Positions 1 to 64,000 of a DNA stretch of 64,000 nucleotides are shown here, piece after piece. The position numbers and the translations under genes were made by a program. Numbering within the stretch: the stretch's first letter is position 1; the number at the start of each line of letters is the position of its first letter. Below the pieces are notes generated by a model. That model ran no database searches, was not told the DNA's origin, and saw only the letters and a program-made list of their open reading frames with translations. The stretch is from NCBI RefSeq assembly GCF_017795745.1, contig NZ_CP059067.1, positions 2,728,001 through 2,792,000 of the forward strand, in the 5' to 3' direction. The stretch comes from Rhizobacter sp. AJA081-3 (lineage in GTDB: Bacteria > Pseudomonadota > Gammaproteobacteria > Burkholderiales > Burkholderiaceae_C).

Positions 1-409
1 GCGCGATCGACTTCGAGGCCTCGCCGCGCAATGCCAGGCCGGCGCCAGCCACCATGGGCGAGACGGCGGCCACCTCGGGCATGGCCTCGAGCACCGGCAC
101 CAGCGCGGCCCAGCTGGCGATCGACCGCGGGCGCTGGGCGCGCGGCTGCGTCTGCGCCAGCATGGTCGCGCCCGACGCAGGCCGCCCGGGTGCGACGACC
201 ACGTCGTCCTGCGCGCTGACCGTGACGTGGGCCTGCGCGCCGAGGGTCTTCTCCAGCGTGTTGCTCTGCAGCCCGGTGATGAGCGCCGAGATGTATGCGA
301 CCACCGCCACGCCGGCGGCGACGCCGACGACGATGAGCAGCGTCTGCATGCGCCCTTCGCGCAGGAAGCGCACGGCGACGCTTCGTTCGAATCCGAGCCA
401 GTTGATCAT
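1..409 (-). CDS. ABC transporter permease (FtsX/MacB type), N-terminal part
   Basis: The gene runs off the left edge of the window; only the first 136 codons are visible. The protein opens with a short basic stretch and one long hydrophobic helix (about residues 22-46, with LLIVVGVAAGVAVVAYI), followed by a periplasmic stretch. This is the arrangement of MacB/DevC/LolC-type permeases with an FtsX domain. It starts 10 bp after the stop of the adaptor gene at 420-1700, so the two form one operon, and an ABC ATPase is expected further left. The substrate cannot be told. The family assignment rests on the N-terminal layout and the adaptor neighbour, so it is good but not certain. Confidence 0.75.
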   Translation of the reverse strand, partial: MINWLGFERSVAVRFLREGRMQTLLIVVGVAAGVAVVAYISALITGLQSNTLEKTLGAQAHVTVSAQDDVVVAPGRPASGATMLAQTQPRAQRPRSIASWAALVPVLEAMPEVAAVSPMVAGAGLALRGEASKSIA

Positions 410-419
410 GGGGTGCGCG

Positions 420-1700
420 TCAGCGGCCCATGGCGCTGCCGAGCGCCGAGCCGACGTCTTCGCGGCTGGCCTGCGCGGCGCGCTGCGCGGTCGCGCTGCT
501 GTCGGCGCGCACGCGGCGCCCCGGTGCGGGTGCCGGCCCGAGCAGCACGACGTCGCCCGCGGCCAGCCCCTCGACCACCTCGACCGCCTCCAGCGTGGCC
601 AGGCCCAGGCGCAGCCGGCGCGGCTCGACGCGGCCGTCGCGGGCGACGAGCACCGTCGCCGTACCCGCATCGCGCGTGTCTCGATCACCGCCGAGCGCCT
701 GCACCGGCACGACCAGGGCGCGTTCGCGGCGGCCGGTCTCCACCTGCACCGACAGCGTCATGTCCTCGCGCAGGTAGGCCGGCGGCGCCTGCGGGAGCGA
801 GAGCTTCACCTCCACCGCGCCGCGCTGCGCATCGACCAGCGGCGCGATGCTCAGCACCCGAGCCTCGAAGCGCTGGCTCGGAAAGGCGTCGGCGGTGACG
901 ATGGCCGGCTGGCCGACACGCAGCTGCTCGAGGTAGCGCTCGTCGACCTGCCCTTCGAGCTGCGCCGCGCCGGCCAGCGCCAGCGTGAGCAGCGCACGCC
1001 CGGGCTGGACGATCTGCCCCGGCTCGACGGCGCGCAGCAGCACCCGCGCATCGGCGGGTGCGCTGATCACGGCCTGCTCGAGCCGGGCCTGCGCCGCCAC
1101 CACCGCGGAGCGCGCCAGCGCGAGCTGCGCCTGCGCCTGCGCAACGTCGGTGCCCTGCTCGTCGTTGGCGGCGCGCTGCGCGCTGGCGCCGGCGAGCTGC
1201 GCCTGCGCCACGGCCACCGCGCGGCGCGATTCGTCGAGCCGCGCTTCGCTGAGGAATCCGCGCGCCACCAGGTCCTGCGTGCGCTGCAGCTCGGCCTGCG
1301 CCGCCAGCAGCACCGAATCGGCCTGCGCCACACTCGCCTGCGCGGCGCTGCGGCCCGAGCTGCGCAGCCCGGCCAGCCGCGCCGCGGCCTGGCGCTCGCT
1401 GGCGCGCGCCTGCTCGAGCGCGGCGCGCAGTTCCTCGCTCTCCAGCCGCACCAGAACGTCACCCTGGCGCACCGGGGCGCCCTCGGCCACCAGCACCTCG
1501 CGCACGCGGCCCGTGAGCGTGCTGCCGAGTTCGACACGCGAGGCCGTGGCCACGCGCGCCGAGAACAGCAGCGTGCGCACCAGCGGCGCCGGCTGCACCA
1601 CCGTCGCGGCGACCACGGGGGCGCGCGTGAACCACCACGCCAGCACGGCGCCAAGAACCAGCGCCGCAGCGGCGAGCGCAAACATCGATCGTCGGGACAT
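420..1700 (-). CDS. Periplasmic adaptor (HlyD/MFP family) of an ABC efflux system
   Basis: This 426-residue protein has an N-terminal signal anchor (about residues 6-24), a lipoyl-like half-motif (GSTLTGRVREVLVAEGAPV), a long Ala/Gln-rich alpha-helical hairpin (about 85-200) and a second lipoyl half followed by beta-barrel segments. That is the order seen in membrane fusion proteins. Such adaptors link an inner-membrane pump to an outer-membrane channel. The downstream permease fragment (1-409) makes a MacA/DevB-like role the best reading. The ATG at 1700 starts right at the hydrophobic segment. Nothing in the sequence shows the substrate. Confidence 0.85.
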   Translation of the reverse strand: MSRRSMFALAAAALVLGAVLAWWFTRAPVVAATVVQPAPLVRTLLFSARVATASRVELGSTLTGRVREVLVAEGAPVRQGDVLVRLESEELRAALEQARASERQAAARLAGLRSSGRSAAQASVAQADSVLLAAQAELQRTQDLVARGFLSEARLDESRRAVAVAQAQLAGASAQRAANDEQGTDVAQAQAQLALARSAVVAAQARLEQAVISAPADARVLLRAVEPGQIVQPGRALLTLALAGAAQLEGQVDERYLEQLRVGQPAIVTADAFPSQRFEARVLSIAPLVDAQRGAVEVKLSLPQAPPAYLREDMTLSVQVETGRRERALVVPVQALGGDRDTRDAGTATVLVARDGRVEPRRLRLGLATLEAVEVVEGLAAGDVVLLGPAPAPGRRVRADSSATAQRAAQASREDVGSALGSAMGR

Positions 1701-1848
1701 GTCGGCGATTGTTTCATCCCCGCGGGGGCATCGGCATGACCTGTGTCTGTAGGACAGCTACTACGCGCAAAGCTCGCGGCGTCCGCTGTGCGCGGCCGGC
1801 TGCGCTTTCCATACTGCAGGCGGACCACGAGAACACTGGAGACACCCC

Positions 1849-2658
1849 ATGCACACCCCCATCCGCCACGCGCTGGCCATCGCCGCGCTGGCCCTGGCCA
1901 CGCAGGCTTCGGCCCAGGTCACCATCTACGAGAACGACGGTTTCAGCGGCCGCTCCTTCACCACGCAGCGCGCGGTGGGCAACCTCGACCGCTATGGCTA
2001 CAACGACCGCGCCTCCTCGGTTCTCGTCTCGCGCGGTCGCTGGGAGGTCTGCGAGGACGCCCGCTTCCGCGGCCGCTGCGTGGTGCTGCGCCAGGGCAGC
2101 TACCCCTCGCTGCGCGCCATGGGCCTGAACGACCGCGTCAGCTCGGTGCGCGCGGTGGGCCGCGATGCCCGCATCGAAGACGACCGCTACGCCCCCCAGC
2201 CGATTGTGACGCAGGACTATCGCCGCCGTCGCGACGAGCGTCTCTTCCAGGCCGAAGTCACCGACGTGCGCGCCGTCGTCGGCCCGCCCGAGCGGCGCTG
2301 CTGGGTCGAGCGCCAGCAGGTGCAGCAGGAAAGCGGCGGCGCCAACGCACCGGCCGTGCTGCTCGGCGCCGTGATCGGCGGCATCCTCGGCCACCAGGTC
2401 GGCGGCGGCACGGGGCGCGACATCGCCACCGCCGGCGGCGCCGTCGCCGGGGCCGTGGTCGGCTCGAACATCGGCCGCAACAACAACTCCCAGACGGTCG
2501 GCCAGGACGTGCAGCGTTGCGTCGACCGCCCCGCCCAGGGCGGCCCGGCCTACTGGGACGTCACCTACATCTTCCGCGGCCAGGAGCACCACGTGCAGAT
2601 GACCTCGCCCCCGGGCAACACCGTCACCGTCAACCGCCAGGGCGAACCGCGCGCCTGA
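1849..2658 (+). CDS. Beta/gamma-crystallin domain plus glycine-zipper 2TM envelope protein
   Basis: This 269-residue protein begins with a clear signal peptide (cleavage near ASAQ-V, residue 23). Two crystallin-like Greek-key motifs follow (about 24-105): VTIYENDGFSGRSF and a second repeat with WEVCEDARFRGRCVVL. The C-terminal half has a basic linker and a glycine-zipper segment (about 160-220, LGAVIGGILGHQVGGGTGRD), as in Rick_17kDa/2TM-repeat envelope proteins. The start has a good GGAGA ribosome site 8 bp upstream. Crystallin motifs often bind calcium, while glycine zippers insert into membranes, so a Ca-responsive envelope role is possible but inferred. Pairing the two domains in one protein is the notable point. 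Confidence 0.8.
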   Translation: MHTPIRHALAIAALALATQASAQVTIYENDGFSGRSFTTQRAVGNLDRYGYNDRASSVLVSRGRWEVCEDARFRGRCVVLRQGSYPSLRAMGLNDRVSSVRAVGRDARIEDDRYAPQPIVTQDYRRRRDERLFQAEVTDVRAVVGPPERRCWVERQQVQQESGGANAPAVLLGAVIGGILGHQVGGGTGRDIATAGGAVAGAVVGSNIGRNNNSQTVGQDVQRCVDRPAQGGPAYWDVTYIFRGQEHHVQMTSPPGNTVTVNRQGEPRA

Positions 2659-2705
2659 CCGGCACGCGAGCCGCACCTCACCCACTACCTCCAACGAAAG
2701 ACACC

Positions 2706-3260
2706 ATGACCCATTCATCCCGCTTCCAGGTTTCCCTCGTCGTCGCCGCGCTCATCTCGTTGCCGCTGGCCGTGCAGGCGCAGACCATGACAAAGCCCGA
2801 CTACACCACCGCCAAGACTCGCATCAGCGCCGACTACAAGGGCGACAAGGCCGCCTGCGCCTCGATGGCCGGCAACAACAAGGACATCTGCGTCGAGCAG
2901 GCCAAGGGCAAGGAGAAGGTGGCGCGCGCCGAACTCGAATACAGCTACACCGCCAAGGACACCGACCGCAACAAGGTGCTGGTGGCCAAGGCCGAGAGCA
3001 CCTACGCCGTCGCCAAGGAGCGCTGCGACGACAAGGCCGGCAACGCCAAGGACGTGTGCCGCAGCGAGGCCAAGGCCATCGAGACCAAGGCACTGGCGCA
3101 GGCCAAGCTGGGCAAGGAGATCGTCAGCGCCGAGAAGGATGCCGCCACCGACATGAAGGATGCCGACTACAAGGTGGCGATCGAGAAGTGCGATGCGCTT
3201 GCGGGCGACGCCAAGTCGAGCTGCGTGGCGGCTGCCAAGGCCAAGTTCGGCAAGAGCTGA
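2706..3260 (+). CDS. Secreted Cys-repeat protein of unknown function
   Basis: This 184-residue protein has a signal peptide ending at VQAQ (about residue 22). The mature part contains three copies of a roughly 60-residue helical repeat. Each carries two cysteines in the pattern AxxxCxxxAGNxKDxC followed by a Lys/Ala/Glu-rich helix (for example CASMAGNNKDIC, CDDKAGNAKDVC, CDALAGDAKSSC). The paired cysteines, each about 11 residues apart, would suit an intra-repeat disulfide in the periplasm. Similar proteins are sometimes loosely named TolA-like because of the Ala/Lys composition, but no TolA domain is visible. It lies 47 bp after the crystallin gene and may share its transcript. Confidence 0.7.
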   Translation: MTHSSRFQVSLVVAALISLPLAVQAQTMTKPDYTTAKTRISADYKGDKAACASMAGNNKDICVEQAKGKEKVARAELEYSYTAKDTDRNKVLVAKAESTYAVAKERCDDKAGNAKDVCRSEAKAIETKALAQAKLGKEIVSAEKDAATDMKDADYKVAIEKCDALAGDAKSSCVAAAKAKFGKS

Positions 3261-3273
3261 ACACCGAGTCGCG

Positions 3274-3846
3274 GTGAGGCATCCCGAAGAGATCGCCGCG
3301 ACGCTGCTGGGCGTGCCTTTCGGCGCGCTCGACGCGCGCACGCAGAAGGTCGCCCGGCACATGGCCGGGCGCAAGCACATCACGCGCAACCTGGCGCTCG
3401 AGGGCACCGCCACGCGCGGCCAGCGCGCCGCCGATGCGGTGGCGTCGTTCGGCGGCTCCTGGACCTTCATCGCGCTGTTCACCATCACGCTGGCGGGCTG
3501 GGTGGCGCTCAATGGCTGGCTGGTGCACAGCCGCGGCCAGACGTTCGACCCCTACCCGTACATCCTGCTCAACCTGTTCCTTTCGATGCTCGCGGCCATC
3601 CAGGCGCCGATCATCCTGATGTCGCAGAACCGGCAGTCGCAGAAGGATCGCCTCAGCGCCGAGCACGACTACGAGGTCAATCTCAAGGCCGAGCTCGAGA
3701 TCATGCTGCTGCATGACAAGCTCGATGGCCTGCGCGAGAAGCAGTGGCAGGAGTTGCTGGCGATGCAGAAGGAGCAACTCGCGCTGCTCGCCTCGCTGGC
3801 CGGTCCGACCTTGCTCACTGAAGGGCGGCAGCAAACGTCGGCATGA
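3274..3846 (+). CDS. DUF1003 membrane protein
   Basis: A 190-residue protein starting at GTG 3274, just after the previous stop; longer upstream starts would overlap the Cys-repeat gene. It has the DUF1003 pattern: a soluble N-terminus, then RAADAVASFGGSWTFI leading into a first membrane helix, a short YPYILLN turn, a second helix with LSMLAAIQAPIILMSQNRQ, and a charged coiled-coil tail (about 125-185). These are inner-membrane proteins of unknown function. The tail is rich in Glu, Gln and Lys. The family call is firm; the role is unknown. Confidence 0.85.
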   Translation: MRHPEEIAATLLGVPFGALDARTQKVARHMAGRKHITRNLALEGTATRGQRAADAVASFGGSWTFIALFTITLAGWVALNGWLVHSRGQTFDPYPYILLNLFLSMLAAIQAPIILMSQNRQSQKDRLSAEHDYEVNLKAELEIMLLHDKLDGLREKQWQELLAMQKEQLALLASLAGPTLLTEGRQQTSA

Positions 3847-3901
3847 AACCGATCCGCGTTCGTAGACTCAGGAAGTCAGGCGAGCGACCGGCGGTTCACG
3901 G

Positions 3902-4340
3902 CCCTTGAGCGACATTCACGAGTGACCGCATCGTTCGGCGCGAGGGCAGGCGGTCCGGGTATGCGCTCTCCGGCCCACGCTCGCGGGCAACCAGCGAGGT
4001 CCGCAGCGCGCTGCCTCATCAACACCGCCTTCGGCCTGCTCCCGCCAGGGCGACCGCGAATGGGGCCTGCGATCGCACACCCGAACCACCTGCCCCACAA
4101 GCACTGAGGCCCTCATGACGGCAGGCCACCGCTGATGCCGGCAGGGCGGCGGTGGTGCCCGCGGGCGCAGGCCCCATTCGCGGTCGCCCAGGCGTGGGCA
4201 GGCCGGACACGGTGTTGACGCGGTGAGGATGGCATGCCGCAGTGGCCGCCCGCGAGCGTGGGCCGGAGAACGCGGGTACCGCCGTCGCGCTGCGACCATG
4301 CCCGTCGCACGCAAAGCTGACCCCTGAAGACCGCAATGGG
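3902..4340. repeat. Palindromic non-coding repeat, copy 1
   Basis: This stretch fills most of the gap between the DUF1003 and DUF1488 genes and is repeated at 54792-55229 in the same orientation. It has a nested inverted-repeat structure. Positions 4048-4071 and 4166-4189 are perfect 24-bp reverse complements, 3967-3988 and 4248-4269 are perfect 22-bp reverse complements, and 4019-4036 pairs imperfectly with the stretch near 4200-4218. The single strand could form one long cruciform or hairpin with a loop of about 95 bases. ORFs inside it, on both strands, are by-products of the palindrome. No transposase or tRNA is present. It may be a non-autonomous mobile repeat (MITE or BIME-like). Confidence 0.8.
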
Positions 4341-4399
4341 CCGAAATCGGCCGCCGCGATCAAGTCCGCTTTGATCGTTGAGTTCTTTATGTGCCGGCC

Positions 4400-4690
4400 T
4401 CAGGCCGCCGGCACCTGCGCCATGTCGCGCTCGCGCAGCATCACCGGCTCGATCGAGCCGCTGGCGATGCGTCGGCGCACGGCGGCGTCGATCTCGCTCT
4501 GGTGCAGGCGGTAGCTGGCCAGCGCCTCGCTGCCGGCCAGGCCGCTCTGGAAGCGGTAGTGCAGCGCCTCCTTCGACACGCTGGCGCCGACGAACTGCTG
4601 GGCTTCGTCCAGCACCCAGAAGCGCACTGCACCGGAGTCCTCGTGAAAGAACGGGGCCGGCGGCAGGGGGATGGTCGAAGTGGCGATCAT
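4400..4690 (-). CDS. DUF1488 family small protein
   Basis: A 96-residue cytosolic protein matching the DUF1488 layout: an N-terminal strand-rich part with AVRFWVLDEAQQFVGASVSKEALHYRF, then a helical half with SEIDAAVRRRIASGSIEPVMLRERD. The family has no known function. Its start lies 9 bp after the stop of the AI-2E-type permease gene on the same strand, so the two are probably co-transcribed. Confidence 0.8.
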   Translation of the reverse strand: MIATSTIPLPPAPFFHEDSGAVRFWVLDEAQQFVGASVSKEALHYRFQSGLAGSEALASYRLHQSEIDAAVRRRIASGSIEPVMLRERDMAQVPAA

Positions 4691-4699
4691 CGAAGGAGT

Positions 4700-5803
4700 C
4701 TAGGCGTTTCCGCCTTCGCCGTCCGTTCGTTCGCGCACCGAGCGCAGCGTGGTGCCATGGATGTGCCACAGCGCCATGAACATGGCGGCGATCACCGGCC
4801 CGACGACGAAGCCGTTGATGCCCAGCACGGCCATGCCGCCCAGCGTGGTGGTCATCACCACGTAGTCGGGCATGCGCGTGTCCTTGCCCACCAGCAGTGG
4901 CCGCAGCAGGTTGTCGACCAGGCCGATGACGAGCACGCCCCAGGCCGTCAGCGCGACGGCCTGCCAGAGCGCGCCAGTCACGAAGAAATACAGCGCCACC
5001 GGCACCCACACCAGCGCCGCGCCCACCGCCGGCAGCAGCGACAGGAAAGCCATCAGCGCAGCCCACAGCAGCGCGCCGTGCACGCCCAGCACCCAGAAGG
5101 CCAGGCCACCGAGCAGGCCCTGCAGCGCCGCCACCACCAGGTTGCCCTTCACCGTGGCGCGGATCACCGTGCGGAACTTCTGCAGCAGTTCGCGCTGATG
5201 CGCCGGCGCCAGCGGCACCACGCCGCGCGCGGCGCGCGCGAGCTGATCGCCGTCGCGGATCAGGAAGAAGGCCAGGTACAGCGTGATGAACAGCCCGGTG
5301 ACGAACTCGAAGGTGTTCTGCCCGATGCCCAGGGCCTGCGTGGCGATGAACTGGGTGCCCTGCGTCAGCGCAGCGGCCACGCGGCGCTGCACGGTGTCGA
5401 AGTCGCCCCAGCCGGCGCGCTGCAGCACGTCGATCACCCCGCCGGGCAGCGCGTCGAACAGGCCGCGCAGGTACTGCGCCGGGTTCCACTCGCCGGACTG
5501 CAGCCGCGCGTAGATGCCGGCCGCCTCGCTGGCCAGGCTGGCGGTGATGAGGGCGAACGGCACGATCACCACCACCACCACCACGAGCATGGTGAGCAGC
5601 GCCGCCAGCGTGCGCCGGTGGCGCAGCGGCCGCAACAGCCGCCTTTGCAGTGGCGCGAAGAGCAGCGCGATGATCACGCCCCAGAGGATGGATCCGTAGA
5701 ACGGCAGCAGGATCCAGCCCAGCGCGAGTGTCACCGCCACGAGCAGGATCCACAGCATGCGTACTTCGAGCGCACCCGCCGCGGGGTCGGTTTCGTGTGT
5801 CAT
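4700..5803 (-). CDS. AI-2E family transporter (YdiK-like permease)
   Basis: A 367-residue membrane protein of the PF01594 family. It has paired N-terminal helices (about residues 15-50), a very hydrophobic Val-rich helix at 65-90, a long amphipathic central domain, and a C-terminal block of helices containing the family motif around [13 protein letters not shown] and the final [20 protein letters not shown]. Members export small molecules or act in ion homeostasis, and only a few have been linked to autoinducer-2. The name therefore says little about substrate. An 18-bp recurrent motif lies 28 bp upstream, in the divergent gap shared with the DUF302 gene. Confidence 0.88.
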
Positions 5804-5830
5804 GCGATCAGCCTACCGCCCCGACGGGCT

Positions 5831-5848
5831 GTGCGCCAGCGCACCGAC
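5831..5848 (+). promoter_or_regulatory. Recurrent 18-bp motif site (1 mismatch)
   Basis: Matches the consensus GTKCGNNNGCGNACAGAC except that ACAGAC reads ACCGAC. It lies between the divergent AI-2E-type and DUF302 genes, 50 bp before the DUF302 start, with the 3' half pointing to it. Confidence 0.55.
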
Positions 5849-5898
5849 GGGAGCGTGGCGGCGGCGCACCGTCGGCGGATCTGCCCGACGAGCCGCCC

Positions 5899-6339
5899 AT
5901 GGACACTGCCACCCTCGCCCCCGCCCTCGCTGCCATCCCCGCCTACAGCCGCCACGCCCTGCCCATGCCGCGCGGCTTCGCCGATGCCGTTTCGCGCACC
6001 GTCGATGCCCTGGCCGCCGAAGGTTTCGGCGTGCTCAGCGACATCGACGTGCAGGCCACCATGAAGGCGCGCCTGGGCGTGCAGATCCTGCCGTACCGCA
6101 TCCTCGGCGCCTGCAATCCGCCGCTGGCGCTGCGTGCCCTGCAGGCCGAGCCGGACATCGGCCTGCTGCTGCCGTGCAACGTGATCGTGCGGCAGGAAGA
6201 GGATGGCGCCGTCACCGTCGCGTTCATGGACCCGAACGCGGTGCTGCACCTCAGCAGCCATGTGCAGGTGGCGGCCGTCGCTGCCGAGGCGCGCTTGCGG
6301 CTCGACCGTGTGCGCGAATCGCTGCACGGGAAGGGATGA
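5899..6339 (+). CDS. DUF302 domain protein
   Basis: A 146-residue protein with the DUF302 core: [29 protein letters not shown], then [18 protein letters not shown], then a strand-rich end with [14 protein letters not shown] and VAFMDP. The ATG at 5899 places the domain close to the N-terminus; longer upstream starts would add a low-complexity Arg/Pro stretch. DUF302 proteins are small, often stress- or metal-associated, and of unknown biochemistry. The Cys in GACNPP and the one in LPCNV are both usual in the family. Confidence 0.85.
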
Positions 6340-6412
6340 ACAGGCCCTGTCAGGGCACTCTGATGGCACAGCGATGCAGAAGATGCGAGTTCCCTTCGCC
6401 CGGTTGAGCGAT

Positions 6413-6426
6413 GTACCCTAGGGTAC
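6413..6426. promoter_or_regulatory. 14-bp perfect palindrome upstream of a Crp/Fnr gene
   Basis: GTACCCTAGGGTAC is a perfect dyad 127 bp before the regulator start at 6554 and 13 bp before a recurrent 18-bp motif. It could be an operator. No intrinsic terminator tail follows. Function is inferred only from symmetry and place. Confidence 0.4.
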
Positions 6427-6439
6427 GCAAGCCCCCTGC

Positions 6440-6457
6440 GTCTGTACGCTATCGAAC
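6440..6457 (-). promoter_or_regulatory. Recurrent 18-bp motif site (exact)
   Basis: The minus strand matches GTKCGNNNGCGNACAGAC exactly. It lies 97 bp upstream of the Crp/Fnr gene at 6554. It is the one strong site whose ACAGAC end points away from the nearest gene start. Confidence 0.55.
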
Positions 6458-6553
6458 CAACCGGGAGCGCCCGTGAGCCTATAGTCCATGCAGCGCCGGA
6501 ATGCCTGCGTCCACCTGAGTGACTGCGGGTGAAGACCCGACCTGGATGGTTCC

Positions 6554-7273
6554 ATGCAAGCCCCCACCGACGCGAAGATGAATCACCTGCTGGCTGCCTT
6601 GCCGGCCGCCGAGTGGGAACGCTGGCTTGACCAGCTGGAGCGCGTGCAGATGCCGCTGGGCCAGGTGCTCTACGAATCGGGCGCGACCCTCACGCATGCC
6701 TACTTCCCGACCACCGCGATCGTCTCGCTGCTCTACGTGATGGAGAACGGCGCATCGGCCGAGATCGCCGTGGCCGGCAACGAGGGCATGGTGGGCATCT
6801 CGCTGTTCATGGGCGGCGGCTCCACGCCCAGCCGCGCCGTGGTGCAAAGCGCCGGCCAGGGCTTCCGGGTGCGCTCGCAGTTCATCAAGGAAGAATTCGA
6901 CCGAGCCGGTGCCGTGATGCACCTGCTGCTGCGCTACACGCAGGCGCTCATCACGCAGATGTCGCAGACGGCGGTGTGCAACCGCCACCATACGCTCGAC
7001 CAGCAGCTGTGCCGCTGGCTGCTGCTCAGCCTCGACCGGCTGCAGGGCAACGAACTTGTGATGACGCAGGAGCTGATCGCCAACATGCTCGGTGTGCGCC
7101 GCGAGGGCGTGACCGAGGGCGCGCTGCGGCTGCAGGCCGCCGGGCTGATCCGCTACGCGCGAGGCCACATCAGCGTGCTCGACCGTGCCGGCCTCGAGGC
7201 GCGCACCTGCGAGTGTTATGCCGTGGTCAAGAAGGAATACGGCCGCCTGCTGCCGCAGCAGATCGCCTCCTGA
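6554..7273 (+). CDS. Crp/Fnr family transcriptional regulator A
   Basis: A 239-residue regulator with an N-terminal cyclic-nucleotide-binding-like beta roll (about 30-125), a dimerisation helix with LLLRYTQALITQMSQTAVCNRHHTL (about 128-155), and a C-terminal winged helix with the recognition helix near GVRREGVTEGALRLQ (about 184-200). The roll has the short, modified form typical of the Crp/Fnr branch with AYFPTTAIVSLLY, and ligand residues of classical Crp are not evident. It is clearly paralogous to the gene at 42525. Many members of this branch govern stress or cyclic-di-GMP-linked traits. The adjacent exopolysaccharide locus is a plausible but unproven target. Confidence 0.87.
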   Translation: MQAPTDAKMNHLLAALPAAEWERWLDQLERVQMPLGQVLYESGATLTHAYFPTTAIVSLLYVMENGASAEIAVAGNEGMVGISLFMGGGSTPSRAVVQSAGQGFRVRSQFIKEEFDRAGAVMHLLLRYTQALITQMSQTAVCNRHHTLDQQLCRWLLLSLDRLQGNELVMTQELIANMLGVRREGVTEGALRLQAAGLIRYARGHISVLDRAGLEARTCECYAVVKKEYGRLLPQQIAS

Positions 7274-7407
7274 TTCCTGGTGGCCTGCGGGCCGCCCGTC
7301 CTGGCCGGATCACTGCGCTCCCAGCGCGGTGTGACAAGACGCCCCGAGCGATTACCCTGCGTTACCCCGCGAATGAGGGGTGCGGTTCGTTTGTGAGCTA
7401 CTCTTAA

Positions 7408-7425
7408 GTGGTCCAGCGTACAGAC
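7408..7425 (+). promoter_or_regulatory. Recurrent 18-bp motif site (2 mismatches)
   Basis: The 3' half GCGTACAGAC is intact, while the left half departs at two positions. It lies 115 bp upstream of the GH5 cellulase start and points toward it. Confidence 0.45.
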
Positions 7426-7540
7426 AGAAGCAATGTCTGGCGCGCGTCGCCACCCCCTGCCATCGCCCTCCCCGGGCGAGTTCGCGAGCAGGGCCACCGT
7501 TCACCGTTCGAAACCGATATCCCCCTTGGGAGGCCCACCC

Positions 7541-9274
7541 ATGTCCCGACTTTTCCTCGATCGTGCCCGACGAATCCTGGCTGCCGTGCTCCTGGGCACG
7601 GCCGGCACCGGCACGCTCGCCGCCGGCTATTCCGCGCAAGGCGGAAAGATTCTCGACCCCGCCGGCCAGGAGCTGCAGCTCCGCGGCATCAGCCACTACG
7701 GCTTCAACGCGCTGATCCTGCAGCCGCAGTTCCTCTGGGCCATGGGCTGGAAGGAGCAGATCGCGCAGATGAAGAGCCTGGGCTTCAACGCCATCCGCGT
7801 GCCCTTCGTGCCCGACACGCTCTACAACACCACGCCCGTCAACCAGCTCAGCTACATCGATGCCGGCAAGAACCCCGAGCTGATCGGCAAGACGCCGCTG
7901 CAGGCGCTGGACCTGTGGATGGCCGAGGCCGACCGCCAGGGCATGTACGTCATGCTCGACTACCACAGCGTGTCGATGCAGCGCCAGTACCCGCACTGGT
8001 TCGTCTCGAACCCGGCGGACTTCGGCCTGATCTACAACAAGCAGGCCTACACGAAGGAGAACTGGATGCGCGACCTGGCTTTCGTGGCCAGGCGCTATGC
8101 GGGGCTGCCGCACTTCTTCGCCGTCGACATCTACAACGAGCCCAACGGCATCGTGCGCTGGAGCACCGGCGACCCCAACGCCACCAACCCCATCTACCAC
8201 TGGAAGGCCGCGGCCGAAGCCGGCGCGGCCGCGGTGCTGGCGGCGAATCCGAACCTGATGATCTTCGTGCAGGGCATCAATGGCAATTTCGACGGCAGGG
8301 AGAAGTCGAACATCGCGATGAACTGGGGCGAGGACTTCCAGCCCCAGGCCTACCAGCCGCTGGCGATCCCCGCCGACAAGCTGGTGCTGTCGCCGCACAC
8401 CTATGGCCCCGACGTCTACGTGAAATCCTCGTTCGGCGCGGCCAATTTCCCGGCCAACCTGGCGGCGGACTGGGACACGCTGTTCGGCCAGTTCTCGGCG
8501 AAGCACCCGGTGGTGCCCGGCGAGTGGGGCGGCAAGTACGGCAACGGCACCGGCGGGCAGGCCGACGTGACCTGGCAGAACGCCTTCGTCGACTACCTCG
8601 TGGGCAAGGGCATGCGCAGCAGCTTCTTCTGGTGCTACACGCCGAACAGCGGCGACACCGGCGGCATCCTCGACGACCAGCTCAACGTGCGGCAGGACAA
8701 GCTCGCGCTGCTGAAGAAACTGTGGGGCGGCACGGCCACGACGACCGCGCCCGGGGCGACACCGGCACCGGCACCGGCCCCAGCACCGACACCGGCACCG
8801 GCAGCAGCCAACACGCAGCCTGCCATCGCCAGCTTCTCGCCGAACGCGGGCGCCATCGGCTCGGTGGTCACGATCACCGGCAGCGGCTTCAACGGCCTCA
8901 CCCAGGCCTGGGTCGGCAACGCGAAGAACGCCAGCTTCACGGTGCTCAGCGATGCGCAGGTCCAGGTCACGGTCCCGGCCGGCGCCACCACCGGTGCCAT
9001 CGGCCTGATCAATCCCCTGCATTCGGCCTTCACGGCCAAGTCGTTCAAGGTGAACGGTTCCAACAACAAGGCGACGGCGCCCGAGGTGCCGACGGCGGTG
9101 GCCGATGCGACCGCGTCGGACCCGGCTGCCGCGGCCGACACCGGCGGTGGCGCATTCGATCCGTTCTACGGCGTGTCGCTGCTCGCTGCCGTGGCGCTGC
9201 TGGGCTGGAGGCGCCAGCCGCGCGACACGACGCGCCGGCCGAGCGCGATGCCCGGCCGCTCGATCCAGAGGTGA
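7541..9274 (+). CDS. Secreted GH5 cellulase-like glycoside hydrolase with IPT/TIG domain and C-terminal membrane tail
   Basis: A 577-residue enzyme. The ATG at 7541 has a GGAGG ribosome site and begins a signal peptide ending near TLAAG. The GH5 barrel (about 30-400) shows the acid/base in VDIYNEPNG (Glu200) and the nucleophile in VPGEWGGK (Glu328). An Ala/Pro repeat linker leads to an IPT/TIG immunoglobulin-like domain (about 425-500). The C-terminus has a Gly-Gly-Gly/FDP segment, a hydrophobic helix and an Arg-rich end, like the C-terminal sorting tails cut by rhombosortase-type or glutamic intramembrane proteases. It probably cuts beta-1,4-glucan-like polymer at the cell surface. Its last 109 bp overlap the opposite-strand acyltransferase. 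Confidence 0.88.
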   Translation: MSRLFLDRARRILAAVLLGTAGTGTLAAGYSAQGGKILDPAGQELQLRGISHYGFNALILQPQFLWAMGWKEQIAQMKSLGFNAIRVPFVPDTLYNTTPVNQLSYIDAGKNPELIGKTPLQALDLWMAEADRQGMYVMLDYHSVSMQRQYPHWFVSNPADFGLIYNKQAYTKENWMRDLAFVARRYAGLPHFFAVDIYNEPNGIVRWSTGDPNATNPIYHWKAAAEAGAAAVLAANPNLMIFVQGINGNFDGREKSNIAMNWGEDFQPQAYQPLAIPADKLVLSPHTYGPDVYVKSSFGAANFPANLAADWDTLFGQFSAKHPVVPGEWGGKYGNGTGGQADVTWQNAFVDYLVGKGMRSSFFWCYTPNSGDTGGILDDQLNVRQDKLALLKKLWGGTATTTAPGATPAPAPAPAPTPAPAAANTQPAIASFSPNAGAIGSVVTITGSGFNGLTQAWVGNAKNASFTVLSDAQVQVTVPAGATTGAIGLINPLHSAFTAKSFKVNGSNNKATAPEVPTAVADATASDPAAAADTGGGAFDPFYGVSLLAAVALLGWRRQPRDTTRRPSAMPGRSIQR

Positions 9275-10365
9275 CCCGCGGTCGCCGCCAGCACCAGCAA
9301 CACGGCGCTGGCGGTGCCCACGGCCCACCAGGCAATCGGCGACGACAGCGCGAAGCGCGCCACCGGCACGATCGACAGCACCACGGTCAGCACCAGCCCC
9401 TGCATCAGGTAGAGGCTGTAGCTGATCGTGCCCAGGCGCTGCGCGGCGCGCGTGCGCAGCAGGCCGAACAGCGTGGCGCCCGAGCAGATGGCGAGAAAGA
9501 AGCCGCCCAGCAGCAGCGCCGCGACCGTGCCGTAGCCGGTGCCGGGGGCGGCGCAGGCCGCCACCAGGCACAGCCCGGCGATGGCGGACCAGGCTCGCTC
9601 CGGCAGCCGCGTGGCGGGCCGCGCATGCCGCCACGAGCCCACCGCCATGCCGATCGCGAACAGGGCACCGAAGCCCAGCGCATCGATCTGCACGAAGCGC
9701 TTGGCAGCCAGGCAGGCCACCAGCCCCACCAGCACGGCGGCGAGGTGCCAGCGCCAGCGCGAGACCCCCGCCCAGGCCAGCAGCGAGGCATAGAACACCC
9801 ACTCGTACCACAGCGTCCAGGTGACGCCCGCGAGCACGTGGCGCGCCACTTCGCCGTTGACGTCGGGTTGCGTGTCGATCAGGCCCAGCGCCAGCCACTG
9901 CAGCGCCTGGCCCGCGACCACGCCTGCCGGCTCGCGCAACACGAAACCGCTGCGCGAGAACACGATGGCGAGCATCGCCAACACCACGAACAGGTACATC
10001 GGGCCGATGCGGAACAGGCGGCCGATGTACAGGCGCGCCCAGCCCGGCCGGCCGCGCGTGTGCAGCAGGCGGGTCCAGAACAGGTAGCCGGTGAGCATGA
10101 AGAACACCGAGACGCCCACCGGCCCGAGCACGGCGTAGAAGTGATCCCTGGGCGCGGCCCACACGCCGTCGATCAGGTAGCGCCGCATCAGCACCATGTG
10201 GTACACGAACACGCCCAGGGCGAGGAAACCGCGCAACCCGTCGATCGAGGAGACGCGCCCGGCCACACCGGCCGGTTCGTCCAGGCGCGCGAAGGCCGGC
10301 AGCGCGGCCACGCCGAGCACCACGGCCATCAGCACGAAGTAGGCGAGCGGGTTCTCCAGGCTCAT
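9166..10365 (-). CDS. Membrane acyltransferase, family 3
   Basis: A 399-residue multi-helix protein with the acyltransferase-3 hallmarks: SSIDGLRGFLALGVFVYHMV (conserved Arg and His) and SVFFMLTGYLFWTRLL, followed by RLYIGRLFRIGPMYLF and about ten predicted membrane segments. Such enzymes move acetyl or other acyl groups onto exported polysaccharides. It sits inside the exopolysaccharide locus between the two glycan hydrolases and is a candidate for decorating the polymer. The C-terminal 36 codons lie antisense to the tail of the GH5 gene. The helix count is an estimate. Confidence 0.87.
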   Translation of the reverse strand: MSLENPLAYFVLMAVVLGVAALPAFARLDEPAGVAGRVSSIDGLRGFLALGVFVYHMVLMRRYLIDGVWAAPRDHFYAVLGPVGVSVFFMLTGYLFWTRLLHTRGRPGWARLYIGRLFRIGPMYLFVVLAMLAIVFSRSGFVLREPAGVVAGQALQWLALGLIDTQPDVNGEVARHVLAGVTWTLWYEWVFYASLLAWAGVSRWRWHLAAVLVGLVACLAAKRFVQIDALGFGALFAIGMAVGSWRHARPATRLPERAWSAIAGLCLVAACAAPGTGYGTVAALLLGGFFLAICSGATLFGLLRTRAAQRLGTISYSLYLMQGLVLTVVLSIVPVARFALSSPIAWWAVGTASAVLLVLAATAGHLWIERPGIALGRRVVSRGWRLQPSSATAASSDTP

Positions 10366-10379
10366 TGCGCAGCCGCTGC

Positions 10380-10397
10380 GTGCACAAGCGCACAGAC
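10380..10397 (+). promoter_or_regulatory. Recurrent 18-bp motif site (1 mismatch)
   Basis: Lies in the 86-bp divergent gap between the acyltransferase (start 10365) and the GH8 gene (start 10452). The ACAGAC end points to the GH8 gene. Confidence 0.55.
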
Positions 10398-10451
10398 GCC
10401 ACGCGGCACGATGCGTAGCGTCCGCGCGTGGACGACTGCGAAACGAAGCAC

Positions 10452-11582
10452 ATGCGCATGACGATGGATCGACGGCACTGCCTGAAACTGACGCTGGGGG
10501 CCTGGGCGCTGGCCGGCGTGTGGCCCAACGCGCTGGCGGCGCCCGACTGGCCGGCCTGGGAGGCCTTCGCCGGCCGCTTCGTGCAGGCCGACGGCCGCGT
10601 GATCGACATCACCTTCGACCGCAAGAGCACCTCGGAAGGCCAGTCGTACGGGCTGTTCTTCGCGCTGGTCGCCAACGACCGTGCGCGCTTCGACACGATC
10701 CTGAAGTGGACCTCCGACAACCTCGCCGGCGGCCGACTCGGCGAGCGCCTGCCCGCATGGCTGTGGGGACAGCGCGCCGACGGTGGCTGGGGCGTGAAGG
10801 ACGAGAACTCGGCCGCCGACGGCGACCTGTGGATCGCCTACGCGCTGCTCGAGGCCGCGCGGCTGTGGAACGCGCCGGCCTATGCCGAGAACGGCCGCCG
10901 CCTGCTCGCCCTGGTGCGCAGCAAGGAGGTGGCCGTCAACGGCGCGGGCGTGCCGGTGCTGCTGTCGGGCACGGTGGGCTTCAGGCTCGACAAGGGACGC
11001 TTGCGCATCAACCCGAGCTACGTGCCGGGCTTCATGTTCCGCTACTTCGCGACGGTCGATCCGCAGGGGCCTTGGCAGGCCATCTGGGAGGGCTTCCTGG
11101 CCATGGCGCCGCAGATGTTCGCCGCCGGCGTGGCGCCGGACAACCTGGTCGTCGACGCCGCCGGCCGCGCCATCCCCGACACCGAACGGCCGCCCTCGGC
11201 CAGCTACGACGGCATCCGCGTCTACCTGTGGGCGGGCGTCTCCGGCGCGGGCAGCGAGACGCTGCTCAAGCAGCTCGCGCCCTACGCCGCGCTGACTCGC
11301 CAGCGCGGCACGCCGCCCGAGAAAGTCGATCCGCTGACCGGCGTGGCCCAGCGCGGCGACTACTCGCCGATCGGCTACTCGGGCGCGCTGCTGCCCTTCC
11401 TGAAGGCGACAGGCGACACCGCGCTGCTCGAGCAGCAGCGCGATCGCGTGCGCCGCTCGCCACTGAACTCGACCAGCAACTACTACGACCAGGTGCTGGT
11501 GCTGTTCGGCACCGGATGGATCGAAGGCCACTATCGCTTCGATGCTCAAGGCAGGCTGCTGCCGCGCTGGTCGTCGCGCTGA
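10452..11582 (+). CDS. GH8 endoglucanase, BcsZ-like
   Basis: A 376-residue secreted enzyme of glycosyl hydrolase family 8. The likely acid is in STSEGQSYGL (Glu62 from this start), and the conserved Asp lies in SAADGDLWIAYAL. The Trp-rich substrate cleft (WLWGQRADGGWGVKDENS) is also present. The N-terminus has a twin-arginine-like signal (DRRHCLKLTLG, ending ALAAP). Several starts are possible (GTG 10428, ATG 10452, 10458, 10464), and all keep the signal. BcsZ enzymes normally accompany bacterial cellulose synthase, but none is here. It more likely trims the Wzy-made exopolysaccharide or beta-glucan. The last 37 bp overlap the convergent gene. Confidence 0.88.
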   Translation: MRMTMDRRHCLKLTLGAWALAGVWPNALAAPDWPAWEAFAGRFVQADGRVIDITFDRKSTSEGQSYGLFFALVANDRARFDTILKWTSDNLAGGRLGERLPAWLWGQRADGGWGVKDENSAADGDLWIAYALLEAARLWNAPAYAENGRRLLALVRSKEVAVNGAGVPVLLSGTVGFRLDKGRLRINPSYVPGFMFRYFATVDPQGPWQAIWEGFLAMAPQMFAAGVAPDNLVVDAAGRAIPDTERPPSASYDGIRVYLWAGVSGAGSETLLKQLAPYAALTRQRGTPPEKVDPLTGVAQRGDYSPIGYSGALLPFLKATGDTALLEQQRDRVRRSPLNSTSNYYDQVLVLFGTGWIEGHYRFDAQGRLLPRWSSR

Positions 11583-13366
11583 ACTGTGGCGGCCGGCAAC
11601 GGCCGCAACTCGATGGCCGCGCTGCGCAGCACGCCAAACACGCGCGGGCCGCGCAGCAGGTAGCGGCGGGCCATGCGGCGCGGATCCTGCAGCAGGCGGT
11701 ACAGCCACTCCATGCCGCTGCGCTGCATCCACGGCGGCGCGCGTTGCTCATCGCCGGTGATGAAGTTGATCGATGCGCCGATGCACAGCGCCAGCCCGCG
11801 CGCCGTGCCGCGCTCGCGCAGCGCCTGGGCCAGCACCTCCTGCTGCGGCGAGCCCACGGCGAGCAGGCAGAAGCGGAACGGACTGTGCGACTCGATGAAC
11901 TCCAGGCAGGCCTGCACTGCCTGCGGGTCGCGCACGAAGCCCATCGGCGGCACATGCTGCGACAGCCGGCGCAGGCCGTACAGCGCCTCCAACTGCAGCG
12001 CCTGTGCCGGCGTGCCGCCGATCAGCACGATCCCGTCGTCCGGCGCGATGACGTCGCGAAACAGTGCCGCCGTGAGGTCGCTGCCGCGGCACACCGGCAA
12101 CTCGATGCCGCGTGTGGCGCCGAGCAGCCTGGCGACGAAGCGGCTGTCCAGCAGCACGTAGGTGGCCTCGTCGTAGAGCGCACGGAACGCGGCGTCGTCG
12201 TGAAGGCGGATCAGGTGATCGGCGTTCGGCGTGACCACGTAGCCGTAGTCGCGCTGGCCGAAGCCGGCCGCCACGCGGGTGAAGCCGGCGAGGTCGCAGT
12301 CGTCGAACCGCAGGCTGTGCCTGGCCGCACGCGGCGGCGCGGCAACCCGGAAGAAGCCCGCGAAGTGCCGGGCGAACTCGCCCAGGCCCGCGAGCGCGAG
12401 CAGCACGACGGTGACGATCCAGCGCGGCACCATCGAGTCGCCGGCCTGCACCAGCGCGTCCCAGCGCCGCGCGGGGGGCTGCACCAGCACGCCCACCGGC
12501 ACGTGGTCGCCGACGAAGGCGACCGCCGGCCGGACCAGCGCCATTTCGAGGTGTCGCGGGCACAGGCCGATGGGCACCGACAGCGCCTTCAACCGCTTCA
12601 GCGTCTGCGGCAGGCGATGCTCGGCCTGCACGGGCAGCGCCAGCACGATCCAGTCGATCTTGCGCGTCTTGCCCAGCTCGATGAGCTGGTCGACGGTGCC
12701 CTGCGCCGCGGCGGCCGAAGGCACGGCACCTTCGAATCCGTCGTCGAACACGCCGATCAGCTCGACGGTGTGCGCGCGCGTCTGGCGCAGCGCATGCACC
12801 AGCCGCTGCGCAGCCTGGCCCGCGCCGACCACCGCGATGACTTCGGTGAGCAGCCCGGCACGCTGCAAGCGCTGCAGGCTGCGCGCGGCCAGCGCGCGGG
12901 CCAGCAGGGTCAGCGCCAGCGTGCCCGCGAGCCACGACGTCAGCCAGGCGGTCGGGAAGCTGCGCATCGCGCCGCTCGCGGCACCCAGGGCGAGCAGGCC
13001 GAGCAGGAACAGTGCGAATCGCAGCAGGTGCGTGCGCAGCAGCCCGGGCACACCGTCGCTGCGGCTGGCCTGGAGGCCGAAACGCGGGTCGTAGAGGGTG
13101 AAGGCGGCGAGCACCGCGGCGACCAGCGCGGCCGGCATCAGGTCGCCCTCGAAGGCGCCGACCAGGCCGACCCCGCCGGGCACGGCCGGGCCCAGCGTGA
13201 GCGCGAGCCATGCCGCGGCCACCAGGCACAGCGGGTCGAGCAAGAGGAACAGCGCACCGCTCATCGAGACCAGGTGGTAGCTCAGGCGCGGCCGGAAGTC
13301 CGGCGGCAGCCAGTCGCTCGGCGCAGCGGATCGCGGCGAGGCCGCACTGGAATCAGGCGGGAGCAT
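11546..13366 (-). CDS. Hybrid protein: PHPT-type membrane/nucleotide-binding half fused to a WecG/TagA/CpsF glycosyltransferase
   Basis: A 606-residue protein. Residues about 25-150 are membrane helices, and about 155-290 form a Rossmann-like region (EVIAVVGAGQAAQRL ... GVFDDGF ... KIDWIVLALP ... SVPIGLCPRH). Both parts match the N-terminal half of the PHPT encoded directly upstream (13378-14847). A further membrane helix follows at about 335-350. The PHPT catalytic domain is missing. In its place, about 370-585, is a WecG/TagA/CpsF (GT26) domain with TPNADHLIRL, GFVRDPQAV, AVGSPQQE and GASINFITGD. The enzyme probably transfers the second sugar to the lipid-linked primer, held beside the PHPT. 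It starts 11 bp after the PHPT stop. Confidence 0.85.
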   Translation of the reverse strand: MLPPDSSAASPRSAAPSDWLPPDFRPRLSYHLVSMSGALFLLLDPLCLVAAAWLALTLGPAVPGGVGLVGAFEGDLMPAALVAAVLAAFTLYDPRFGLQASRSDGVPGLLRTHLLRFALFLLGLLALGAASGAMRSFPTAWLTSWLAGTLALTLLARALAARSLQRLQRAGLLTEVIAVVGAGQAAQRLVHALRQTRAHTVELIGVFDDGFEGAVPSAAAAQGTVDQLIELGKTRKIDWIVLALPVQAEHRLPQTLKRLKALSVPIGLCPRHLEMALVRPAVAFVGDHVPVGVLVQPPARRWDALVQAGDSMVPRWIVTVVLLALAGLGEFARHFAGFFRVAAPPRAARHSLRFDDCDLAGFTRVAAGFGQRDYGYVVTPNADHLIRLHDDAAFRALYDEATYVLLDSRFVARLLGATRGIELPVCRGSDLTAALFRDVIAPDDGIVLIGGTPAQALQLEALYGLRRLSQHVPPMGFVRDPQAVQACLEFIESHSPFRFCLLAVGSPQQEVLAQALRERGTARGLALCIGASINFITGDEQRAPPWMQRSGMEWLYRLLQDPRRMARRYLLRGPRVFGVLRSAAIELRPLPAATVQRDDQRGSSLP

Positions 13367-13377
13367 GGCGGCGTCGC

Positions 13378-14847
13378 TCAGAAAGCGTTCGTGCGCTTGA
13401 GCACGGCGGGCGCGGTGAGCAGGAGGATCTTCAGGTCCAGCCACAGCGACCAGTGCTCGATGTAGTCCAGGTCCAGCTCGACGCGGCGGCTGAGCTGCGC
13501 CGTCGTGTCCGTGGCGCCACGCGCGCCGTTGACCTGCGCCCACCCGGTGATGCCGGGCTTGACGCGGTGACGGTGCGCATAGAGGTCGGTGATGTCCTCG
13601 CCGAGGCGCTGCTCGGTGCGCATGTCGGTGGCGTGCGGGCGCGGCCCGACCAGCGACATCGTGCCCTGCAGCACGTTGAACAACTGCGGCAGTTCGTCCA
13701 GGCTGCTGGCGCGCAGGAAGCGGCCAACGCGGGTGATGCGGCTGTCGGCGCGGGCCGTCTGCTGCAGCCCGGTGGTGGCCGCCGCCGGGTTCCAGGTCAT
13801 GGTGCGGAACTTGAAGATGTCGAACACGCGGTTGTCCAGCGCGTGGCGGCGCTGGCGGAAGATCACCGGGCCCGGGCTGTCCAGCCGCACGGCCAGCGCG
13901 ATGACGGCCAGCACCGGCAGCAGCGCCAGCGTGATCAGGCTGCCGAGCAGCAGGTCTTCGGCGCCCTTGAGCACCGCGTCCCAGCGGCCGATCGGCCGGT
14001 CGACCAGGCGCTCCACCGGCACGCTGCCGCCGATCGCGTCGATGGCGCGCGGCGGGCCGAGCGGGCCGGCCAGGTCGGGGCACAGCCCGATCGGCACCGA
14101 TAGAGCAGCCAGCCGCAACGCGATCGCGTCCAGCCGCAAGGGCGGCGCCTGCGGAAGCGTCAGCACGATCCAGTCGATGCGGCGTGTCGACGCCAGTTCG
14201 ATGAGTTGCGCCAGCGTGCCGGTCAGGCCGGCCTCGTTCGGCGTGGCGCCGCGCAGCCGGTCGTCGAAGAGGCCGAGCATCTCGATGCGCCCTGTGCCGG
14301 CTCGGCCCAGCGCCTGCACGAGCTGCTGCGCCTGCGGCCCGGCACCGACCACGGCCACGCTCTCGGCGAGGTGGCCCTGTCGCTGCAGCCGGCCGAGCTG
14401 GCGGCCCACGGCCAGCCTCGTCAGGCCGGTGGCCAGCAGCGCCGCGCCCAGCCAGAGCGCGAAGTGCGAGGGCGGGATCGCTTCGAGCTTTTCGCTGCAC
14501 GCCGCCACGGACAGCAGCACCAGTGCGAAGAGCGCGAAGCGCATCACGTGGGCGCGCAGCAGCGAGCGCATGCGGCCGCGCCGCGCCGCGGTGCCGAAGC
14601 CCTTGTCGTACAGCATGAACGGCGCCAGCACCGAGCCGGCCAGTGCCGCCTGGGCCAGGTCCGGCCCCGTGCCCATCGAAATCAGCCAGTGCCCGAACAG
14701 CCAGCTGGCCAGCGAGGTCATTCCCAGCAGGCTGGCGAAGTCGCACAGCGGCAGCAGGTCGGCGGCGAGTGCAGCCGGGTTGCGCCGCGCCAGCGTCGGC
14801 CAGGTCGTCAGCGCTGCGGCGATCGGTGAGGGCTGGGAAATGTGCAT
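13378..14847 (-). CDS. Undecaprenyl-phosphate sugar-1-phosphate transferase (WcaJ-like initiating enzyme)
   Basis: A 489-residue polyprenyl-phosphate hexose-1-phosphate transferase. It has four N-terminal membrane helices, a CoA-binding-like Rossmann region (SVAVVGAGPQAQQL, LGLFDDR), a membrane helix near residue 300, and the full catalytic domain. The catalytic signatures are FRQRRHALDNRVFDIFKFRTM, DELPQLFNVLQGTMSLVGPRP and HRVKPGITGWAQVNG. It attaches the first sugar phosphate to the lipid carrier on the cytoplasmic face, beginning polymer synthesis. Three motif sites lie in the divergent gap in front of it. It is followed by the domain-swapped partial paralogue. Confidence 0.92.
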   Translation of the reverse strand: MHISQPSPIAAALTTWPTLARRNPAALAADLLPLCDFASLLGMTSLASWLFGHWLISMGTGPDLAQAALAGSVLAPFMLYDKGFGTAARRGRMRSLLRAHVMRFALFALVLLSVAACSEKLEAIPPSHFALWLGAALLATGLTRLAVGRQLGRLQRQGHLAESVAVVGAGPQAQQLVQALGRAGTGRIEMLGLFDDRLRGATPNEAGLTGTLAQLIELASTRRIDWIVLTLPQAPPLRLDAIALRLAALSVPIGLCPDLAGPLGPPRAIDAIGGSVPVERLVDRPIGRWDAVLKGAEDLLLGSLITLALLPVLAVIALAVRLDSPGPVIFRQRRHALDNRVFDIFKFRTMTWNPAAATTGLQQTARADSRITRVGRFLRASSLDELPQLFNVLQGTMSLVGPRPHATDMRTEQRLGEDITDLYAHRHRVKPGITGWAQVNGARGATDTTAQLSRRVELDLDYIEHWSLWLDLKILLLTAPAVLKRTNAF

Positions 14848-14877
14848 CTCGGCAGATTAGGGATGGGCTGCCGCAAG

Positions 14878-14933
14878 GTCTGTGCGTGAACGAACTCAGT
14901 GCGCCAACGCACCGAGTGCGCTGGCGCACAGAC
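14878..14933. promoter_or_regulatory. Cluster of three 18-bp motif sites
   Basis: Three sites are packed in 56 bp: 14878-14895 on the minus strand (1 mismatch, pointing to the PHPT gene), 14899-14916 plus (3 mismatches), and 14916-14933 plus (exact, pointing to the ATP-grasp gene). They form the core of the divergent control region of the polymer locus. Confidence 0.6.
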
Positions 14934-15007
14934 CGGCCGCGCAGATCGCCCCAGGCTCCGCGGGTGTGGATCGGCCACCTCGGGCCGACTGCGTCTGCGA
15001 CCCTTCC

Positions 15008-16378
15008 ATGCCCGAACAGAACCCGAATCCCGTGTCCCGGCCCGGCGCCAGCACAGCGGCCGAACGGCCGCGCATCCTGCTGACTGCCACCTTGCGCTGG
15101 CCCATCGCGGCGCGCCTGGCCATGGCCTTCAGCGAACTCGGCTGCCGGGTCGAGGCGCTGTGCCCGCGCGGACATCCGGTGACACACACACGGGCCACCA
15201 CGCGAGTGCACTTCCATGACGCGCTGCGGCCGTTGCGAGCGTTGCGCGCCGCGTTGCTGGAGAGCATGCCGGACCTCGTCATTCCCTGCGACGACGAGGC
15301 CGCCGTGCAATTGCATCGGCTGCATGCAGGCTGCGTCGCCACGGAGCCTGCCGACCGCGCGCTGAGTGCCCTCATCGAACGCTCGCTGGGCAACCCCGGC
15401 GCCTGTGCGCTGGCGACAACGCGCGGCCCGCTGCTGGCGCTGGCCGCGGAACTGGGCATCCGCGTGCCGCACACCACCGCCGCGGCCACAGCGCAGGCGC
15501 TGGACGCCTGGCTGGCACGCCACGCGCTGCCGGCGGTGATCAAGATCGACGGCAGCTGGGGCGGCCGCGGCGTGGCGATCACGCACAGCCGCGACGAGGC
15601 CCACGACGCCTTCACGCGGCTGTCGAGCCGCCCTGCCCTGCGCCACGCGCTGGCACGGGCGCTGCTCGACCGCGACCTCGCGCCGCTGCGCAGTTCGCTG
15701 CGCCACGACGCGCCCCCGGTCACGCTGCAGGACCACGTCAGCGGCCATCCTGCGAACCGCGCGGTGGCCTGCTGGAACGGCCAGGTGCTGGCGGGCACCA
15801 GCGTGGAGGCCCTGTGCACGCAGCAGGCCACCGGGCCGGCGACCGTGGTGCGCGTGATCGACAACGCCGAGATGGACGAAGCCGTGCGCCGCCTCGTCCA
15901 GCGGCTCGGCCTCACGGGCCTGTGGGGCGTGGACTTCGTCATCGAGGCGGCCACCGGCGCGGCCTTCCTGATCGAGGTGAACCCGCGCGCCACGCCGATC
16001 ACGCACCTCGCGCTCGGGCCGGGCCGCGATCTGCCGGCCGCACTGCTCTCGGCGCTGGGAGGCCTGAACGCCCGCGCGCCGCGCGAGCCCATCGGGCGGG
16101 ACCTGATCGCCCTGTTTCCCGGCGAATGGCAGCGCGATCTGGCCAGCGAACACCTGCAGCGGGCCCACCACGATATCCCCTGGACCGAGCCTGCTCTCGT
16201 GCGCGACGGGCTGCTGCGGCCCTGGGCCGAGCGCGGCTGGGTGGCGCGATCGTGGGCGCGCCTGCGCGCCAGCCCCCGGCGTGCCGCGCCCACTCCACCG
16301 TGCGCCAGCGAACAGACCCCGACCGACTGCAGCCACTACAACCCAATGTCGCCGCACGTGCGCAAGGGCATGAAATGA
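15008..16378 (+). CDS. ATP-grasp domain protein of the exopolysaccharide locus
   Basis: A 456-residue protein with an N-terminal nucleotide-binding-like part (ILLTATLRWPIAARLAMAFSELG) and an ATP-grasp fold. The lysine is in LPAVIKIDGSWGGRGVAI, and the metal site is in GVDFVIEAATGAAFLIEVNPRATPITH. ATP-grasp enzymes join a carboxylate to an amine or thiol through an acyl-phosphate. In this setting it may add an amino acid or similar group to a sugar of the polymer, which is inference. The ATG at 15008 was chosen because upstream codons lie within the motif cluster. It overlaps the Wzz start by the ATGA signature. Confidence 0.82.
   Translation: MPEQNPNPVSRPGASTAAERPRILLTATLRWPIAARLAMAFSELGCRVEALCPRGHPVTHTRATTRVHFHDALRPLRALRAALLESMPDLVIPCDDEAAVQLHRLHAGCVATEPADRALSALIERSLGNPGACALATTRGPLLALAAELGIRVPHTTAAATAQALDAWLARHALPAVIKIDGSWGGRGVAITHSRDEAHDAFTRLSSRPALRHALARALLDRDLAPLRSSLRHDAPPVTLQDHVSGHPANRAVACWNGQVLAGTSVEALCTQQATGPATVVRVIDNAEMDEAVRRLVQRLGLTGLWGVDFVIEAATGAAFLIEVNPRATPITHLALGPGRDLPAALLSALGGLNARAPREPIGRDLIALFPGEWQRDLASEHLQRAHHDIPWTEPALVRDGLLRPWAERGWVARSWARLRASPRRAAPTPPCASEQTPTDCSHYNPMSPHVRKGMK
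16300..16317 (+). promoter_or_regulatory. Recurrent 18-bp motif site (exact) inside the end of the ATP-grasp gene
   Basis: An exact match, 57 bp before the Wzz start and within the coding end of the upstream gene. It may mark a second transcript start for the wzz-to-wzx run. Confidence 0.5.
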
Positions 16379-17805
16379 ACGATCTACCGCTGGTATCCCA
16401 AGAGCGACGCATGTCGGTCGCGCCGCCGCTCGTGCCGCTGGCCTATGTGCACCCCGGCGTGTCGATGCCGCAGCTGTTCTCCATCCTGTGGGCGTACCGC
16501 AAGCTGAGCCTGCTGATCATCGTGCTGGTGCTCTCGCTCACCGCCGTGGCGATGGCGCTGTGGCCGCGCACCTACACCGCCACCGTGGCGCTGATGGTGA
16601 ACTACGAGGTCAACGACCCGCTCAACGGCAAGGAACTGCCGATCGGCCAGGTCGGCAGCTTCATCGCCACCCAGGTGGAGCTGATGCAGACCCCGGAGGT
16701 GCTGCTGTCGGTGGTCGACCGGCTCAAGCTCACCGACAACGCCGACTACACGCGCGGCTACCAACCCGAGAACGGCACGCTGCGCGACTGGGCCGCATCG
16801 CGGCTGGCGCGCACGCTGGCGGTGTTCCAGAGCCAGCGCGGCAGCCAGCTCATCTACGTGACCTACTCGTCGGACGACGCCGCCGAATCGGCGCGGGTCG
16901 CCAACGCGGTGGCCGACATCTACAAGGAGCAGGACCTGCAACGTGCCGCCGCAGGCCCGGGCGAACGCGCGCGCCGTTATGCGCAGCAGCTCGAGGAGCT
17001 CAAGCTCAAGACCGAGCAGGCCCAGGTGGCGCTCAGCGCCTTCCACCAGCGCAACGGCCTGATCGACGAAGGCGACAAGAGCACGGTCGACGTGGTGCTG
17101 CTGACCACGCTCGACGAGCGTCTGCTCGCCGCGCAGAACGTGCGCCGTGCCGCCGAGGCCCGCGCCGCGCAGAACCAGGCCACCAGCGAGCAGGTGCTGG
17201 TGTCGCCGCAGACGCAGCAGCTCAAGGCGCAGCTGGCCGCGCAGGAATTGCGCCTGGGCCAGCTGAATCGGCAGTACACGCCGCTGCACCCCGACATCCA
17301 GGAAGCGCAGATCCAGGTGGAGGCGACGCGGCGCGCGCTGGCCGCCAACACGAAGAGCTACACCGACAACGCCGCCGCCGGCGTGGGCATGGCCGCGCGC
17401 GTCGAGCAGGGCATCGCCGCCGCTGCCGTGGAGCAGCGCGGCCGCGTGCTCGCCAAGAGCCTGCTGCAGGACGAAGCGGCCAAGTACCGGCTCGAGCTGG
17501 CCTCGGCACAGACCGTCTACAAGCGCGCGCTCGACAGCTACGACCAGATCATGTTCGCCGCCAACAGCCGGCAGACCAACGTGAGCCTGGTCAGCCGCGC
17601 CACGCCGCCGGTGCGCGCGAGCAAGCCGCGGGTGATCGTCGGCTGGCTGCTCGGCCTGATGGCCGCGGGCGGGCTCGGCTTCGGCATCCCGCTGGTGTGG
17701 GAGCGCTTCAACCGCCGCGTGCGCTGCCGCGACGACATCGAACGCCAGTACGGCGTGCCGGTGCTCGTGGAATTCGGCCGGCTGCCGATGCGGGTGGCTG
17801 TATGA
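16375..17805 (+). CDS. Exopolysaccharide chain-length determinant (Wzz/PCP type)
   Basis: A 476-residue polysaccharide co-polymerase. One membrane helix near residues 40-62 is followed by the Wzz signature (RTYTATVALMVNYEVNDP). A long periplasmic coiled-coil follows (about 190-380, including LHPDIQEAQIQVEATRRAL) and then a second membrane helix near 420-440 preceded by the Pro-rich segment RATPPVRASKP. It governs polymer length together with Wzy and the tyrosine kinase encoded next, with which it overlaps by 4 bp. The start codon overlaps the ATP-grasp stop. Confidence 0.9.
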   Translation: MNDLPLVSQERRMSVAPPLVPLAYVHPGVSMPQLFSILWAYRKLSLLIIVLVLSLTAVAMALWPRTYTATVALMVNYEVNDPLNGKELPIGQVGSFIATQVELMQTPEVLLSVVDRLKLTDNADYTRGYQPENGTLRDWAASRLARTLAVFQSQRGSQLIYVTYSSDDAAESARVANAVADIYKEQDLQRAAAGPGERARRYAQQLEELKLKTEQAQVALSAFHQRNGLIDEGDKSTVDVVLLTTLDERLLAAQNVRRAAEARAAQNQATSEQVLVSPQTQQLKAQLAAQELRLGQLNRQYTPLHPDIQEAQIQVEATRRALAANTKSYTDNAAAGVGMAARVEQGIAAAAVEQRGRVLAKSLLQDEAAKYRLELASAQTVYKRALDSYDQIMFAANSRQTNVSLVSRATPPVRASKPRVIVGWLLGLMAAGGLGFGIPLVWERFNRRVRCRDDIERQYGVPVLVEFGRLPMRVAV

Positions 17806-18542
17806 GCACCCCCATGGCGCGCCGCGCCGAACTCCCCCCTTTCAACGAACGAGCGACGGACGCAGAACCGATGGCGCGCATGCGCTCCGAGATCAAGCAG
17901 GTCGAGCCGCTGGTGCAGCCCGACGAGCGCCTGATCATGGCGCACGACCCCTGCGACCCGCGCTGCGAGAAGATCCGCGCGCTGCGCACCGAGTTGCTGC
18001 TGCGCCGCGAGTCGCCCGAGCGGGCCGACATGGTGGCGCTGCTCAGCCCCTGCGGCGGCGAAGGCCGCTCGCTGCTGGCTGCCGAGCTGGCCATCGCGTT
18101 CGCGCAGACCGGCCACCCGACGCTGCTGGTCGATGCCGACCTGCGCCGCCCGCAGCAACACGTGTTGTTCGGCGCGCGCAACCGCCACGGCCTGGCGCAG
18201 GCCATCGCCCGCGGCGATGCGCCGCAGGTGCAGAGCGTGCACGGCCTGCCGCGCATGTCGCTGCTGACCGCCGGCGTGGTGCCGGGCGATGCGCTCGAGC
18301 TGCTGTCGAGCCGGCGCTTCGCCGACCTGATCGAGGCCTGGCGAGACGAGTACGAATTCGTCGTCTTCGACACCCCGCCGGTCGGCCGCTTCTCCGATGG
18401 CCTGGCGGTGGCGCGCATGGTCGGCCGCGTGCTCGCGCTCAGCCGCGCGCAGCACACGCCGCGCAAGGACATGCAGGACATGCTGCGCCGGCTCACGGCC
18501 ACGCGCTCGCAGACCCTCGGCGCCGTCGTCAGCCACTTCTGA
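17802..18542 (+). CDS. EpsG-type bacterial tyrosine kinase (cytoplasmic partner of Wzz)
   Basis: A 246-residue P-loop protein. The Walker A region is SPCGGEGRSLLAAELA, where Arg stands at the usual invariant Lys. The same change is typical of the EpsG branch of chain-length tyrosine kinases, so it is not a defect. Walker A' is TLLVDADLRRPQQH and Walker B is FVVFDTPPVG. No C-terminal tyrosine cluster is visible, as the protein ends shortly after TLGAVVSHF. It should sit on the cytosolic side of Wzz and cycle with polymer export. ATGA overlap with wzz shows coupled translation. Confidence 0.88.
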   Translation: MSTPMARRAELPPFNERATDAEPMARMRSEIKQVEPLVQPDERLIMAHDPCDPRCEKIRALRTELLLRRESPERADMVALLSPCGGEGRSLLAAELAIAFAQTGHPTLLVDADLRRPQQHVLFGARNRHGLAQAIARGDAPQVQSVHGLPRMSLLTAGVVPGDALELLSSRRFADLIEAWRDEYEFVVFDTPPVGRFSDGLAVARMVGRVLALSRAQHTPRKDMQDMLRRLTATRSQTLGAVVSHF

Positions 18543-18555
18543 GCGCGGCCCGGCC

Positions 18556-19926
18556 ATGATCTCCGCGCCGTCGCATCCGGGCACTCCTGCCTGGGCGATC
18601 GACGATCGCCATTCGACCGCGCTGGCGGCGATGGTGTGGGTGCTCATCGTGCTGATGATCGTGCCCGAGGGACTCGACTACGCGGGCCTGGCCGGCGCCG
18701 GCGCCCCCTCCGCCGCGGGGGCGGTGAGCCGTGCGCTGTGGCTGGCGTTGCTGGGCACCTCGGCGCTGGTGATCGCCTGGCGCGCCGGCCTGGCCTGGCT
18801 GCTGGCCGGCACGCTCAACCCCTTCCTGCTGATCCTGGTGGCGCTGGCGCTGGCCAGCCTGGCCTGGTCGATCGACGCCTCGCTGAGCGCACGGCGCCTG
18901 GCCCGCATGGTCACCATCGTCGGCACCGGCATCGCCTTCGTGCTGATGGCCTGGCATGCGCGGCGGCTGCAGGAGGTGGTGCGCCCCGTGCTCACGCTGA
19001 TGCTGCTGGGCTCGCTGGTCTTCGGGATCCTGTTTCCCGCGCTGGCCATCCACCAGGAGGTCGCCGCCGAGTTGCAAGGCGCGTGGCGCGGGCTGGCGAA
19101 CCACAAGAACGGCCTGGGCGCACTGGCCTGCTTCGGGGTGATCTTCTGGTGCCACGGCTGGCTCAGCGGCGAAGTGCGCACGCCGGCGGCGCTGTTCGGT
19201 GTCGGTGTCTCGGCGGCCTGCCTCGTGCTGTCGCGCAGCTCCACCTCGATGGCCGCCACGGTGTTCGTGGTGCTCTTCATGGCCGCCGCACTGCGTGGGC
19301 CGGTCGCGCTGCGCCGCTGGCTGCCCACCGGCGTGGTGCTGCTGACGGCGCTGCTGCTGCTCTATGCGCTGGCCATCCTCGGCCTGATCCCCGGGCTGGG
19401 CACGCTGCTGGCCTCGCTGGCCGGCCTCACCGGCAAGGACACCACGCTCACCGGCCGCACCGAGATCTGGTGGATCCTGGCCGAGCACATCGAGCTGCGG
19501 CCCTTCTTCGGCTCGGGCTACGCCGCCTACTGGACGGCCGGGCCGATGCTGGGCACCGAGTCGCACGAGTTCGTGCGTCGCATGCAGGGCTTCTACCCGG
19601 GCTCGGCACACAACGGCTACCTGGAGATCGTCAACGACCTGGGCTGGGTGGGCCTGGCGGCGCTGCTCGGCTACGCGGCGATGCACGTGCGCCAGTCGCT
19701 GCAACTGCTGCGCCCGGAGCGATCGCAGGCCGTGCTCTATATCGCGCTCTTCTTCCAGCAGGCGATCACCAACCTGTCGGAGTCGCACTGGTTCAGCGTG
19801 CTCAGCGTGGACTTCGTGATCATGACGCTGGCCAGCACGGCGCTGGCACGCAGCCTGCTCGAGCACCGGCTGCGCGGCGCGTTCGGCGATCCGGTCCCAC
19901 AGGCATGGCGGGCGGGCACCGCATGA
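18556..19926 (+). CDS. O-antigen ligase/polymerase family protein (Wzy-like)
   Basis: A 456-residue protein with about ten to twelve membrane helices and one large periplasmic loop containing TGRTEIWWILAEHIELRPFFGSGY. That is the Wzy_C pattern, with the conserved Arg and the downstream HNGYLEIVNDLGWVGL. It polymerises lipid-linked repeat units on the periplasmic face. Its place directly after wzz and the kinase supports the polymerase rather than the ligase reading. It starts 13 bp after the kinase stop. Confidence 0.88.
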   Translation: MISAPSHPGTPAWAIDDRHSTALAAMVWVLIVLMIVPEGLDYAGLAGAGAPSAAGAVSRALWLALLGTSALVIAWRAGLAWLLAGTLNPFLLILVALALASLAWSIDASLSARRLARMVTIVGTGIAFVLMAWHARRLQEVVRPVLTLMLLGSLVFGILFPALAIHQEVAAELQGAWRGLANHKNGLGALACFGVIFWCHGWLSGEVRTPAALFGVGVSAACLVLSRSSTSMAATVFVVLFMAAALRGPVALRRWLPTGVVLLTALLLLYALAILGLIPGLGTLLASLAGLTGKDTTLTGRTEIWWILAEHIELRPFFGSGYAAYWTAGPMLGTESHEFVRRMQGFYPGSAHNGYLEIVNDLGWVGLAALLGYAAMHVRQSLQLLRPERSQAVLYIALFFQQAITNLSESHWFSVLSVDFVIMTLASTALARSLLEHRLRGAFGDPVPQAWRAGTA

Positions 19927-21068
19927 GCACGACGGGCAAGGACACGCCGAACAGCGGCGACGCACCGGCCACGATTCCCGGCCTGGACGGCATCCGCGCG
20001 CTGGCCGTGGCGCTGGTGTTCTTCGCGCACAGCGGCCTCGAGAGTGTCATCCCCGGCGGGCTGGGCGTGACGGTCTTCTTCGTGCTCAGCGGCTTCCTGA
20101 TCACCACGCTGATGCGCCAGGAGCACGCACGCACCGGCCGGCTCGACTTCCGCGGCTTCTACCTGCGCCGGCTGCTGCGGCTGATGCCGCCGCTGGTGGT
20201 CGTGATCATGATCGCCGCCGCGCTCGCCGCACTCGGCGTGATCGACGGCGCCTTCACGCCGGGCGGCTTCGCCGCAGCCTTGTTCTACCTCGGCAACTAC
20301 TTCGTCATCGCGCAGGATTTCCACGGCCTGCCCGCGGGGCTCGGCGTGATCTGGTCGCTGGCCATCGAGGAGCACTTCTACCTCTTCTACCCGCCGCTGG
20401 CCCTGCTGCTGCTGCGCGCGCGCAGCACCGGCGGCGGGGCGCTGGTGCTGGCCGGGCTTTGCGTGGCAGTGCTCGCCTGGCGGATCTGGCTGGTGCGCCA
20501 GGGCATGTCGGTCGAGTACCTGACGATGGCCACCGACACGCGCGTCGATGCGATCCTGGTCGGCTGCCTGCTCGCGCTGTGGCGCAACCCCTGGCTGGCG
20601 CCGCAGCCCATGCACAGCGCGCCGGGCCGGGTGCTGCGCGAGCGTGTGGTCGTCGGGCTGTGCCTGGCCACGCTGCTGCTCACCTTCGTCTGGCGCGACG
20701 AGGCCTTTCGCCAGACGGCGCGCTACACGCTGCAGAGCCTGGCGATCGCCGGGCTGCTGCATGCCGCCGTGGCACGTGCCGGCAGCCGGGCGTGGCGCTG
20801 GCTCAATGCGCGGCCGCTGGTCTACCTCGGTTCGATCTCGTACACGGTGTACCTGTCGCACCACGTCATCCTGCTCGGGCTGGCCAAGCATGCGCCGCAG
20901 TGGGGCTGGCTCGGCCTGACCGTGGGCGGCGCGCTGCTCACGCTGGCCGTGGCCGAGCCGATGCGCCGCTGGGTCGAGGCGCCTTGCGCCGCGCTGCGCC
21001 GCCGCCTGCACCGCGAGCGGCTGGCGCGCCAGGCACCGCCGGCCCTGCATCTGGTGGGTACGCCATGA
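19923..21068 (+). CDS. Membrane acyltransferase, family 3 (second copy in locus)
   Basis: A 381-residue multi-helix protein with the family-3 motifs GLDGIRALAVALVFFAHSG, GGLGVTVFFVLSGFLIT, FYLRRLLRLMPPL and the later WSLAIEEHFYLFYP. The start ATG overlaps the previous stop (ATGA). It is more like the OafA/exopolysaccharide O-acetyltransferase branch than the shorter copy at 9166. It probably acylates the repeat unit or the finished polymer. No C-terminal SGNH domain is present. Confidence 0.9.
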   Translation: MSTTGKDTPNSGDAPATIPGLDGIRALAVALVFFAHSGLESVIPGGLGVTVFFVLSGFLITTLMRQEHARTGRLDFRGFYLRRLLRLMPPLVVVIMIAAALAALGVIDGAFTPGGFAAALFYLGNYFVIAQDFHGLPAGLGVIWSLAIEEHFYLFYPPLALLLLRARSTGGGALVLAGLCVAVLAWRIWLVRQGMSVEYLTMATDTRVDAILVGCLLALWRNPWLAPQPMHSAPGRVLRERVVVGLCLATLLLTFVWRDEAFRQTARYTLQSLAIAGLLHAAVARAGSRAWRWLNARPLVYLGSISYTVYLSHHVILLGLAKHAPQWGWLGLTVGGALLTLAVAEPMRRWVEAPCAALRRRLHRERLARQAPPALHLVGTP

Positions 21069-21130
21069 GCGCGCCGGGCCGCTCCCAAGCGCTCATCCCG
21101 GAGCGCGCAGCGCGGAGGGTGGTCCAGTGA
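21065..21130 (+). CDS. Possible 21-codon linking ORF
   Basis: This short frame starts at an ATGA overlap with the acyltransferase stop and ends with a TGA that overlaps the GTG start of the next gene. It could pass ribosomes from one gene to the other. The sequence is Arg/Ala-rich, and a small hairpin (GCGCT/AGCGC) lies inside. There is no evidence that the peptide itself matters. Confidence 0.2.
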   Translation: MSAPGRSQALIPERAARRVVQ

Positions 21131-22566
21131 GCCTGGCCTACGTGGCCACTCGCCACGACGTCTCGCCCGAGGCGGCGCTCGGCGCCATCCTCGACCATCG
21201 CGGCCCGATCCTGCTCGACCTCGACGAGACGCTGTACCTGCGCAACTCGACCGAGGACTTCATCGACTCGGCGCGCCCGCGCCTGCCGGCGCTGCTGCTG
21301 ATGCGCGCGCTCGATCTCGTCAAGCCGTGGCGCTGGACGGGCGGCGAGCCGACGCGCGACGTCTGGCGCGTGCGGGTGGTGTCGGCCTGCTTCCCGTGGA
21401 CGGCTCGGCACTGGCGGCAACGCGTGGCCGACCTCGCCCGCGGCTTCACCAACCTGCGCCTGATGGAGGCGCTGCGCGCACCGGGCACCACCACCATCAT
21501 CACCACCGTCGGCTTCCACCCGATCGTGGTGCCGCTGGTGGCGGCGCTGGGGCTGCCGCAGGCGCGCATCGTCGCGGCGCGGCTGTGGACCTTCACCGAC
21601 CGCCGCGACGGCAAGCTGCAGATGGCGAAGGGTGCGCTCGGCGACGAGACGATCCGCAGCGCGCTGGTGCTGACCGATTCGGCGCAGGACCTTGCGCTGC
21701 TCGACGCCTGCGCGCGGCCGCTGCGCGCGGTGTGGCCGGAGGCGCGCTTTCGCCACGCGCTGAGCAGCGTCTACCTGCCCGGCCAGTACCTCTCGCAGGT
21801 CAAGCGCCCGGGCGAGCGCTACATCGTTCGCGGCATCCTGCAGGAGGACTTCGCCTTCTGGGTGCTCGCCTCCGTCGGCCTGGCTGCGGTGCCGCTGGCC
21901 CACGTGATCGGGCTGCTGTTCCTGCTGCTATCGTTCTGGGCCATCTACGAACGCGGCTATGTCGACAACGACCTCGTCGCCGCGCGCCACGAGCTCGAGC
22001 CCAAGCTGAGCGAAGCCTTCGCCAGCGCGCCGGTGGCCACGCCGCGCTGGCCGCCCTGGCTGTGGGCCCTGGCCAGCGGTGCCATCGCGATCGTCGCGCT
22101 GCGCTGGCCGAGCGCGCCGATGCCGGCGGACTTCGCGGCCTGGGCCGCAGTGCTGGTCGGCACGCATTTCTGGTTCGCCCTCTACAACCGCCTCGACAAG
22201 GGCACGCGGGTGTGGATGTTCGCCGGCTTGCAGTTCGCGCGCGGCGCCGCCTTCGTGGCGCTGGTGCCGATCGCGCCGATCGGTGCTGCGGCGCTGGGCG
22301 CGCACGTGCTCGCCAAGTGGGTGCCGTACCACGCCTACCGGCTGGGCGGCAAGGCCTGGCCCGATGCGCCGCTGCACCTGATCCGCCTGATGTTCTTCAT
22401 CGTGCTGGCGCTGCTGCTCGGCTTCGCGCAGGGCCTGGCCACGCTGGCCAGCTTCACCGCGCTCGCGCTGCTGGCCTGGAACCTCTACCGCGCGCGGCAG
22501 GAACTCGCCGCCGCGCTGTCTGCCGCCCACCGGATCGATCGCCAACGCAAGGAGCCACCGCCATGA
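21127..22566 (+). CDS. HAD-like domain fused to a polytopic membrane domain
   Basis: A 479-residue protein starting at GTG 21127. The N-terminal HAD-like hydrolase part (about 25-225) shows motif I ILLDLDETLY (Asp31, Asp33), a threonine-rich motif II region (TTTIITTVGF) and a late VLTDSAQDLALL that fits motif III/IV. From about 240 on there are seven or eight membrane helices, with a degenerate Asp-containing segment GYVDNDLVAA that faintly resembles UbiA prenyltransferases. A role in lipid-carrier or glycolipid phosphate handling during polymer synthesis is a guess. It overlaps the next gene by ATGA. Confidence 0.7.
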   Translation: MSLAYVATRHDVSPEAALGAILDHRGPILLDLDETLYLRNSTEDFIDSARPRLPALLLMRALDLVKPWRWTGGEPTRDVWRVRVVSACFPWTARHWRQRVADLARGFTNLRLMEALRAPGTTTIITTVGFHPIVVPLVAALGLPQARIVAARLWTFTDRRDGKLQMAKGALGDETIRSALVLTDSAQDLALLDACARPLRAVWPEARFRHALSSVYLPGQYLSQVKRPGERYIVRGILQEDFAFWVLASVGLAAVPLAHVIGLLFLLLSFWAIYERGYVDNDLVAARHELEPKLSEAFASAPVATPRWPPWLWALASGAIAIVALRWPSAPMPADFAAWAAVLVGTHFWFALYNRLDKGTRVWMFAGLQFARGAAFVALVPIAPIGAAALGAHVLAKWVPYHAYRLGGKAWPDAPLHLIRLMFFIVLALLLGFAQGLATLASFTALALLAWNLYRARQELAAALSAAHRIDRQRKEPPP

Positions 22567-23483
22567 GGATCAGCGTGTGCATCGCCACCTACCGCCGCCC
22601 CGACCGGCTCGATTCGCTGCTCGAAGACCTGGCCTGGCAGCGCAAGATCCCGGTCGAGGTGATCGTGGTGGACAACGATGCCGCCGGCAGCGCCCGCGCG
22701 GTGGTCGAACGCCAGCGCGCGTCGAACCTGCCCTTCGAGCTGCGCTACGAGGTGCAGCCGGTGCAGAACATCTCGCTGACGCGCAACCGCACCGTGGCGC
22801 TGGCCAGCGGCGACTGGCTCGCCTTCATCGACGACGACGAGCGCGCGCCGACCGACTGGCTGCGCCAGCTCTCGCATTGCGCCGCTCGCCACCCGGCCGA
22901 CGGCGTGCTCGGCCCGGTGGTGCCGGTGGTGCCCGACAAGGCGCCGGCGTGGATCCGCCGTGGCGCCTTCTACGACTGGGCGCGCCTGCCCACCGGCTCG
23001 GAGGTGCCGCCCAACCGGCTGCGTTTCGGCAACGTGCTGCTGCGCGCCGCGGCGCTCCATGCGGTGCCCGGCCCCTTCGACCCCGCCTACGGCCGCACCG
23101 GCGGCGAAGACGGCGACCTGCTGACCCGCCTGGTGCAGCGCGGCGCGCGCGTGCTGTGGTGCGACGAGGCCATCGTGCACGAGCCGGTCGAGCCTTCGCG
23201 CCTGTCGCTGCGCTGGCTGATGCTGCGCGCGCTGCGCGGCGGGCAGGATTTCGCACGCCATCGGCAGAACGGCCGCTACGGACCGCTCGGTGCGCTGGGC
23301 CGCGTGGCCTTCGTGCTGCGCGCGCTGCTGCAGGCGCTGCTCTCCGCCGCGCTGTCGTTGCTGAGCTGGCCGCTGGGCCTGCACCATGCCGTGCACTGGC
23401 TGCTCAAGCTGGCGGCCAACGTGGGCAAGGTGTCGGTGTTCCTCGGCTGGCACTACCGCGAGTACGGCGGCCAGGCCACATGA
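22563..23483 (+). CDS. Family 2 glycosyltransferase
   Basis: A 306-residue GT-A enzyme. It opens with ISVCIATYRRPDRLDSLLEDL, carries the nucleotide-sugar DXD in WLAFIDDDERAP (about residues 90-95), and has an acceptor region with GRTGGEDGDLLTRL. The C-terminus has a hydrophobic stretch (about 240-290) that probably anchors it to the inner membrane. It likely adds one sugar of the repeat unit on the cytoplasmic face. ATGA overlaps at both ends place it in the coupled run. Confidence 0.9.
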   Translation: MRISVCIATYRRPDRLDSLLEDLAWQRKIPVEVIVVDNDAAGSARAVVERQRASNLPFELRYEVQPVQNISLTRNRTVALASGDWLAFIDDDERAPTDWLRQLSHCAARHPADGVLGPVVPVVPDKAPAWIRRGAFYDWARLPTGSEVPPNRLRFGNVLLRAAALHAVPGPFDPAYGRTGGEDGDLLTRLVQRGARVLWCDEAIVHEPVEPSRLSLRWLMLRALRGGQDFARHRQNGRYGPLGALGRVAFVLRALLQALLSAALSLLSWPLGLHHAVHWLLKLAANVGKVSVFLGWHYREYGGQAT

Positions 23484-24664
23484 CGACCGCCCTGCACCTG
23501 CTTCTCTTCGCCATCGCCCTGCCGGCGATCGCGGCCTGCCTGTACCTGCTCGCCTTCACGCTGCTCTCGCAGCGGCCCGGGCCGGGCCCGCGCTCGTCGC
23601 GCCGCCTGCGTTTCGACGTCATCGTGCCAGCGCACGACGAGGCCGCCATCATCGCCGGCGTCGTCGCCAGCCTGCGCCGGCTCGACTGGCCGGCCGACGG
23701 CTTTCGCATCCTGGTGGTGGCCGACAACTGCAGCGATGCCACCGCAGCGCTGGCGCGCGCCGCTGGCGCGCAGGTGCTCGAGCGCCACGACGCCGTGAAC
23801 CGCGGCAAGGGCTACGCACTGCAGTTCGCCTTCGAGGCGAGCCGGCGCGACGAATGGGCCTACGCGGTGGTCGTCGTCGACGCGGACAGCGAGGTCTCGC
23901 CCAACCTGCTGGAAGCCTTCGCGGGCCGCATCGAGTCCGGCGCGAAGGCGCTGCAGGCGCACTACGGCGTGCTCAACGCGCAGGCCCACTGGCGCACGCG
24001 GCTGATGGCGATCGCCATGGCCTGCTTCCACCGCGTCCGCTCGCGGGCCCGCGAGCGGCTGAAGCTCTCGTGCGGGCTGCGCGGCAACGGCTGGTGCGTC
24101 ACGCACCGGCTGCTGCGCGAAGTGCCCTACCGCGCCTTCTCGCTCGCCGAAGACGTCGAGTACGGCATCACGCTGGGCCTGGCCGGCCACCGCGTGCACA
24201 ACGTCGACGAGGCCTGCGTCGACGCGCTGATGGTCACCGGCGAGGCGGCCGCGACCACGCAGCGCCAGCGCTGGGAAGACGGCCGCCACCAGCTCGTGCG
24301 CTCGCGCCTGTGGCCGCTGCTGAAAGCCTCCGGCGGCATCGACGGTGCGGTCTGCTTCGACCTGCTGCTCGACCTGCTGATGCCGCCACTGTCCTACGTC
24401 GTGATGAACGTGGCGCTGTTGCTCCTGCTCTCCGGCCTGGCGTGGATCTGGCTGCCCTCGGCCGCGCTCTGGGTCGGCATCGCGCTGGCCTGCATCTTCA
24501 GCCTGCTGCTGTACGTGCTGCGCGGCTGGCAGCTCAGCGACGTGGGCCTGCGCGGCCTGCTCGACCTGCTGCACGCGCCGTTCTTCGTGATCTGGAAGCT
24601 GATGCTGATGCTGCGCGCCCACGACTCGATGCAGTGGGTGCGCACGCGGCGGGAGGAGCCTTGA
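23480..24664 (+). CDS. Membrane family 2 glycosyltransferase with QxxRW motif
   Basis: A 394-residue protein with one N-terminal helix (about 5-28), a GT-A domain (FDVIVPAHDEAAII, then VVVDADSEVSPN as DXD, then SLAEDVEYGITL), the QRQRW element typical of processive beta-glycan synthases, and three C-terminal helices. The architecture is like hyaluronan/cellulose-type or beta-glucosyltransferases, though shorter than cellulose synthase and without PilZ. It may build a beta-linked segment, which would fit the GH5 and GH8 enzymes in the same locus. That link is inference. Confidence 0.88.
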   Translation: MTTALHLLLFAIALPAIAACLYLLAFTLLSQRPGPGPRSSRRLRFDVIVPAHDEAAIIAGVVASLRRLDWPADGFRILVVADNCSDATAALARAAGAQVLERHDAVNRGKGYALQFAFEASRRDEWAYAVVVVDADSEVSPNLLEAFAGRIESGAKALQAHYGVLNAQAHWRTRLMAIAMACFHRVRSRARERLKLSCGLRGNGWCVTHRLLREVPYRAFSLAEDVEYGITLGLAGHRVHNVDEACVDALMVTGEAAATTQRQRWEDGRHQLVRSRLWPLLKASGGIDGAVCFDLLLDLLMPPLSYVVMNVALLLLLSGLAWIWLPSAALWVGIALACIFSLLLYVLRGWQLSDVGLRGLLDLLHAPFFVIWKLMLMLRAHDSMQWVRTRREEP

Positions 24665-25947
24665 AGGGGCGCGTCGACCACCGGCAGCGCCGCCTCGCCT
24701 TCGCGCGGCTGTTCAGCAGCGCGGTGCTCAGCCAGGCGCTGCTGTCCGCTGCGAGCTTCGCGATCGGGCTGATGCTGATCCGCCGCACCAGCGACCTGCA
24801 GTACGGCCACTACATCCTCGCCGCCAGCGCGATCGCGCTGCTGGTGTCGCTGCAGAACGCCTTCTGCGGCCCGGTGCTGGCCGCGCGCCTGGGCCGGCTC
24901 GACCTGGCCGGTCGCGCCCGGCTGGTCGGCGCGCTGCTGCGCGAACGGCAGGCCGTGGTCGTCGGTGCCGGCCTGGCCGTGATCGCCGCGGCGCTGGCCT
25001 GGCGTGCCACCGGTGCGCAGGACGGCCGCGGCACCGCCTTGCTGCTGGCCGGCGTGGCGGCGTCGCTGGCCATCCTGCACCGCGAGTGCCTGCGCCTGGT
25101 GCTGTTCGCACACCGCCGGCCGCAGGACGTGCTGCGCACCGACCTGCTCTACGTGGTGCTGATGCTCGCCGGCGTGTTCGCCGCGACGCGCACGGGCGAG
25201 GCCGCGGTCTTCGCCGTCGCCGCGCTCGGCCTGGCCGCGCTGGCCAGCAGCGCGCTGCTGTCGCGCGCGCTGCGCCGCCACGAACCCTGGGCGCAGACCG
25301 CGGCGCCCGGACTGCTGCGTGCCGTGGCGCCGCTGGCCGGCTGGTCCACCGCCGGCGCGGCGATGCACTGGACCTTCAGCCAGGGTTACGTCTACCTCGT
25401 CGCCGCCACGCTCGACGTGACGGCCGTGGCCGCCATCGCCGCCACCCGGCTGCTGCTGATGCCGGTGAACCTGCTGTCCACCGGCATCGGCTCGCTGATG
25501 CTGCCGCTGGCCACCGGCTGGCTGGACCGGCACGGGGCTGCGCTGCTGCGGCGGCGCCTGGCGCTCTTCGCCGCGGGCATGGCCGCGGCCACGGCGGTCT
25601 ACTTCGCCGTGCTGTGGCTGGAGCGCGAGTGGGTCTTCGCGGTGCTGCTGCGCAAGCAGTTCGCGCAGCGCGACAGCCTGCTGCTGCTGTGGGGCGTGCT
25701 GTTCCTCGTGATGGTGGTGCGCGACCAGTTCGCCTACCTGATCGCGGCGCAGCAGCGCTTCCGGGCGCTGACGCTGCTGACCATGGCCAGCGCCGGCGTC
25801 TCGCTCGTGACCAGTTACGCCGGCATGCGGCAGTTCGGCGCGCCGGGGGCGCTGGGCGGCATGCTGGTGGGCGAGCTGATCAGCCTGGGCGGCATCCTGC
25901 TGCTGTCACGGCAGCCGCGCCGGCATGGCCTGGCCTGGGCTGCCTGA
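24661..25947 (+). CDS. Polysaccharide flippase (Wzx/MOP family)
   Basis: A 428-residue protein with about twelve membrane helices and evenly spaced basic residues. It matches oligosaccharide flippases in length and topology, with the N-terminal FARLFSSAVLSQALLSAASF and a mid-protein GWSTAGAAMHWTFSQGYVYLVAATL. The start is TTG overlapping the previous stop (TTGA); no better start lies upstream. It would move lipid-linked repeat units across the inner membrane for Wzy. The last 42 bp overlap the convergent GNAT gene. Confidence 0.83.
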   Translation: MKGRVDHRQRRLAFARLFSSAVLSQALLSAASFAIGLMLIRRTSDLQYGHYILAASAIALLVSLQNAFCGPVLAARLGRLDLAGRARLVGALLRERQAVVVGAGLAVIAAALAWRATGAQDGRGTALLLAGVAASLAILHRECLRLVLFAHRRPQDVLRTDLLYVVLMLAGVFAATRTGEAAVFAVAALGLAALASSALLSRALRRHEPWAQTAAPGLLRAVAPLAGWSTAGAAMHWTFSQGYVYLVAATLDVTAVAAIAATRLLLMPVNLLSTGIGSLMLPLATGWLDRHGAALLRRRLALFAAGMAAATAVYFAVLWLEREWVFAVLLRKQFAQRDSLLLLWGVLFLVMVVRDQFAYLIAAQQRFRALTLLTMASAGVSLVTSYAGMRQFGAPGALGGMLVGELISLGGILLLSRQPRRHGLAWAA

Positions 25948-27240
25948 GCCCGCGCGTGCGCGGCCCAGCGGCAAGATGGCCGCGAGCTGCGCCTTGCCCA
26001 GGTGCACGCCGTGGCCGCCGCGCACCGCGCCGATCAGCGAGGCCATGCGCTCGCGTTGACGCGCATCGAAGGCAGGTGGGGGCGGCAGCGCGTCGGCCAC
26101 GGCGCGCCGGGACGGGTTGAACATCGGCAGCGCGGCCGCGGCGGCTTGCGGCATCAGCCGACGCTTGAGATCGCCGAAACGGCGACGCCAGTACAGCGGG
26201 GTACCGGTGCGGTAGATCTGCGCCACGTGCAGCGGTGTGGCCTCGGCCAGCCAGCGCACCTTGAAGTAGCCGAAGCCCGACAGCAGGTTGAAGAAGCCGA
26301 AGCCGCCCTCGATGGCCTGGCGCATGCCCAGCAGCAACATGGTGGAGCCGGGCCCGAGCCGGTTCAGCCGGTCGTCGTAGACGATGTGCAGCGCATACAG
26401 GCCGCGCTCGAACGCGCCGCTGATCAGCCCGGCCACGGGCACGCCGTCCATCAGCAAGAGGTGGATGCTGATCTGCATCGGCTGCCGCGCCTCGAGCAGG
26501 CTGCGGAAGTAGGCGATGCGCTGCGGGTGCCGGCCGATGTCGGCGTCGGCCTGAGCCTTCCAGCTGCGCGGCTCGATGCCGAGGTAGAGCTCGAGCAGCG
26601 CCGGCGTGTCGGCCGGGTCCGACGACGACAGCAGCTCGACCTCGCCGGCATCGAACAGCCCGTTGAGCTGCCGCCCCAGGTTGCCGCGGAACTTCTTCGA
26701 CATCGCCTTCACGTAGCCCGACAGGCTGTCCCAGCGGACCGGGATGGTGCAGTTCTCCAGGCTGGGCCACTGGCGAACCAGGTAGCCGCCCAGGTCGACG
26801 CCCGCGGGCGGCGGGAACAGCGTGGAACATTCGCCCTGCTGTGCCAGCTCGAGGAAGCTCCACTCGCTGCGGCGCGAGAGCACGTGGGCGTAGAAGGCCT
26901 GGCTGACCGCCAGTTCGTCGTCGGGGCGAGCCACCAGGTGCGGCCGGTCGGTGTCGTGCGTGACGAGGAAGCCGAGCGTCGCGCTGCGAAAGCCCATCAC
27001 GCGGGTCTCGACCCGCTTGAGGGCCAGGTAGCCGACCAGCCGCTCGTCGCGGAATGCGCAGAGGAACCACAGGCTCATGCCCCGCCCCGACGGATGGTGC
27101 TCGTCGTGGCGAAGGTAGGTCTGCAGGTAGGAGAAGGTGGAAAAGGGATCCGGCCGCGCCGACAGGCGGTTCAGCGCATCGATGTCGTGGCGCAGCGGCG
27201 CCGCCTGGCTGAGCGAGTCGTAGCAGCGGACGGTGATCAA
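25906..27240 (-). CDS. GNAT/CelD-BcsL-type acetyltransferase (FemAB-like)
   Basis: A 444-residue protein with the tandem GNAT fold of the acetyltransferase_6 family. There is a first domain with LWFLCAFRDERLVGYLALKR and a second with KKFRGNLGRQLNGL, LLMDGVPVAGLISG and GLYALHIVYDDR, ending GFFNLLSGFGYFKVRW. Relatives are called CelD/BcsL because of links to cellulose or exopolysaccharide genes. It may acylate polymer or precursor. It converges on wzx with a 42-bp overlap and lies downstream of the small-lipoprotein genes on the minus strand, 16 bp after the 79-residue ORF. Confidence 0.82.
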   Translation of the reverse strand: MITVRCYDSLSQAAPLRHDIDALNRLSARPDPFSTFSYLQTYLRHDEHHPSGRGMSLWFLCAFRDERLVGYLALKRVETRVMGFRSATLGFLVTHDTDRPHLVARPDDELAVSQAFYAHVLSRRSEWSFLELAQQGECSTLFPPPAGVDLGGYLVRQWPSLENCTIPVRWDSLSGYVKAMSKKFRGNLGRQLNGLFDAGEVELLSSSDPADTPALLELYLGIEPRSWKAQADADIGRHPQRIAYFRSLLEARQPMQISIHLLLMDGVPVAGLISGAFERGLYALHIVYDDRLNRLGPGSTMLLLGMRQAIEGGFGFFNLLSGFGYFKVRWLAEATPLHVAQIYRTGTPLYWRRRFGDLKRRLMPQAAAAALPMFNPSRRAVADALPPPPAFDARQRERMASLIGAVRGGHGVHLGKAQLAAILPLGRARAGSGSPGQAMPARLP

Positions 27241-27256
27241 GCGCCCGCCCGCGGCC

Positions 27257-27496
27257 TCAGGCGCGAGGGCCGCCAGTGGCTTGCATGGCCGGCTCGGCCT
27301 CGCCGTCCGCTGGCGCTGCGACGGCCTGCGCCAGGCGCGCGTAATGGTGTGCCAGGCGCAACTCGTGATGCCGGTTCACGCCGCGCGCTGCATCCAGCGT
27401 CTGGGCACCGAGCTGCAGCACCGGCGGCCGCGTGCCGGCGGCGGCCTCGTCGGTGTCGCCACCCGAATTCCGGGGCCGAGCGTCGAAGTTCTCCAT
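27257..27496 (-). CDS. Small hypothetical protein
   Basis: A 79-residue ORF that starts 2 bp after the BON lipoprotein stop and ends 16 bp before the GNAT gene, in the same direction. It is hydrophilic, Ala/Arg/His-rich, without signal or membrane segment. Its tight fit between two real genes supports expression, but the sequence resembles no family known to me. Confidence 0.4.
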   Translation of the reverse strand: MENFDARPRNSGGDTDEAAAGTRPPVLQLGAQTLDAARGVNRHHELRLAHHYARLAQAVAAPADGEAEPAMQATGGPRA

Positions 27497-27498
27497 GC

Positions 27499-27942
27499 TC
27501 AGCGCACCACGGTGACCTGGTTGTCGACCGCCACCACGCCCTGCACGGCCGCGGCCATCTGCGAGGCTCGATCTCGCGCCGCGGCATCGGGCAGCATGCC
27601 GCGCAGCGACACGCGGCCGTAGCGGGTCTCCACGCTCAGATCGGCGGGCTTGAGCTCCACGTCGGTCGACAGGCTGGACTTGACGGCCGCGGTGATCGTC
27701 GTGTCGTTCACCGCGGCGGCTGCGGCATGCACCGCCTCGGTGGTGGCCTTCTTCGCGTCGGCCAGGGCCTTGTCGGCGTCGGCCTTGGCGGCATCGACCT
27801 TGTCATCGGCCTGGGCGATCGCGGCATCGACTTTCTGGCCGGTGGTCCGGTCGTCGTCGCGGCGGTCGCAGCCGCCGAGCGCGCCCGCCAGCAACAGCAT
27901 GCCGATCACGGCTGGGCTGCGGTGAAGCTTGTAGGGGGTCAT
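27499..27942 (-). CDS. BON-domain lipoprotein
   Basis: A 147-residue protein with a lipoprotein signal (lipobox LGGC, Cys about 25), a long Ala/Asp/Lys coiled region (about 35-78), and one BON domain (about 80-147, TTITAAVKSSLSTDVELKPADLSVETRYGRVSLRG). This resembles OsmY-type envelope-stress proteins; BON domains bind phospholipid. It follows a glycine-zipper lipoprotein gene by 13 bp. A related single-BON protein is encoded at 33604. Confidence 0.88.
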   Translation of the reverse strand: MTPYKLHRSPAVIGMLLLAGALGGCDRRDDDRTTGQKVDAAIAQADDKVDAAKADADKALADAKKATTEAVHAAAAAVNDTTITAAVKSSLSTDVELKPADLSVETRYGRVSLRGMLPDAAARDRASQMAAAVQGVVAVDNQVTVVR

Positions 27943-27955
27943 GTGATGGCTCCTC

Positions 27956-28174
27956 TTACTTCTTCTTCGGGTCGACCTGGTTGCCGATCACGCCGCCGAC
28001 GGCCGCGCCGCCGACGGTGCCGGCAGTGCTGCCCCCGGTGAGGATGGCGCCTGCAGCGCCGCCGATCACCGCGCCGGTGGCGGTGTTCTGGTCGCGGGCG
28101 GACATGTTGCCGCAGGCGGCGAGCGAGACGGCCAGTGCGGCCGTGGCGGAGAGGGTGATCCAACGAGTGTTCAT
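27956..28174 (-). CDS. Small glycine-zipper lipoprotein (OsmB-like)
   Basis: A 72-residue protein with a lipoprotein signal (SLAACGN, Cys about 21) and a glycine-zipper segment (GAVIGGAAGAILTGGSTAGTVGGAAVGGVIGNQV) ending in a Lys-rich tail. OsmB and similar small outer-membrane lipoproteins have this form. The start was set at ATG 28174; a longer frame would lose the signal. Two recurrent motif sites lie upstream, the nearer one 82 bp from the start and pointing to this gene. Confidence 0.82.
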   Translation of the reverse strand: MNTRWITLSATAALAVSLAACGNMSARDQNTATGAVIGGAAGAILTGGSTAGTVGGAAVGGVIGNQVDPKKK

Positions 28175-28255
28175 GAGGGCTCCAGGGTGTCTTGGTGGCG
28201 CAGGCCCGAGAGGCCCGTCGCTTCGAAGTTCCTTGTAGACCTCGCACGTCGATTC

Positions 28256-28303
28256 GTCTGTGCGCGAGCGCACATGCATGCCTGTGTGCTGCGGCGCACA
28301 GAC
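28256..28303. promoter_or_regulatory. Pair of divergent 18-bp motif sites
   Basis: 28256-28273 on the minus strand is an exact match pointing to the OsmB-like gene. 28286-28303 on the plus strand (1 mismatch) points to the ORF at 28341. Each site faces its own gene across a 12-bp spacer. Confidence 0.6.
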
Positions 28304-28340
28304 CCCATGCCACGTGCAGGCGCACGCTCTGCCCCCGACC

Positions 28341-28652
28341 ATGCCGCACCTTGCGCTGCCCCCTGCCTACCGCCTCGGCCACGCGCTGCGGCCGTCGACC
28401 GCGCGCGACGCGCGCCGGCTGGCCCTGATCCTGGCCGGCGTGGCCGCCATGGTGGTGCTCGGCCTGCTGGCGCTGTTCCAGAGCGTCGTGCGCGAGTCGG
28501 TGCACCAGGCCCAGCTGCGTCACGAGGCCACTGCGCGCCATTCGGCTGCCACCTGGCGTTGCACCGGCCAGCGCAGCCTGCGCCTGCGCGACCTGTGTCT
28601 GGCAGAGCTGAACGCGCCGCCACCCCAGGTGACGCTGCTCACCCCGCCCTGA
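28341..28652 (+). CDS. Hypothetical single-helix membrane protein
   Basis: A 103-residue protein with a basic N-terminus, one strong membrane helix (about residues 30-52, LALILAGVAAMVVLGLLALFQ), a charged linker, and a short C-terminal part with two cysteines (WRCTGQ and RDLCLAE). A motif site lies 37 bp upstream. I do not recognise a family. The two cysteines could form a periplasmic disulfide if the C-terminus is outside. Confidence 0.55.
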   Translation: MPHLALPPAYRLGHALRPSTARDARRLALILAGVAAMVVLGLLALFQSVVRESVHQAQLRHEATARHSAATWRCTGQRSLRLRDLCLAELNAPPPQVTLLTPP

Positions 28653-28662
28653 CCCCTCCGCT

Positions 28663-28680
28663 CGGTACGCTGCCGTACCG
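28663..28680. terminator. Perfect 7-bp hairpin between 28652 and the efflux operon
   Basis: CGGTACG and CGTACCG flank a CTGC loop. It lies 10 bp after one stop and 32 bp before the next start. No run of T follows, so it may be an operator rather than an intrinsic terminator. Confidence 0.35.
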
Positions 28681-28712
28681 ACGCAAAAGACCTGCTCGCG
28701 CATGCTGAGCCG

Positions 28713-30167
28713 GTGACTGCTCTTCCTCACCTTGATTCCCGCGCTGCAGCCGCGTCGCTGAGCCTGCTGCTCCTGCTCGGCGCCTGTACGTCGGCACCGC
28801 AACGCGCCGAGCCGCCCGGCCCCTTCGACGTGCCGATCGCCTGGTCGGCCACCGAGCCCGCCGCGGTCGGCGCGGACGCCTCGCTGCGGCATTGGTGGCA
28901 GCGCTTTCGCGATCCACTGCTCGAACAGCTCGTCGACGAAGCCCTGCACGCCAACACCAGCGTGACCACGGCGCAGGCGGCCTTGCGGCAATCGCGCGCG
29001 CTGCGCGACCAGGCCGCGGCAGCGCTGTGGCCCACGCTGGGCAGCTCGGCCTCGGCGCAGCGCGCCTGGTCGGGCGGAGACAGCACCGGCAACAGCCTGC
29101 GCGCCGGCCTCGATGCCGGCTGGAACCTCGACCTGTTCGGCGCCAACCGCAGCGCACTCGATGCCGGCGAGTACAACGCCTCTGCCAGCGCGGCCAGCCT
29201 GGGCAACGTGCAGGTCGGCGTCGCCGCCGAGGTGGCGCTGAGCTACATCACGCTGCGGGCCGCACAGGCCCGGCTGGCCATCGCCGACGACAACCTGGCG
29301 ATCCAGCTCGAGACGCTGCAGATCACGCAGTGGCGCGAGCAGGCCGGGCTGGTCACCACGCTCGAATCCGAACAGGCGCGCGGCTCGGCCGAGCAGACCC
29401 GCGCGCAGCGCCCTGGCCTGCAGACTGCCATCGCGCAGGCCGGCCATGCGATCGCCGTGCTCACCGGCCAGCCGCCGGCCGCGCTGGATGCACGGCTGGC
29501 CGCGGTGGTGCCGGTGCCGCAGCCCGCCGGCACGCTCGCCCTGGCCATCCCGGCCGAAACGCTGCGCCAGCGCCCCGACGTGCGCGCCGCCGAACACCGC
29601 GTCAGCGCCGCCTGGGCGCGTGTCGACCAGGCCCAGGCGCAGCGGCTGCCCAACTTCCGCCTCAGCGGCACGCTCGGCCTGAGCGCGGCCACGCTGGGCG
29701 CGCTGGGCAACGGCAGCGCGGTGATCGGCTCGCTGCTGGCCGGCGTATCGCTGCCGCTGTTCGACGGCGGTGCCGCCAGCGCGCAGGTCGATGCCCAGCA
29801 GGCCGCGCTCGAGCAGGCGCGCGCGGACTACAGCGCTGCCGTGCTCGGTGCGCTGAAGGAGGTCGAGGATGCGCTGGCCGCCCTGCGCGGCGATCGCGAG
29901 CGGTTGGCGCGCCTGCAGACCGCGGCCGAGGCGGCATCGAACGCCTCCGAGCTCGCCCGCCAGCGCTTCGGCAGCGGCCTCACCGACTTCCAGACCGTGC
30001 TCGACACGCAGCGCACGCGGCTGAGCACGCAGGACGGCGTGGCCACCGCCAGCGCCGACGTCAGTGCCGACCACGTGCGCCTGTTCAAGGCGCTGGGCGG
30101 CGGCTGGCGCGACGACGACCACCGCGCAGCCGCTGCGGAGCCCGCCTCGAGCACCCCGACCCCATGA
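28713..30167 (+). CDS. Outer-membrane efflux lipoprotein (NodT/OprM family)
   Basis: A 484-residue protein starting at GTG 28713, with a lipobox (LLGAC, about 24-28) and two repeats of the TolC-type OEP domain. Recognisable are WWQRFRDPLLEQLVDEAL near the N-terminus, a coiled region around VALSYITLRAAQARLAIA, and the second-half LRQRPDVRAAEHRVSAAWARVDQAQAQRLPNF. It forms the outer-membrane channel of a tripartite pump. It overlaps the adaptor gene by ATGA, which sets it in the operon with MacA- and MacB-type partners. Confidence 0.92.
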   Translation: MTALPHLDSRAAAASLSLLLLLGACTSAPQRAEPPGPFDVPIAWSATEPAAVGADASLRHWWQRFRDPLLEQLVDEALHANTSVTTAQAALRQSRALRDQAAAALWPTLGSSASAQRAWSGGDSTGNSLRAGLDAGWNLDLFGANRSALDAGEYNASASAASLGNVQVGVAAEVALSYITLRAAQARLAIADDNLAIQLETLQITQWREQAGLVTTLESEQARGSAEQTRAQRPGLQTAIAQAGHAIAVLTGQPPAALDARLAAVVPVPQPAGTLALAIPAETLRQRPDVRAAEHRVSAAWARVDQAQAQRLPNFRLSGTLGLSAATLGALGNGSAVIGSLLAGVSLPLFDGGAASAQVDAQQAALEQARADYSAAVLGALKEVEDALAALRGDRERLARLQTAAEAASNASELARQRFGSGLTDFQTVLDTQRTRLSTQDGVATASADVSADHVRLFKALGGGWRDDDHRAAAAEPASSTPTP

Positions 30168-31531
30168 ACACACCCCTTCCCCCCGACGCACTCAAGCCGA
30201 CCGCGCCACCCGCAACGCCCGCTCCCTCCGGCCGCCCGGCCACCGAAGCCGCCGAGGCCGACCTGAGCACGCTGCTGGCCGAGCCGGACCACGTCGCCTG
30301 GTACCGGCGGCCGCTGGTCTGGGCGCTGGCGGCGGCGCTGCTGCTCGCGGGCGGCGGGTTCTGGTGGTGGTGGTCGAACCGCGCCGCGAACGCCGCACCG
30401 AGCTACAGCACGCAGCCGGCGGCGCGCGGCAACCTCACGCTCACCGTCACCGCCAACGGCACCATCCAGCCGACCCGCACGATCAACATCGGCAGCGAGC
30501 TGTCGGGCACGGTGCTGAAGGTCAACGTCGACGTGAACGACCGCATCAAGAAGGGCCAGGTGCTGGTGGTGCTCGACACCGCCAAGCTGGGCGACCAGAT
30601 CCTGCGCTCGAAGGCCGCACTCGCGGCGGCCACGGCCAAGGTCGAGCAGACCGGCGCCACCATCCAGGAGGCACGCGCCACGCTGGGCCGGCTCGAGGAG
30701 GTGTCGCGCCTGTCCGGCGGCAAGGTGCCGTCGAAGTCCGAGCTCGACAGCGGCCGCGCCACGCTGGCCCGTGCGCTGGCCGACGCGACCAGCGCGCGCG
30801 CCGGCGTCGCCGACGCGAAGGCGGCGCTGTCCACCGACCAGATCAACCTGTCGAAGGCCTCCATCGCGGCGCCCGCCGACGGCGTGGTGCTGACGCGCGC
30901 GGTCGACCCCGGCAACGCGGTGGCCGCCTCGCTGCAGGCGGTGACGCTGTTCACCGTCGCCGAGGACCTGGCCAAGCTGCGCCTGTGGGTCTACGTCGAC
31001 GAGGCCGACGTCGGCTCGGTGAAGGTCGGGCAGGATGCCACCTTCACCGTCAGCGCCTACCTGAGCCGGCCCTTCCCGGCGCGCATCACGCGCGTGGGCT
31101 TCGGCTCGACGATCACCGACAACGTCGTCACCTACCTCACCTACCTCGACGTCGACAACGCCGACCTCAGCCTGCGCCCGGGCATGACGGCCACCGCCAC
31201 CATCGTCGCGACCCAGCGCACCGACGTGCTGCTGGTGCCCAACACGGCGCTGCGCTTCACGCCGACCGCCGCGGGTGCCGCGGCGGCGCCGAAGAGCGGC
31301 GTGCTCTCCAGCCTGACGCCGCGCATGCCGGGCAACCGCACGCGCCGCACGGCCGCCGAAGGCGCCAGCACCGCCACCGCCAAGCGCGTGTGGGTGCTGC
31401 GCGACGGCGCGCCGGTGGCGGTATCGGTGACGCCGGGCATCAGCGACGGGCGCATGACCGAGATCACCGGCGGCGAGCTGCAAGTCGGCATGCTGGTGAT
31501 CACCGACCAGAAGACGGCCGCCGCGAAATGA
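30164..31531 (+). CDS. MacA-like periplasmic adaptor
   Basis: A 455-residue membrane fusion protein with a long Pro-rich cytosolic N-terminus (about 1-48), one membrane helix (about 50-68), a split lipoyl domain (GSELSGTVLKVNVDVNDRIKKGQVLVVLD and later ASIAAPADGVVL), a coiled hairpin, and beta-barrel parts (SVKVGQDATFTVSAYLSRPFPARITRVG). It links the inner-membrane MacB-type pump to the NodT-type channel. The unusually long cytosolic extension is Ala/Pro-rich and may be disordered. Confidence 0.9.
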   Translation: MNTPLPPDALKPTAPPATPAPSGRPATEAAEADLSTLLAEPDHVAWYRRPLVWALAAALLLAGGGFWWWWSNRAANAAPSYSTQPAARGNLTLTVTANGTIQPTRTINIGSELSGTVLKVNVDVNDRIKKGQVLVVLDTAKLGDQILRSKAALAAATAKVEQTGATIQEARATLGRLEEVSRLSGGKVPSKSELDSGRATLARALADATSARAGVADAKAALSTDQINLSKASIAAPADGVVLTRAVDPGNAVAASLQAVTLFTVAEDLAKLRLWVYVDEADVGSVKVGQDATFTVSAYLSRPFPARITRVGFGSTITDNVVTYLTYLDVDNADLSLRPGMTATATIVATQRTDVLLVPNTALRFTPTAAGAAAAPKSGVLSSLTPRMPGNRTRRTAAEGASTATAKRVWVLRDGAPVAVSVTPGISDGRMTEITGGELQVGMLVITDQKTAAAK

Positions 31532-32268
31532 GCGCCCCGCTGATCCAGCTGCGCGGCATCACCAAGCGCTACGGCAGCGGCGTGGCCGAGCTGATGGCCC
31601 TCAAGGGCATCGACCTGGACATCCAGGCCGGCGAATTCGTCGCCATCATGGGGCCCAGCGGCTCGGGCAAGTCCACCGCGATGAACATCCTCGGCTGCCT
31701 GGACACGCCCACCGCCGGACAGTACCTGTTCAAGGGCGCGCACGTCGAAGCGCTGGCGCGCGACCAGCGCGCTCGGCTGCGCCGGCGCTACCTCGGCTTC
31801 GTGTTCCAGGGTTTCAACCTGCTCGCGCGCACCTCGGCTCAGGAGAACGTCGAGCTGCCGCTGCTCTACCGCGGCGACAGCGCCGAGGTGCGCCGTGCCG
31901 CCGCCGCCAAGGCGCTGCAGTCGGTCGGCCTGGGCGGCTGGGAGAAGCACACGCCGGCCGAGCTCTCCGGCGGCCAGCAGCAGCGCGTGGCGATCGCGCG
32001 CGCCATCGCCACCGAGCCGGCCGTGGTGCTCGCCGACGAGCCCACCGGCAACCTCGACACGCAGCGCAGCCACGAGATCATGGGCCTGCTGATGGCGCTG
32101 AACAAGGACCACGGCATCACCGTGCTGATGGTCACCCACGAGCCCGACATGGCCGCCTACGCGCGGCGCATGGTGCACTTCATCGACGGCCGCATCGCCA
32201 AGGACGAGGTGAATCCGAACCCGACCCTGGCCGCCCCGGCCGCACTGACCGAAGCCGCGAGCGTCTGA
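31528..32268 (+). CDS. MacB-type ABC ATPase subunit
   Basis: A 246-residue ATPase. Walker A is GPSGSGKSTAM, the signature is LSGGQQQRVAIARA, and Walker B is VVLADEPTGNLD, followed by the H-loop VTHEPDM. The PTGNLD form is typical of the MacB/LolD family. ATPase and permease are on separate genes here, unlike E. coli MacB. Overlaps at both ends (ATGA, TGATG) indicate coupled translation. Confidence 0.93.
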   Translation: MSAPLIQLRGITKRYGSGVAELMALKGIDLDIQAGEFVAIMGPSGSGKSTAMNILGCLDTPTAGQYLFKGAHVEALARDQRARLRRRYLGFVFQGFNLLARTSAQENVELPLLYRGDSAEVRRAAAAKALQSVGLGGWEKHTPAELSGGQQQRVAIARAIATEPAVVLADEPTGNLDTQRSHEIMGLLMALNKDHGITVLMVTHEPDMAAYARRMVHFIDGRIAKDEVNPNPTLAAPAALTEAASV

Positions 32269-33500
32269 TGCTGTTCAGCGTCTTCATGCTCGCCCTGCGA
32301 TCGATCCAGCGCAACCTGCTGCGCTCCTTCCTGACCATCCTGGGCATCGTGATCGGCGTCAGCGCGGTGATCACCATGGTCACGCTGGGCAACGGCGCCA
32401 CGCAGGCGATCCAGACGCAGATCACCAGCCTGGGCACCAACCTGCTGATGGTGATGCCCGGCCAGCGCCAGCCCGGCGGCGGCGGGGGTGGTGGTGGCGG
32501 CGTGCCGCAGTTCACCGAGGAGGATGCGAAGGCCATCCAGGCGCAGATCGGCGGCGTGGCCGCGGTGGCGCCACAGGGGCGCGCTGCCGTCACCGTGGTG
32601 GCCAACGGCCGCAACTGGGCGACCACGGTCACCGGCAGCACCAACGAATGGTTCGAGACCGGCAACTGGAAGCTCGCTGCCGGCCGCATCTTCGAGCCCG
32701 ACGAGCAGCTCGGCGGCGCCGCGGTGTGCGTGATCGGCGAGACGGTGCGCCGCGAGATCTTCGGCGGCAGCGTCGGCCAGACCGGTCTGGGCGAGCAGCT
32801 GCGCGTCAAGCAATTCTCCTGCGACGTGATCGGCATCCTCGCCGCCAAGGGCCAGGGCGGCATGGGCGACCAGGACGATACGGTGGTCGTGCCGCTGCAC
32901 ACGCTGCAGCGCCGCGTCACCGGCAACCGCAAGGTGGCGCAGCTGTCGGTGTCGATGCAGGACGGCGCCGACAGCGCGCCGCTGAAGGCCAGCCTGCGCC
33001 AGCTGATGCGCGAGCGGCGCAAGCTCGGCGACATGGACAACGGCGGCAGCGAAGACAACTTCAACATCTTCGACACGCAGCAACTCGCCGAGACGCTGTC
33101 GAGCACGATGGGCGTGCTGACCACCCTGCTCGGCGCCGTGGCCGCGGTGAGCCTGCTGGTGGGCGGCATCGGCATCATGAACATCATGCTGGTCAGCGTC
33201 ACCGAGCGAACGCGCGAGATCGGCCTGCGCCTGGCCATCGGCGCGCTCGAGGGCGAGGTGCTGCTGCAGTTCTTGATCGAGGCCGTGGTGCTCTCGGCAT
33301 TGGGCGGCGTGGTGGGCATCCTCATCGCCACCGCGGCGTCGTGGGGGGGATCGCGGCTGATGGACGTGCCCTACGCCTTCGACCCGACGATCAACCTGCT
33401 CTCGCTGCTGTTCTCGGCCGGCATCGGCGTGGTGTTCGGCTTCTTCCCGGCGCGCCGCGCCGCGCGCATGGACCCGATCGAGGCCTTGCGCCACGAGTAG
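32268..33500 (+). CDS. MacB-type ABC permease subunit with poly-Gly tract
   Basis: A 410-residue permease with a first helix (SFLTILGIVIGVSAVITMVTLGNG), a large periplasmic MacB domain, and three C-terminal FtsX-type helices (ending IGVVFGFFPARRAARMDPIEALRHE). A run of nine glycines (about residues 68-76) lies just after the first helix, encoded by GGN repeats. It may be a flexible linker or a variable-length tract. Substrates of such pumps include macrolides, peptides and siderophores, but none is shown here. Confidence 0.92.
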   Translation: MLFSVFMLALRSIQRNLLRSFLTILGIVIGVSAVITMVTLGNGATQAIQTQITSLGTNLLMVMPGQRQPGGGGGGGGGVPQFTEEDAKAIQAQIGGVAAVAPQGRAAVTVVANGRNWATTVTGSTNEWFETGNWKLAAGRIFEPDEQLGGAAVCVIGETVRREIFGGSVGQTGLGEQLRVKQFSCDVIGILAAKGQGGMGDQDDTVVVPLHTLQRRVTGNRKVAQLSVSMQDGADSAPLKASLRQLMRERRKLGDMDNGGSEDNFNIFDTQQLAETLSSTMGVLTTLLGAVAAVSLLVGGIGIMNIMLVSVTERTREIGLRLAIGALEGEVLLQFLIEAVVLSALGGVVGILIATAASWGGSRLMDVPYAFDPTINLLSLLFSAGIGVVFGFFPARRAARMDPIEALRHE

Positions 33501-33526
33501 CGCCCGAGGCCCGGCAAGGGGCCAAA

Positions 33527-33544
33527 GCGAGGCAGCGAACAGAC
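33527..33544 (+). promoter_or_regulatory. Recurrent 18-bp motif site (2 mismatches)
   Basis: The 3' half GCGAACAGAC is intact. It lies 59 bp before the BON gene start at 33604 and points toward it. Confidence 0.5.
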
Positions 33545-33603
33545 GGCCGGCGGCCCGCGGCGCATGCTCGAACCATCGCCATTCAACCCGGGATCGAGAC
33601 ACC

Positions 33604-33933
33604 ATGAAGAGCACTTTCGCCACCCTCGGCATCGTTGTCGGCGCGTTGCTGGCGCCCTGCCTGGCCCACGCCGAGGAGTCGGACGCGGACCGCAAGAACC
33701 CGGGTGCCTACGTCAAGGACTCGGTCATCACCACCAAGGTCAAGACCAAGCTCGCGGCCGAGAAGCTGCGCACGCTGGCCAACGTGCATGTCGACACCGA
33801 CAACAAGGGCATGGTCGTGCTCAGCGGCACCGTCCGTGCGCAGGAAACCGCCGACAAGGCCGTCGAGATCGCCCGTGCCACCGAAGGTGTGACCTCGGTC
33901 AAGAGCACCATCGTCGTCAAGAAGGACGATTGA
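33604..33933 (+). CDS. Periplasmic single-BON-domain protein
   Basis: A 109-residue protein with a signal peptide (ending AHAEE, about residue 23) and one BON domain (about 40-105, VITTKVKTKLAAEKLRTLANVHVDTDNKGMVVLSG). BON proteins bind phospholipid surfaces and are often induced by osmotic stress. It has no lipobox, unlike the paralogue at 27499. A perfect hairpin follows 7 bp after the stop. Confidence 0.88.
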   Translation: MKSTFATLGIVVGALLAPCLAHAEESDADRKNPGAYVKDSVITTKVKTKLAAEKLRTLANVHVDTDNKGMVVLSGTVRAQETADKAVEIARATEGVTSVKSTIVVKKDD

Positions 33934-33940
33934 ACTCCGG

Positions 33941-33960
33941 CCGCCGGGTTCTCCCGGCGG
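33941..33960. terminator. Perfect 8-bp GC hairpin after the BON gene
   Basis: CCGCCGGG and CCCGGCGG flank a TTCT loop. It lies between the BON gene and the HPF-like gene. The following bases are only weakly T-rich, so full termination is uncertain. Confidence 0.5.
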
Positions 33961-33980
33961 TGCTTCCCACGAAGGACACC

Positions 33981-34382
33981 ATGCAAATCCTGCTTCAGAC
34001 CGGCCCGAACATCGAGGGCGGACAGCGCATGTCCGAGCACTTCCAGACCGTCGTGAGCGACGCGATGGGCCGCTTCGGCGAGCGCGTGCTGCGCGTCGAG
34101 GGGCACTTGTCCGACACCGACGGCCGCGCCAGGCTCGGCGTCGACAGCATCCAGTGCCTGCTGGAAGCCCGACTGATCGACCTGGAACCGGTGGTGGTGA
34201 CCGAAATCGGTCCCAACGCGCACCAGGCCATCGACGGCGCGGTGCGCAAGCTCAAACGAGCCGCCGGCGCCGCCATCGGCAAACACGACCCACGCCGCCA
34301 CCAGGCCCGCAGCGATGCCGGCCTGCCCAGTGACACCGACACCGACGCCGATCAGCCCGGTGCCGCCACTGCGCCGCTGTAG
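33981..34382 (+). CDS. HPF/RaiA-family ribosome-associated protein
   Basis: A 133-residue protein with the beta-alpha-beta-beta-beta-alpha outline of hibernation factors. It has an N-terminal strand and helix (QRMSEHFQTVVSDAMGRFGERVLRVEGHLSD), a central strand, then VVTEIGPNAHQAIDGAVRKLKRAAGAAIGKHD. The second helix with conserved basic residues suits binding to the small ribosomal subunit. The C-terminal tail is Asp/Thr-rich and probably disordered. It overlaps the convergent AsmA gene by 31 bp. The match is to the family, not to a specific named member. Confidence 0.75.
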   Translation: MQILLQTGPNIEGGQRMSEHFQTVVSDAMGRFGERVLRVEGHLSDTDGRARLGVDSIQCLLEARLIDLEPVVVTEIGPNAHQAIDGAVRKLKRAAGAAIGKHDPRRHQARSDAGLPSDTDTDADQPGAATAPL

Positions 34383-35791
34383 AACGGCTCGCACTGGCGG
34401 CCGGTCAGCGCGTCGGCGCCCTTCTTCAGCAGGCGCAGCGCCGGCCCGGTGAGCGCCTCGATGGCGTTGGGCTTGCTCACCGACGGCGCGCTGAAGCTGC
34501 CGCGGATCTCCTGCTTGACGATGGCACAGCCCTTCAGGTCGACCAGCGCCACCGTCACCGCGTCGAAACGCTCGTTGACGAAGTCCAGCCCGCCGTGCAG
34601 GGCGATGCGGTTGGCCTTCGTCGCCATCGCCACGTCCTGGGCGTGCGCCACGCCGCGCTCGACCTTCCAGTCCGACACCAGCGTGCGGATCTCGCTCGTG
34701 CCGCCGTTGCCCTGGGCGAGCTGGGCGAAGTCGTAGCCCTTGGTGACCAGCAGCCCGACTGGCCCGGCGAAGAACACCGCGCCCACGTCGACCAGGCTGA
34801 AGGTCTGGCTGGCCTCGAAGCGCTCGAACGAGCGGTCGAGGTCGCTGCCGTAGAAGGTCAGCCCCTTGCCGCGCAGCGAGACGCGGCCAGCCATCGCCTG
34901 CTTCAGCTCGGCCAGCGTGGTGCCGTGCGTGGTCAGCGTGGCGCTGAAGTCCATGCGGCCGCCGGCGAGCTTCTTCAGCTGCATCGTGCTGAAGAACTCC
35001 TCGACGGGAAACTGCGTGAGCGTGTAGGCGATCTGGTACGAGGCCACGGCGCCGGTGAAGTCGGCGCGGATGCTGCCCTGGCCCGGCGTGCCGAGCAGCC
35101 GCGTGGACAGGGGCTTGAGCTCGACGATGCCGTGCTTCGCATCGGCCGAGAATTTCACGTCGTGCAGCGTATGGCCGTCCTTGCGGATCTGCGCGCAGTC
35201 GAACTCGGCGGTGAAGGTGACTTCGCGAAGGAAGTCCGCACGCCGACCGCCGGCACGCTGGAGGCGGTGCACTTCGCCCTTGCAGTCGCGCGCCTCGAAG
35301 CCCTTGCCGTGGCGCTTGTCGACGAAGTCGATCGAGCCGGCCGACAGCGACACGTCGGGCCAGTCCTGCACCGGTGCGTCGGCCGCGGCGTCTTCCGCCG
35401 CCGGCGCCTGCGGCTCGAAATCGAAGCGGCCGTCGTGCTCGCGCGCCACCGTGATGAGCGGCTGCGTCAGCACGATCTTCTGGATGCGCAGCGTGTCGCC
35501 GAACAGCGAGCTCAGGTCGATGCCGATCTTCGCCTGCCGCGCGGACGCGAGCTCCTTGCCCCCCCGGCGCACGTGCACGTCGTCGAGCGTGAGCTGCAAG
35601 CCGGGGAAGATGTCGATCGCCGGGCGCCCGGCGATGCTCAACTCCAGGCCCAGCGCCTGCGAGGCGATGCGCTCCAGGCGCGACTTGTAGACGTCGGTGT
35701 CGGCGAGCAGCACCAGCGCCGCCGCGAGCAGCAGCAACAGGCCCAGCACGGCGCCGAGGCCGATGAGCGCGAAGCGGGGCAGTCTGGGCAT
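34352..35791 (-). CDS. AsmA family protein
   Basis: A 479-residue protein with an N-terminal membrane helix (about 8-30) and the AsmA opening (LADTDVYKSRLERIASQALGLELSIAGRPAIDIFPGLQLTLDDVHV). The end carries the AsmA_2-type part (LKQAMAGRVSLRGKGLTFYGSDLD). AsmA-like proteins form bridge-like conduits for phospholipid between the membranes. Its place at the end of an MCE operon on the same strand (28 bp after the auxiliary lipoprotein gene) fits a lipid-transport job. Confidence 0.88.
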   Translation of the reverse strand: MPRLPRFALIGLGAVLGLLLLLAAALVLLADTDVYKSRLERIASQALGLELSIAGRPAIDIFPGLQLTLDDVHVRRGGKELASARQAKIGIDLSSLFGDTLRIQKIVLTQPLITVAREHDGRFDFEPQAPAAEDAAADAPVQDWPDVSLSAGSIDFVDKRHGKGFEARDCKGEVHRLQRAGGRRADFLREVTFTAEFDCAQIRKDGHTLHDVKFSADAKHGIVELKPLSTRLLGTPGQGSIRADFTGAVASYQIAYTLTQFPVEEFFSTMQLKKLAGGRMDFSATLTTHGTTLAELKQAMAGRVSLRGKGLTFYGSDLDRSFERFEASQTFSLVDVGAVFFAGPVGLLVTKGYDFAQLAQGNGGTSEIRTLVSDWKVERGVAHAQDVAMATKANRIALHGGLDFVNERFDAVTVALVDLKGCAIVKQEIRGSFSAPSVSKPNAIEALTGPALRLLKKGADALTGRQCEPFYSGAVAAPG

Positions 35792-35818
35792 CGGGCGGCT
35801 CCGTTCTGACGGTGATTC

Positions 35819-36484
35819 TCAGGGCTGTGCGCGCCAGCCGCGCGCAGCGTCGGCGCAGAACTGCGCCAGCGCCTGCAGCTGCCGCTGCACGACGCGGTGC
35901 GCGGCCGCCACGCCGCCATAGGCGTCCTCGCTGGCCGATGGCTCGCTGGCGTCGAACTCGCGCACCGCGATGACTCGGCGCGTGGCCACCTCGATCAGCG
36001 TGGCGCGCAAGGTCAGGCGCACGCGGCTCGGCGTGCTCGTGAAGTCGTGCTGCAGCCGCACGAGGGTGGTGTCCAGGCGCAGGTCGCCGAGCGCCGGGCC
36101 GGGCGAGCCGACCACCGCTGCGAACGCAGCCTGCCGCTCCAGCGCCGCCACCAGCAGCGGCGCGAGCATGCGGGCCGGCGTGTCGACCCATTCGGACTGC
36201 GCGAAATGCTCTGCCTGCTGCGCGCGGCGCAGATAGACGATGCGGCGGGTGTCGAAACCTGCGGCCGCGTGGGTCGCGCCGACGACCAGCGTAGGCGCCG
36301 AGGCGGCCGGCGCCACGGCGGCAGCGGCCGCAACGGCCGCACTGGCCGGTGCCGACGCGTCGAGGGCATAGAACGACGTCGGCGCGCCAGGCTTGGGCAG
36401 CAGCGTGCTGCAAGCGCCGAACGCGAGCGCCAGCAAGGCCGGCATGAGCCGGCCGCAGCGGCGGACGAGGTGCTCGAGTGTCAT
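35819..36484 (-). CDS. MCE-system auxiliary lipoprotein (PqiC/ABC_trans_aux)
   Basis: A 221-residue protein with a lipobox (FGACSTLLP, Cys about 25) and the ABC_trans_aux pattern: SFYALD near the start, an Ala-rich linker, RRIVYLRRAQQAEHFAQSEWVDTPARMLAPLLVAALE, and later strands RVRLTLRATLIEVATRRVIAVREFDAS. PqiC-like lipoproteins sit on the inner leaflet of the outer membrane and assist MCE-protein conduits. The start overlaps the MCE gene stop (ATGA). Confidence 0.87.
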   Translation of the reverse strand: MTLEHLVRRCGRLMPALLALAFGACSTLLPKPGAPTSFYALDASAPASAAVAAAAAVAPAASAPTLVVGATHAAAGFDTRRIVYLRRAQQAEHFAQSEWVDTPARMLAPLLVAALERQAAFAAVVGSPGPALGDLRLDTTLVRLQHDFTSTPSRVRLTLRATLIEVATRRVIAVREFDASEPSASEDAYGGVAAAHRVVQRQLQALAQFCADAARGWRAQP

Positions 36485-37413
36485 GGCGCAGGTGCCCCGG
36501 CTTCGCCCGGACCGGGGGCATCCGGGCTGCGGCCGAACAGCAGGCTGGACGGATGGCGCTCGGTCTGTTCGGTGAGCCGGCGCAGCGAGACCGACAGGTC
36601 GTTGAGCTCGCCCAGCAGGCGCTGCAGTTCGGGCAGCGTGTCGGCGCTGGCGCGCTGCAGCGCGGCACCTGCGCGCGCGACGGACTGCCCCGCCTGTGCG
36701 CTGGCCGAAGCGGCCTCGCGCCCCATCGTCTCGACCGCGTCGGCGCCGCGGCCGACGCGCTCGATCACCGGGCCGACCTGCGCCATCGCCTGCGCGCTGC
36801 GGTCGAAGGTGCGCGCCGCGGCGGCGATGCCGGCGTCCAGCGTGTCCTTGCGCTGCGCGAGCGTGTGCGACACCGCCGCCAGGTCCTGAAGGGTGCTGGC
36901 GAAGGCACGCCGGTTCTCGTCGCTGAGCACGGCGTCGATGTTGCTCGAGGTGCGATCGAGCTTGATCAGCACCGTCGTCAGCACGTTCTCCAGCCGGGCG
37001 CTCAGCGAGGGCTTGGTGCGGATCTCCGGGTACTCGCCTGCCACGCTGGCCAGCAGCGGCGGCGATCCGGGCGCGCCACCGCTGAGCTCGACGTAGGCGA
37101 TGCCGGTCAGCCCCTGCGTCTTCAGCACGGCCAGCGTGTCCTGCTTGATCGGCGTGCCGCGCTCGATGGCGAAGATCAGGCGCACGCGCTGCGGGTTGGC
37201 GGGGTCGAGGCGGATGTCCTGCACCTTGCCGACATCGACGCCGTTGAACTTCACCGGCGCGTTCAGGTTCAGCCCGGCCACCGATTCGTCGAGGATGGCC
37301 TGGTACAGGTCGACCTTCTGGCGCAGCGCGCCGCCCGCGGCGATCCACAGCGCGATCGCGATCAGCAAGGCGCCCAGGCCGATGACGAAGGCACCGACCA
37401 GCGTGTAGTTCAC
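36481..37413 (-). CDS. MCE-domain substrate-binding protein (MlaD-like)
   Basis: A 310-residue protein from the GTG at 37413, which overlaps the ATPase stop (GTGA). One membrane helix (about 4-28) is followed by the MCE domain (LYQAILDESVAGLNLNAPVKFNGVDVGKVQDIRLD through GLTGIAYVELSGG, about 35-115) and a long helical tail (about 150-270) that probably forms a coiled hollow or needle. The family usually opens with Met-Glu-Thr-Lys-Val-Asn-Tyr. Here the codon at that Met position (37425-37423) is ATC, preceded by a strong GAGGAGG. The true start may thus be a rare ATC, four codons upstream. Confidence 0.88.
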   Translation of the reverse strand: MNYTLVGAFVIGLGALLIAIALWIAAGGALRQKVDLYQAILDESVAGLNLNAPVKFNGVDVGKVQDIRLDPANPQRVRLIFAIERGTPIKQDTLAVLKTQGLTGIAYVELSGGAPGSPPLLASVAGEYPEIRTKPSLSARLENVLTTVLIKLDRTSSNIDAVLSDENRRAFASTLQDLAAVSHTLAQRKDTLDAGIAAAARTFDRSAQAMAQVGPVIERVGRGADAVETMGREAASASAQAGQSVARAGAALQRASADTLPELQRLLGELNDLSVSLRRLTEQTERHPSSLLFGRSPDAPGPGEAGAPAP

Positions 37414-38231
37414 CTTGGTTTCGATGTCGCCTCCTCGCGGTGAAGGCCGTGGCCGTCCTGCTGCGCCGCCCGCCCGCGCGGGCCGTCGAAGAACTGGCGC
37501 ACGGCGGGCACGTCGAGCTTCGACAGCTCGTCCATCGAGCCCAGGCCCTGCACCTGCGCATCGGCCAGCACGGCGACGCGGTCGGCCACCTGCCACAGCA
37601 GGTCGAGGTCGTGGGTGATCATCACGATGGTCAGCCCGAACACGTCGCGCAGGCGCAGCACCAGCGCATCGACCCCGCCGGCGCTGACCGGGTCGAGCCC
37701 GGCGGTGGGCTCGTCGAGGAAGAGCAGCGGCGGGTCGAGGGCGAGCGCGCGGGCCAGCGAGGCGCGCTTGAGCATGCCGCCGCTGAGTTCGGCCGGGTAC
37801 TGCGCACCGACCTCGGGCGCCAGGCCCACCAGCGACAGCTTCCAGGCCGCGAGTTCGTCGATCAGCGCATCGGCCAGGCCGGTGTGCTCGCGCAGCGGCA
37901 GGCCGATGTTCTCCGTCACGGTGAGCGAGCCGAACAGGCCGCCGTGCTGGAACACCACGCCCCAGCGTTGCCGCATCGCCAGCGCCTGCGCCGGCGTGAG
38001 CGTGGCCAGGTCCTCGCCAAGCACGCGCACGGTGCCGGCGTCGGGCGAATGCAGCAGGATCATCTCGCGCAGCAGCGTCGACTTGCCCGAGCCGCTGCCG
38101 CCGATCAGGGCGAAGATCTCGGCGCGGCGCACCTGCAGGTCCAGCCCGTCATGGACGACGTGCGAGCCGAAGCGCGTCGTCACCTTGTCGAGTTCGATGA
38201 CGATTTCCTGAGGTGCCGTGGTGGCGGTCAT
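37410..38231 (-). CDS. MCE-system ABC ATPase (MlaF-like)
   Basis: A 273-residue ATPase. Walker A is IGGSGSGKSTLLRE, the signature LSGGMLKRASLARA has the Met typical of the MlaF branch, and Walker B is LLFLDEPTAGLDP with the H-loop MITHDLDLL. It powers lipid transport with the MlaE-like permease at 38576. The ATG at 38231 was chosen; upstream codons would read through an unrelated, palindromic gap. The C-terminus is short and overlaps the MCE gene start. Confidence 0.9.
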   Translation of the reverse strand: MTATTAPQEIVIELDKVTTRFGSHVVHDGLDLQVRRAEIFALIGGSGSGKSTLLREMILLHSPDAGTVRVLGEDLATLTPAQALAMRQRWGVVFQHGGLFGSLTVTENIGLPLREHTGLADALIDELAAWKLSLVGLAPEVGAQYPAELSGGMLKRASLARALALDPPLLFLDEPTAGLDPVSAGGVDALVLRLRDVFGLTIVMITHDLDLLWQVADRVAVLADAQVQGLGSMDELSKLDVPAVRQFFDGPRGRAAQQDGHGLHREEATSKPR

Positions 38232-38293
38232 TTCACTGGCTCCAGCGTGCGTCGCGGCAGGCGCTGCCTGGACCGCATGCCACCGCTGGTTCA

Positions 38294-38531
38294 GCAAAGG
38301 CGCGCCCGGGCAGGCGAAGGCGCGCCTCTGAGGTGCCGAGAAGCGCAGGGCTCGTGGCCGCGCGCGCAGCGCGCATCGTCTTCTGACTCGTCGACGCTGT
38401 CCGAACGCAGCGACCGCAGGGAGCGAAGTGAGTTCGGCGACGGGGCCACGAGACCGAGCATCGCAGGGGAGTCGGCGCAACGCGCCGACCGCCGAGGCGA
38501 AGCGCCGTAGCCTGCCCGGGCGGGCCTTTGC
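38294..38531. repeat. 238-bp non-coding element bounded by 22-bp inverted repeats
   Basis: The 344-bp gap between the permease and ATPase genes of one operon holds this element. Its ends, 38294-38315 and 38510-38531, are reverse complements at 21 of 22 positions. Smaller dyads lie inside, such as GTCGGCGCAACGCGCCGAC near 38471. No gene or transposase is present. It may be a small mobile repeat or an RNA-structured spacer that tunes expression of the distal genes. A lone motif half-site (AGCGGACAGAC) lies just after it at 38559. Confidence 0.7.
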
Positions 38532-38575
38532 CTCGCCAGCCAGAACCTGCAAAGGGAAAGCGGACAGACTTCATT

Positions 38576-39730
38576 TCAGAGGTCCAGCACGCTGAACGCG
38601 ACCGAGAACAAGGCGTCGGCCACGATGACGAGAAAGATCGACTGCACCACGCTGCGCGTCGTCTGCCGCCCGACGCTGTCGGCGCCGCCCCGGGTGCGAA
38701 AGCCCTGGAAGCAGCCGATCACCACGATGATGAGCGCGAACACCGGCGCCTTGGCCAGGCCGACGCCATAGGTCGACGGCTCCACCGCCTTGACCAGGCG
38801 ATCGAGGAACTCCACGTAGCCCACGCCGAGCTGCGAGCGTGCCATCAGCATGCCGCCGAACACGCCCGCCACGTCGGCGAACACCGTCAGCAGCGGCAGC
38901 GCCACGGCCAGGGCCACCAGCTTGGGCAGCGCCAGCATCTCCATCGGTTCGATGCCCAGCGTGCGCATCGCGTCGATCTCCTCGGTCACGGCCATGGTGC
39001 CGATCTGCGCCGCGTAGGCCGAGCCCGATCGGCCGGCGATGATGATGGCGGTGATCAATGGCGCGAACTCGCGCAGCATCGACACGCCGACCAGATCGGC
39101 CACGAAGATGTTGGCGCCGTACTGGCGCAGCTGCGGCGCACCCTGGTAGGCGACGACGACGCCGAGCAGGAAGGACAGCAGCGCGACGATGGGCAGCGCG
39201 TCGACGCCGGCGCTGCGGATGTTGAACAGGATCGGCCGCCAGCGCCAGCGCCGCGGCTGCAGCACGCAGGTGGCGAAGGCCACGGCCAGCTCGCCGACGA
39301 AGGCGAGCAGCGCCAGGCCCTCCTCCAGCACGGGTGCGACACGGCGCCCCAGTCGTTCGAGCGCCTTCGGGGCCGGCGCGGCGCCGGCTTCGGCCCTCGG
39401 AGCACCCTGCCGGGCCGGCTGCGCGACGACGTCGAGCAGTTTCGCGAACGGCGGACTCAGGCCCAGCAGCGTGACGACGCCGCCACCTTCGCGCAGACGC
39501 CGCAACAGGCGCAGCAACAGCCAGGCGCCGGCGCTGTCGAGCGCGTCGATGCGCTGGCCATCCACCACGGCAGCACCTGCGGCAGGCCGCTGCAGCGCAT
39601 CGAGCCGGCCTTCGATGCCGCCCAGCTTCAGCACGCTCCACGACCCCGACAACTCGATCCGTGGCGGCTCCGCGGCACTCGACGTTGCCGGCAAGGACAC
39701 ATCGGCGTGATCGTTCGGTGCAGGTTTCAT
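38576..39730 (-). CDS. MlaE-type permease with N-terminal STAS domain
   Basis: A 384-residue protein. An N-terminal STAS-like domain (about 20-110; RIELSGSWSVLKLGG, VVDGQRIDALDSAGAWLLLRLLRR) is fused to the MlaE permease (about 150-384) with AFVGELAVAF, FNIRSAGVDALPIVALLSFLLGVVVAYQGAPQL and the long segment GRSGSAYAAQIGTMAVTEEIDAMRTLGIEPM. In E. coli the STAS partner is a separate protein, MlaB; here it is built in. It forms the membrane part of a lipid transporter with the downstream ATPase and MCE protein. A motif site lies 35 bp upstream. Confidence 0.92.
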   Translation of the reverse strand: MKPAPNDHADVSLPATSSAAEPPRIELSGSWSVLKLGGIEGRLDALQRPAAGAAVVDGQRIDALDSAGAWLLLRLLRRLREGGGVVTLLGLSPPFAKLLDVVAQPARQGAPRAEAGAAPAPKALERLGRRVAPVLEEGLALLAFVGELAVAFATCVLQPRRWRWRPILFNIRSAGVDALPIVALLSFLLGVVVAYQGAPQLRQYGANIFVADLVGVSMLREFAPLITAIIIAGRSGSAYAAQIGTMAVTEEIDAMRTLGIEPMEMLALPKLVALAVALPLLTVFADVAGVFGGMLMARSQLGVGYVEFLDRLVKAVEPSTYGVGLAKAPVFALIIVVIGCFQGFRTRGGADSVGRQTTRSVVQSIFLVIVADALFSVAFSVLDL

Positions 39731-39765
39731 GGCTGGAAGCCACCGTAGCCCGCGCCGTGCCGGCG

Positions 39766-39849
39766 GTCTGTGCGATAGCGGACAGAAGAAGTGATCGCCG
39801 CCAGCCATCCGGGCAAACCCTCGCGCGCTCTGTTCGATAGGCAACAGAC
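39766..39849. promoter_or_regulatory. Two divergent 18-bp motif sites
   Basis: 39766-39783 on the minus strand (2 mismatches) points to the permease gene. Its plus strand also reads as a near dyad ending ACAGAA. 39832-39849 on the plus strand (2 mismatches) points to the kinase gene at 39936. Confidence 0.5.
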
Positions 39850-39935
39850 GGCCGGCAGGAAGGGGGGGATCCTCATCCTCTGTTCGGGCCTACCGCATCG
39901 GCGCTTGCAGTACCCCGACCCAGAACTCGCATCCA

Positions 39936-41699
39936 ATGACTGTCATCAAGCCGATCCCCCGACCGAAGACCGGCCGACGCACGCTGCCATCGCCGGCCAT
40001 CGGGGTGCCAGTCGCCAGCGAGGCACGCCGTCGCCGAGCCTTGCTCAAGACCGGCGCCCTGCAGCGCGCCATCCTCAGCAGCGCCAACTTCTCCAGCATC
40101 GCCACCGACGAGAAGGGCGTGATCCAGGTCTTCAACGTCGGCGCCGAGCACATGCTGGGCTACGAGGCCGCGGCGGTGATCGACCGCGTCACGCCGGCCG
40201 ACTTCTCCGACCCGCAGGAGGTGATCCTGCGCGCACGCGCCCTCAGCCTGGAGTTCGGCACCACCATCGAACCCGGCTTCGAGGCGCTGGTGTTCAAGGC
40301 CTCGCGCGGCATCGAGGACATCTACGAGCTGACCTACCTGCGCAAGGACGGCAGCCGCCTGCCCGCCGTGGTGTCGGTGACGGCGCTGCACGACGCGCTG
40401 GGTGCGATCATCGGCTACCTGCTGATCGGCACCGACAACACCGCGCGCAAGCAGGTCGACCTCGCCCTGCAGGAGCGCAACCGCGACCTGCGCGGCGCCA
40501 AGATCGCGGCGGAGCTCGCCAACCAGGCGAAGTCGGACTTCCTGTCCAGCATGAGCCACGAGTTGCGCTCGCCGCTGAACGCGATCCTCGGTTTCGCGCA
40601 GCTGATCGACTCGGGCACGCCGCCGCCGACGCCGCCGCAGAAAGACAGCATCGACCAGATCCTGCAGGCCGGCTGGTACTTGCTGGAGCTGATCAACGAG
40701 ATCCTCGACCTGGCGCTGATCGAGTCGGGCAAGCTTTCGCTCTCGCCCGAGCCGGTGCTGCTGGCGGAGTTGCTGGCCGAGTGCCTGGCGATGATCGAGC
40801 CGATGTCGCGCAAGGCGGGCATCGACGTCAAGCTGATCGCACCGGAAGGCCCCTGGCTCGTGAAGGCCGATCGCACGCGGCTCAAGCAGGTGGCGGTGAA
40901 CCTGCTGTCCAACGCCGTCAAGTACAACCGCCCCCACGGCACGGTGGAAGTGCGCTGCCGCGTGATGCCGGGCAACCGCATCCGCGTCAGCTTCCAGGAC
41001 ACCGGCGAAGGCCTGGGCGCCGACAAGCTGGCACGCCTGTTCCAGCCCTTCGACCGGCTCGGCCGCGAGACCGGCGCCGAGGAAGGCACCGGCATCGGCC
41101 TGGTGGTCAGCAAGCGCCTGGTCGAGCTGATGGGCGGCCGCATCGGCGCGGACAGCGTGGTCGGTGTCGGCAGCCTGTTCTGGATCGAGCTGAACGCGAC
41201 GAAGGTCGTCGAGGCCGACACCGACCCGATCGCGCCCTTCGCCGCACCACCGCTGGCCATCGCGGCCGATGCGCCGGCGAAGGCCCTGCGCACGGTGCTG
41301 TGCGTGGAAGACAACCCGGCCAACCTGTTGCTGGTCGGCCGCCTGCTCGAGCGCCGCCCGGACATCCGCCTGCTCAGCGCCAAGGACGGCCGCCGCGGCA
41401 TCGAACAGGCCCGCGCGGCCTTGCCCGACGTCATCCTCATGGACATCAACCTGCCGGGCATCAGCGGCATCACAGCGCTGAAGATCCTCGCCGGCGACCC
41501 GTTGACCCGCCACATCCCGGTGATCGCGCTGAGCGCGAACGCCATGCCCAAGGACGTCGCTTCCGGCCTGGCAGCGGGCTTCTTCCGCTATCTCACCAAG
41601 CCGATCAAGGTGGACGAGTTCATGGCCACGCTCGATCTGGCCCTGGACACCCCCCGCCCCCCTTCACGGCAAGACCTAGACGAGGCGATCGCCCCATGA
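39936..41699 (+). CDS. PAS-containing hybrid sensor histidine kinase/response regulator
   Basis: A 587-residue soluble kinase. A PAS domain (about 45-175, FSSIATDEKGVIQVFNVGAEHMLGY, ending LIGTDNTARK) leads to a HisKA helix with the phospho-His in SMSHELRSPLNAIL (His208). The HATPase has NLLSNAVKYN, FQDTGEGLG and GTGIGLVVSK, and a C-terminal receiver has the phospho-Asp in VILMDINLPG (Asp503). No membrane segment is seen, so it senses a cytosolic signal. It overlaps the next response-regulator gene by ATGA, indicating a joint relay. Confidence 0.92.
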   Translation: MTVIKPIPRPKTGRRTLPSPAIGVPVASEARRRRALLKTGALQRAILSSANFSSIATDEKGVIQVFNVGAEHMLGYEAAAVIDRVTPADFSDPQEVILRARALSLEFGTTIEPGFEALVFKASRGIEDIYELTYLRKDGSRLPAVVSVTALHDALGAIIGYLLIGTDNTARKQVDLALQERNRDLRGAKIAAELANQAKSDFLSSMSHELRSPLNAILGFAQLIDSGTPPPTPPQKDSIDQILQAGWYLLELINEILDLALIESGKLSLSPEPVLLAELLAECLAMIEPMSRKAGIDVKLIAPEGPWLVKADRTRLKQVAVNLLSNAVKYNRPHGTVEVRCRVMPGNRIRVSFQDTGEGLGADKLARLFQPFDRLGRETGAEEGTGIGLVVSKRLVELMGGRIGADSVVGVGSLFWIELNATKVVEADTDPIAPFAAPPLAIAADAPAKALRTVLCVEDNPANLLLVGRLLERRPDIRLLSAKDGRRGIEQARAALPDVILMDINLPGISGITALKILAGDPLTRHIPVIALSANAMPKDVASGLAAGFFRYLTKPIKVDEFMATLDLALDTPRPPSRQDLDEAIAP

Positions 41700-42523
41700 T
41701 CATTCCCGAACAAGACATCCTCTGCGCACGCATCCTGATCGTCGACGACCAGGAGGCCAACGTGCTGCTGCTCACCCGGCTGCTCGGCGAGGCCGGCTAC
41801 ACGAACCTGTCGTCGACCCGCCAGCCCACCGAGGTGTGCGCGCTGCACCGGCGCAATGCCTATGACCTGATCCTGCTCGACCTGCAGATGCCGGCGATGG
41901 ACGGCTTTGCCGTCATGGAGGCGTTGAAGACCAACGACGCCGACGGCTACCTGCCGGTCATCGTGCTGACCGCCCAGCCCGGCCACAAGCTGCGCGCGCT
42001 GCAGGCCGGCGCCAAGGATTTCATCAGCAAGCCCTTCGACCTGGTCGAGGTGAAGACGCGCATCCGCAACATGCTCGAGGTGCGCCTGCTCTACCGCCGG
42101 CTGGAAGCGCACAGCGTGATCCTCGAACAGGCGGTCAAGGAGCGCACCGCCGAGCTGCGCGAGAGCGAAGCGCGCTACCGCAGCCTCGCCGAGCTGGCCT
42201 CGGACTGGTACTGGGAGCAGGATGAACGCGGCGATTTCACCAAGGTGTCGGGCCCGGTGATGGAGATGCTGGGCATCAGCGTGGGCTCGCTGGCGGCCGA
42301 CGCCGCAGCCCCGGCCTTCGACGCCGGCTGGGACCGCGCGGAGCGGCTCACGCTGCAGGCCAACATCGCGGCGCGCCGGCCCTTCCTCGATCTGGCGCTG
42401 CACCGCACCGAGGCCGACGGGACCTGCCGGCAGTTCCGCGTCAGCGGCCAGCCGATGTTCGACCAGAGCTGCCGCTTTCTCGGCTACCGCGGCATCGGCG
42501 TCGAGATGATGAAGGGTCACTGA
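41696..42523 (+). CDS. Response regulator with receiver and PAS domains, no output domain
   Basis: A 275-residue protein: a receiver (about 10-130, phospho-Asp62 in LILLDLQMPAMDG, Lys in FISKPFD), a short coiled coil (EQAVKERTAELRESEARYRSL, about 145-165), and a PAS domain (about 160-270, ASDWYWEQDERGDFTKVSG). There is no DNA-binding, GGDEF, EAL or HD-GYP part. Such proteins act as relay or adaptor. It is coupled to the hybrid kinase gene upstream, and the Crp/Fnr gene starts 1 bp after it, suggesting one regulatory unit. Confidence 0.87.
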   Translation: MIIPEQDILCARILIVDDQEANVLLLTRLLGEAGYTNLSSTRQPTEVCALHRRNAYDLILLDLQMPAMDGFAVMEALKTNDADGYLPVIVLTAQPGHKLRALQAGAKDFISKPFDLVEVKTRIRNMLEVRLLYRRLEAHSVILEQAVKERTAELRESEARYRSLAELASDWYWEQDERGDFTKVSGPVMEMLGISVGSLAADAAAPAFDAGWDRAERLTLQANIAARRPFLDLALHRTEADGTCRQFRVSGQPMFDQSCRFLGYRGIGVEMMKGH

Positions 42524-42524
42524 C

Positions 42525-43256
42525 TTGGCCGCACTCGCCCCGCGCCCGCTGAACGGGCTGCACGCGCCCGCGCAGAACCAGCTCATCGCGGGTGTGTCCG
42601 CGGTGGAGATGCTGCCGCTGTCGGGTTCGCTCGAACTGGTGTCGATGATGCTCGGCCAGGTGCTCTACGAGCCCGGCAGCCAGATGCAGCACGCCTACTT
42701 CCCGACCACCGCCGTGGCCTCGCTGCACTACGTCACCGAATCGGGCGCCTCGGCCGAGACGGCGGGCGTGGGCCGCGAGGGCATGGTGGGCATTGCCCTG
42801 TTCATGGGCGGGCAGAGCACGTCCGGCTCGGCCGTCGTGCAGACCTCGGGGCACGGCTACCGACTGAACCGGCATTCGCTGATGCAGGCATTCGACGGCA
42901 CGGGGCCGTGGCGCCGCCTGCTGCTGCGCTACACGCAGGCACTGATGACGCAGATCTCGCAGACGGCCGCCTGCTACCGGCACCACACCGTCGAGCAGCA
43001 GCTGGCCCGCTGGCTGCTGTCCACCGCCGACCGATCACCCGATGGCGAGCTGGTCATCACGCAGGAGCTGGTGGCCGGCATGCTGGGCGTGCGCCGCGAG
43101 TCGATCACGCAGGCGGCCGGCGCCTTGCAGGACATGGGCTACATCCGCTACCGGCGCGGCCACATCAGCCTGCTCGACCCGGCCGGCCTGCGCAGCTGCG
43201 CCTGCGAGTGCTACGGCATCGTCAAGCACGAGTTCCAGCGCCTGATGGCGTCCTGA
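42525..43256 (+). CDS. Crp/Fnr family transcriptional regulator B
   Basis: A 243-residue regulator read from TTG 42525, 1 bp after the previous stop; an ATG near codon 29 is the alternative. It has a beta-roll (GQVLYEPGSQMQHAYFPTTAVASLHYV), a dimer helix (LLLRYTQALMTQISQTAACYRHHT) and a winged helix with GVRRESITQAAGALQ. It is a close paralogue of the gene at 6554, sharing LLLRYTQAL, TQELxAxMLGVRRE and the CECY end. Its position after a kinase and response regulator suggests output of that pathway. Confidence 0.87.
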   Translation: MAALAPRPLNGLHAPAQNQLIAGVSAVEMLPLSGSLELVSMMLGQVLYEPGSQMQHAYFPTTAVASLHYVTESGASAETAGVGREGMVGIALFMGGQSTSGSAVVQTSGHGYRLNRHSLMQAFDGTGPWRRLLLRYTQALMTQISQTAACYRHHTVEQQLARWLLSTADRSPDGELVITQELVAGMLGVRRESITQAAGALQDMGYIRYRRGHISLLDPAGLRSCACECYGIVKHEFQRLMAS

Positions 43257-43258
43257 AC

Positions 43259-43276
43259 GTTCGACGGCGCACAGAC
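43259..43276 (+). promoter_or_regulatory. Recurrent 18-bp motif site (exact)
   Basis: Starts 2 bp after the regulator stop and ends 69 bp before the HiPIP start, pointing to it. Confidence 0.58.
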
Positions 43277-43345
43277 GCCGCGTCGCGGCAGCGGCAGGCT
43301 CGTGTCATCCTCTGCCACCGCGCGCCCTGCCGCGCACCCCACGCC

Positions 43346-43774
43346 ATGAACACCCCCCTCACCCGCCGGCACTTCATCGTCGCCGTGCCCCTGACGACCG
43401 CCAGCCTGATGGCAGCCTGCTCGCCGAAAGTCGAATCGCCCCCCGTCGCCGCCGAGCAGATTCCGGCCACGCCGACCCCGCCGGCGCCCACGCCCAGGCC
43501 CGCACCGTCCCCCGCACCGGCTTCGGCCAGCGGGCCTGCGGCCGCGCTGCCGATGCTCGACGAAGGCGATGCGCAGGCGAAGTCGCTGGGTTATGTGGCC
43601 GATGCGGCGCGCGCCGACCGCACGCGCTTCCCGACCCTCGTGGCCGGCAGCCGTTGCGGCAATTGCGCGTTGTACCGTGGCACGGACAGCGACTCGGCCG
43701 CGCCTTGCCAGCTCTTCCCGGGCCGCTCGGTGGCTGCCGCGGGCTGGTGCAGTGCCTGGGCCAAGAAGGCTTGA
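43346..43774 (+). CDS. High-potential iron-sulfur protein (HiPIP)
   Basis: A 142-residue exported protein. The signal has twin arginines (TRRHFIVAVPLTTASLMAAC), as expected for a cofactor loaded in the cytosol. A Pro/Ala linker (about 35-65) precedes the HiPIP domain. The four cluster cysteines are in SRCGNCALYRG, APCQLFPG and GWCSAW. It carries a 4Fe-4S cluster and shuttles electrons in the periplasm. The signal also ends in a lipobox-like LMAAC, so lipid anchoring is possible. Confidence 0.92.
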   Translation: MNTPLTRRHFIVAVPLTTASLMAACSPKVESPPVAAEQIPATPTPPAPTPRPAPSPAPASASGPAAALPMLDEGDAQAKSLGYVADAARADRTRFPTLVAGSRCGNCALYRGTDSDSAAPCQLFPGRSVAAAGWCSAWAKKA

Positions 43775-44502
43775 GCATCGCCACCGCTGCCGATGGCACC
43801 GGCCTCGTGCTCAGCTGCGAACACGGCGGGAATGCGGTGCCGGCCGCGTATGCCGGCTTGTTCGAGGGACACGAGGCGCTGCTGGCCAGCCACCGCGGCT
43901 GGGATCCCGGCACGCTCGAGCTCGGGCAGCAGATGGCCAGCGAGCTCGGCGCGCCGCTGCATGCGTCGACGACGACGCGGCTGCTGGTCGACCTGAACCG
44001 CTCGATCGGCCACCGCGAGCTGTTCTCGGCGCTCGTCGGCCGGCTGAGCCGCAGCGAACGCGACACCATCCTCGCCGCCCACTACCAGCCCCACCGCGAC
44101 GCCCTCGAGCGCGACATCGCCAGCCGCATCGCGGCAGGGCAGCGCATCGTGCACGTGGCCCTGCACAGCTTCGTGCCGGTGCTGGGCGGGCGCGTGCGCC
44201 ATGCCGACGTGGCCTGCCTGTACGACCCCAAGCGCGCCAGCGAGGCCTCGCTGACGCAGCGCTGGCTGGCCGCGCTGGCCACACGCGAGGGCAAGCTGCT
44301 GCTGCGCCGCAACTACCCCTACCGCGGCAGCAGCGACGGGCTCACCAGGCACCTGCGCGAACGCTTCGATGCGCGCGACTACGTGGGCATCGAGCTCGAG
44401 GTCAACCAGCGGTTCGTCGAGCAGGGAGGCATCGTGTGGGCGCAACTGCGCGCCGACCTGATCGCCTCGCTGGCGGAAGCGATGGGGCTCGAACTGGCCT
44501 GA
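43771..44502 (+). CDS. N-formylglutamate amidohydrolase family protein
   Basis: A 243-residue protein starting at TTG 43771, overlapping the HiPIP stop (TTGA). The family motifs are VLSCEHGGNAVPAAYAGLF, LLVDLNRSIGHRELFS, HRDALERDI and VHVALHSFVPVL. Members hydrolyse formyl-glutamate or related amides with a bound metal; histidines in CEHGG and in ALHSF are likely ligands. It may instead act on another N-acyl amino acid. The coupling to a HiPIP gene has no clear functional meaning. Confidence 0.87.
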   Translation: MSIATAADGTGLVLSCEHGGNAVPAAYAGLFEGHEALLASHRGWDPGTLELGQQMASELGAPLHASTTTRLLVDLNRSIGHRELFSALVGRLSRSERDTILAAHYQPHRDALERDIASRIAAGQRIVHVALHSFVPVLGGRVRHADVACLYDPKRASEASLTQRWLAALATREGKLLLRRNYPYRGSSDGLTRHLRERFDARDYVGIELEVNQRFVEQGGIVWAQLRADLIASLAEAMGLELA

Positions 44503-44588
44503 TCCTTCGGGAGCTGCGTTCATGGCCTGCTGCGCCGCATGGAGCCCTACTTCGAGCCAGCGCAGGGCGGCCACATGATCGATCAGGC

Positions 44589-44619
44589 TTGGCATCCCCG
44601 GCTGGCCGTTCGCTAGAAT
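44589..44619 (+). promoter_or_regulatory. Possible sigma-70 promoter before the His-rich gene
   Basis: TTGGCA at 44589-44594 and TAGAAT at 44614-44619 are 19 bp apart. A start of transcription about 7 bp after the -10 would fall on the ATG at 44626, giving a leaderless message. Confidence 0.35.
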
Positions 44620-44625
44620 TTCGCC

Positions 44626-44976
44626 ATGTTTCGTCGCTGGTTCGTCAAAGTTCTGCTCGCGCTGCAACTGCTGCCGGCGCTGGCACTCGTTCCCGGGCAA
44701 GCCGATGCCTTGACGCTCGAGATCGACCACGCTCTGGTGCACCAGTCGGGCCAGGGGCATCACCACGACGACTCGCTGGCCTTCCAGCTCGACGACGTCG
44801 AAGCGCCATTACCGCACGCCCATCACGATGGCGGGCACCACTCGGCACTTCCTTTCGCCATCCCGGACCTGCACCTGCCACCGGCGGAGCCCTCGGCGCA
44901 CCTGTGCTTGCTGGCTGGCCGACTGCCGGACCCTCACCTCGAAGGGCCCTTGCGCCCACCCCGTACTGCCGTGTGA
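44626..44976 (+). CDS. Secreted His-rich protein, likely metal-binding
   Basis: A 116-residue protein with a signal peptide (ending near QADALT, about residue 28). The mature part has two His clusters (GHHHDDS, about 44-49; HAHHDGGHHS, about 64-73) and a C-terminal HLCLLAGRL segment. His clusters of this type hold Zn, Ni, Co or Cu in the periplasm. It leads a four-gene run with a HupE/UreJ-like membrane protein and a transporter with a His tail, which supports a metal role. No named family was recognised. Confidence 0.65.
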   Translation: MFRRWFVKVLLALQLLPALALVPGQADALTLEIDHALVHQSGQGHHHDDSLAFQLDDVEAPLPHAHHDGGHHSALPFAIPDLHLPPAEPSAHLCLLAGRLPDPHLEGPLRPPRTAV

Positions 44977-45078
44977 CGTGCCCGCTGCGACCTGAGTCCG
45001 TCGCAGCCCCATCTGCATCGTCCGGCCGCCGGCCTGTGCTCCTCGCGCAGGCTTGAGCGAACAAACACACGGAGTTCC

Positions 45079-45870
45079 ATGACCGCATCGCCTTCGCTGC
45101 GCCGCCTGTGGGTGGCCGCGCTCCTGTTCGCGCCGTCCCTGCTCTGGGCCCACGGCATCTCGCCCGAAGACCGCCAGCGCATGCTGGACGGCGGCAACCT
45201 GCAGTACATCGGGCTGGGCGCCACCCACATGCTCACCGGGTACGACCACCTGCTGTTCCTGTTCGGGGTGGTGTTCTTCCTGACGACCCTCAAGGACGTC
45301 GCCAAGTTCGTCACCGTCTTCACGCTGGGCCACTGCATCACTCTGATCTTGGCGACCTTCTACGGCATCACCTGGAACTACTTCCTGATCGATGCGGTGA
45401 TCGCCGTGAGCGTCATCTACAAGGGCTTCGACAACATCGGCGGCTTCCAGCGCGTCTTCGAGATGGAGAAGTCCCCCAGCCTGCTGGGTGCGGTGTTCGG
45501 CTTCGGGCTGCTGCACGGCTTCGGCCTGTCCACGCGCCTGCAGCAGCTGCCCTTGGGCGACGACTCGGTGGGGATGCTCATGCGCATCCTCAGCTTCAAC
45601 GTCGGCGTCGAACTGGGGCAGCTCGCCGCCTTGGCCGGCATGGTCGCGGTGCTGGCCTGGTGGCGTCACACCCACTCGTTCCGCCGGATCAGCCACGTGG
45701 CCAACCTGGGGCTCATCGTTGCAGGCACGCTGCTGATGCTGATGCAACTGCACGGGTACCTGCACGACACCGACCCGAACGGCTTCCGCTTCCCGGCGGA
45801 AGAGCACCGTCACATCCACGAAGACATGGATGTCGAGAAAGCGGTCGACTCGTCCCGGAACAAGCTCTGA
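45079..45870 (+). CDS. HupE/UreJ-like membrane protein
   Basis: A 263-residue protein with a cleavable signal (ending LLWAHG, leaving an N-terminal His), a short soluble part, and six or seven membrane helices. The HupE/UreJ_2 signature GATHMLTGYDHLLFLFGVVFF is followed by GHCITLILATFYG and GLLHGFGLSTRL. HupE and UreJ proteins are nickel or cobalt permeases. The C-terminus carries extra His residues (EEHRHIHEDMD). A GGAG ribosome site lies 7 bp upstream. Confidence 0.87.
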   Translation: MTASPSLRRLWVAALLFAPSLLWAHGISPEDRQRMLDGGNLQYIGLGATHMLTGYDHLLFLFGVVFFLTTLKDVAKFVTVFTLGHCITLILATFYGITWNYFLIDAVIAVSVIYKGFDNIGGFQRVFEMEKSPSLLGAVFGFGLLHGFGLSTRLQQLPLGDDSVGMLMRILSFNVGVELGQLAALAGMVAVLAWWRHTHSFRRISHVANLGLIVAGTLLMLMQLHGYLHDTDPNGFRFPAEEHRHIHEDMDVEKAVDSSRNKL

Positions 45871-45910
45871 TCCTTCATTCTCTCGTCATCACGTCCAAAG
45901 GAGTTCTCAC

Positions 45911-46264
45911 ATGAAATCGAACCTCATCGCTTCTGCATTCGCCGCCACCCTGTTTACCTCGACCAGCGCCTATGCGGGTGCCGATGCCAGCTGCCACTTC
46001 CACGGCAGCAAGCCGGCCGCAGAAGCCACCGTCGTCCAGTGCGCCACCCAATACAAGGACAAGCTGGTCGAGGGCGGCAAGCTGGAGAAGTCCTGGCAGG
46101 CTGTCTCCAAGGTTGACAAGGTGGAGCAGGTCGACGGCAAGCGCAGCAAGGAGTGGAAGCTGAGCTTCAAGAACCCGGGCGCGGCGGACAAGACGAAAGA
46201 CACTCTCTATCTCTTCTATACGCTGCCGGGCAACTTCATCGCGGCGAACCACACCGGACAATAG
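45911..46264 (+). CDS. Small periplasmic protein (DUF6488-like)
   Basis: A 117-residue protein with a strong AAGGAG ribosome site and a signal peptide (ending SAYAGA, about residue 23). The mature part begins with a metal-binding-looking CHFHGSKPA and includes VVQCATQYKDKLVEGGKLEKSWQAV and a strand-rich end with LYLFYTLPGNFIAAN. It follows the HupE/UreJ-like gene by 40 bp. It resembles the DUF6488 group, which I recall beside HupE-type genes; that recollection needs a search. Cys and two His in CHFHG could bind metal. Confidence 0.65.
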   Translation: MKSNLIASAFAATLFTSTSAYAGADASCHFHGSKPAAEATVVQCATQYKDKLVEGGKLEKSWQAVSKVDKVEQVDGKRSKEWKLSFKNPGAADKTKDTLYLFYTLPGNFIAANHTGQ

Positions 46265-46268
46265 TCCG

Positions 46269-47321
46269 ATGAAGGCACCCTGGCACGGCCCGGCGATGCG
46301 GGGCGGCTTGTTCGCCCTGCTGGCAGCCACCTTGTTCGGCGTGAGCACGCCGTTGGTCCAGCGCTTCGGTGCCGGGCTGGGCGCCTTCACGACGGCGGCG
46401 CTGTTGTACGCCGGCGCTGCCGTGGTCGGCGCGTTCTCTCGGCGGCACATCGACCGCGAGGCCCGGGTCGTTCGCTCGGACTTGCCTCGGCTGTTGGCGA
46501 TGGCGGGCTTCGGCGCCGTGATCGGGCCGGTGGCACTGGCCTGGGGCCTGCAGCACACCAGCGGCACCAGCGCGTCGCTGATGCTCACGCTCGAAGCGTT
46601 GTTCACCGCGGTGCTGGCCTGGCGGCTGTATCGCGAGTCGATGGACAGGCGGGTGTGGGTGGCCATGGCCTTGCTGCTCGCAGGTGGCATGGTGCTGGTG
46701 CTCGACCAGGGCCGCGCGGGTGGCGCGCACTTGTGGGGCCTGCTGGCCGTGCTGCTGGCCACCGCCGCCTGGGGCGTGGACAACACGCTGTCGCGTGCGC
46801 TGGCGGACCGAGACCCGGGGCAGGTGGTGATGGCCAAAGGCGGGCTCGGTGCCGCGGCGACCACCGCGATGGCGCTCGCCCTGGGTGAGCCGCTCCCATC
46901 GCTGGCAGCCGCCTTGGCACTGTTCGCGATCGGCGCCACCGGCTATGGCCTGAGCCTGCGCTTCTACCTGCTGGCCCAGCGTGCCTTCGGTGCAGCGCGG
47001 ACTGGCTCAGTCTTCGCGTTTGCGCCCTTCATCGGCGCCGCCTTCGCCGTTGGGCTTGGCGACCGATCAGCCAGCGGGATGATGGCCTTGGGCAGCTTGC
47101 TGATGCTGGCCGGCGTGGTGCTGCACCTTGCCGAGTCCCATGGCCATGAGCACGATCACGAGCCGCTGGAGCACGAGCACGCCCACCGGCACGACGACAG
47201 CCATCACGGCCATCTCCACGAGCCCATGCCGGTCGGAGAGCACAGTCATCGGCATCGGCACCATCCACTACGGCACGTGCACACTCATGTGCCCGATGCG
47301 CATCACTCGCATCACCACTGA
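46269..47321 (+). CDS. EamA/DMT transporter with His-rich C-terminal tail
   Basis: A 350-residue protein. About ten membrane helices form two EamA repeats (GGLFALLAATLFGVSTPLVQ and HLWGLLAVLLATAAWGVDNTLS). From about residue 282 a cytosolic or periplasmic tail of roughly 65 residues carries more than 20 His (SHGHEHDHEPLEHEHAHRH, then HSHRHRHHP). The tail type is common in metal transporters (ZIP, CDF) but unusual in DMT proteins. It starts 4 bp after the upstream stop, so it belongs to the His-rich module and may be a metal permease or efflux pump. Confidence 0.85.
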   Translation: MKAPWHGPAMRGGLFALLAATLFGVSTPLVQRFGAGLGAFTTAALLYAGAAVVGAFSRRHIDREARVVRSDLPRLLAMAGFGAVIGPVALAWGLQHTSGTSASLMLTLEALFTAVLAWRLYRESMDRRVWVAMALLLAGGMVLVLDQGRAGGAHLWGLLAVLLATAAWGVDNTLSRALADRDPGQVVMAKGGLGAAATTAMALALGEPLPSLAAALALFAIGATGYGLSLRFYLLAQRAFGAARTGSVFAFAPFIGAAFAVGLGDRSASGMMALGSLLMLAGVVLHLAESHGHEHDHEPLEHEHAHRHDDSHHGHLHEPMPVGEHSHRHRHHPLRHVHTHVPDAHHSHHH

Positions 47322-47344
47322 GGGCCAAGAACCGCCGCTTCACC

Positions 47345-48067
47345 TCACCACTGCAGCGGCGGCAACTCGTGGAAGACGCGCCGCGTGCCGGCGATCCATT
47401 GCTGCTTGAGCGTCTCGAAGTAGGCGTCGCCATGCTCGAAGCGGCGCTGCATGCTCACCTGCAGGCTGTCACGGGCGTAGCACAGCAGGTCGATCGGCAT
47501 GCCCACCGACAGGTTGCTGAGCATGGTCGAGTCGAAGGACACCAGCACGCACTTGGTGGCGTCGTCCAGCGTCGCGTTCGAGCTCACGCCCAGGTCGAGG
47601 ATGGGCTTGCCGTACTTGGCCTCGCCCGTCTGCAGGAAGCTGGTGTCGGTGCCGGCCTCGATGAAGTTGCCTTCGGCGTAGATGCGGAACAGCCGCATGT
47701 CTTCGCCGGCGATCTGCCCGCCGAGGATGAACGAGGCGTTGAACTTCAGGCCGCCGCTCTCGAGGTAGGGCGCATCGCGGCGCTCGATGTCGCGCATCGC
47801 GTCGGACACCAGGTTGGCCACGTCGAACATCGAGCCCACCGACCACAGGTGCGGCGACTCGCCGGCGGCGCGCTGGCGCAGCACGTTGATCACCGCCTGC
47901 GTGCCGGCCAGGCCGCCGGAGCTCAGCAGCACCAGCACGCGGTCGCCGGCGCGCTCGAACACCGTCATCTTGCAGAACTTGGCGTAGTTGTCGACGCCGG
48001 CGTGGGTGCGCGAGTCGCTCGCGAGGATCAGGCCTTCTTCGAGCTTGACGCCGACGCAGTAGGTCAC
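47345..48067 (-). CDS. Proteasome-type peptidase (Anbu)
   Basis: A 240-residue Ntn-hydrolase. It starts at GTG 48067, so Thr follows the initiator and would be the nucleophile after Met removal. The sequence VTYCVGVKLEEGLILASDSRTHAGVD (in parts) matches the Anbu/BPH N-terminus, followed by VLVLLSSGGLAGTQAVINVL and the Ser-rich VLVSFDSTMLSNLSVG. Anbu forms a ring of stacked subunits and is often stress-linked. The start overlaps the transglutaminase stop by GTGA. Confidence 0.88.
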   Translation of the reverse strand: MTYCVGVKLEEGLILASDSRTHAGVDNYAKFCKMTVFERAGDRVLVLLSSGGLAGTQAVINVLRQRAAGESPHLWSVGSMFDVANLVSDAMRDIERRDAPYLESGGLKFNASFILGGQIAGEDMRLFRIYAEGNFIEAGTDTSFLQTGEAKYGKPILDLGVSSNATLDDATKCVLVSFDSTMLSNLSVGMPIDLLCYARDSLQVSMQRRFEHGDAYFETLKQQWIAGTRRVFHELPPLQW

Positions 48068-48888
48068 GGCGCCACGACGGTGGTGTCGACCACGTCGGTC
48101 CAGACCTTGAAGCGCTCGAGGGTGTTCGGCCCGAAGGTGCTCGACAGCGCCACGTCGCAGGCGTCGCGGCCGCGCGCGATGAGCACGCGGCCGATGCGCG
48201 GCGTGTTGTTGCGCGGATCGAAGGTGTACCAGCGGTCGCCGAGGTAGGCCTCGAACCAGCCGGCGAAATCCATCGTGCCCCAGGGTTGCGGCGTGCCGTA
48301 GTCGCCGAGGTAGCCGGTGCAGTAGCGCGCCGGGATGTTCAGGCTGCGGCACAGCGCGATGCCCAGGTGCGCGTAGTCGCGGCACACGCCCACGCCCTCG
48401 TTCCAGGCCTCCCAGGCGGTGCGCGTGCGCCGCGCGTGCTGGTAGCCGAACTGGATGTGCTTGTGCACGTAGTCGCACACCGCCTGCACGCGCGCCCAGC
48501 CGGTGGGGCCGTGGCCGAAACGCTGCCAGGCGATGTCCGACAGCAGTTCGGTCTCGCAGTAGCGGCTGCCGAGCAGGTAGACCAGCGCCGACTCCGGCAG
48601 CTGCTCCACCGGCACCTGCGGCGCCGAAGGCACGACGAGGTCGGCCAGGCCGCTGTCGTTGACCAGCGCGTCGGTGCTCAGCGTGAAGGCGCCCGCGGGC
48701 GCGACGAGCCGGCTGCACCAGTTGCCGAACAGGTCGCGGTAGGCGGTGACGGGCACCGCCGGTGATGTCACGAGGTGGTCGGGGCGCACCAGGTCGGAGG
48801 CCCGCGAGTAGTGGATGCTGAGCGCCAGGATCATCGGCGTGGGCTGCGGGCAGCGATAGGCCATTTCGAAGCCGACTCGGATCTGCAT
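48064..48888 (-). CDS. Transglutaminase-like cysteine protease of the Anbu cluster
   Basis: A 274-residue protein. An N-terminal bacterial transglutaminase beta-rich half (about 1-130) precedes the papain-like core. The catalytic Cys is in NEGVGVCRDYAHLGIALCR, the His region is near MDFAGWFEAYLGDRWYTFDPRNN, and the Asp is in FDPRN. These accompany Anbu in most clusters, together with an alpha-E protein and a circularly permuted ATP-grasp protein. Neither lies beside it here. The start ATG at 48888 was chosen for its match to the usual N-terminus. Confidence 0.87.
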   Translation of the reverse strand: MQIRVGFEMAYRCPQPTPMILALSIHYSRASDLVRPDHLVTSPAVPVTAYRDLFGNWCSRLVAPAGAFTLSTDALVNDSGLADLVVPSAPQVPVEQLPESALVYLLGSRYCETELLSDIAWQRFGHGPTGWARVQAVCDYVHKHIQFGYQHARRTRTAWEAWNEGVGVCRDYAHLGIALCRSLNIPARYCTGYLGDYGTPQPWGTMDFAGWFEAYLGDRWYTFDPRNNTPRIGRVLIARGRDACDVALSSTFGPNTLERFKVWTDVVDTTVVAP

Positions 48889-48974
48889 GGTTTCCTTGGG
48901 TTGCATGGATGCGGGCTGCCGCGGAAGCGGCGAACCCGTCGCTTTCAGTTTCCGCCGAATGCCGGCCCGCGTCG

Positions 48975-48992
48975 GTGCGCCCGCGCACAGAC
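48975..48992 (+). promoter_or_regulatory. Recurrent 18-bp motif site (exact)
   Basis: GTGCGCCCGCGCACAGAC fits the consensus at every defined position. It lies 48 bp before the small ORF at 49041 and 86 bp upstream of the transglutaminase, pointing to the small ORF. Confidence 0.6.
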
Positions 48993-49040
48993 AAGCCCGC
49001 CTGCACTGGGGAGCATGGGTGCCCCACCACGAGCACGACC

Positions 49041-49175
49041 ATGATGACCAAGGGCAAGAACGGCAAGGAATCCAAGAAGCCGAAGAAGGTGCCGGAGGCT
49101 CCGTCGACCCCGGTTGCACCCGGCTCGACAGCCGGCGCGCAGGCGGTGGCTTCGCTGCGCAAGAAGAAGTGGTAG
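49041..49175 (+). CDS. Small Lys-rich protein
   Basis: A 44-residue protein with a Lys-rich start (MMTKGKNGKESKKPKKVPE), a Pro/Thr/Ala middle and a basic end (SLRKKKW). Short proteins of this make-up are found in many Proteobacteria and may bind nucleic acid or the ribosome. An exact motif site 48 bp upstream supports that it is expressed. Either ATG of the MM pair could start it. Confidence 0.5.
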   Translation: MMTKGKNGKESKKPKKVPEAPSTPVAPGSTAGAQAVASLRKKKW

Positions 49176-49242
49176 GCGGGCACCGCTCCCTTCTTGGCGC
49201 TCGACGAGCGCGCCGGATCGCGGCGCAGGGCCCGACCGAAGC

Positions 49243-51678
49243 TCAGCTCCCGGGCTCCAGCCACTGCTCCAGTTCGCGCAGGGCGGCCGAGAAGTCCAGC
49301 TGGCGCCCCGCCGCCTCGGCGGTTTCATAGGCTGCGTCGCCGAGCGTCCGCCGAGAATTCGCGACCAAGGGCGCGGTGTGGATGGAGTCCACCGGCTGGA
49401 ACCGATAGCCCCACTCGCGCAGCTTCTGGTTCGCCGCGCCCCACAAGCGCGCTGCACGCTCGTGCTCGCCGAGGCATGAGGCCAGACCCGCGCAGGCCTC
49501 GAGCAGATCCACGCCGATCTTCTCGTCGCGCACGAGGTGCAGGCACTCGATGGCAAAGCACCGGGCTGGATCGGGCAGGCCCCGCGCGACCTGAACGCGC
49601 AGCAGGTTGTTCAGCAGCGTGACGGTCCCCATGCGACCGATGTGCGCACGCGCGAGCTCGAGCGCTTCGCGATAGCAGCTCTCGGCCCCGTCCAGATCGC
49701 CGGCGCTGCGCCTGGCCTCCGCCAGGTTGTTGAGCAAGCGCGACATCAACCTGGCGTCCCCCAGCGGACGCGCCTGCTCGACGGCTTCGTCATGGTGGCG
49801 CAGCGCTTCTTCGACACGCCCCAGGGAGTTCAACGCGGTGCCCACCTCGTCGAGCGCCAGCGCGATCGTACGCGGCGCACCGAGCCGGCGCAGGGCCACC
49901 AATGCCTGCTGCGAACAGGCCAGCGAGTCTGCATAGCGCCCGAGGTACAGGCTCAGCTTGGCCAATGCCAGCTGGGTGCCGGCACGCAGCGACGCGTCGG
50001 CCTGGGCACCGCCGCGCTCGAGCACTGCGCGCGTCAGCCCGTGGCCCAGCTCGACATCGTTCCAGACCCAGTAGTAGTTCGTGGCGGTGGCCAGGCGCAG
50101 GCCCGCCTCAGCCTCGACCGGCCCCTCGCAGCACCATGTGAGTGCGGCGACCAGATTCTCGTGCTCCCGGCGAAACAGGCACATCCAGGCATCCTGCTCG
50201 GGCCCGCGAAAATGCGGCTCCGCCGCCTCGGCGAGCGCGAGGTAGTGGGCCAGGTGACGGCCCCGCGCGGCCTCGCCTTCGCCTCGATCGTCCAGGCGAT
50301 CCAGCGCGTACTGGCGGACCGTCTCCAGCATGCGATAGCGGGGCCGGCTGGATGCCGCGTCGTGTTCGACGACCAACAGCGACTTGTCGTGCAGGCGGGT
50401 CAGCAGCGTCAGGGCTTCGTACTCGTCGGCCGCCTGGGCGATGTCGGCCGCGGCCTGCAACGTCCATCCGCCGGCGAACACCGCCACCTGGCGCAGCAAG
50501 TGCTGCTCCTGCGGCGCCAGCAGCTCGTAGCTCCACTGCAGCGCCGCATGCAGCGTCTGGTGCCGCGGCAAGGCACGGTTGCCCGTGGTCAGAAGGCGGA
50601 AGCGATCATCGAGCCGCTCGGCAATGTCGGCCACCGGCAGCATCGTCACCCGCGCAGCCGCCAGCTCGATGGCCAGCGCGATGCCGTCCAGGCGCCGGCA
50701 GATCTCGCCGATCGCCGCGGCATTGCTCGCGTCGAGCTCGAAGTCCGCCGACACGAGTCGCGCGCGATCCACGAACACGCGCGCCGATTCCGCCCCCAGC
50801 ACCTCCGGCAGTTCACCTGTGGCCGGAAGCGACAGGGACGGCACACGATAGATCTGCTCGCCCGCCAGCCCCAGGGCCTCGCGACTCGTGGCGAGAATCG
50901 TCACGCCGGGCGCCCCGGCAAGCAGCGCATCCGCGAGCGCGACCACGCCGTCCATCACGTGCTCGCAGTTGTCCAGCACCAGCAGCATGCGCCGCGTGGC
51001 CACGCAAGCCAGCAGGCGGTCCATCAGCGGCGCGTCGGCCTTGTCGTGCAGGCCGAGCAAGGCCGCGCAGGTGGAGGCGACCCGTGCCGCATCCTTCAGC
51101 GGCGCGAGATCGACGAACCACACGCCGCCTTCGGCAAACTCCGCGCATTGCTGCTGCGCGAACTGCAGCGCCAGGCGCGTCTTGCCGCAGCCGCCGATGC
51201 CGGTCAACGTGAGCAGCCGCGCGGACGAGATCAGTCGTGCCAGATCGGCGAGCGCAGCCTCGCGGCCGATGAAACGGGTGCGCTGCACTGGCAGGTTGTG
51301 GCGCGCGAGTTGCGTGGTCGCGGGCGCCAGTGGTGCGGCCGGCCCGGCCAGCCGCTGCACCGTCAAGCGGTATCCGTACCCTGGCAGCGTCGCGATCGCG
51401 CCGGCACCGAGCACCTTGCGCAGGTTGCCGATCTGGGTGGCGATGTTGTGTTCCTCCACCACCAGGCCGGGCCAGACGAGGTCGAGCAGCTCCTGCTTGG
51501 TGACCAGCCGTTCGTGACGTTGAGCTAGCACGAGCAGCACATCGAAAGCGCGGCTGCCGATGGACACCGACTCGCCACGCACGCGAAGCGCGCGCTGTGC
51601 CGGCCTCAGCTCGAAGTGGCCGAAGCTCAACGGTTCGTCGGCACCGGCGATTGACACCAGCGGTACTCCCCATGGCAA
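49243..51678 (-). CDS. Winged-helix/NB-ARC-type ATPase regulator with TPR-like repeats
   Basis: An 811-residue regulator. An OmpR/ToxR-type winged helix (about 15-105, FGHFELRPAQRALRVRG through HNIATQIGNLRKVLG) is followed by an ATPase (about 130-400; Walker A TGIGGCGKTRLALQ, Walker B MLLVLDNCEHV, later RLDGIALAIELAA) and a helical-repeat half (about 480-790) with TPR-like pairs (ALRHHDEAVEQARPLGDA, AESCYREALELARAH). Such STAND proteins wait in an ADP form until a ligand or partner reaches the repeats. Targets are not evident. The divergent diiron-like gene at 51816 is the nearest candidate. Confidence 0.87.
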   Translation of the reverse strand: MPWGVPLVSIAGADEPLSFGHFELRPAQRALRVRGESVSIGSRAFDVLLVLAQRHERLVTKQELLDLVWPGLVVEEHNIATQIGNLRKVLGAGAIATLPGYGYRLTVQRLAGPAAPLAPATTQLARHNLPVQRTRFIGREAALADLARLISSARLLTLTGIGGCGKTRLALQFAQQQCAEFAEGGVWFVDLAPLKDAARVASTCAALLGLHDKADAPLMDRLLACVATRRMLLVLDNCEHVMDGVVALADALLAGAPGVTILATSREALGLAGEQIYRVPSLSLPATGELPEVLGAESARVFVDRARLVSADFELDASNAAAIGEICRRLDGIALAIELAAARVTMLPVADIAERLDDRFRLLTTGNRALPRHQTLHAALQWSYELLAPQEQHLLRQVAVFAGGWTLQAAADIAQAADEYEALTLLTRLHDKSLLVVEHDAASSRPRYRMLETVRQYALDRLDDRGEGEAARGRHLAHYLALAEAAEPHFRGPEQDAWMCLFRREHENLVAALTWCCEGPVEAEAGLRLATATNYYWVWNDVELGHGLTRAVLERGGAQADASLRAGTQLALAKLSLYLGRYADSLACSQQALVALRRLGAPRTIALALDEVGTALNSLGRVEEALRHHDEAVEQARPLGDARLMSRLLNNLAEARRSAGDLDGAESCYREALELARAHIGRMGTVTLLNNLLRVQVARGLPDPARCFAIECLHLVRDEKIGVDLLEACAGLASCLGEHERAARLWGAANQKLREWGYRFQPVDSIHTAPLVANSRRTLGDAAYETAEAAGRQLDFSAALRELEQWLEPGS

Positions 51679-51815
51679 AGACGGCGGCGGCGGCGTTTGA
51701 GAACCTTTGATCTCGGCTTGAAGACTGCGAGCCGGCCGCTGGGCAGAGTGTGCCCCAGGCGCTCACCCCCGTGGGCCCCTCGAATCATCCCCACCCGGCC
51801 TGAAGGAGCCACACC

Positions 51816-52763
51816 ATGACACACGCCAGCCCACACACGACCGACTCTGCCCGCTACGCCAAGTGCGTCGAGGTCTCCAAGCGCATCCGCTGGGACACCG
51901 ACCGCGACGTCATCCGCGGCCGCCAGTTCGATTTCGGCAAGCCGTTCCTGCCCGACGGCCTGTCCAGGGCCACGCAGCTGGCCTTCCTGTCGGCCGAGGA
52001 ACGGCGCCTGTTCTCGCAGCTGCAGGGCCGAACCTACGCCAACATGTTCGCGCTCGTGGAGCGCTTCATCGGCGCGAAGGTGCTGGACCTCAGCCGCGAC
52101 CACTGGCTGGGCGATCAGGTGGCGCTCGAGGCGATGGTGCGCCTCACCGACGAGGAGCTCAAGCACCAGGAGATGTTCCGCCGCCTGGAGAAGATGATCG
52201 CGCCCGGCATGCCCGCGGGCTACAACTTCGTGCCGCAACCCAACGCCGTGGCGCAGGCGGTGCTGTCGGCATCGAGCTGGGCCGTGCTGGCGCTGGTCTG
52301 CGACATCGAGCTCTTCTCGCAGGCCCACTACCGCAGCAGCATCGACGGGCAGACGCAGATCGATCCGCTGTGGAAGGACGTCTTCCTGTTTCACTGGAAG
52401 GAGGAGTCGCAGCACGCGATCGTCGACGAGATCGAGTGGCAGCGCGAAGACCGCAAGCTCGACGGCGCTCAGCGGGACCGCGCCGTCGACGAACTCATCG
52501 GCCTGGTGGGCGCCGTCGACGGCATCGTGCAGATGCAGGCCCAGGCCGACGCCGACTACTTCACGGCGGTGGCAGGCCGCGCGTTCGATGGCCCGCAGCG
52601 GCAGGCGATCCACGCCACGCTGCTCGGCGCCTACCGGTGGCAGTACATCGTCAGCGGCGTGCAGGATCCGCGCTTCCTGGAACTGCTCGGCTCGATGATC
52701 AATGCCGATCAAGGCGCCCGCATCAACGCCGCGTTGGCCCCGATCGTCGGCACCGTGCATTGA
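51816..52763 (+). CDS. Ferritin-like (probable diiron) protein of unknown function
   Basis: A 315-residue, mainly helical protein. Candidate metal-binding motifs, spaced like a four-helix diiron site, are LTDEELKHQEMF (about 107-118), CDIELFSQAHY (about 165-175) and HWKEESQHAIVDEIEW (about 192-208), each with Glu and His. The best reading is a ferritin-like oxygenase or metal-dependent hydrolase. No exact family was recognised. It is divergent from the STAND regulator, 137 bp away, so that regulator might control it. Confidence 0.6.
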   Translation: MTHASPHTTDSARYAKCVEVSKRIRWDTDRDVIRGRQFDFGKPFLPDGLSRATQLAFLSAEERRLFSQLQGRTYANMFALVERFIGAKVLDLSRDHWLGDQVALEAMVRLTDEELKHQEMFRRLEKMIAPGMPAGYNFVPQPNAVAQAVLSASSWAVLALVCDIELFSQAHYRSSIDGQTQIDPLWKDVFLFHWKEESQHAIVDEIEWQREDRKLDGAQRDRAVDELIGLVGAVDGIVQMQAQADADYFTAVAGRAFDGPQRQAIHATLLGAYRWQYIVSGVQDPRFLELLGSMINADQGARINAALAPIVGTVH

Positions 52764-52841
52764 ACCGGCCCGATGGACGTGCAGGCGGGCCGTTCGGGCA
52801 ACGGCCCCGCAGCCGCGTGCCGCTGCTCCCCGCGCCGTGCC

Positions 52842-53159
52842 TCACTCGGCCGGCACGAAGATCCACATCAGCACGTAGAGCAGCAGCCCGGCCCCGCCGA
52901 AGAGCAGCAGCATCGCGAAGATCAGGCGCCAGACCCAGGACTCCACGCCCGTGGGCTGCGCCAGGCCGCCGCAGACGCCGGCGATCCAGCGGTCGCTGCG
53001 GCTGCGCCGCAGCGCGTTGACGGCCTTCACATAGGGATCGCTGCCCTGCGCACTGCCGGGGTGCAGCAAGCGCTCCTTGGCGCGGGTGTACTCGTCGTCC
53101 GTCAGCGCCCCGCGCTGGTGAAGTTCGGACAGCTTGCCCAGTTCGTCGCTCAGTGACAT
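52842..53159 (-). CDS. PspC-domain protein with N-terminal SHOCT-like motif
   Basis: A 105-residue protein. The first 35 residues fit a short SHOCT-like helix pair (LGKLSELHQRGALTDDEYTRAKERLL). A PspC domain follows (about 52-103, RSRSDRWIAGVCGGLAQPTGVESWVWRLIFAMLLLFGGAGLLLYVLMWIFVP, in parts). PspC proteins take part in the phage-shock/envelope-stress response at the inner membrane. The usual PspA and PspB genes are not next to it. Confidence 0.85.
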   Translation of the reverse strand: MSLSDELGKLSELHQRGALTDDEYTRAKERLLHPGSAQGSDPYVKAVNALRRSRSDRWIAGVCGGLAQPTGVESWVWRLIFAMLLLFGGAGLLLYVLMWIFVPAE

Positions 53160-53291
53160 GGCCGGTTCCTTTCGGATCGATGCAGCGCGAGAGTGTCACC
53201 CGGCAGATGGGGCCGGCGTGATCTGAGACAAGAGCCTCCGGCCCGATCGGAATATCATCATCGGCTGATACAACGTTCCCGAGACCGCAAC

Positions 53292-53714
53292 ATGTCCCGT
53301 TCCGCTGCTCCCTTTTCGCGCCGCATCCTGCTCAAGTCGCTGGCCGCGCTCGGCCTGCTGGGCAGCCTGGTGGCGGCGGATGCTTCCGACACCCTGTCGG
53401 TGAGCCTGGACACGGCCCGCGCCGAGTTCGAGGCCGGGCGCGTCGTGCTGATCGACATCCGCGAGCCGAACGAGCACGCCACCGGCGTGGCCCGCGGCGC
53501 GCGCCTGCTGCCGATGAGCCAGCTCGGCCAGCGCCTGGGCGAGATCTCCACCGACCCCAAGCAGCCCGTGCTGCTGATCTGCAATACGCAGAACCGCTCC
53601 AGCCGCACGCTCAAGGCCTTGCGCGAGCGTGGCTACGGCCATGTGCGCTACGTCGAGGGCGGCATGAGCGAATGGGCCCGCCGCGGCTGGCCGATGGTCA
53701 AGCCCGGCCTCTGA
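53292..53714 (+). CDS. Exported rhodanese-like sulfurtransferase
   Basis: A 140-residue protein with a signal-like N-terminus (SRRILLKSLAALGLLGSLVAADA, twin Arg) and a rhodanese domain (VVLIDIREPNEHATGVARGARLLPM; active Cys97 in LLICNTQNRS; GGMSEWARRGWP). It would take sulfur from thiosulfate-like donors in the periplasm. The cysB-like gene and sulfate operon that follow fit a sulfur theme. A GC hairpin follows the stop. Confidence 0.87.
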   Translation: MSRSAAPFSRRILLKSLAALGLLGSLVAADASDTLSVSLDTARAEFEAGRVVLIDIREPNEHATGVARGARLLPMSQLGQRLGEISTDPKQPVLLICNTQNRSSRTLKALRERGYGHVRYVEGGMSEWARRGWPMVKPGL

Positions 53715-53732
53715 GCGCGCGCCTGCCGGCCG

Positions 53733-53753
53733 CCCCGGCTTATGCCCGGGGCG
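53733..53753. terminator. GC hairpin after the rhodanese gene
   Basis: GCCCCGG (53733-53739) and CCGGGGC (53747-53753) form a 7-bp stem with a 7-base loop, 18 bp after the stop. No T-run follows, so rho-independent termination is only likely, not sure. Confidence 0.45.
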
Positions 53754-53832
53754 AGATAGCTTAGAAGCTCTGCGTCGTTGCCCGGCGCGCGGGGCCTGCC
53801 GAGAATGGTCGATTGCCATCGGCGACCCGACC

Positions 53833-54771
53833 ATGAACTTCCAGCAACTGCGCGCCGTGCGCGAAACCGCCCGCCTGGGCTTCAACCTCACTGAGGTGGC
53901 CGCCGCGCTGCACACCTCGCAGCCCGGCGTGAGCCGGCAGATCCGCGAGCTGGAAGACGAACTCGGCATCGAGATCTTCGTGCGCGCCGGCAAGCGCCTG
54001 ACCGGCCTCACGCCACCGGGCGAAGCGGTGCTGCCCATCGTCGAGCGGCTGCTGCTCGATGCCGACAACCTCAAGCGTGTCGGCGAGGACTTCACGGCGC
54101 AGAACGCCGGCCGCCTGTCGATCGCGGCGACGCACTCGCAGGCGCGCTATGCGCTGCCCACGGTGGTGCGCGACTTCCGCCAGGTCTACCCGCAGGTCAC
54201 GCTGGAGCTGCATCAGGGCTCGCCGCGACAGGTGGCGGCGATGCTGCTGTCGGGCGAAGCCGACATCGGCGTGGCCACCGAGGCGCTGGCGCAGTACGAG
54301 CAGCTCGTCGCCCTGCCCTGCTACCGCTGGACGCACAGCATCGTCGTGCCGCCCGGCCACGAGCTGCTGCAGAGCGAAGGCCCAGTCACGCTGCAGCAAC
54401 TGGCGCGGCACCCGATCATCACCTACGAAGCCGGCTACACCGGCCGCACGCACATCGACGAGGCCTTCGCGAAGGCCGGCCTGAAGCCGGGCATCGTGCT
54501 CAGCGCGATGGACGCCGACGTGATCAAGACCTACGTCGAGCTGGGCATGGGCGTGGGCATCGTCGCCTCGATCGCCTTCGACGCAGAGCGCGACCGCACG
54601 CTGCGCGCTCTCGACGCGCGGCACCTGTTCGAGGTGAACCTGACGCGCCTGGCCATCCGACGCGGCACCTGGCTGCGCGGCTATGTGTACGCCTTCATCG
54701 AGTCTTTCGCGCCGACGCTGACGCGGGTTGCGGTGCAGCGCGCATTGGCCGGCGAGGCCATCGAAGACTGA
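53833..54771 (+). CDS. cysB: CysB-type LysR regulator of sulfur assimilation
   Basis: A 312-residue LysR protein whose helix-turn-helix (FNLTEVAAALHTSQPGVSRQIRELEDELG, about 18-46) and effector domain match CysB/Cbl. Examples are THSQARYALPTVVRDFRQVYPQVTLELHQGSP, SIVVPPGHELL and DADVIKTYVELGMGVGIVASIAF. CysB activates sulfate uptake and assimilation with N-acetylserine as inducer. The sulfate operon lies just downstream on the other strand, separated by a palindromic repeat. It could equally be Cbl, but CysB is the better match by length and motif. Confidence 0.85.
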   Translation: MNFQQLRAVRETARLGFNLTEVAAALHTSQPGVSRQIRELEDELGIEIFVRAGKRLTGLTPPGEAVLPIVERLLLDADNLKRVGEDFTAQNAGRLSIAATHSQARYALPTVVRDFRQVYPQVTLELHQGSPRQVAAMLLSGEADIGVATEALAQYEQLVALPCYRWTHSIVVPPGHELLQSEGPVTLQQLARHPIITYEAGYTGRTHIDEAFAKAGLKPGIVLSAMDADVIKTYVELGMGVGIVASIAFDAERDRTLRALDARHLFEVNLTRLAIRRGTWLRGYVYAFIESFAPTLTRVAVQRALAGEAIED

Positions 54772-54791
54772 GCGGCACTGGCTGTTTCCGG

Positions 54792-55229
54792 ACCTTGGGC
54801 GACATTCACGAAGGTCCGCATTGACGGGCGCGCGGACAGGCGGTCCGGGTATGCGCTCTCCGGCCCACGCTCGCGGGCGACCACCGAGGACCGCCACGTG
54901 CTGCCTCGTCAACACCGCCTTCGGCCTGCATGCGCCTGGGCGACCGCGAATGGGGCCTGCGATCGCACACCCGAACCACCTGCCCCACAACCATCGAGGT
55001 TCTCGTGGCGGCAGGCCACCGCGGATGCCGGCAGGGCGGCGGTGGTACCCGCGGGCGCAGGCCCCATTCGCGGTCGCCCTGGCGAGGGCATGGCACACCG
55101 GGTGTTGATGCGGCCACGGTGGCGGCCCGCGGAGGCCGCCCGCGAGCGTGGGCCGGAGAACGCGGGTACCGCCGTCGACCTGCGACCATGCCCGCTGCAC
55201 GTAAAGCAGACCCGCGAAGACCGCAACGG
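54792..55229. repeat. Palindromic non-coding repeat, copy 2
   Basis: This is the second copy of the element at 3902-4340, in the same orientation. The internal arms 54937-54960 and 55055-55078 are perfect 24-bp reverse complements, identical in sequence to those of copy 1. Long blocks such as that at about 54840-54877 are unchanged between copies, while the loop and some flanks differ. It fills the convergent gap between cysB and cysA; ORFs on both strands in this stretch are spurious. Confidence 0.8.
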
Positions 55230-55294
55230 GCCGCCAACCGCCGGCCGCTCGCTCTGCTTCCAGAGTCATCGAGCGCAGGTGGGTGCAGGCGTCT

Positions 55295-56359
55295 TCAGAT
55301 CATCGCGGCCGGGTCGTGCAATGGCTCCTCGGCGAAGCGGGTTACCTTGCGCGGCCGTAGGTGCACCGCCGAGCCGGGCTTCAGGCCCAGGCGGTCGCGC
55401 AGCGCCACGTACTCGGCGCGCGGCAGCTCCACGTCGACGTAACCCGACTCGCTTCCATCCACACTCAGGCGCTTGAACTCCAGCCGCGTGTTCGGGCCCA
55501 CGGTCAGCGCCTGCGCCAGCGTCACCGCCAGCGAGCCCTCCTCCGCCACCTCGACGATCTGCAGCTCGTGCGGGCGCACGTAGCTCACCTCGCCATCCTT
55601 CGATCCCGGCCCGTGGCCGAAGCGGCCATGGAACAGGTTCACGTCGCCGAGGAACTGCAACACGAAGGGCGTGGCCGGGTTGTCGTAGACCTCGTCGGGT
55701 GTGCCCTGCTGCTCAATGCGGCCCTCGTTCATCACGACGATGCGGTCGGCGACTTCCATCGCCTCTTCCTGGTCGTGGGTGACGAACACGCTGGTCACGT
55801 GCACCTCGTCGTGCAGGCGGCGCAGCCAGCGGCGCAGCTCCTTGCGCACCTTGGCATCGAGCGCGCCGAACGGCTCGTCGAGCAGCAGCACCCTGGGCTC
55901 CACGGCCAGCGCACGCGCGAGCGCGATGCGCTGGCGCTGGCCGCCGCTGAGCTGGTGCGGGTAGCGGTCGGCGATCCAGTCGAGCTGCACGAGCTTGAGC
56001 AGCTCGGTGACTTTCGAGGTGATCTCCTTCTCCGACGGCCGCGTCGCCTTGGGCCGCACGCGCAGGCCGAAGGCGACGTTCTCGAAGATCGTCATGTGCG
56101 CGAACAGCGCGTAGTGCTGGAACACGAAGCCCACCTGGCGCTCGCGCACGTTGGTGTTCGTCGCATCGGCGCCGTGGAACAGCACCGTGCCCGAGTCCGG
56201 CACTTCCAGCCCCGCGATGATGCGCAGCAGCGTCGTCTTGCCCGATCCCGAGGGCCCGAGCAGCGCCACCAACTCGCCGGCCGGGATGTCGAGGTTCAGG
56301 TTGTCGCAGACGACGGTCTGGCCGAAGCGCTTGTTGAGGTTTCTGACTTCGATGCTCAT
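55295..56359 (-). CDS. cysA: Sulfate/thiosulfate ABC ATPase CysA
   Basis: A 354-residue ATPase: Walker [15 protein letters not shown], signature [14 protein letters not shown], Walker [25 protein letters not shown] (CysA-typical), H-loop [17 protein letters not shown]-terminal regulatory TOBE-like part (about 240-354) has [10 protein letters not shown] and [11 protein letters not shown]. It energises sulfate uptake with the two permeases encoded upstream. The start (ATG 56359) lies 4 bp after the cysW stop. Confidence 0.93.
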
Positions 56360-56363
56360 GGCT

Positions 56364-57206
56364 TCACTCCGCGCGGTCGCCCGCGACACGCTTCTGCGCC
56401 TTCACGCGTTGCTCGACCGCGTACTTCAGCACCAGGGTCACCAGCGCCAGCAGGGCCAGCAGCGAGGCCACGGCGAAGGCCGCGGCGAACTGGTATTCGT
56501 TGTAGAGGATCTCGATGTGCAGCGGCATGGTGTTGGTCTGGCCGCGGATGTGGCCCGAGACCACGCTGACCGCGCCGAACTCGCCCATCGCCCGCGCGTT
56601 GCACAGGATCACGCCGTAGAGCAGTGCCCATTTCACGTTGGGCAGCGTGACGCGCCAGAAGATCGGCCAGCCGCCCGCGCCGAGCACGCGCGCGGCCTCT
56701 TCCTGCTCGGTGCCCTGCGCCTGCATCAGCGGAATCAGCTCGCGCGCCACGAAGGGGAAGGTCACGAACACGGTGGCCAGCACGATGCCGGGCACGGCGA
56801 AGATCACCTTCAGGTCGTTGTCGCGCAGCCACTCGCCGAACCAGCCCTGCAGGCCGAACACCAGCACGTAGATCAGGCCGGCGATCACCGGGCTCACCGA
56901 GAACGGCAGGTCGATCAGCGTGAGCAGCACGTTCTTGCCGCGGAACTCGAACTTGGCGATGCACCAGGCCGCGGCGATGCCGAACACCAGGTTCATCGGC
57001 ACGCTGATGGCCGCGGCGATCAGCGTCAGCTTCACGGCCGAGAGCGCGTCGGGCTCGACGATCGCGGCGAGGTAGACGTCCCATCCCTTCTTCAGCGCCT
57101 CGGCGAAGACGATCGCCAGCGGCACGAACAGGAAGAAGCCGAGGAAGGCCAGCGCCACGCCGATCAGCGTCCACTTCACCCAGGCTGGTTCGGTGGTGGC
57201 CTTCAT
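56364..57206 (-). CDS. cysW: Sulfate ABC permease CysW
   Basis: A 280-residue permease with six membrane helices and the BPD_transp_1 loop ([28 protein letters not shown], in parts, near residues 165-190) ending in the EAA-type signature. The family trait is the CysW-like [36 protein letters not shown]. It pairs with CysT. The start ATG overlaps the cysT stop (ATGA), so the two are coupled. Confidence 0.93.
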
Positions 57207-58036
57207 CGCCCCTGCCTCGCTCGGGTCCAGGCCTGCAAGCCGTTGATCGCCAGCAGCAGCACGAAGGCCGCCACCAGCATCACCACCGCGATCGCCGTGG
57301 CGCCCTGGTAGTCGTACTGCTCGAGCTTGGTGATGATGAGCAGCGGCGTGATCTCGCTGACCATCGGCATGTTGCCGGCGATGAAGATCACCGAGCCGTA
57401 TTCACCCAGCGCACGCGCGAAGGCGAGCGCGAAGCCGGTGAGCAGCGCCGGCGTGAGGATCGGGAAGATCACCTTGGTGAAGGTCTGCCAGCGGTTCGCG
57501 CCCAGCGTGGCGGCGGCCTCCTCGATCTCCTTCTGCAGGTCCTCCAGCACCGGCTGCACGGTGCGCACCACGAAGGGAAGGCCGATGAAGGTCAGCGCCA
57601 CGAACACGCCGATCGGCGTGAAGCTCACCTTGAAGGGCAGGACCTGGCCGATCCAGCCGTTGCCGGCGTACAGCGCCGTCAGCGCGATGCCGGCCACCGC
57701 CGTGGGCAGCGCGAAGGGCAGGTCGACCAGCGCGTCGATCACGCGGCGGCCCGGGAACTCGTAGCGCACCAGCACCCAGGCGACGATCAGGCCGAAGAAG
57801 GCGTTGACCAGCGCGGCGGCCAGCGAGGCACCGAAGGTCAGGCGGTACGAGGCGACCACGCGCGGCGAACTCACCGCGTCCCAGAACGCCGGCCAGGTCA
57901 TCGTGAAGGTCTTCATGAACGCCGCGCTCAGCGGGACCAGCACGATGAAGCCCAGGTACAGCAGCGTGAAGCCGAGCGCCAGGTCGAAACCCGGCAGCAC
58001 GCTGTGCCGCGTGCGAAGCAGGCGAGAGAAGATCAC
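57203..58036 (-). CDS. cysT: Sulfate ABC permease CysT (CysU)
   Basis: A 277-residue permease with six helices and the CysT motifs [39 protein letters not shown] and [21 protein letters not shown] (EAA loop), then [18 protein letters not shown]. The start is GTG 58036, overlapping the sbp stop (GTGA). It forms the membrane channel with CysW. Confidence 0.93.
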
Positions 58037-59046
58037 TTGCGCGTGTAGACCTGATCGAAGCTGCCGCCGTCGGCGAAGTGCGTCTTCTGCGCCTTGGCCC
58101 AGCCGCCGAAGACCTCGTCGATGGTGAACAGGTTCAGCTTCGGGAACTGCCTGGCGTACCTGGCCGCGGCCGCCGGATCGATCGGGCGGTAGTGGTTCCG
58201 GCCGGCGATGTCCTGGCCCTCGGCCGAGTACAGGTAATCGAGGTAGGCCTGCGCCACCGCGCGGGTGCCGCGCTTGTCGACCACCTTGTCGACCACCGTG
58301 ACGGGCGGCTCGGCAAGGATCGAAAGAGAAGGCGCGACGATGTCGAACTTGTCCGGCCCGAGCTCCTTCAGCGCCAGCAGCGCCTCGTTCTCCCAGGCCA
58401 GCAGCACGTCGCCGATGCCGCGCTCGACGAAGGTGGTGGTCGAGCCGCGCGCGCCGGTGTCGAGCACCGGCACGTTGGCGAGGATCTGGCCGACGAACTG
58501 CTGCGCCTTCTTCTCGTCGTTGCCGAACTTCTTCAGCGCGTAGCCCCAGGCGGCGAGGTAATTCCAGCGGGCGCCGCCCGAGGTCTTGGGGTTGGGCGTG
58601 ATCACGCCGATGCCGGGCTTGACGAGGTCGTCCCAATCCTTGATGCCCTTGGGGTTGCCCTTGCGCACCAGGAACACGATGGTCGAGGTGTAGGGCGCGC
58701 TGTTGTGCTTCAGGCGCTTCTGCCAGTCGGCGGGGATGAGCTTGGCCTTGGCGGCGAGTTCGTCGACGTCGTAGGCGAGTGCCAGGGTCACCACGTCGGC
58801 CTCCAGCCCGTCGATCACCGAGCGGGCCTGCTTGCCCGAGCCGCCGTGGCTCTGCTTGACGCTGACCACGTCACCGGTCTTGGCCTTCCAGTAGGTGGCG
58901 AAGGCCTTGTTGAAGTCGACGTAGAACTCGCGCGTCGGGTCGTAGGAGGCGTTCAGCAGCGTGACGTCCTTGGCCAGCGTGGCCCCGCCCGCGGCGGCGA
59001 GGCCGGCGGCGAGCAGCGAGGTGCGAAAGAAGCGGGTGAGGGTCAT
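58033..59046 (-). CDS. Sulfate-binding periplasmic protein
   Basis: A 337-residue protein with a signal peptide (ending GGATLAKD, about residue 25). The sulfate-binding family motifs are [20 protein letters not shown] (start of mature part), [32 protein letters not shown], and [20 protein letters not shown]. It delivers sulfate or thiosulfate to CysTWA. It is first in the operon. The upstream region 59047-59244 is AT-richer near 59125 and may hold CysB sites, though no clear box can be drawn. Either Sbp or CysP fits. Confidence 0.92.
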
Positions 59047-59244
59047 GCGGAATCCGTGGGGGCCACGACGGCCCGTGATGCGATGGGCTCATCGTAGGAA
59101 GCGAGCCGCCGCGCGCGAACGAATCAAATCGCGCTAGCAAATGCGCGCAGCGCATGAGCGCGCCGCGGGCACGGCATCTGCAATGGGCGCCAGGGCAAGC
59201 GGCGCGCGGGCCTGCGTCGTCGCGTTTGTCGAGAAACCGACACG

Positions 59245-60051
59245 ATGACCCAGCTCAACGACCTGCAACGCTGCCTCGCGCAGCCCCGCCTCGACGGCCC
59301 TTCGGCCGAGCAGGTGGCCACGCTCACGCTGGCGCGCGTGGGCGGCTCGCTGGCGAAGCTGTCGCCTGCCGGGCGCTGGGCGCTGCTCGCCAGCGCGCTG
59401 ATGACGCCGCAGCCTTCGTGCGCCTTCGAGGCGCTGCGCCGCTCGCGCGTGCTGGCGCTGTGGCTGCCCGAGGCCGAGGCGCTGTTCGGCGTGCCGCAGC
59501 TCTCCGACAGCCCGGTGTGGGTGGACGTGGGCACGCACCAGTGGCGCTTCATCGACGAGACAGCGCTGGCCGGCGCGCCGCTGCCGGTGCGCTTCGCGGC
59601 GCTGGTGCACAAGCTCGGCAAGGCCGGCACACCGCCGCAGATCTGGCCGCACCACCCACGCCACGAAGAGCGCGCGCATGCGGCGCTGGCCGCGCTGGCC
59701 ACGCACACCGCCGTGCCGGCCGAGACGCTGGCCTTCGCGCACCTGGCGATCGACGAGTGCGAGAACCTGCATCACGCCAGCGAGCTGCGCGCCGGCCCGA
59801 TCGCTGCGCTGCTCGACCGCGTGCAGGCACGCGAGCGGCCCGAGCGCTTCACGCAGCTGCTGCAGCTGTGCGCCTGCGACTGGGCCGCCTTTGACGGCCA
59901 CCATCAGGGCGAGTACCCGAAGGCGCTGATCTGGCGCCGCGCGCTGCAGGCCAGCGCGGCGGCCGACGTGAGCGGCCTCGATGCCGATGCAGCGAGCCAG
60001 GCGCGCGCCCAGGCGGTGGCCGCGGCGTTGGGCAGCCGCGTGCGGCGCTGA
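59245..60051 (+). CDS. CCA-enzyme C-terminal-like protein with degenerate HD motif
   Basis: A 268-residue protein that aligns with the C-terminal HD half of bacterial CCA-adding enzymes: ALWLPEAEALFGVPQ, DVGTHQWRFIDETALAGAPLPVRFAALVHKLGKAGTP, HHPRHEERAHAALAAL, ENLHHASELRAGPIAALLDRVQARERPERF. The nucleotidyltransferase half is absent. The central HD pair of such enzymes reads His122-Lys123 here, so phosphohydrolase activity is probably lost or changed. It may be a tRNA- or nucleotide-binding remnant with a new role. A full CCA gene would have to lie elsewhere. Confidence 0.7.
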   Translation: MTQLNDLQRCLAQPRLDGPSAEQVATLTLARVGGSLAKLSPAGRWALLASALMTPQPSCAFEALRRSRVLALWLPEAEALFGVPQLSDSPVWVDVGTHQWRFIDETALAGAPLPVRFAALVHKLGKAGTPPQIWPHHPRHEERAHAALAALATHTAVPAETLAFAHLAIDECENLHHASELRAGPIAALLDRVQARERPERFTQLLQLCACDWAAFDGHHQGEYPKALIWRRALQASAAADVSGLDADAASQARAQAVAAALGSRVRR

Positions 60052-60114
60052 GAAGGGCTGAGCCGAGAACTGCTCCGGCACCGCAGTGTTCGCCGCCTCA
60101 GCAAACCGCCAGCT

Positions 60115-61125
60115 TCACCACCTCGCCAGTGCGTGGATCAGCCTCGCCTTGATCTCTGCGTTGGCGAAACTCGCATCGACAGAATTGCGCGCCAGCGCCC
60201 GCAGGTCGTCATCCGACCAGCCGAACACCTTTGCGCAGAGCGCGTACTCGTCAACCAGGCTGGCGCCGAGCAAGACAGGGTCATCGGTGTTGATCGACAC
60301 GGCGACACCGGCACGGCGCAGGCGGTCGATCGGGTGATCCTCGATGCGGGCGTAGACCCCCAGCTTCAGATTGGAAGTCGGGCAGATGCCCAGGGGAATC
60401 TGCCGGTCCACCAACAAGGCCACCAGTTCAGGGTCTTCGATCGCTCGTACTCCGTGATCGATGCGATCAGCCCCCAGGAGAGTGATGGCATCGCGCACGC
60501 CCTCCGGACCGCTGGACTCGCCCGCATGGACGGTGCGGCGCAGACCGGCCGCGCCTGCGCGCCGGAACGCATCCGCGAAGCGTGGGCCGGTGCGACCGGC
60601 AGCCGCCTCGTTGCCATCGATCGAGAGCGCCACCACACGAGGATGCCGCAACGCCACCAGCGTATCCACCAGTTCGGCTGCGGCGTCCGACGACTGCGTG
60701 CGCAGCACACTGACACACAGGCCCACCGGAGGGAGTCCGTCTTGTTCAGCGGCCCGCAGGCCGGCGTCGATCGCGTCGACCATGTCGGGCAGACGAGCGC
60801 GCCACGCCGGCCAGTGCGTCGGGTTGACGATCACGTCAGCGTAGCCGGCACCGGCATCCGCCAGCCGCTGGCTGTAGCCGTAGCTCAGTTCGGCCAGGCG
60901 TTCCCGGGTCGACGCCAGGCTGCAGGCCCAGTCGAGGAAATGCAGGAAGTCCGCGAGCCCTTCGAACTCGAACAAGTGCTCGCGAGGCCTGGGCATGGGC
61001 GTGCCCGCCTGACTCGCCCATTGTTCGAGAAGGCCCGGATCAAAGCAGCCTTCGAGGTGGGCATGGACCTCGGCCTTCGGCAAGGCACGCAGGCGATCGA
61101 TGGCAGCGGGGAGCGCATTGGGCAT
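60115..61125 (-). CDS. Adenosine deaminase family protein
   Basis: A 336-residue amidohydrolase. Metal ligands are in KAEVHAHLEGC (about 21-31). SIDGNEAAAG and TVHAGESSGPEGVRDAI (HAGE) follow, then DRIDHGVRAIEDPEL, ICPTSNLKLGVY and SINTDDPVLLGASLVDEY with the catalytic Asp pair. It deaminates adenosine, adenine or a related purine; the branch between adenosine and adenine deaminase cannot be settled by eye. The start ATG 61125 gives the usual N-terminus. A TCTGT-N7-ACAGA dyad lies about 95 bp upstream (61219-61235). Confidence 0.9.
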   Translation of the reverse strand: MPNALPAAIDRLRALPKAEVHAHLEGCFDPGLLEQWASQAGTPMPRPREHLFEFEGLADFLHFLDWACSLASTRERLAELSYGYSQRLADAGAGYADVIVNPTHWPAWRARLPDMVDAIDAGLRAAEQDGLPPVGLCVSVLRTQSSDAAAELVDTLVALRHPRVVALSIDGNEAAAGRTGPRFADAFRRAGAAGLRRTVHAGESSGPEGVRDAITLLGADRIDHGVRAIEDPELVALLVDRQIPLGICPTSNLKLGVYARIEDHPIDRLRRAGVAVSINTDDPVLLGASLVDEYALCAKVFGWSDDDLRALARNSVDASFANAEIKARLIHALARW

Positions 61126-61300
61126 GGAGGTACTCCAATGGGAGTGCACGGTGAGGCGTCGCCCGCCAGTTTCGTGCATCGAGCGCCGAAGCTCATACGC
61201 CGGCGCGCATGTCCAGTATCTGTTGGGGCGACAGACAAGCACCGCAACTCGCGGCAGTGGATCGTGTTGCTGGCCGCTGCGCTCTGCGCGGCGTGCGCGT

Positions 61301-61765
61301 TCAGCGTGTGGCGTTGATACGCAGCGCCGCGTGCGCATGCGTGTACTCGGCCAGCGGGCCGAGGTGCACCACCTCGCTGCTCAGGCGCGTGGCGCTGCCG
61401 AAGTAGACCCAGGCACTCAGCGCCGGTGCCTGCGCCTCACCGCGCGGCCGCACCGCGATCTCGGCACGCGCGTACCAATCGGGCTCGGTGATGCGCTCCA
61501 GCGCATCCATGCGCGCCAGGGCCGCGTCGTCTACCTCGTAGAGCTGCCCAACCACCTGCTCGCCCTGCCCCGGGCTCGCCACCAGCCAGGGCAGCTGGTT
61601 CGGTCCGATCACGTAGAGCGGGAAGCGCTCGACGGTGACGAACTCACCGGGGACGCGCACGCCCGCGTTGACGTGGGCGTTGCGGTGGCCTTGTTTGAGG
61701 GTGCCGTAGACGAAGACATGGGTGACTCCGTGGGCCGGTTTCCGAGCTCGATCCACTTCAGTCAT
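61301..61765 (-). CDS. Gamma-glutamylcyclotransferase-like (AIG2/GGCT) protein
   Basis: A 154-residue protein with the GGCT signature HVFVYGTLKQGHRNAHV near the N-terminus, a glycine/Pro-rich middle and VVGQLYEVDDAALARMDALERI, where a Glu is the usual acid. The last part is strand-rich (SAWVYFGSATRL). Members cleave gamma-glutamyl amines to 5-oxoproline. The start overlaps the thioredoxin gene end by 8 bp, so the pair is co-translated. A redox or glutathione link is an inference. Confidence 0.87.
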   Translation of the reverse strand: MTEVDRARKPAHGVTHVFVYGTLKQGHRNAHVNAGVRVPGEFVTVERFPLYVIGPNQLPWLVASPGQGEQVVGQLYEVDDAALARMDALERITEPDWYARAEIAVRPRGEAQAPALSAWVYFGSATRLSSEVVHLGPLAEYTHAHAALRINATR

Positions 61766-62132
61766 CGCGAGGCTCCCGCAATGAGGCCACCCTCCCCGCC
61801 AACCCCACAACCCCCGCCGTCCTGACCTCCGCCAGCTCCCGCCGCAGCGCCCGCTCGATCAATTGCCGCGCCGTCTCCAGGTGCGGCAGCACAGGCCCCA
61901 GGAAGTAGATCGTCTCGCCCTCGGCGATCAGCAGCGTGGGGAAGTCGACCACGTCCAGCTCGCCGAGAGCGTCTTCGTCGTCCTCGATGTCGACCTTGAC
62001 GAAGCGCATGCGCGGGCCGAACTCGCGCGCGAGTTGCTCGAAGGTGGGGTAGTAGGCGTCGCAGTTGCGGCACCATGCGGCGCACAGGCAGGCCACCAGC
62101 CAGGGGCCGCCCTGGGCCTGCGCCGTGTTCAT
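61758..62132 (-). CDS. Thioredoxin-like protein
   Basis: A 124-residue cytosolic thioredoxin. The active site is CAAWCRNCDAYYPTF (WCRNC in place of WCGPC), followed by FVKVDIEDDED, the cis-Pro in VDFPTLLI, and the final helix. The CxxC spacing is intact, and the Arg-Asn pair should change its redox potential. It is coupled to the GGCT-like gene downstream. Confidence 0.88.
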   Translation of the reverse strand: MNTAQAQGGPWLVACLCAAWCRNCDAYYPTFEQLAREFGPRMRFVKVDIEDDEDALGELDVVDFPTLLIAEGETIYFLGPVLPHLETARQLIERALRRELAEVRTAGVVGLAGRVASLREPRDD

Positions 62133-62236
62133 TCGGGCACCTTCATTCGGCGCAGTGTGCCGCACCGTGCGCCGGGGTGCTTGCCTGGCTCCCGGGCGCG
62201 GATGATGATGCGGCTCGACCATTCCGAGGAGACAAG

Positions 62237-63025
62237 ATGACGCGCAGCATGGCAACTCTCGCCACGGCCATCGTGGTGTTCGCCGCGGCGCTGTCGCCCC
62301 GCGCAGAAGCCGCGGACCTTTCGGTCGAGCAGGTCACGGCCCTGCTCGCCGCGGCCAAGCCAGGGTCACCCGCCAATCTCGCCGGCAAGGACTTGTCCGA
62401 CCTCGACCTCAGCCGGCTCGACTTTCGCGGCGCCGATCTGCGCGGCACCAGCTTCTTCGGCAGCCGGCTGGTCGAATCCGATCTGCGCGGCGCCAACCTC
62501 GAAGGGGCCAACCTCAACGGCGCCTGGCTGATGGGCACCGACTTCACCGGCGCGCGGCTCGCCGGCGCGAGCCTGCTCTCGGTGGTGATCCTCGGCGGCA
62601 CGGTCAAGAAGATGCCGGTGTTCCGCAATGCCGACCTGAGCGGCGTGAAGATGATCGCCGACCTGCCGGGTGCCGACCTGGCCGGCGCGAACTTCAGCCG
62701 CGCGATGGTGGGCGTGAACATCAAGAACCAGGGCATGGGCCAGATGCGCACCGACCTCTCCAACGCCAGCCTGGCCGGCGCGACGCTGACCGGCGCCGAC
62801 TTCAACCGCTCGCTGATGAACTTCTGCAACCTGCAGGGCGCCAACCTGCGCGGGGCGAACTTCTTCCGCGTCAAGCTGGTGGGTGCCGACCTCAGCGGCG
62901 CCGACGTGACCGGTGCCGATTTCACCGAGGCCGACGTGAATGCCACCATCCTGCGCGGTGCCGTGGGGCTGGCCGAGGCGAAAGGCCTCGACAAGGCCGA
63001 GAACGCCGACAAGATCGTGCGCTGA
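62237..63025 (+). CDS. Secreted pentapeptide-repeat protein
   Basis: A 262-residue protein with a strong GAGGAGA ribosome site and a signal peptide (ending AEAADL, about residue 25). From about 45 on, the body is pentapeptide repeats of the A(D/N)LxG type: LDFRGADLRGTSFFGS, ESDLRGANLEGANLNG and, later, GADLSGADVTGADFTE. They fold as a right-handed quadrilateral helix. A non-repeat insert (about 115-175, TVKKMPVFRN and MVGVNIKNQGMGQM) breaks the run. Its function in the periplasm is unknown. Confidence 0.87.
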   Translation: MTRSMATLATAIVVFAAALSPRAEAADLSVEQVTALLAAAKPGSPANLAGKDLSDLDLSRLDFRGADLRGTSFFGSRLVESDLRGANLEGANLNGAWLMGTDFTGARLAGASLLSVVILGGTVKKMPVFRNADLSGVKMIADLPGADLAGANFSRAMVGVNIKNQGMGQMRTDLSNASLAGATLTGADFNRSLMNFCNLQGANLRGANFFRVKLVGADLSGADVTGADFTEADVNATILRGAVGLAEAKGLDKAENADKIVR

Positions 63026-63122
63026 GCCGCCGAAGCGAAGCGCCTCTGCAAGTGCGCAGCGCAGGCGGCTCACACTCAGGCCGACGCTGGCCAGCTTCGC
63101 AGGGCCTTCGCTGTGGCCTGAG
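63025..63122. terminator. Two stem-loop regions after the pentapeptide gene
   Basis: AGCCGCC (63025-63031) pairs with GGCGGCT (63064-63070), and CTCAGGCC (63075-63082) pairs with GGCCTGAG (63115-63122). Both could stop or shield the transcript. Otherwise the 232-bp gap holds nothing recognisable. Confidence 0.4.
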
Positions 63123-63257
63123 GGCCAGTGCGGTTTCGAGCAACAAACGAAACCTGCCACCCGCCGCGATGAAGCGCGCCTGAAACGGTGCCTGCAGACA
63201 CTGACTTCACGCCACGCCCCACCGCGTGCCCTCCAGTCAGAGCCCAGGACACCGATC

Positions 63258-63602
63258 ATGAAGAGCTACCTCGCCATCGCCGCCCTCGCCATCGCCGCGG
63301 CTGCCGTCTCCACCCCCAGCCAGGCGCAGAGCTTCGTGCAGGTGAAGGAGTGGGATGTCTACGTCGACCTGCCCACGCGCTTCGCCTACGTGAAGACGCC
63401 GATGGGATGGACCTTCGTGCGCCAGCTCGACGAGGCGCAGATGGACCAGTTGCACCCGACCACGCTGACCGCGCTGCTGCCCGCCGAGCAGCCGGAGATC
63501 CACTACGCCCACCCGGCGATGGAGCTCTCGCCGCGCGTGATGGCGCTGCGCGCCGGTGGCACGCGCGTGGCCGCCAACCCGGCGGGCGCTCGCGCGCAGT
63601 GA
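63258..63602 (+). CDS. Small exported hypothetical protein
   Basis: A 114-residue protein with a signal peptide (ending PSQAQS, about residue 23) and a short mature domain with VKEWDVYVDLPTRFAYVKTPMGWTFVRQLDEAQMDQLHP. The end is Ala/Arg-rich. I do not recognise the family. The DVYVDLPTRFAYVKTP segment is well structured and suggests a small beta fold. Confidence 0.6.
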   Translation: MKSYLAIAALAIAAAAVSTPSQAQSFVQVKEWDVYVDLPTRFAYVKTPMGWTFVRQLDEAQMDQLHPTTLTALLPAEQPEIHYAHPAMELSPRVMALRAGGTRVAANPAGARAQ

Positions 63603-63621
63603 GCGGGCGCTGTGCGCGCGC

Positions 63622-64000
63622 TCAGGCGTGCGCCATGCCCGGCGCGAGCTTGAACACCTGCACCATCTCCGTCAGCCGAGAGGCCTGCTGCTTCAGGCTT
63701 TCGGCGGCGGCCGCGCTCTCTTCCACCAGCGCGGCGTTCTGCTGCGTCACCTGATCGAGCTGCGTCACCGCATCGTTGACCTGGCCGATGCCGCTGGTCT
63801 GCTCGAAGGCCGAGCTGCTGATCTCGCCGATGAGATCGGCCACGCGCTGAACCTGGCTGACCACGTCGGCCATCGTCGTGCCGGCGTCGGCCACGAGGTG
63901 GGCGCCGTTCTCGACCTTGGCCACGCTGTCGCCGATCAGCGCCTTGATCTCGCGGGCGGCCTCGGCGCTGCGCTGCGCGAGGCTGCGCACTTCCGACGCC
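63622..64000 (-). CDS. Methyl-accepting chemotaxis protein, C-terminal part
   Basis: The gene enters from the right edge; only the last 125 or so residues are seen. They are the end of the MCP signalling coiled coil ([70 protein letters not shown], in parts), with the EESAAAA methylation-helix region and a tail ending [10 protein letters not shown]. The hairpin tip and sensor domain lie outside the window. No CheR-docking pentapeptide is seen. Confidence 0.92.

Follow-up and report, generated by a model that had tools for sequence, protein, structure and literature searches.

A palindromic motif proposed to mark class II promoters of a Crp/Fnr-family regulator in Rhizobacter

In the stretch of DNA analysed here (64,000 nucleotides of Rhizobacter sp. 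AJA081-3; hereafter the window), an 18-base motif recurs upstream of otherwise dissimilar genes, and the question is what kind of element it is and what acts on it. Our reading, taken from sequence, is that the motif is probably the upstream part of class II promoters dependent on a Crp/Fnr activator of the type of P0001, which is encoded among the sites (6554..7273, + strand; 239 aa; PF13545, PF00027). What was computed is the geometry of the sites, where they stand with respect to genes and the predicted +1, and how they co-occur with the regulator family from genome to genome; binding, activation rather than repression, the acting paralogue and the signal are inferred.

Sites in the window and the genes they face

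A pattern scan recovered all 14 of the 18-base sites listed in the earlier note, with positions and strands unchanged. Six of them, 6440(-), 14916, 16300, 28256(-), 43259 and 48975, carry no mismatch and the other eight carry 1-2, and the weaker site at 14899 does have three changes. At up to two mismatches the window holds 25 matches, several of which are the opposite strand of one palindrome; shuffles of the window average 4.02 (sd 2.16, maximum 10), and none of 100 reached 25. The earlier statement that 13 of the 14 face a start codon 15-120 bp away holds roughly: at 12 of the 14 a plausible start follows 30-93 nt beyond the motif end, counting 48975, ahead of which is only a 44-aa ORF whose coding support is weak. 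It fails for 7408, where the choice is an ATG 7 nt off or a GTG 160 nt off, and for 6440(-), which has no start ahead of it; taken as a + strand site (6444), the 6440 palindrome is the predicted promoter of the gene at 6554. In the window, then, the sites do face starts. Nor is their density equal in coding DNA, which the earlier note had named as a sign against the motif: 12 of the 14 distinct palindromes (those with a score of at least 8 on the matrix described next) lie at least partly outside called genes, in a window with a coding fraction of 88% by our own gene calls (binomial p = 4e-10). An RNA element or tRNA was rejected as an explanation, a search of the window giving no Rfam match at the gathering score and no tRNA.

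A position matrix was trained on relatives only (161 sites), and because a -10 was required for inclusion, its -10 columns are fitted. At a score of at least 8 it supports 12 of the 14 listed sites, and it adds matches absent from the earlier list at 28665(+), 4721(-), 48971(-), 39770(+) and 6444(+). The window has 17 matches at this threshold vs 0.35 in shuffles, with a chance score of 19.2 in one of 20 window shuffles; at 16 or more, 92 kb of this region yields 23 matches, and 20 stretches totalling 400 kb from other parts of the same genome yield none. Further sites in this genome lie near 3.05, 3.94 and 4.48 Mb. Two listed sites fall below the threshold. The site at 7408..7425(+), with 2 mismatches, has a broken left half-site and a score of -2.0, and was dropped as a promoter of this kind; that at 28286..28303(+), facing an ORF (28341-28652) for which no family match was found, was downgraded for a score of just 6.3.

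The gene for P0001 would be read from 6444..6485(+), where the palindrome GTACGCTATCGAAC is followed by the tail CAAC and, at 18 nt, by the -10 TATAGT; this palindrome, the same one that was listed as 6440(-), scores 28.1 on the + strand and 16.9 on the - strand. Nearby, predicted promoters face a DUF1488 gene (4400-4690; PF07369) from 4697..4738(-), with a score of 24.6 and the ATG at the predicted +1, and a DUF302 gene (5899-6339) from 5831..5872(+) (-10 CACCGT; score 26.0). The GH8 gene (10428-11582; PF01270) is faced by 10380..10421(+) (TAGCGT; 27.8), the sugar-transferase gene (13378-14847; PF02397), with an ATG at its predicted +1, by 14854..14895(-) (TAATCT; 27.9), and the ATP-grasp gene (15008-16378) by 14916..14957(+) (CAGGCT; 24.5), while the Wzz gene (16411-17805; PF02706) has a site of no mismatch at 16300..16317(+) (14.9), inside the 3' end of the ATP-grasp gene. 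The predicted promoter at 28232..28273(-) (22.9), with TACAAG at the -10 place, faces a glycine-zipper gene (27956-28174) and a BON-domain gene (27499-27942), and the OEP/HlyD/ABC/MacB operon (28713-33500) has a predicted promoter at 28665..28706(+) (CATGCT; 25.8) that the earlier list had overlooked. Farther along, 33527..33568(+) (CATGCT; 10.2) faces a BON-domain gene (33604-33933); 39742..39783(-) (TACGGT; 34.5) faces the MlaE-STAS gene (38576-39730; PF02405, PF13466); 39832..39873(+) (GATCCT; 20.5) faces a hybrid kinase/response regulator/second Crp operon (39936-43256), with a second match at 39770(+) (19.2); and 43259..43300(+) (CAGGCT; 29.1) faces the HiPIP gene (43346-43774; PF01355). 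The two strands of one palindrome give the predicted promoters 48947..48988(-) (GAAACT; 25.4), facing a transglutaminase-like gene (48064-48906; PF01841), and 48975..49016(+) (GAGCAT; 27.9), facing the 44-aa ORF at 49041, whose reality is uncertain.

The predicted targets span exopolysaccharide, MlaE, efflux, HiPIP, GGDEF, BON, PRC, DnaJ and regulator genes. Targets shared by several species (BON, CsbD-like, PRC-barrel, DUF4398, DUF1488 and GGDEF) suggest a stress and matrix programme, and the early impression that polymer, lipid-transport, regulator and stress genes belong together is upheld as an apparent single regulon.

Promoter architecture

The palindrome, GTKCG-N4-CGNAC, runs into a GAC that matches the -35 core. 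Among non-redundant exact sites from relatives, a NANNNT -10 begins 18 nt past the motif at 46 of 73, the mean at spacings other than 17-19 being 2.4 of the 73; before near-copies were removed, the 80 loci that surround regulator homologues gave 76 exact sites, 48 of them with the -10 at exactly 18 nt, and every other spacing from 5 to 44 gave 0-9. Both counts, like the dyad search reported below, are independent of the matrix fitting. Because GAC matches the -35 core and the -10 starts 18 nt after the motif, the centre of the palindrome falls at -41.5, where Crp/Fnr activators bind at class II promoters, and as a matter of sequence geometry the centre, the -35 overlap and the -10 of a class II promoter are all present.

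The element is directional and promoter-linked, as had been proposed. The direction had been ascribed to the AGAC tail; it is set by the -35 and -10 and not by the palindrome, and hence the palindrome at 6440 can drive the opposite strand (6444+). The choice between a promoter or 5'-UTR element and a plain operator divides likewise: the promoter stands, the 5'-UTR element is rejected since the motif sits upstream of the -10, and the palindrome appears to be an operator after all, one for an activator. At 347 promoters scoring at least 16, a set that includes training and own-genome sites (start codons were unused in training), an ATG opening an ORF of at least 50 aa falls at the predicted +1 in 14, with counts of 0-5 at offsets 7-11 and 13-24; later offsets reach 10-12 (36 and 48 nt), within a broad leader peak.

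The candidate activator and its rivals

P0001 matches PF13545 at 50.2 bits (cut-off 27) and PF00027 at 27.1 bits, just under the cut-off of 27.5. By these domains and its AlphaFold model (pLDDT 88.3), it has the N-terminal cNMP-binding-type beta roll, long dimer helix and C-terminal helix-turn-helix of the Crp/Fnr superfamily, and the best PDB matches of the model are CRP, GlxR and FNR (TM about 0.76). No NCBIfam model matched the three members of the P0001-type subfamily that were tested. When dyads were sought without bias upstream of 76 non-redundant homologues, GTGCG-N4-CGCAC, a palindrome of 5-4-5 half-site geometry, came first, at 48 of 76 against an expectation of 2.95 (0.5 of which is a pseudocount). 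Of 100 sampled relatives, the present genome among them, 39 have a homologue at E<=1e-30, as do 24 of 299 phylum genomes at E<=1e-50. The exact motif is present in 29 of 38 genomes with the regulator vs 16 of 61 without (Fisher p 1.3e-6), leaving nine regulator genomes with none; the means are 2.08 vs 0.36 per genome, and those of a reversed-pattern control 0.29 and 0.31. This covariation was computed for the P0001 family only, among genomes related by descent with kinship handled by a family split only, and outside the window's own family it is weak (1.0 vs 0.42, p 0.06). A matrix match of at least 16 occurs in 76 of the 80 regulator loci, many of those sites having trained the matrix, and since these loci were picked around the regulator, that selection accounts in part for how high it ranks among targets; of another 30 loci, taken from the phylum sample, nine lack a match of at least 8.

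P0001, an unstudied relative of Crp and Fnr, is on these grounds the most likely activator. A homodimer of P0001 or a close paralogue would bind the palindrome TGTKCG-N4-CGMACA, centred at -41.5, and touch RNA polymerase next to the degenerate -35 element CAGACN, which shares GAC with TTGACA and would leave a 17-nt spacer; transcription would be driven from the NANNNT -10 beginning 18 nt past the 18-mer. Besides its own gene, the regulator would activate the histidine kinase/response regulator/second Crp operon together with genes for exopolysaccharide, lipid transport, efflux and stress or envelope functions, many of which cluster near the regulator gene. Slime-polymer, envelope and stress genes are apparently under its control.

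The same architecture could have another binder, P0001 being mainly a neighbour: either the paralogue type at genome position 2714031 (helix GVRRVGVT) or the second Crp/Fnr-family regulator (42525..43256, +; 56% identical to P0001; helix GVRRESIT). The genome has five P0001 homologues at E<=1e-30, of which that at 3309844 has no match of at least 8 in its 3.2-kb locus (L040) and that at 4459404 has one (19.4), about 800 bp upstream (L035); 3-5 paralogues could share the palindrome, the two types often stand in tandem in relatives (L053, L057, L063), and the gene at 2714031 is also preceded by the palindrome, though its facing reading scores only 8.6. However, exact motifs occur in genomes with the P0001 type only, such as G008 (4), G036 (3), G039 (7) and G049 (6), and the dyad ranks first in the sequence preceding the P0001-type genes themselves, which makes another binder unlikely. 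It is far less probable that the palindrome is a repressor operator at which RNA polymerase is blocked by a bound protein of the Crp/Fnr or another family. Palindromes that overlap the -35 are common for repressors, and this one does overlap it, but repressor sites are usually variable in position, whereas here the centre stays at -41.5 and the -35 is degenerate, as in the activator arrangement, and the dyad has Crp/Fnr 5-4-5 geometry and tracks a Crp/Fnr gene across genomes. Least credible is an alternative-sigma-factor promoter with ACAGAC as its -35 and an incidental inverted repeat, for despite a conserved, directional tail and a -10 at fixed spacing, the unbiased search has the two halves of the palindrome as its strongest signal, the -10 is of the common TANNNT type, and 6444(+) has CAAC instead of AGAC yet retains the palindrome and the -10; the alternative promoter class of the earlier note can thus be set aside, nothing pointing to such a factor.

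Relation to known regulators

Among the nearest familiar arrangements is that of E. coli CRP, whose class II promoters carry TGTGA-N6-TCACA at -41.5. The outer TGTG...CACA, the centre, the fold, and Arg and Glu at the DNA-contacting helix places are shared, but the inner AT/AT is replaced by CG/CG and the targets are unrelated. In cAMP-CRP a loop Glu and Arg bind cAMP; unlike there, the loop is not conserved in P0001, and neither residue is kept in a P0001-GlxR alignment. With the FNR/DNR site, TTGAT-N4-ATCAA in an excerpt of PMC1274295, the palindrome shares the 5-4-5 geometry and the protein the fold, but four of five half-site positions can differ (GTKCG for TTGAT), and P0001 has no cysteine before residue 142 and thus no FNR-type N-terminal cluster. 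The closest published motif found, in the same excerpt, is ctTTGcg-N4-cgCAAag of NnrR, the alpha-proteobacterial denitrification regulator; the inner CG-N4-CG and the geometry agree, whereas the outer GT here is TT there, and no denitrification genes are among the targets named here. Of the rules published in that source, as excerpted (PMC1274295), R180-G3 fits P0001 and its site, and E181-A6 does not, the site having C6. Bcam1349 of Burkholderia cenocepacia is a Crp/Fnr protein that activates an exopolysaccharide cluster, aided by c-di-GMP (PMC3584217, in part). Bcam1349/BerA is, by its description, another Crp/Fnr protein tied to exopolysaccharide in Burkholderiales, though with a narrower regulon than the one proposed here; the main text of that paper (PMC3584217) contains neither the word consensus nor the word palindrome. 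In the PMC literature, which covers few subscription journals, we found no description of the motif or its specificity, the NnrR motif being the one related string.

The whole can be joined in one reading, to which, with all its parts together, we give an even chance: a large unnamed Crp/Fnr subfamily, with the helix LGVRRE, invariant CxRHH and CECY, and a DNA specificity of its own, TGTKCG-N4-CGMACA, would in two or more classes of Pseudomonadota activate a regulon of biofilm-matrix and general-stress genes, would act beside or instead of sigma-factor control, would be gained and lost with its target cluster, and would give leaderless transcripts for some targets. What the motif provides is a defined, testable DNA site and a target list for a Crp/Fnr subfamily whose three tested members match no NCBIfam model, a regulon that can be predicted in a new genome from sequence, and, for several DUF genes, a context.

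Abundance and anatomy of the predicted motif promoters

All 14 copies of the directional 18-bp motif (a palindrome with an AGAC tail) reported in an earlier note are present, position and strand included, 6 of them without mismatch, and the excess holds: the window contains 25 matches at up to 2 mismatches, against a mean of 4.02 and a largest value of 10 in shuffles. On the single 5.40-Mb contig (window, 2,728,001-2,792,000), 35 matches occur at up to 1 mismatch versus 3 for the reversed pattern, and 18 of the 35 fall in the stretch from 2.703 to 2.777 Mb. Relaxed to GTKCGNNNNCGNACAGAC, the pattern has 15 perfect matches genome-wide, and its reversal none.

Aligning sites with their flanks drew attention to a -10 element, NANNNT, 18 nt past the motif's last C. 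On DNA not used for noticing it, the best 80 of at least 586 confirmed loci around homologues of P0001 (the window's Crp/Fnr-family regulator), NANNNT stood at 18 nt in 48 of 76 exact sites, with 0 to 9 at each other spacing, and in 73 of 135 one-mismatch sites; with near-copies removed it did so in 46 of 73 exact sites, compared with 3 at 17 nt, 9 at 19 nt and a mean of 2.4 (maximum 6) elsewhere. Rhizobacter itself has the -10 at 18 nt in 8 of 15 exact sites, and motif plus -10 finds 61 matches at up to 2 mismatches versus 14 reversed, and 27 at up to 1 mismatch, 14 of them inside the 74 kb from 2.703 to 2.777 Mb. Placing the first base of the -10 at -12 would put the 14-bp palindrome at -48 to -35, centred on -41.5; its tail, CAGACN, over -35 to -30, would be the predicted -35, with GAC in common with TTGACA and a 17-nt spacer. 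The directionality noted earlier is explained by this -35/-10 arrangement. The AGAC tail is not essential, as the next promoter illustrates.

The 6440(-) site is an exception in that no start lies ahead on its strand. On the plus strand, the palindrome is followed by CAAC, 18 nt, TATAGT and, further on, the Crp-like gene that starts at 6554, and a matrix built from 161 sites, all from relatives, scores it 28.1 on plus versus 16.9 on minus. From this arrangement it is the predicted own promoter of that gene, one that lacks AGAC.

The ATGs of ORFs of at least 50 aa spike exactly at the predicted +1 (14 of 347 promoters; offsets 7-11 and 13-24 give 0 to 5), before a broad ordinary-leader peak with single later offsets reaching 10-12; the spike, which appears across relatives, is an independent mark of the predicted start site. 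An ATG lies at this position at window 13378-14895 (sugar transferase, site 14878-) and 4400-4738 (DUF1488, site 4721-), and at L065:1605-1668 (GGDEF). Such exact placement suggests leaderless transcripts for all three genes.

P0001 as candidate binder

The gene at 6554 (6554-7273, plus strand) encodes the Crp/Fnr-family protein P0001, which four lines of evidence tie to the motif: a dyad search, co-occurrence, downstream-gene clusters and a phylum-wide sample. The dyad search used no prior motif (all 5-mers, gaps 0-12, one mismatch allowed, 300 bp upstream of 76 homologues), and its top dyad was GTGCG-N4-CGCAC, in 48 of 76 versus 2.95; the next-ranked dyads lengthen it to TGTKCG-N4-CGMACA. 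Among 99 relatives, mostly one per genus, exact motifs average 2.08 in the 38 genomes where a homologue reaches E<=1e-30 (29 hold one) and 0.36 in the 61 others (16 hold one), the reversed pattern averaging 0.29 and 0.31, respectively. Within the family, genus mates excluded, the means are 2.86 (22 genomes with the regulator) versus 0.27 (30 without); outside it the trend is weak (1.0 in 16 versus 0.42 in 24, p 0.06). The regulator is absent from all seven same-genus genomes, two of them <90% complete, which carry 0-2 motifs each. Regulator homologues form the biggest downstream-gene cluster, 30 of 242, in loci that had been chosen around the regulator. The phylum-wide sample of 30 homologue loci (two from the own genome) has a hit scoring >=8 in 21 and none in 9; one family outside the class has hits in 5 of 5 loci (L183, L185, L187, L188, L206; scores 25-38), and of two other loci outside the class, one scores 8.5 and one has no hit. 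In relatives, P0001-type genes adjoin genes of another Crp/Fnr type, named GVRRVGVT by its helix (L053:651-2237, L063:710-2254, L057:8002-10130), an arrangement like a two-regulator module.

Aligned to the CRP helix, P0001 has Arg and Glu at the places matching R180 and E181. In published work these residues correlate with G3 and A6 of Crp/Fnr sites, and the NnrR site is ctTTGcg-N4-cgCAAag (PMC1274295). The proposed P0001 site has the expected G3, and C6 rather than A6, and its inner CG is common to the NnrR site as quoted there. Since G3 is present and the inner CG is shared, the predicted site resembles that of CRP in its outer bases and that of NnrR in its inner ones, a pairing not found in the PMC literature searched.

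As to signal, P0001 shows no conservation of the CRP cAMP loop in alignment and no FNR-type cysteines on inspection of its sequence. C142, H145, H146, C219 and C221 are invariant across 35 homologue sequences, within invariant Cys, Arg-His-His (residues 142-146) and Cys-Glu-Cys-Tyr (219-222); these Cys and His hint at a possible site for metal or redox sensing.

Predicted regulon and the polymer cluster

The matrix gives 17 window hits >=8 versus 0.35 expected, with none past 48,992. Over the 92 kb that begin at 2.700 Mb and end with the window it gives 23 hits >=16, some palindromes being counted on both strands; 20 evenly spaced samples of this genome, 400 kb in total, yielded no hits >=12 and 2 hits >=8. 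Predicted targets in the window are DUF302, GH8, sugar transferase, ATP-grasp, Wzz, glycine-zipper, BON, OEP/HlyD/ABC/MacB, MlaE-STAS, HiPIP and transglutaminase-like genes, and histidine kinase/response regulator/second Crp. Outside it they are DUF4398, DUF3309, GGDEF, ferric-reductase-like, DnaJ, PRC and FMN reductase genes, a GMC oxidoreductase with a weak site (10.2), a third Crp-type regulator, with just 8.6 for the site that faces it, and a phytochrome-type histidine kinase (L070:2467-4962, genome near 4.479 Mb; site 32.2), hinting at light input into or out of the regulon. Recurrent downstream clusters in relatives are of regulator, BON, sensor kinase, DUF4398, CsbD-like, DUF1488, GGDEF and PRC types, named by eye from sequence or via a shared cluster, Pfam having been run on own-genome members only.

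An exopolysaccharide cluster at window 7433-25947 has GH5 and GH8 hydrolases, Wzz and O-antigen-ligase-type genes; one of its glycosyltransferases matches EpsU, under the cut-off. Neither the MlaE-STAS protein nor the sugar transferase has a close orthologue in the same-genus genomes: the best match reaches 43% for the first and, by score, 43% for the second, whose shorter, partial matches go up to 49%. The target-gene cluster and the regulator may thus have been gained or lost jointly, though two proteins are too few for proof.
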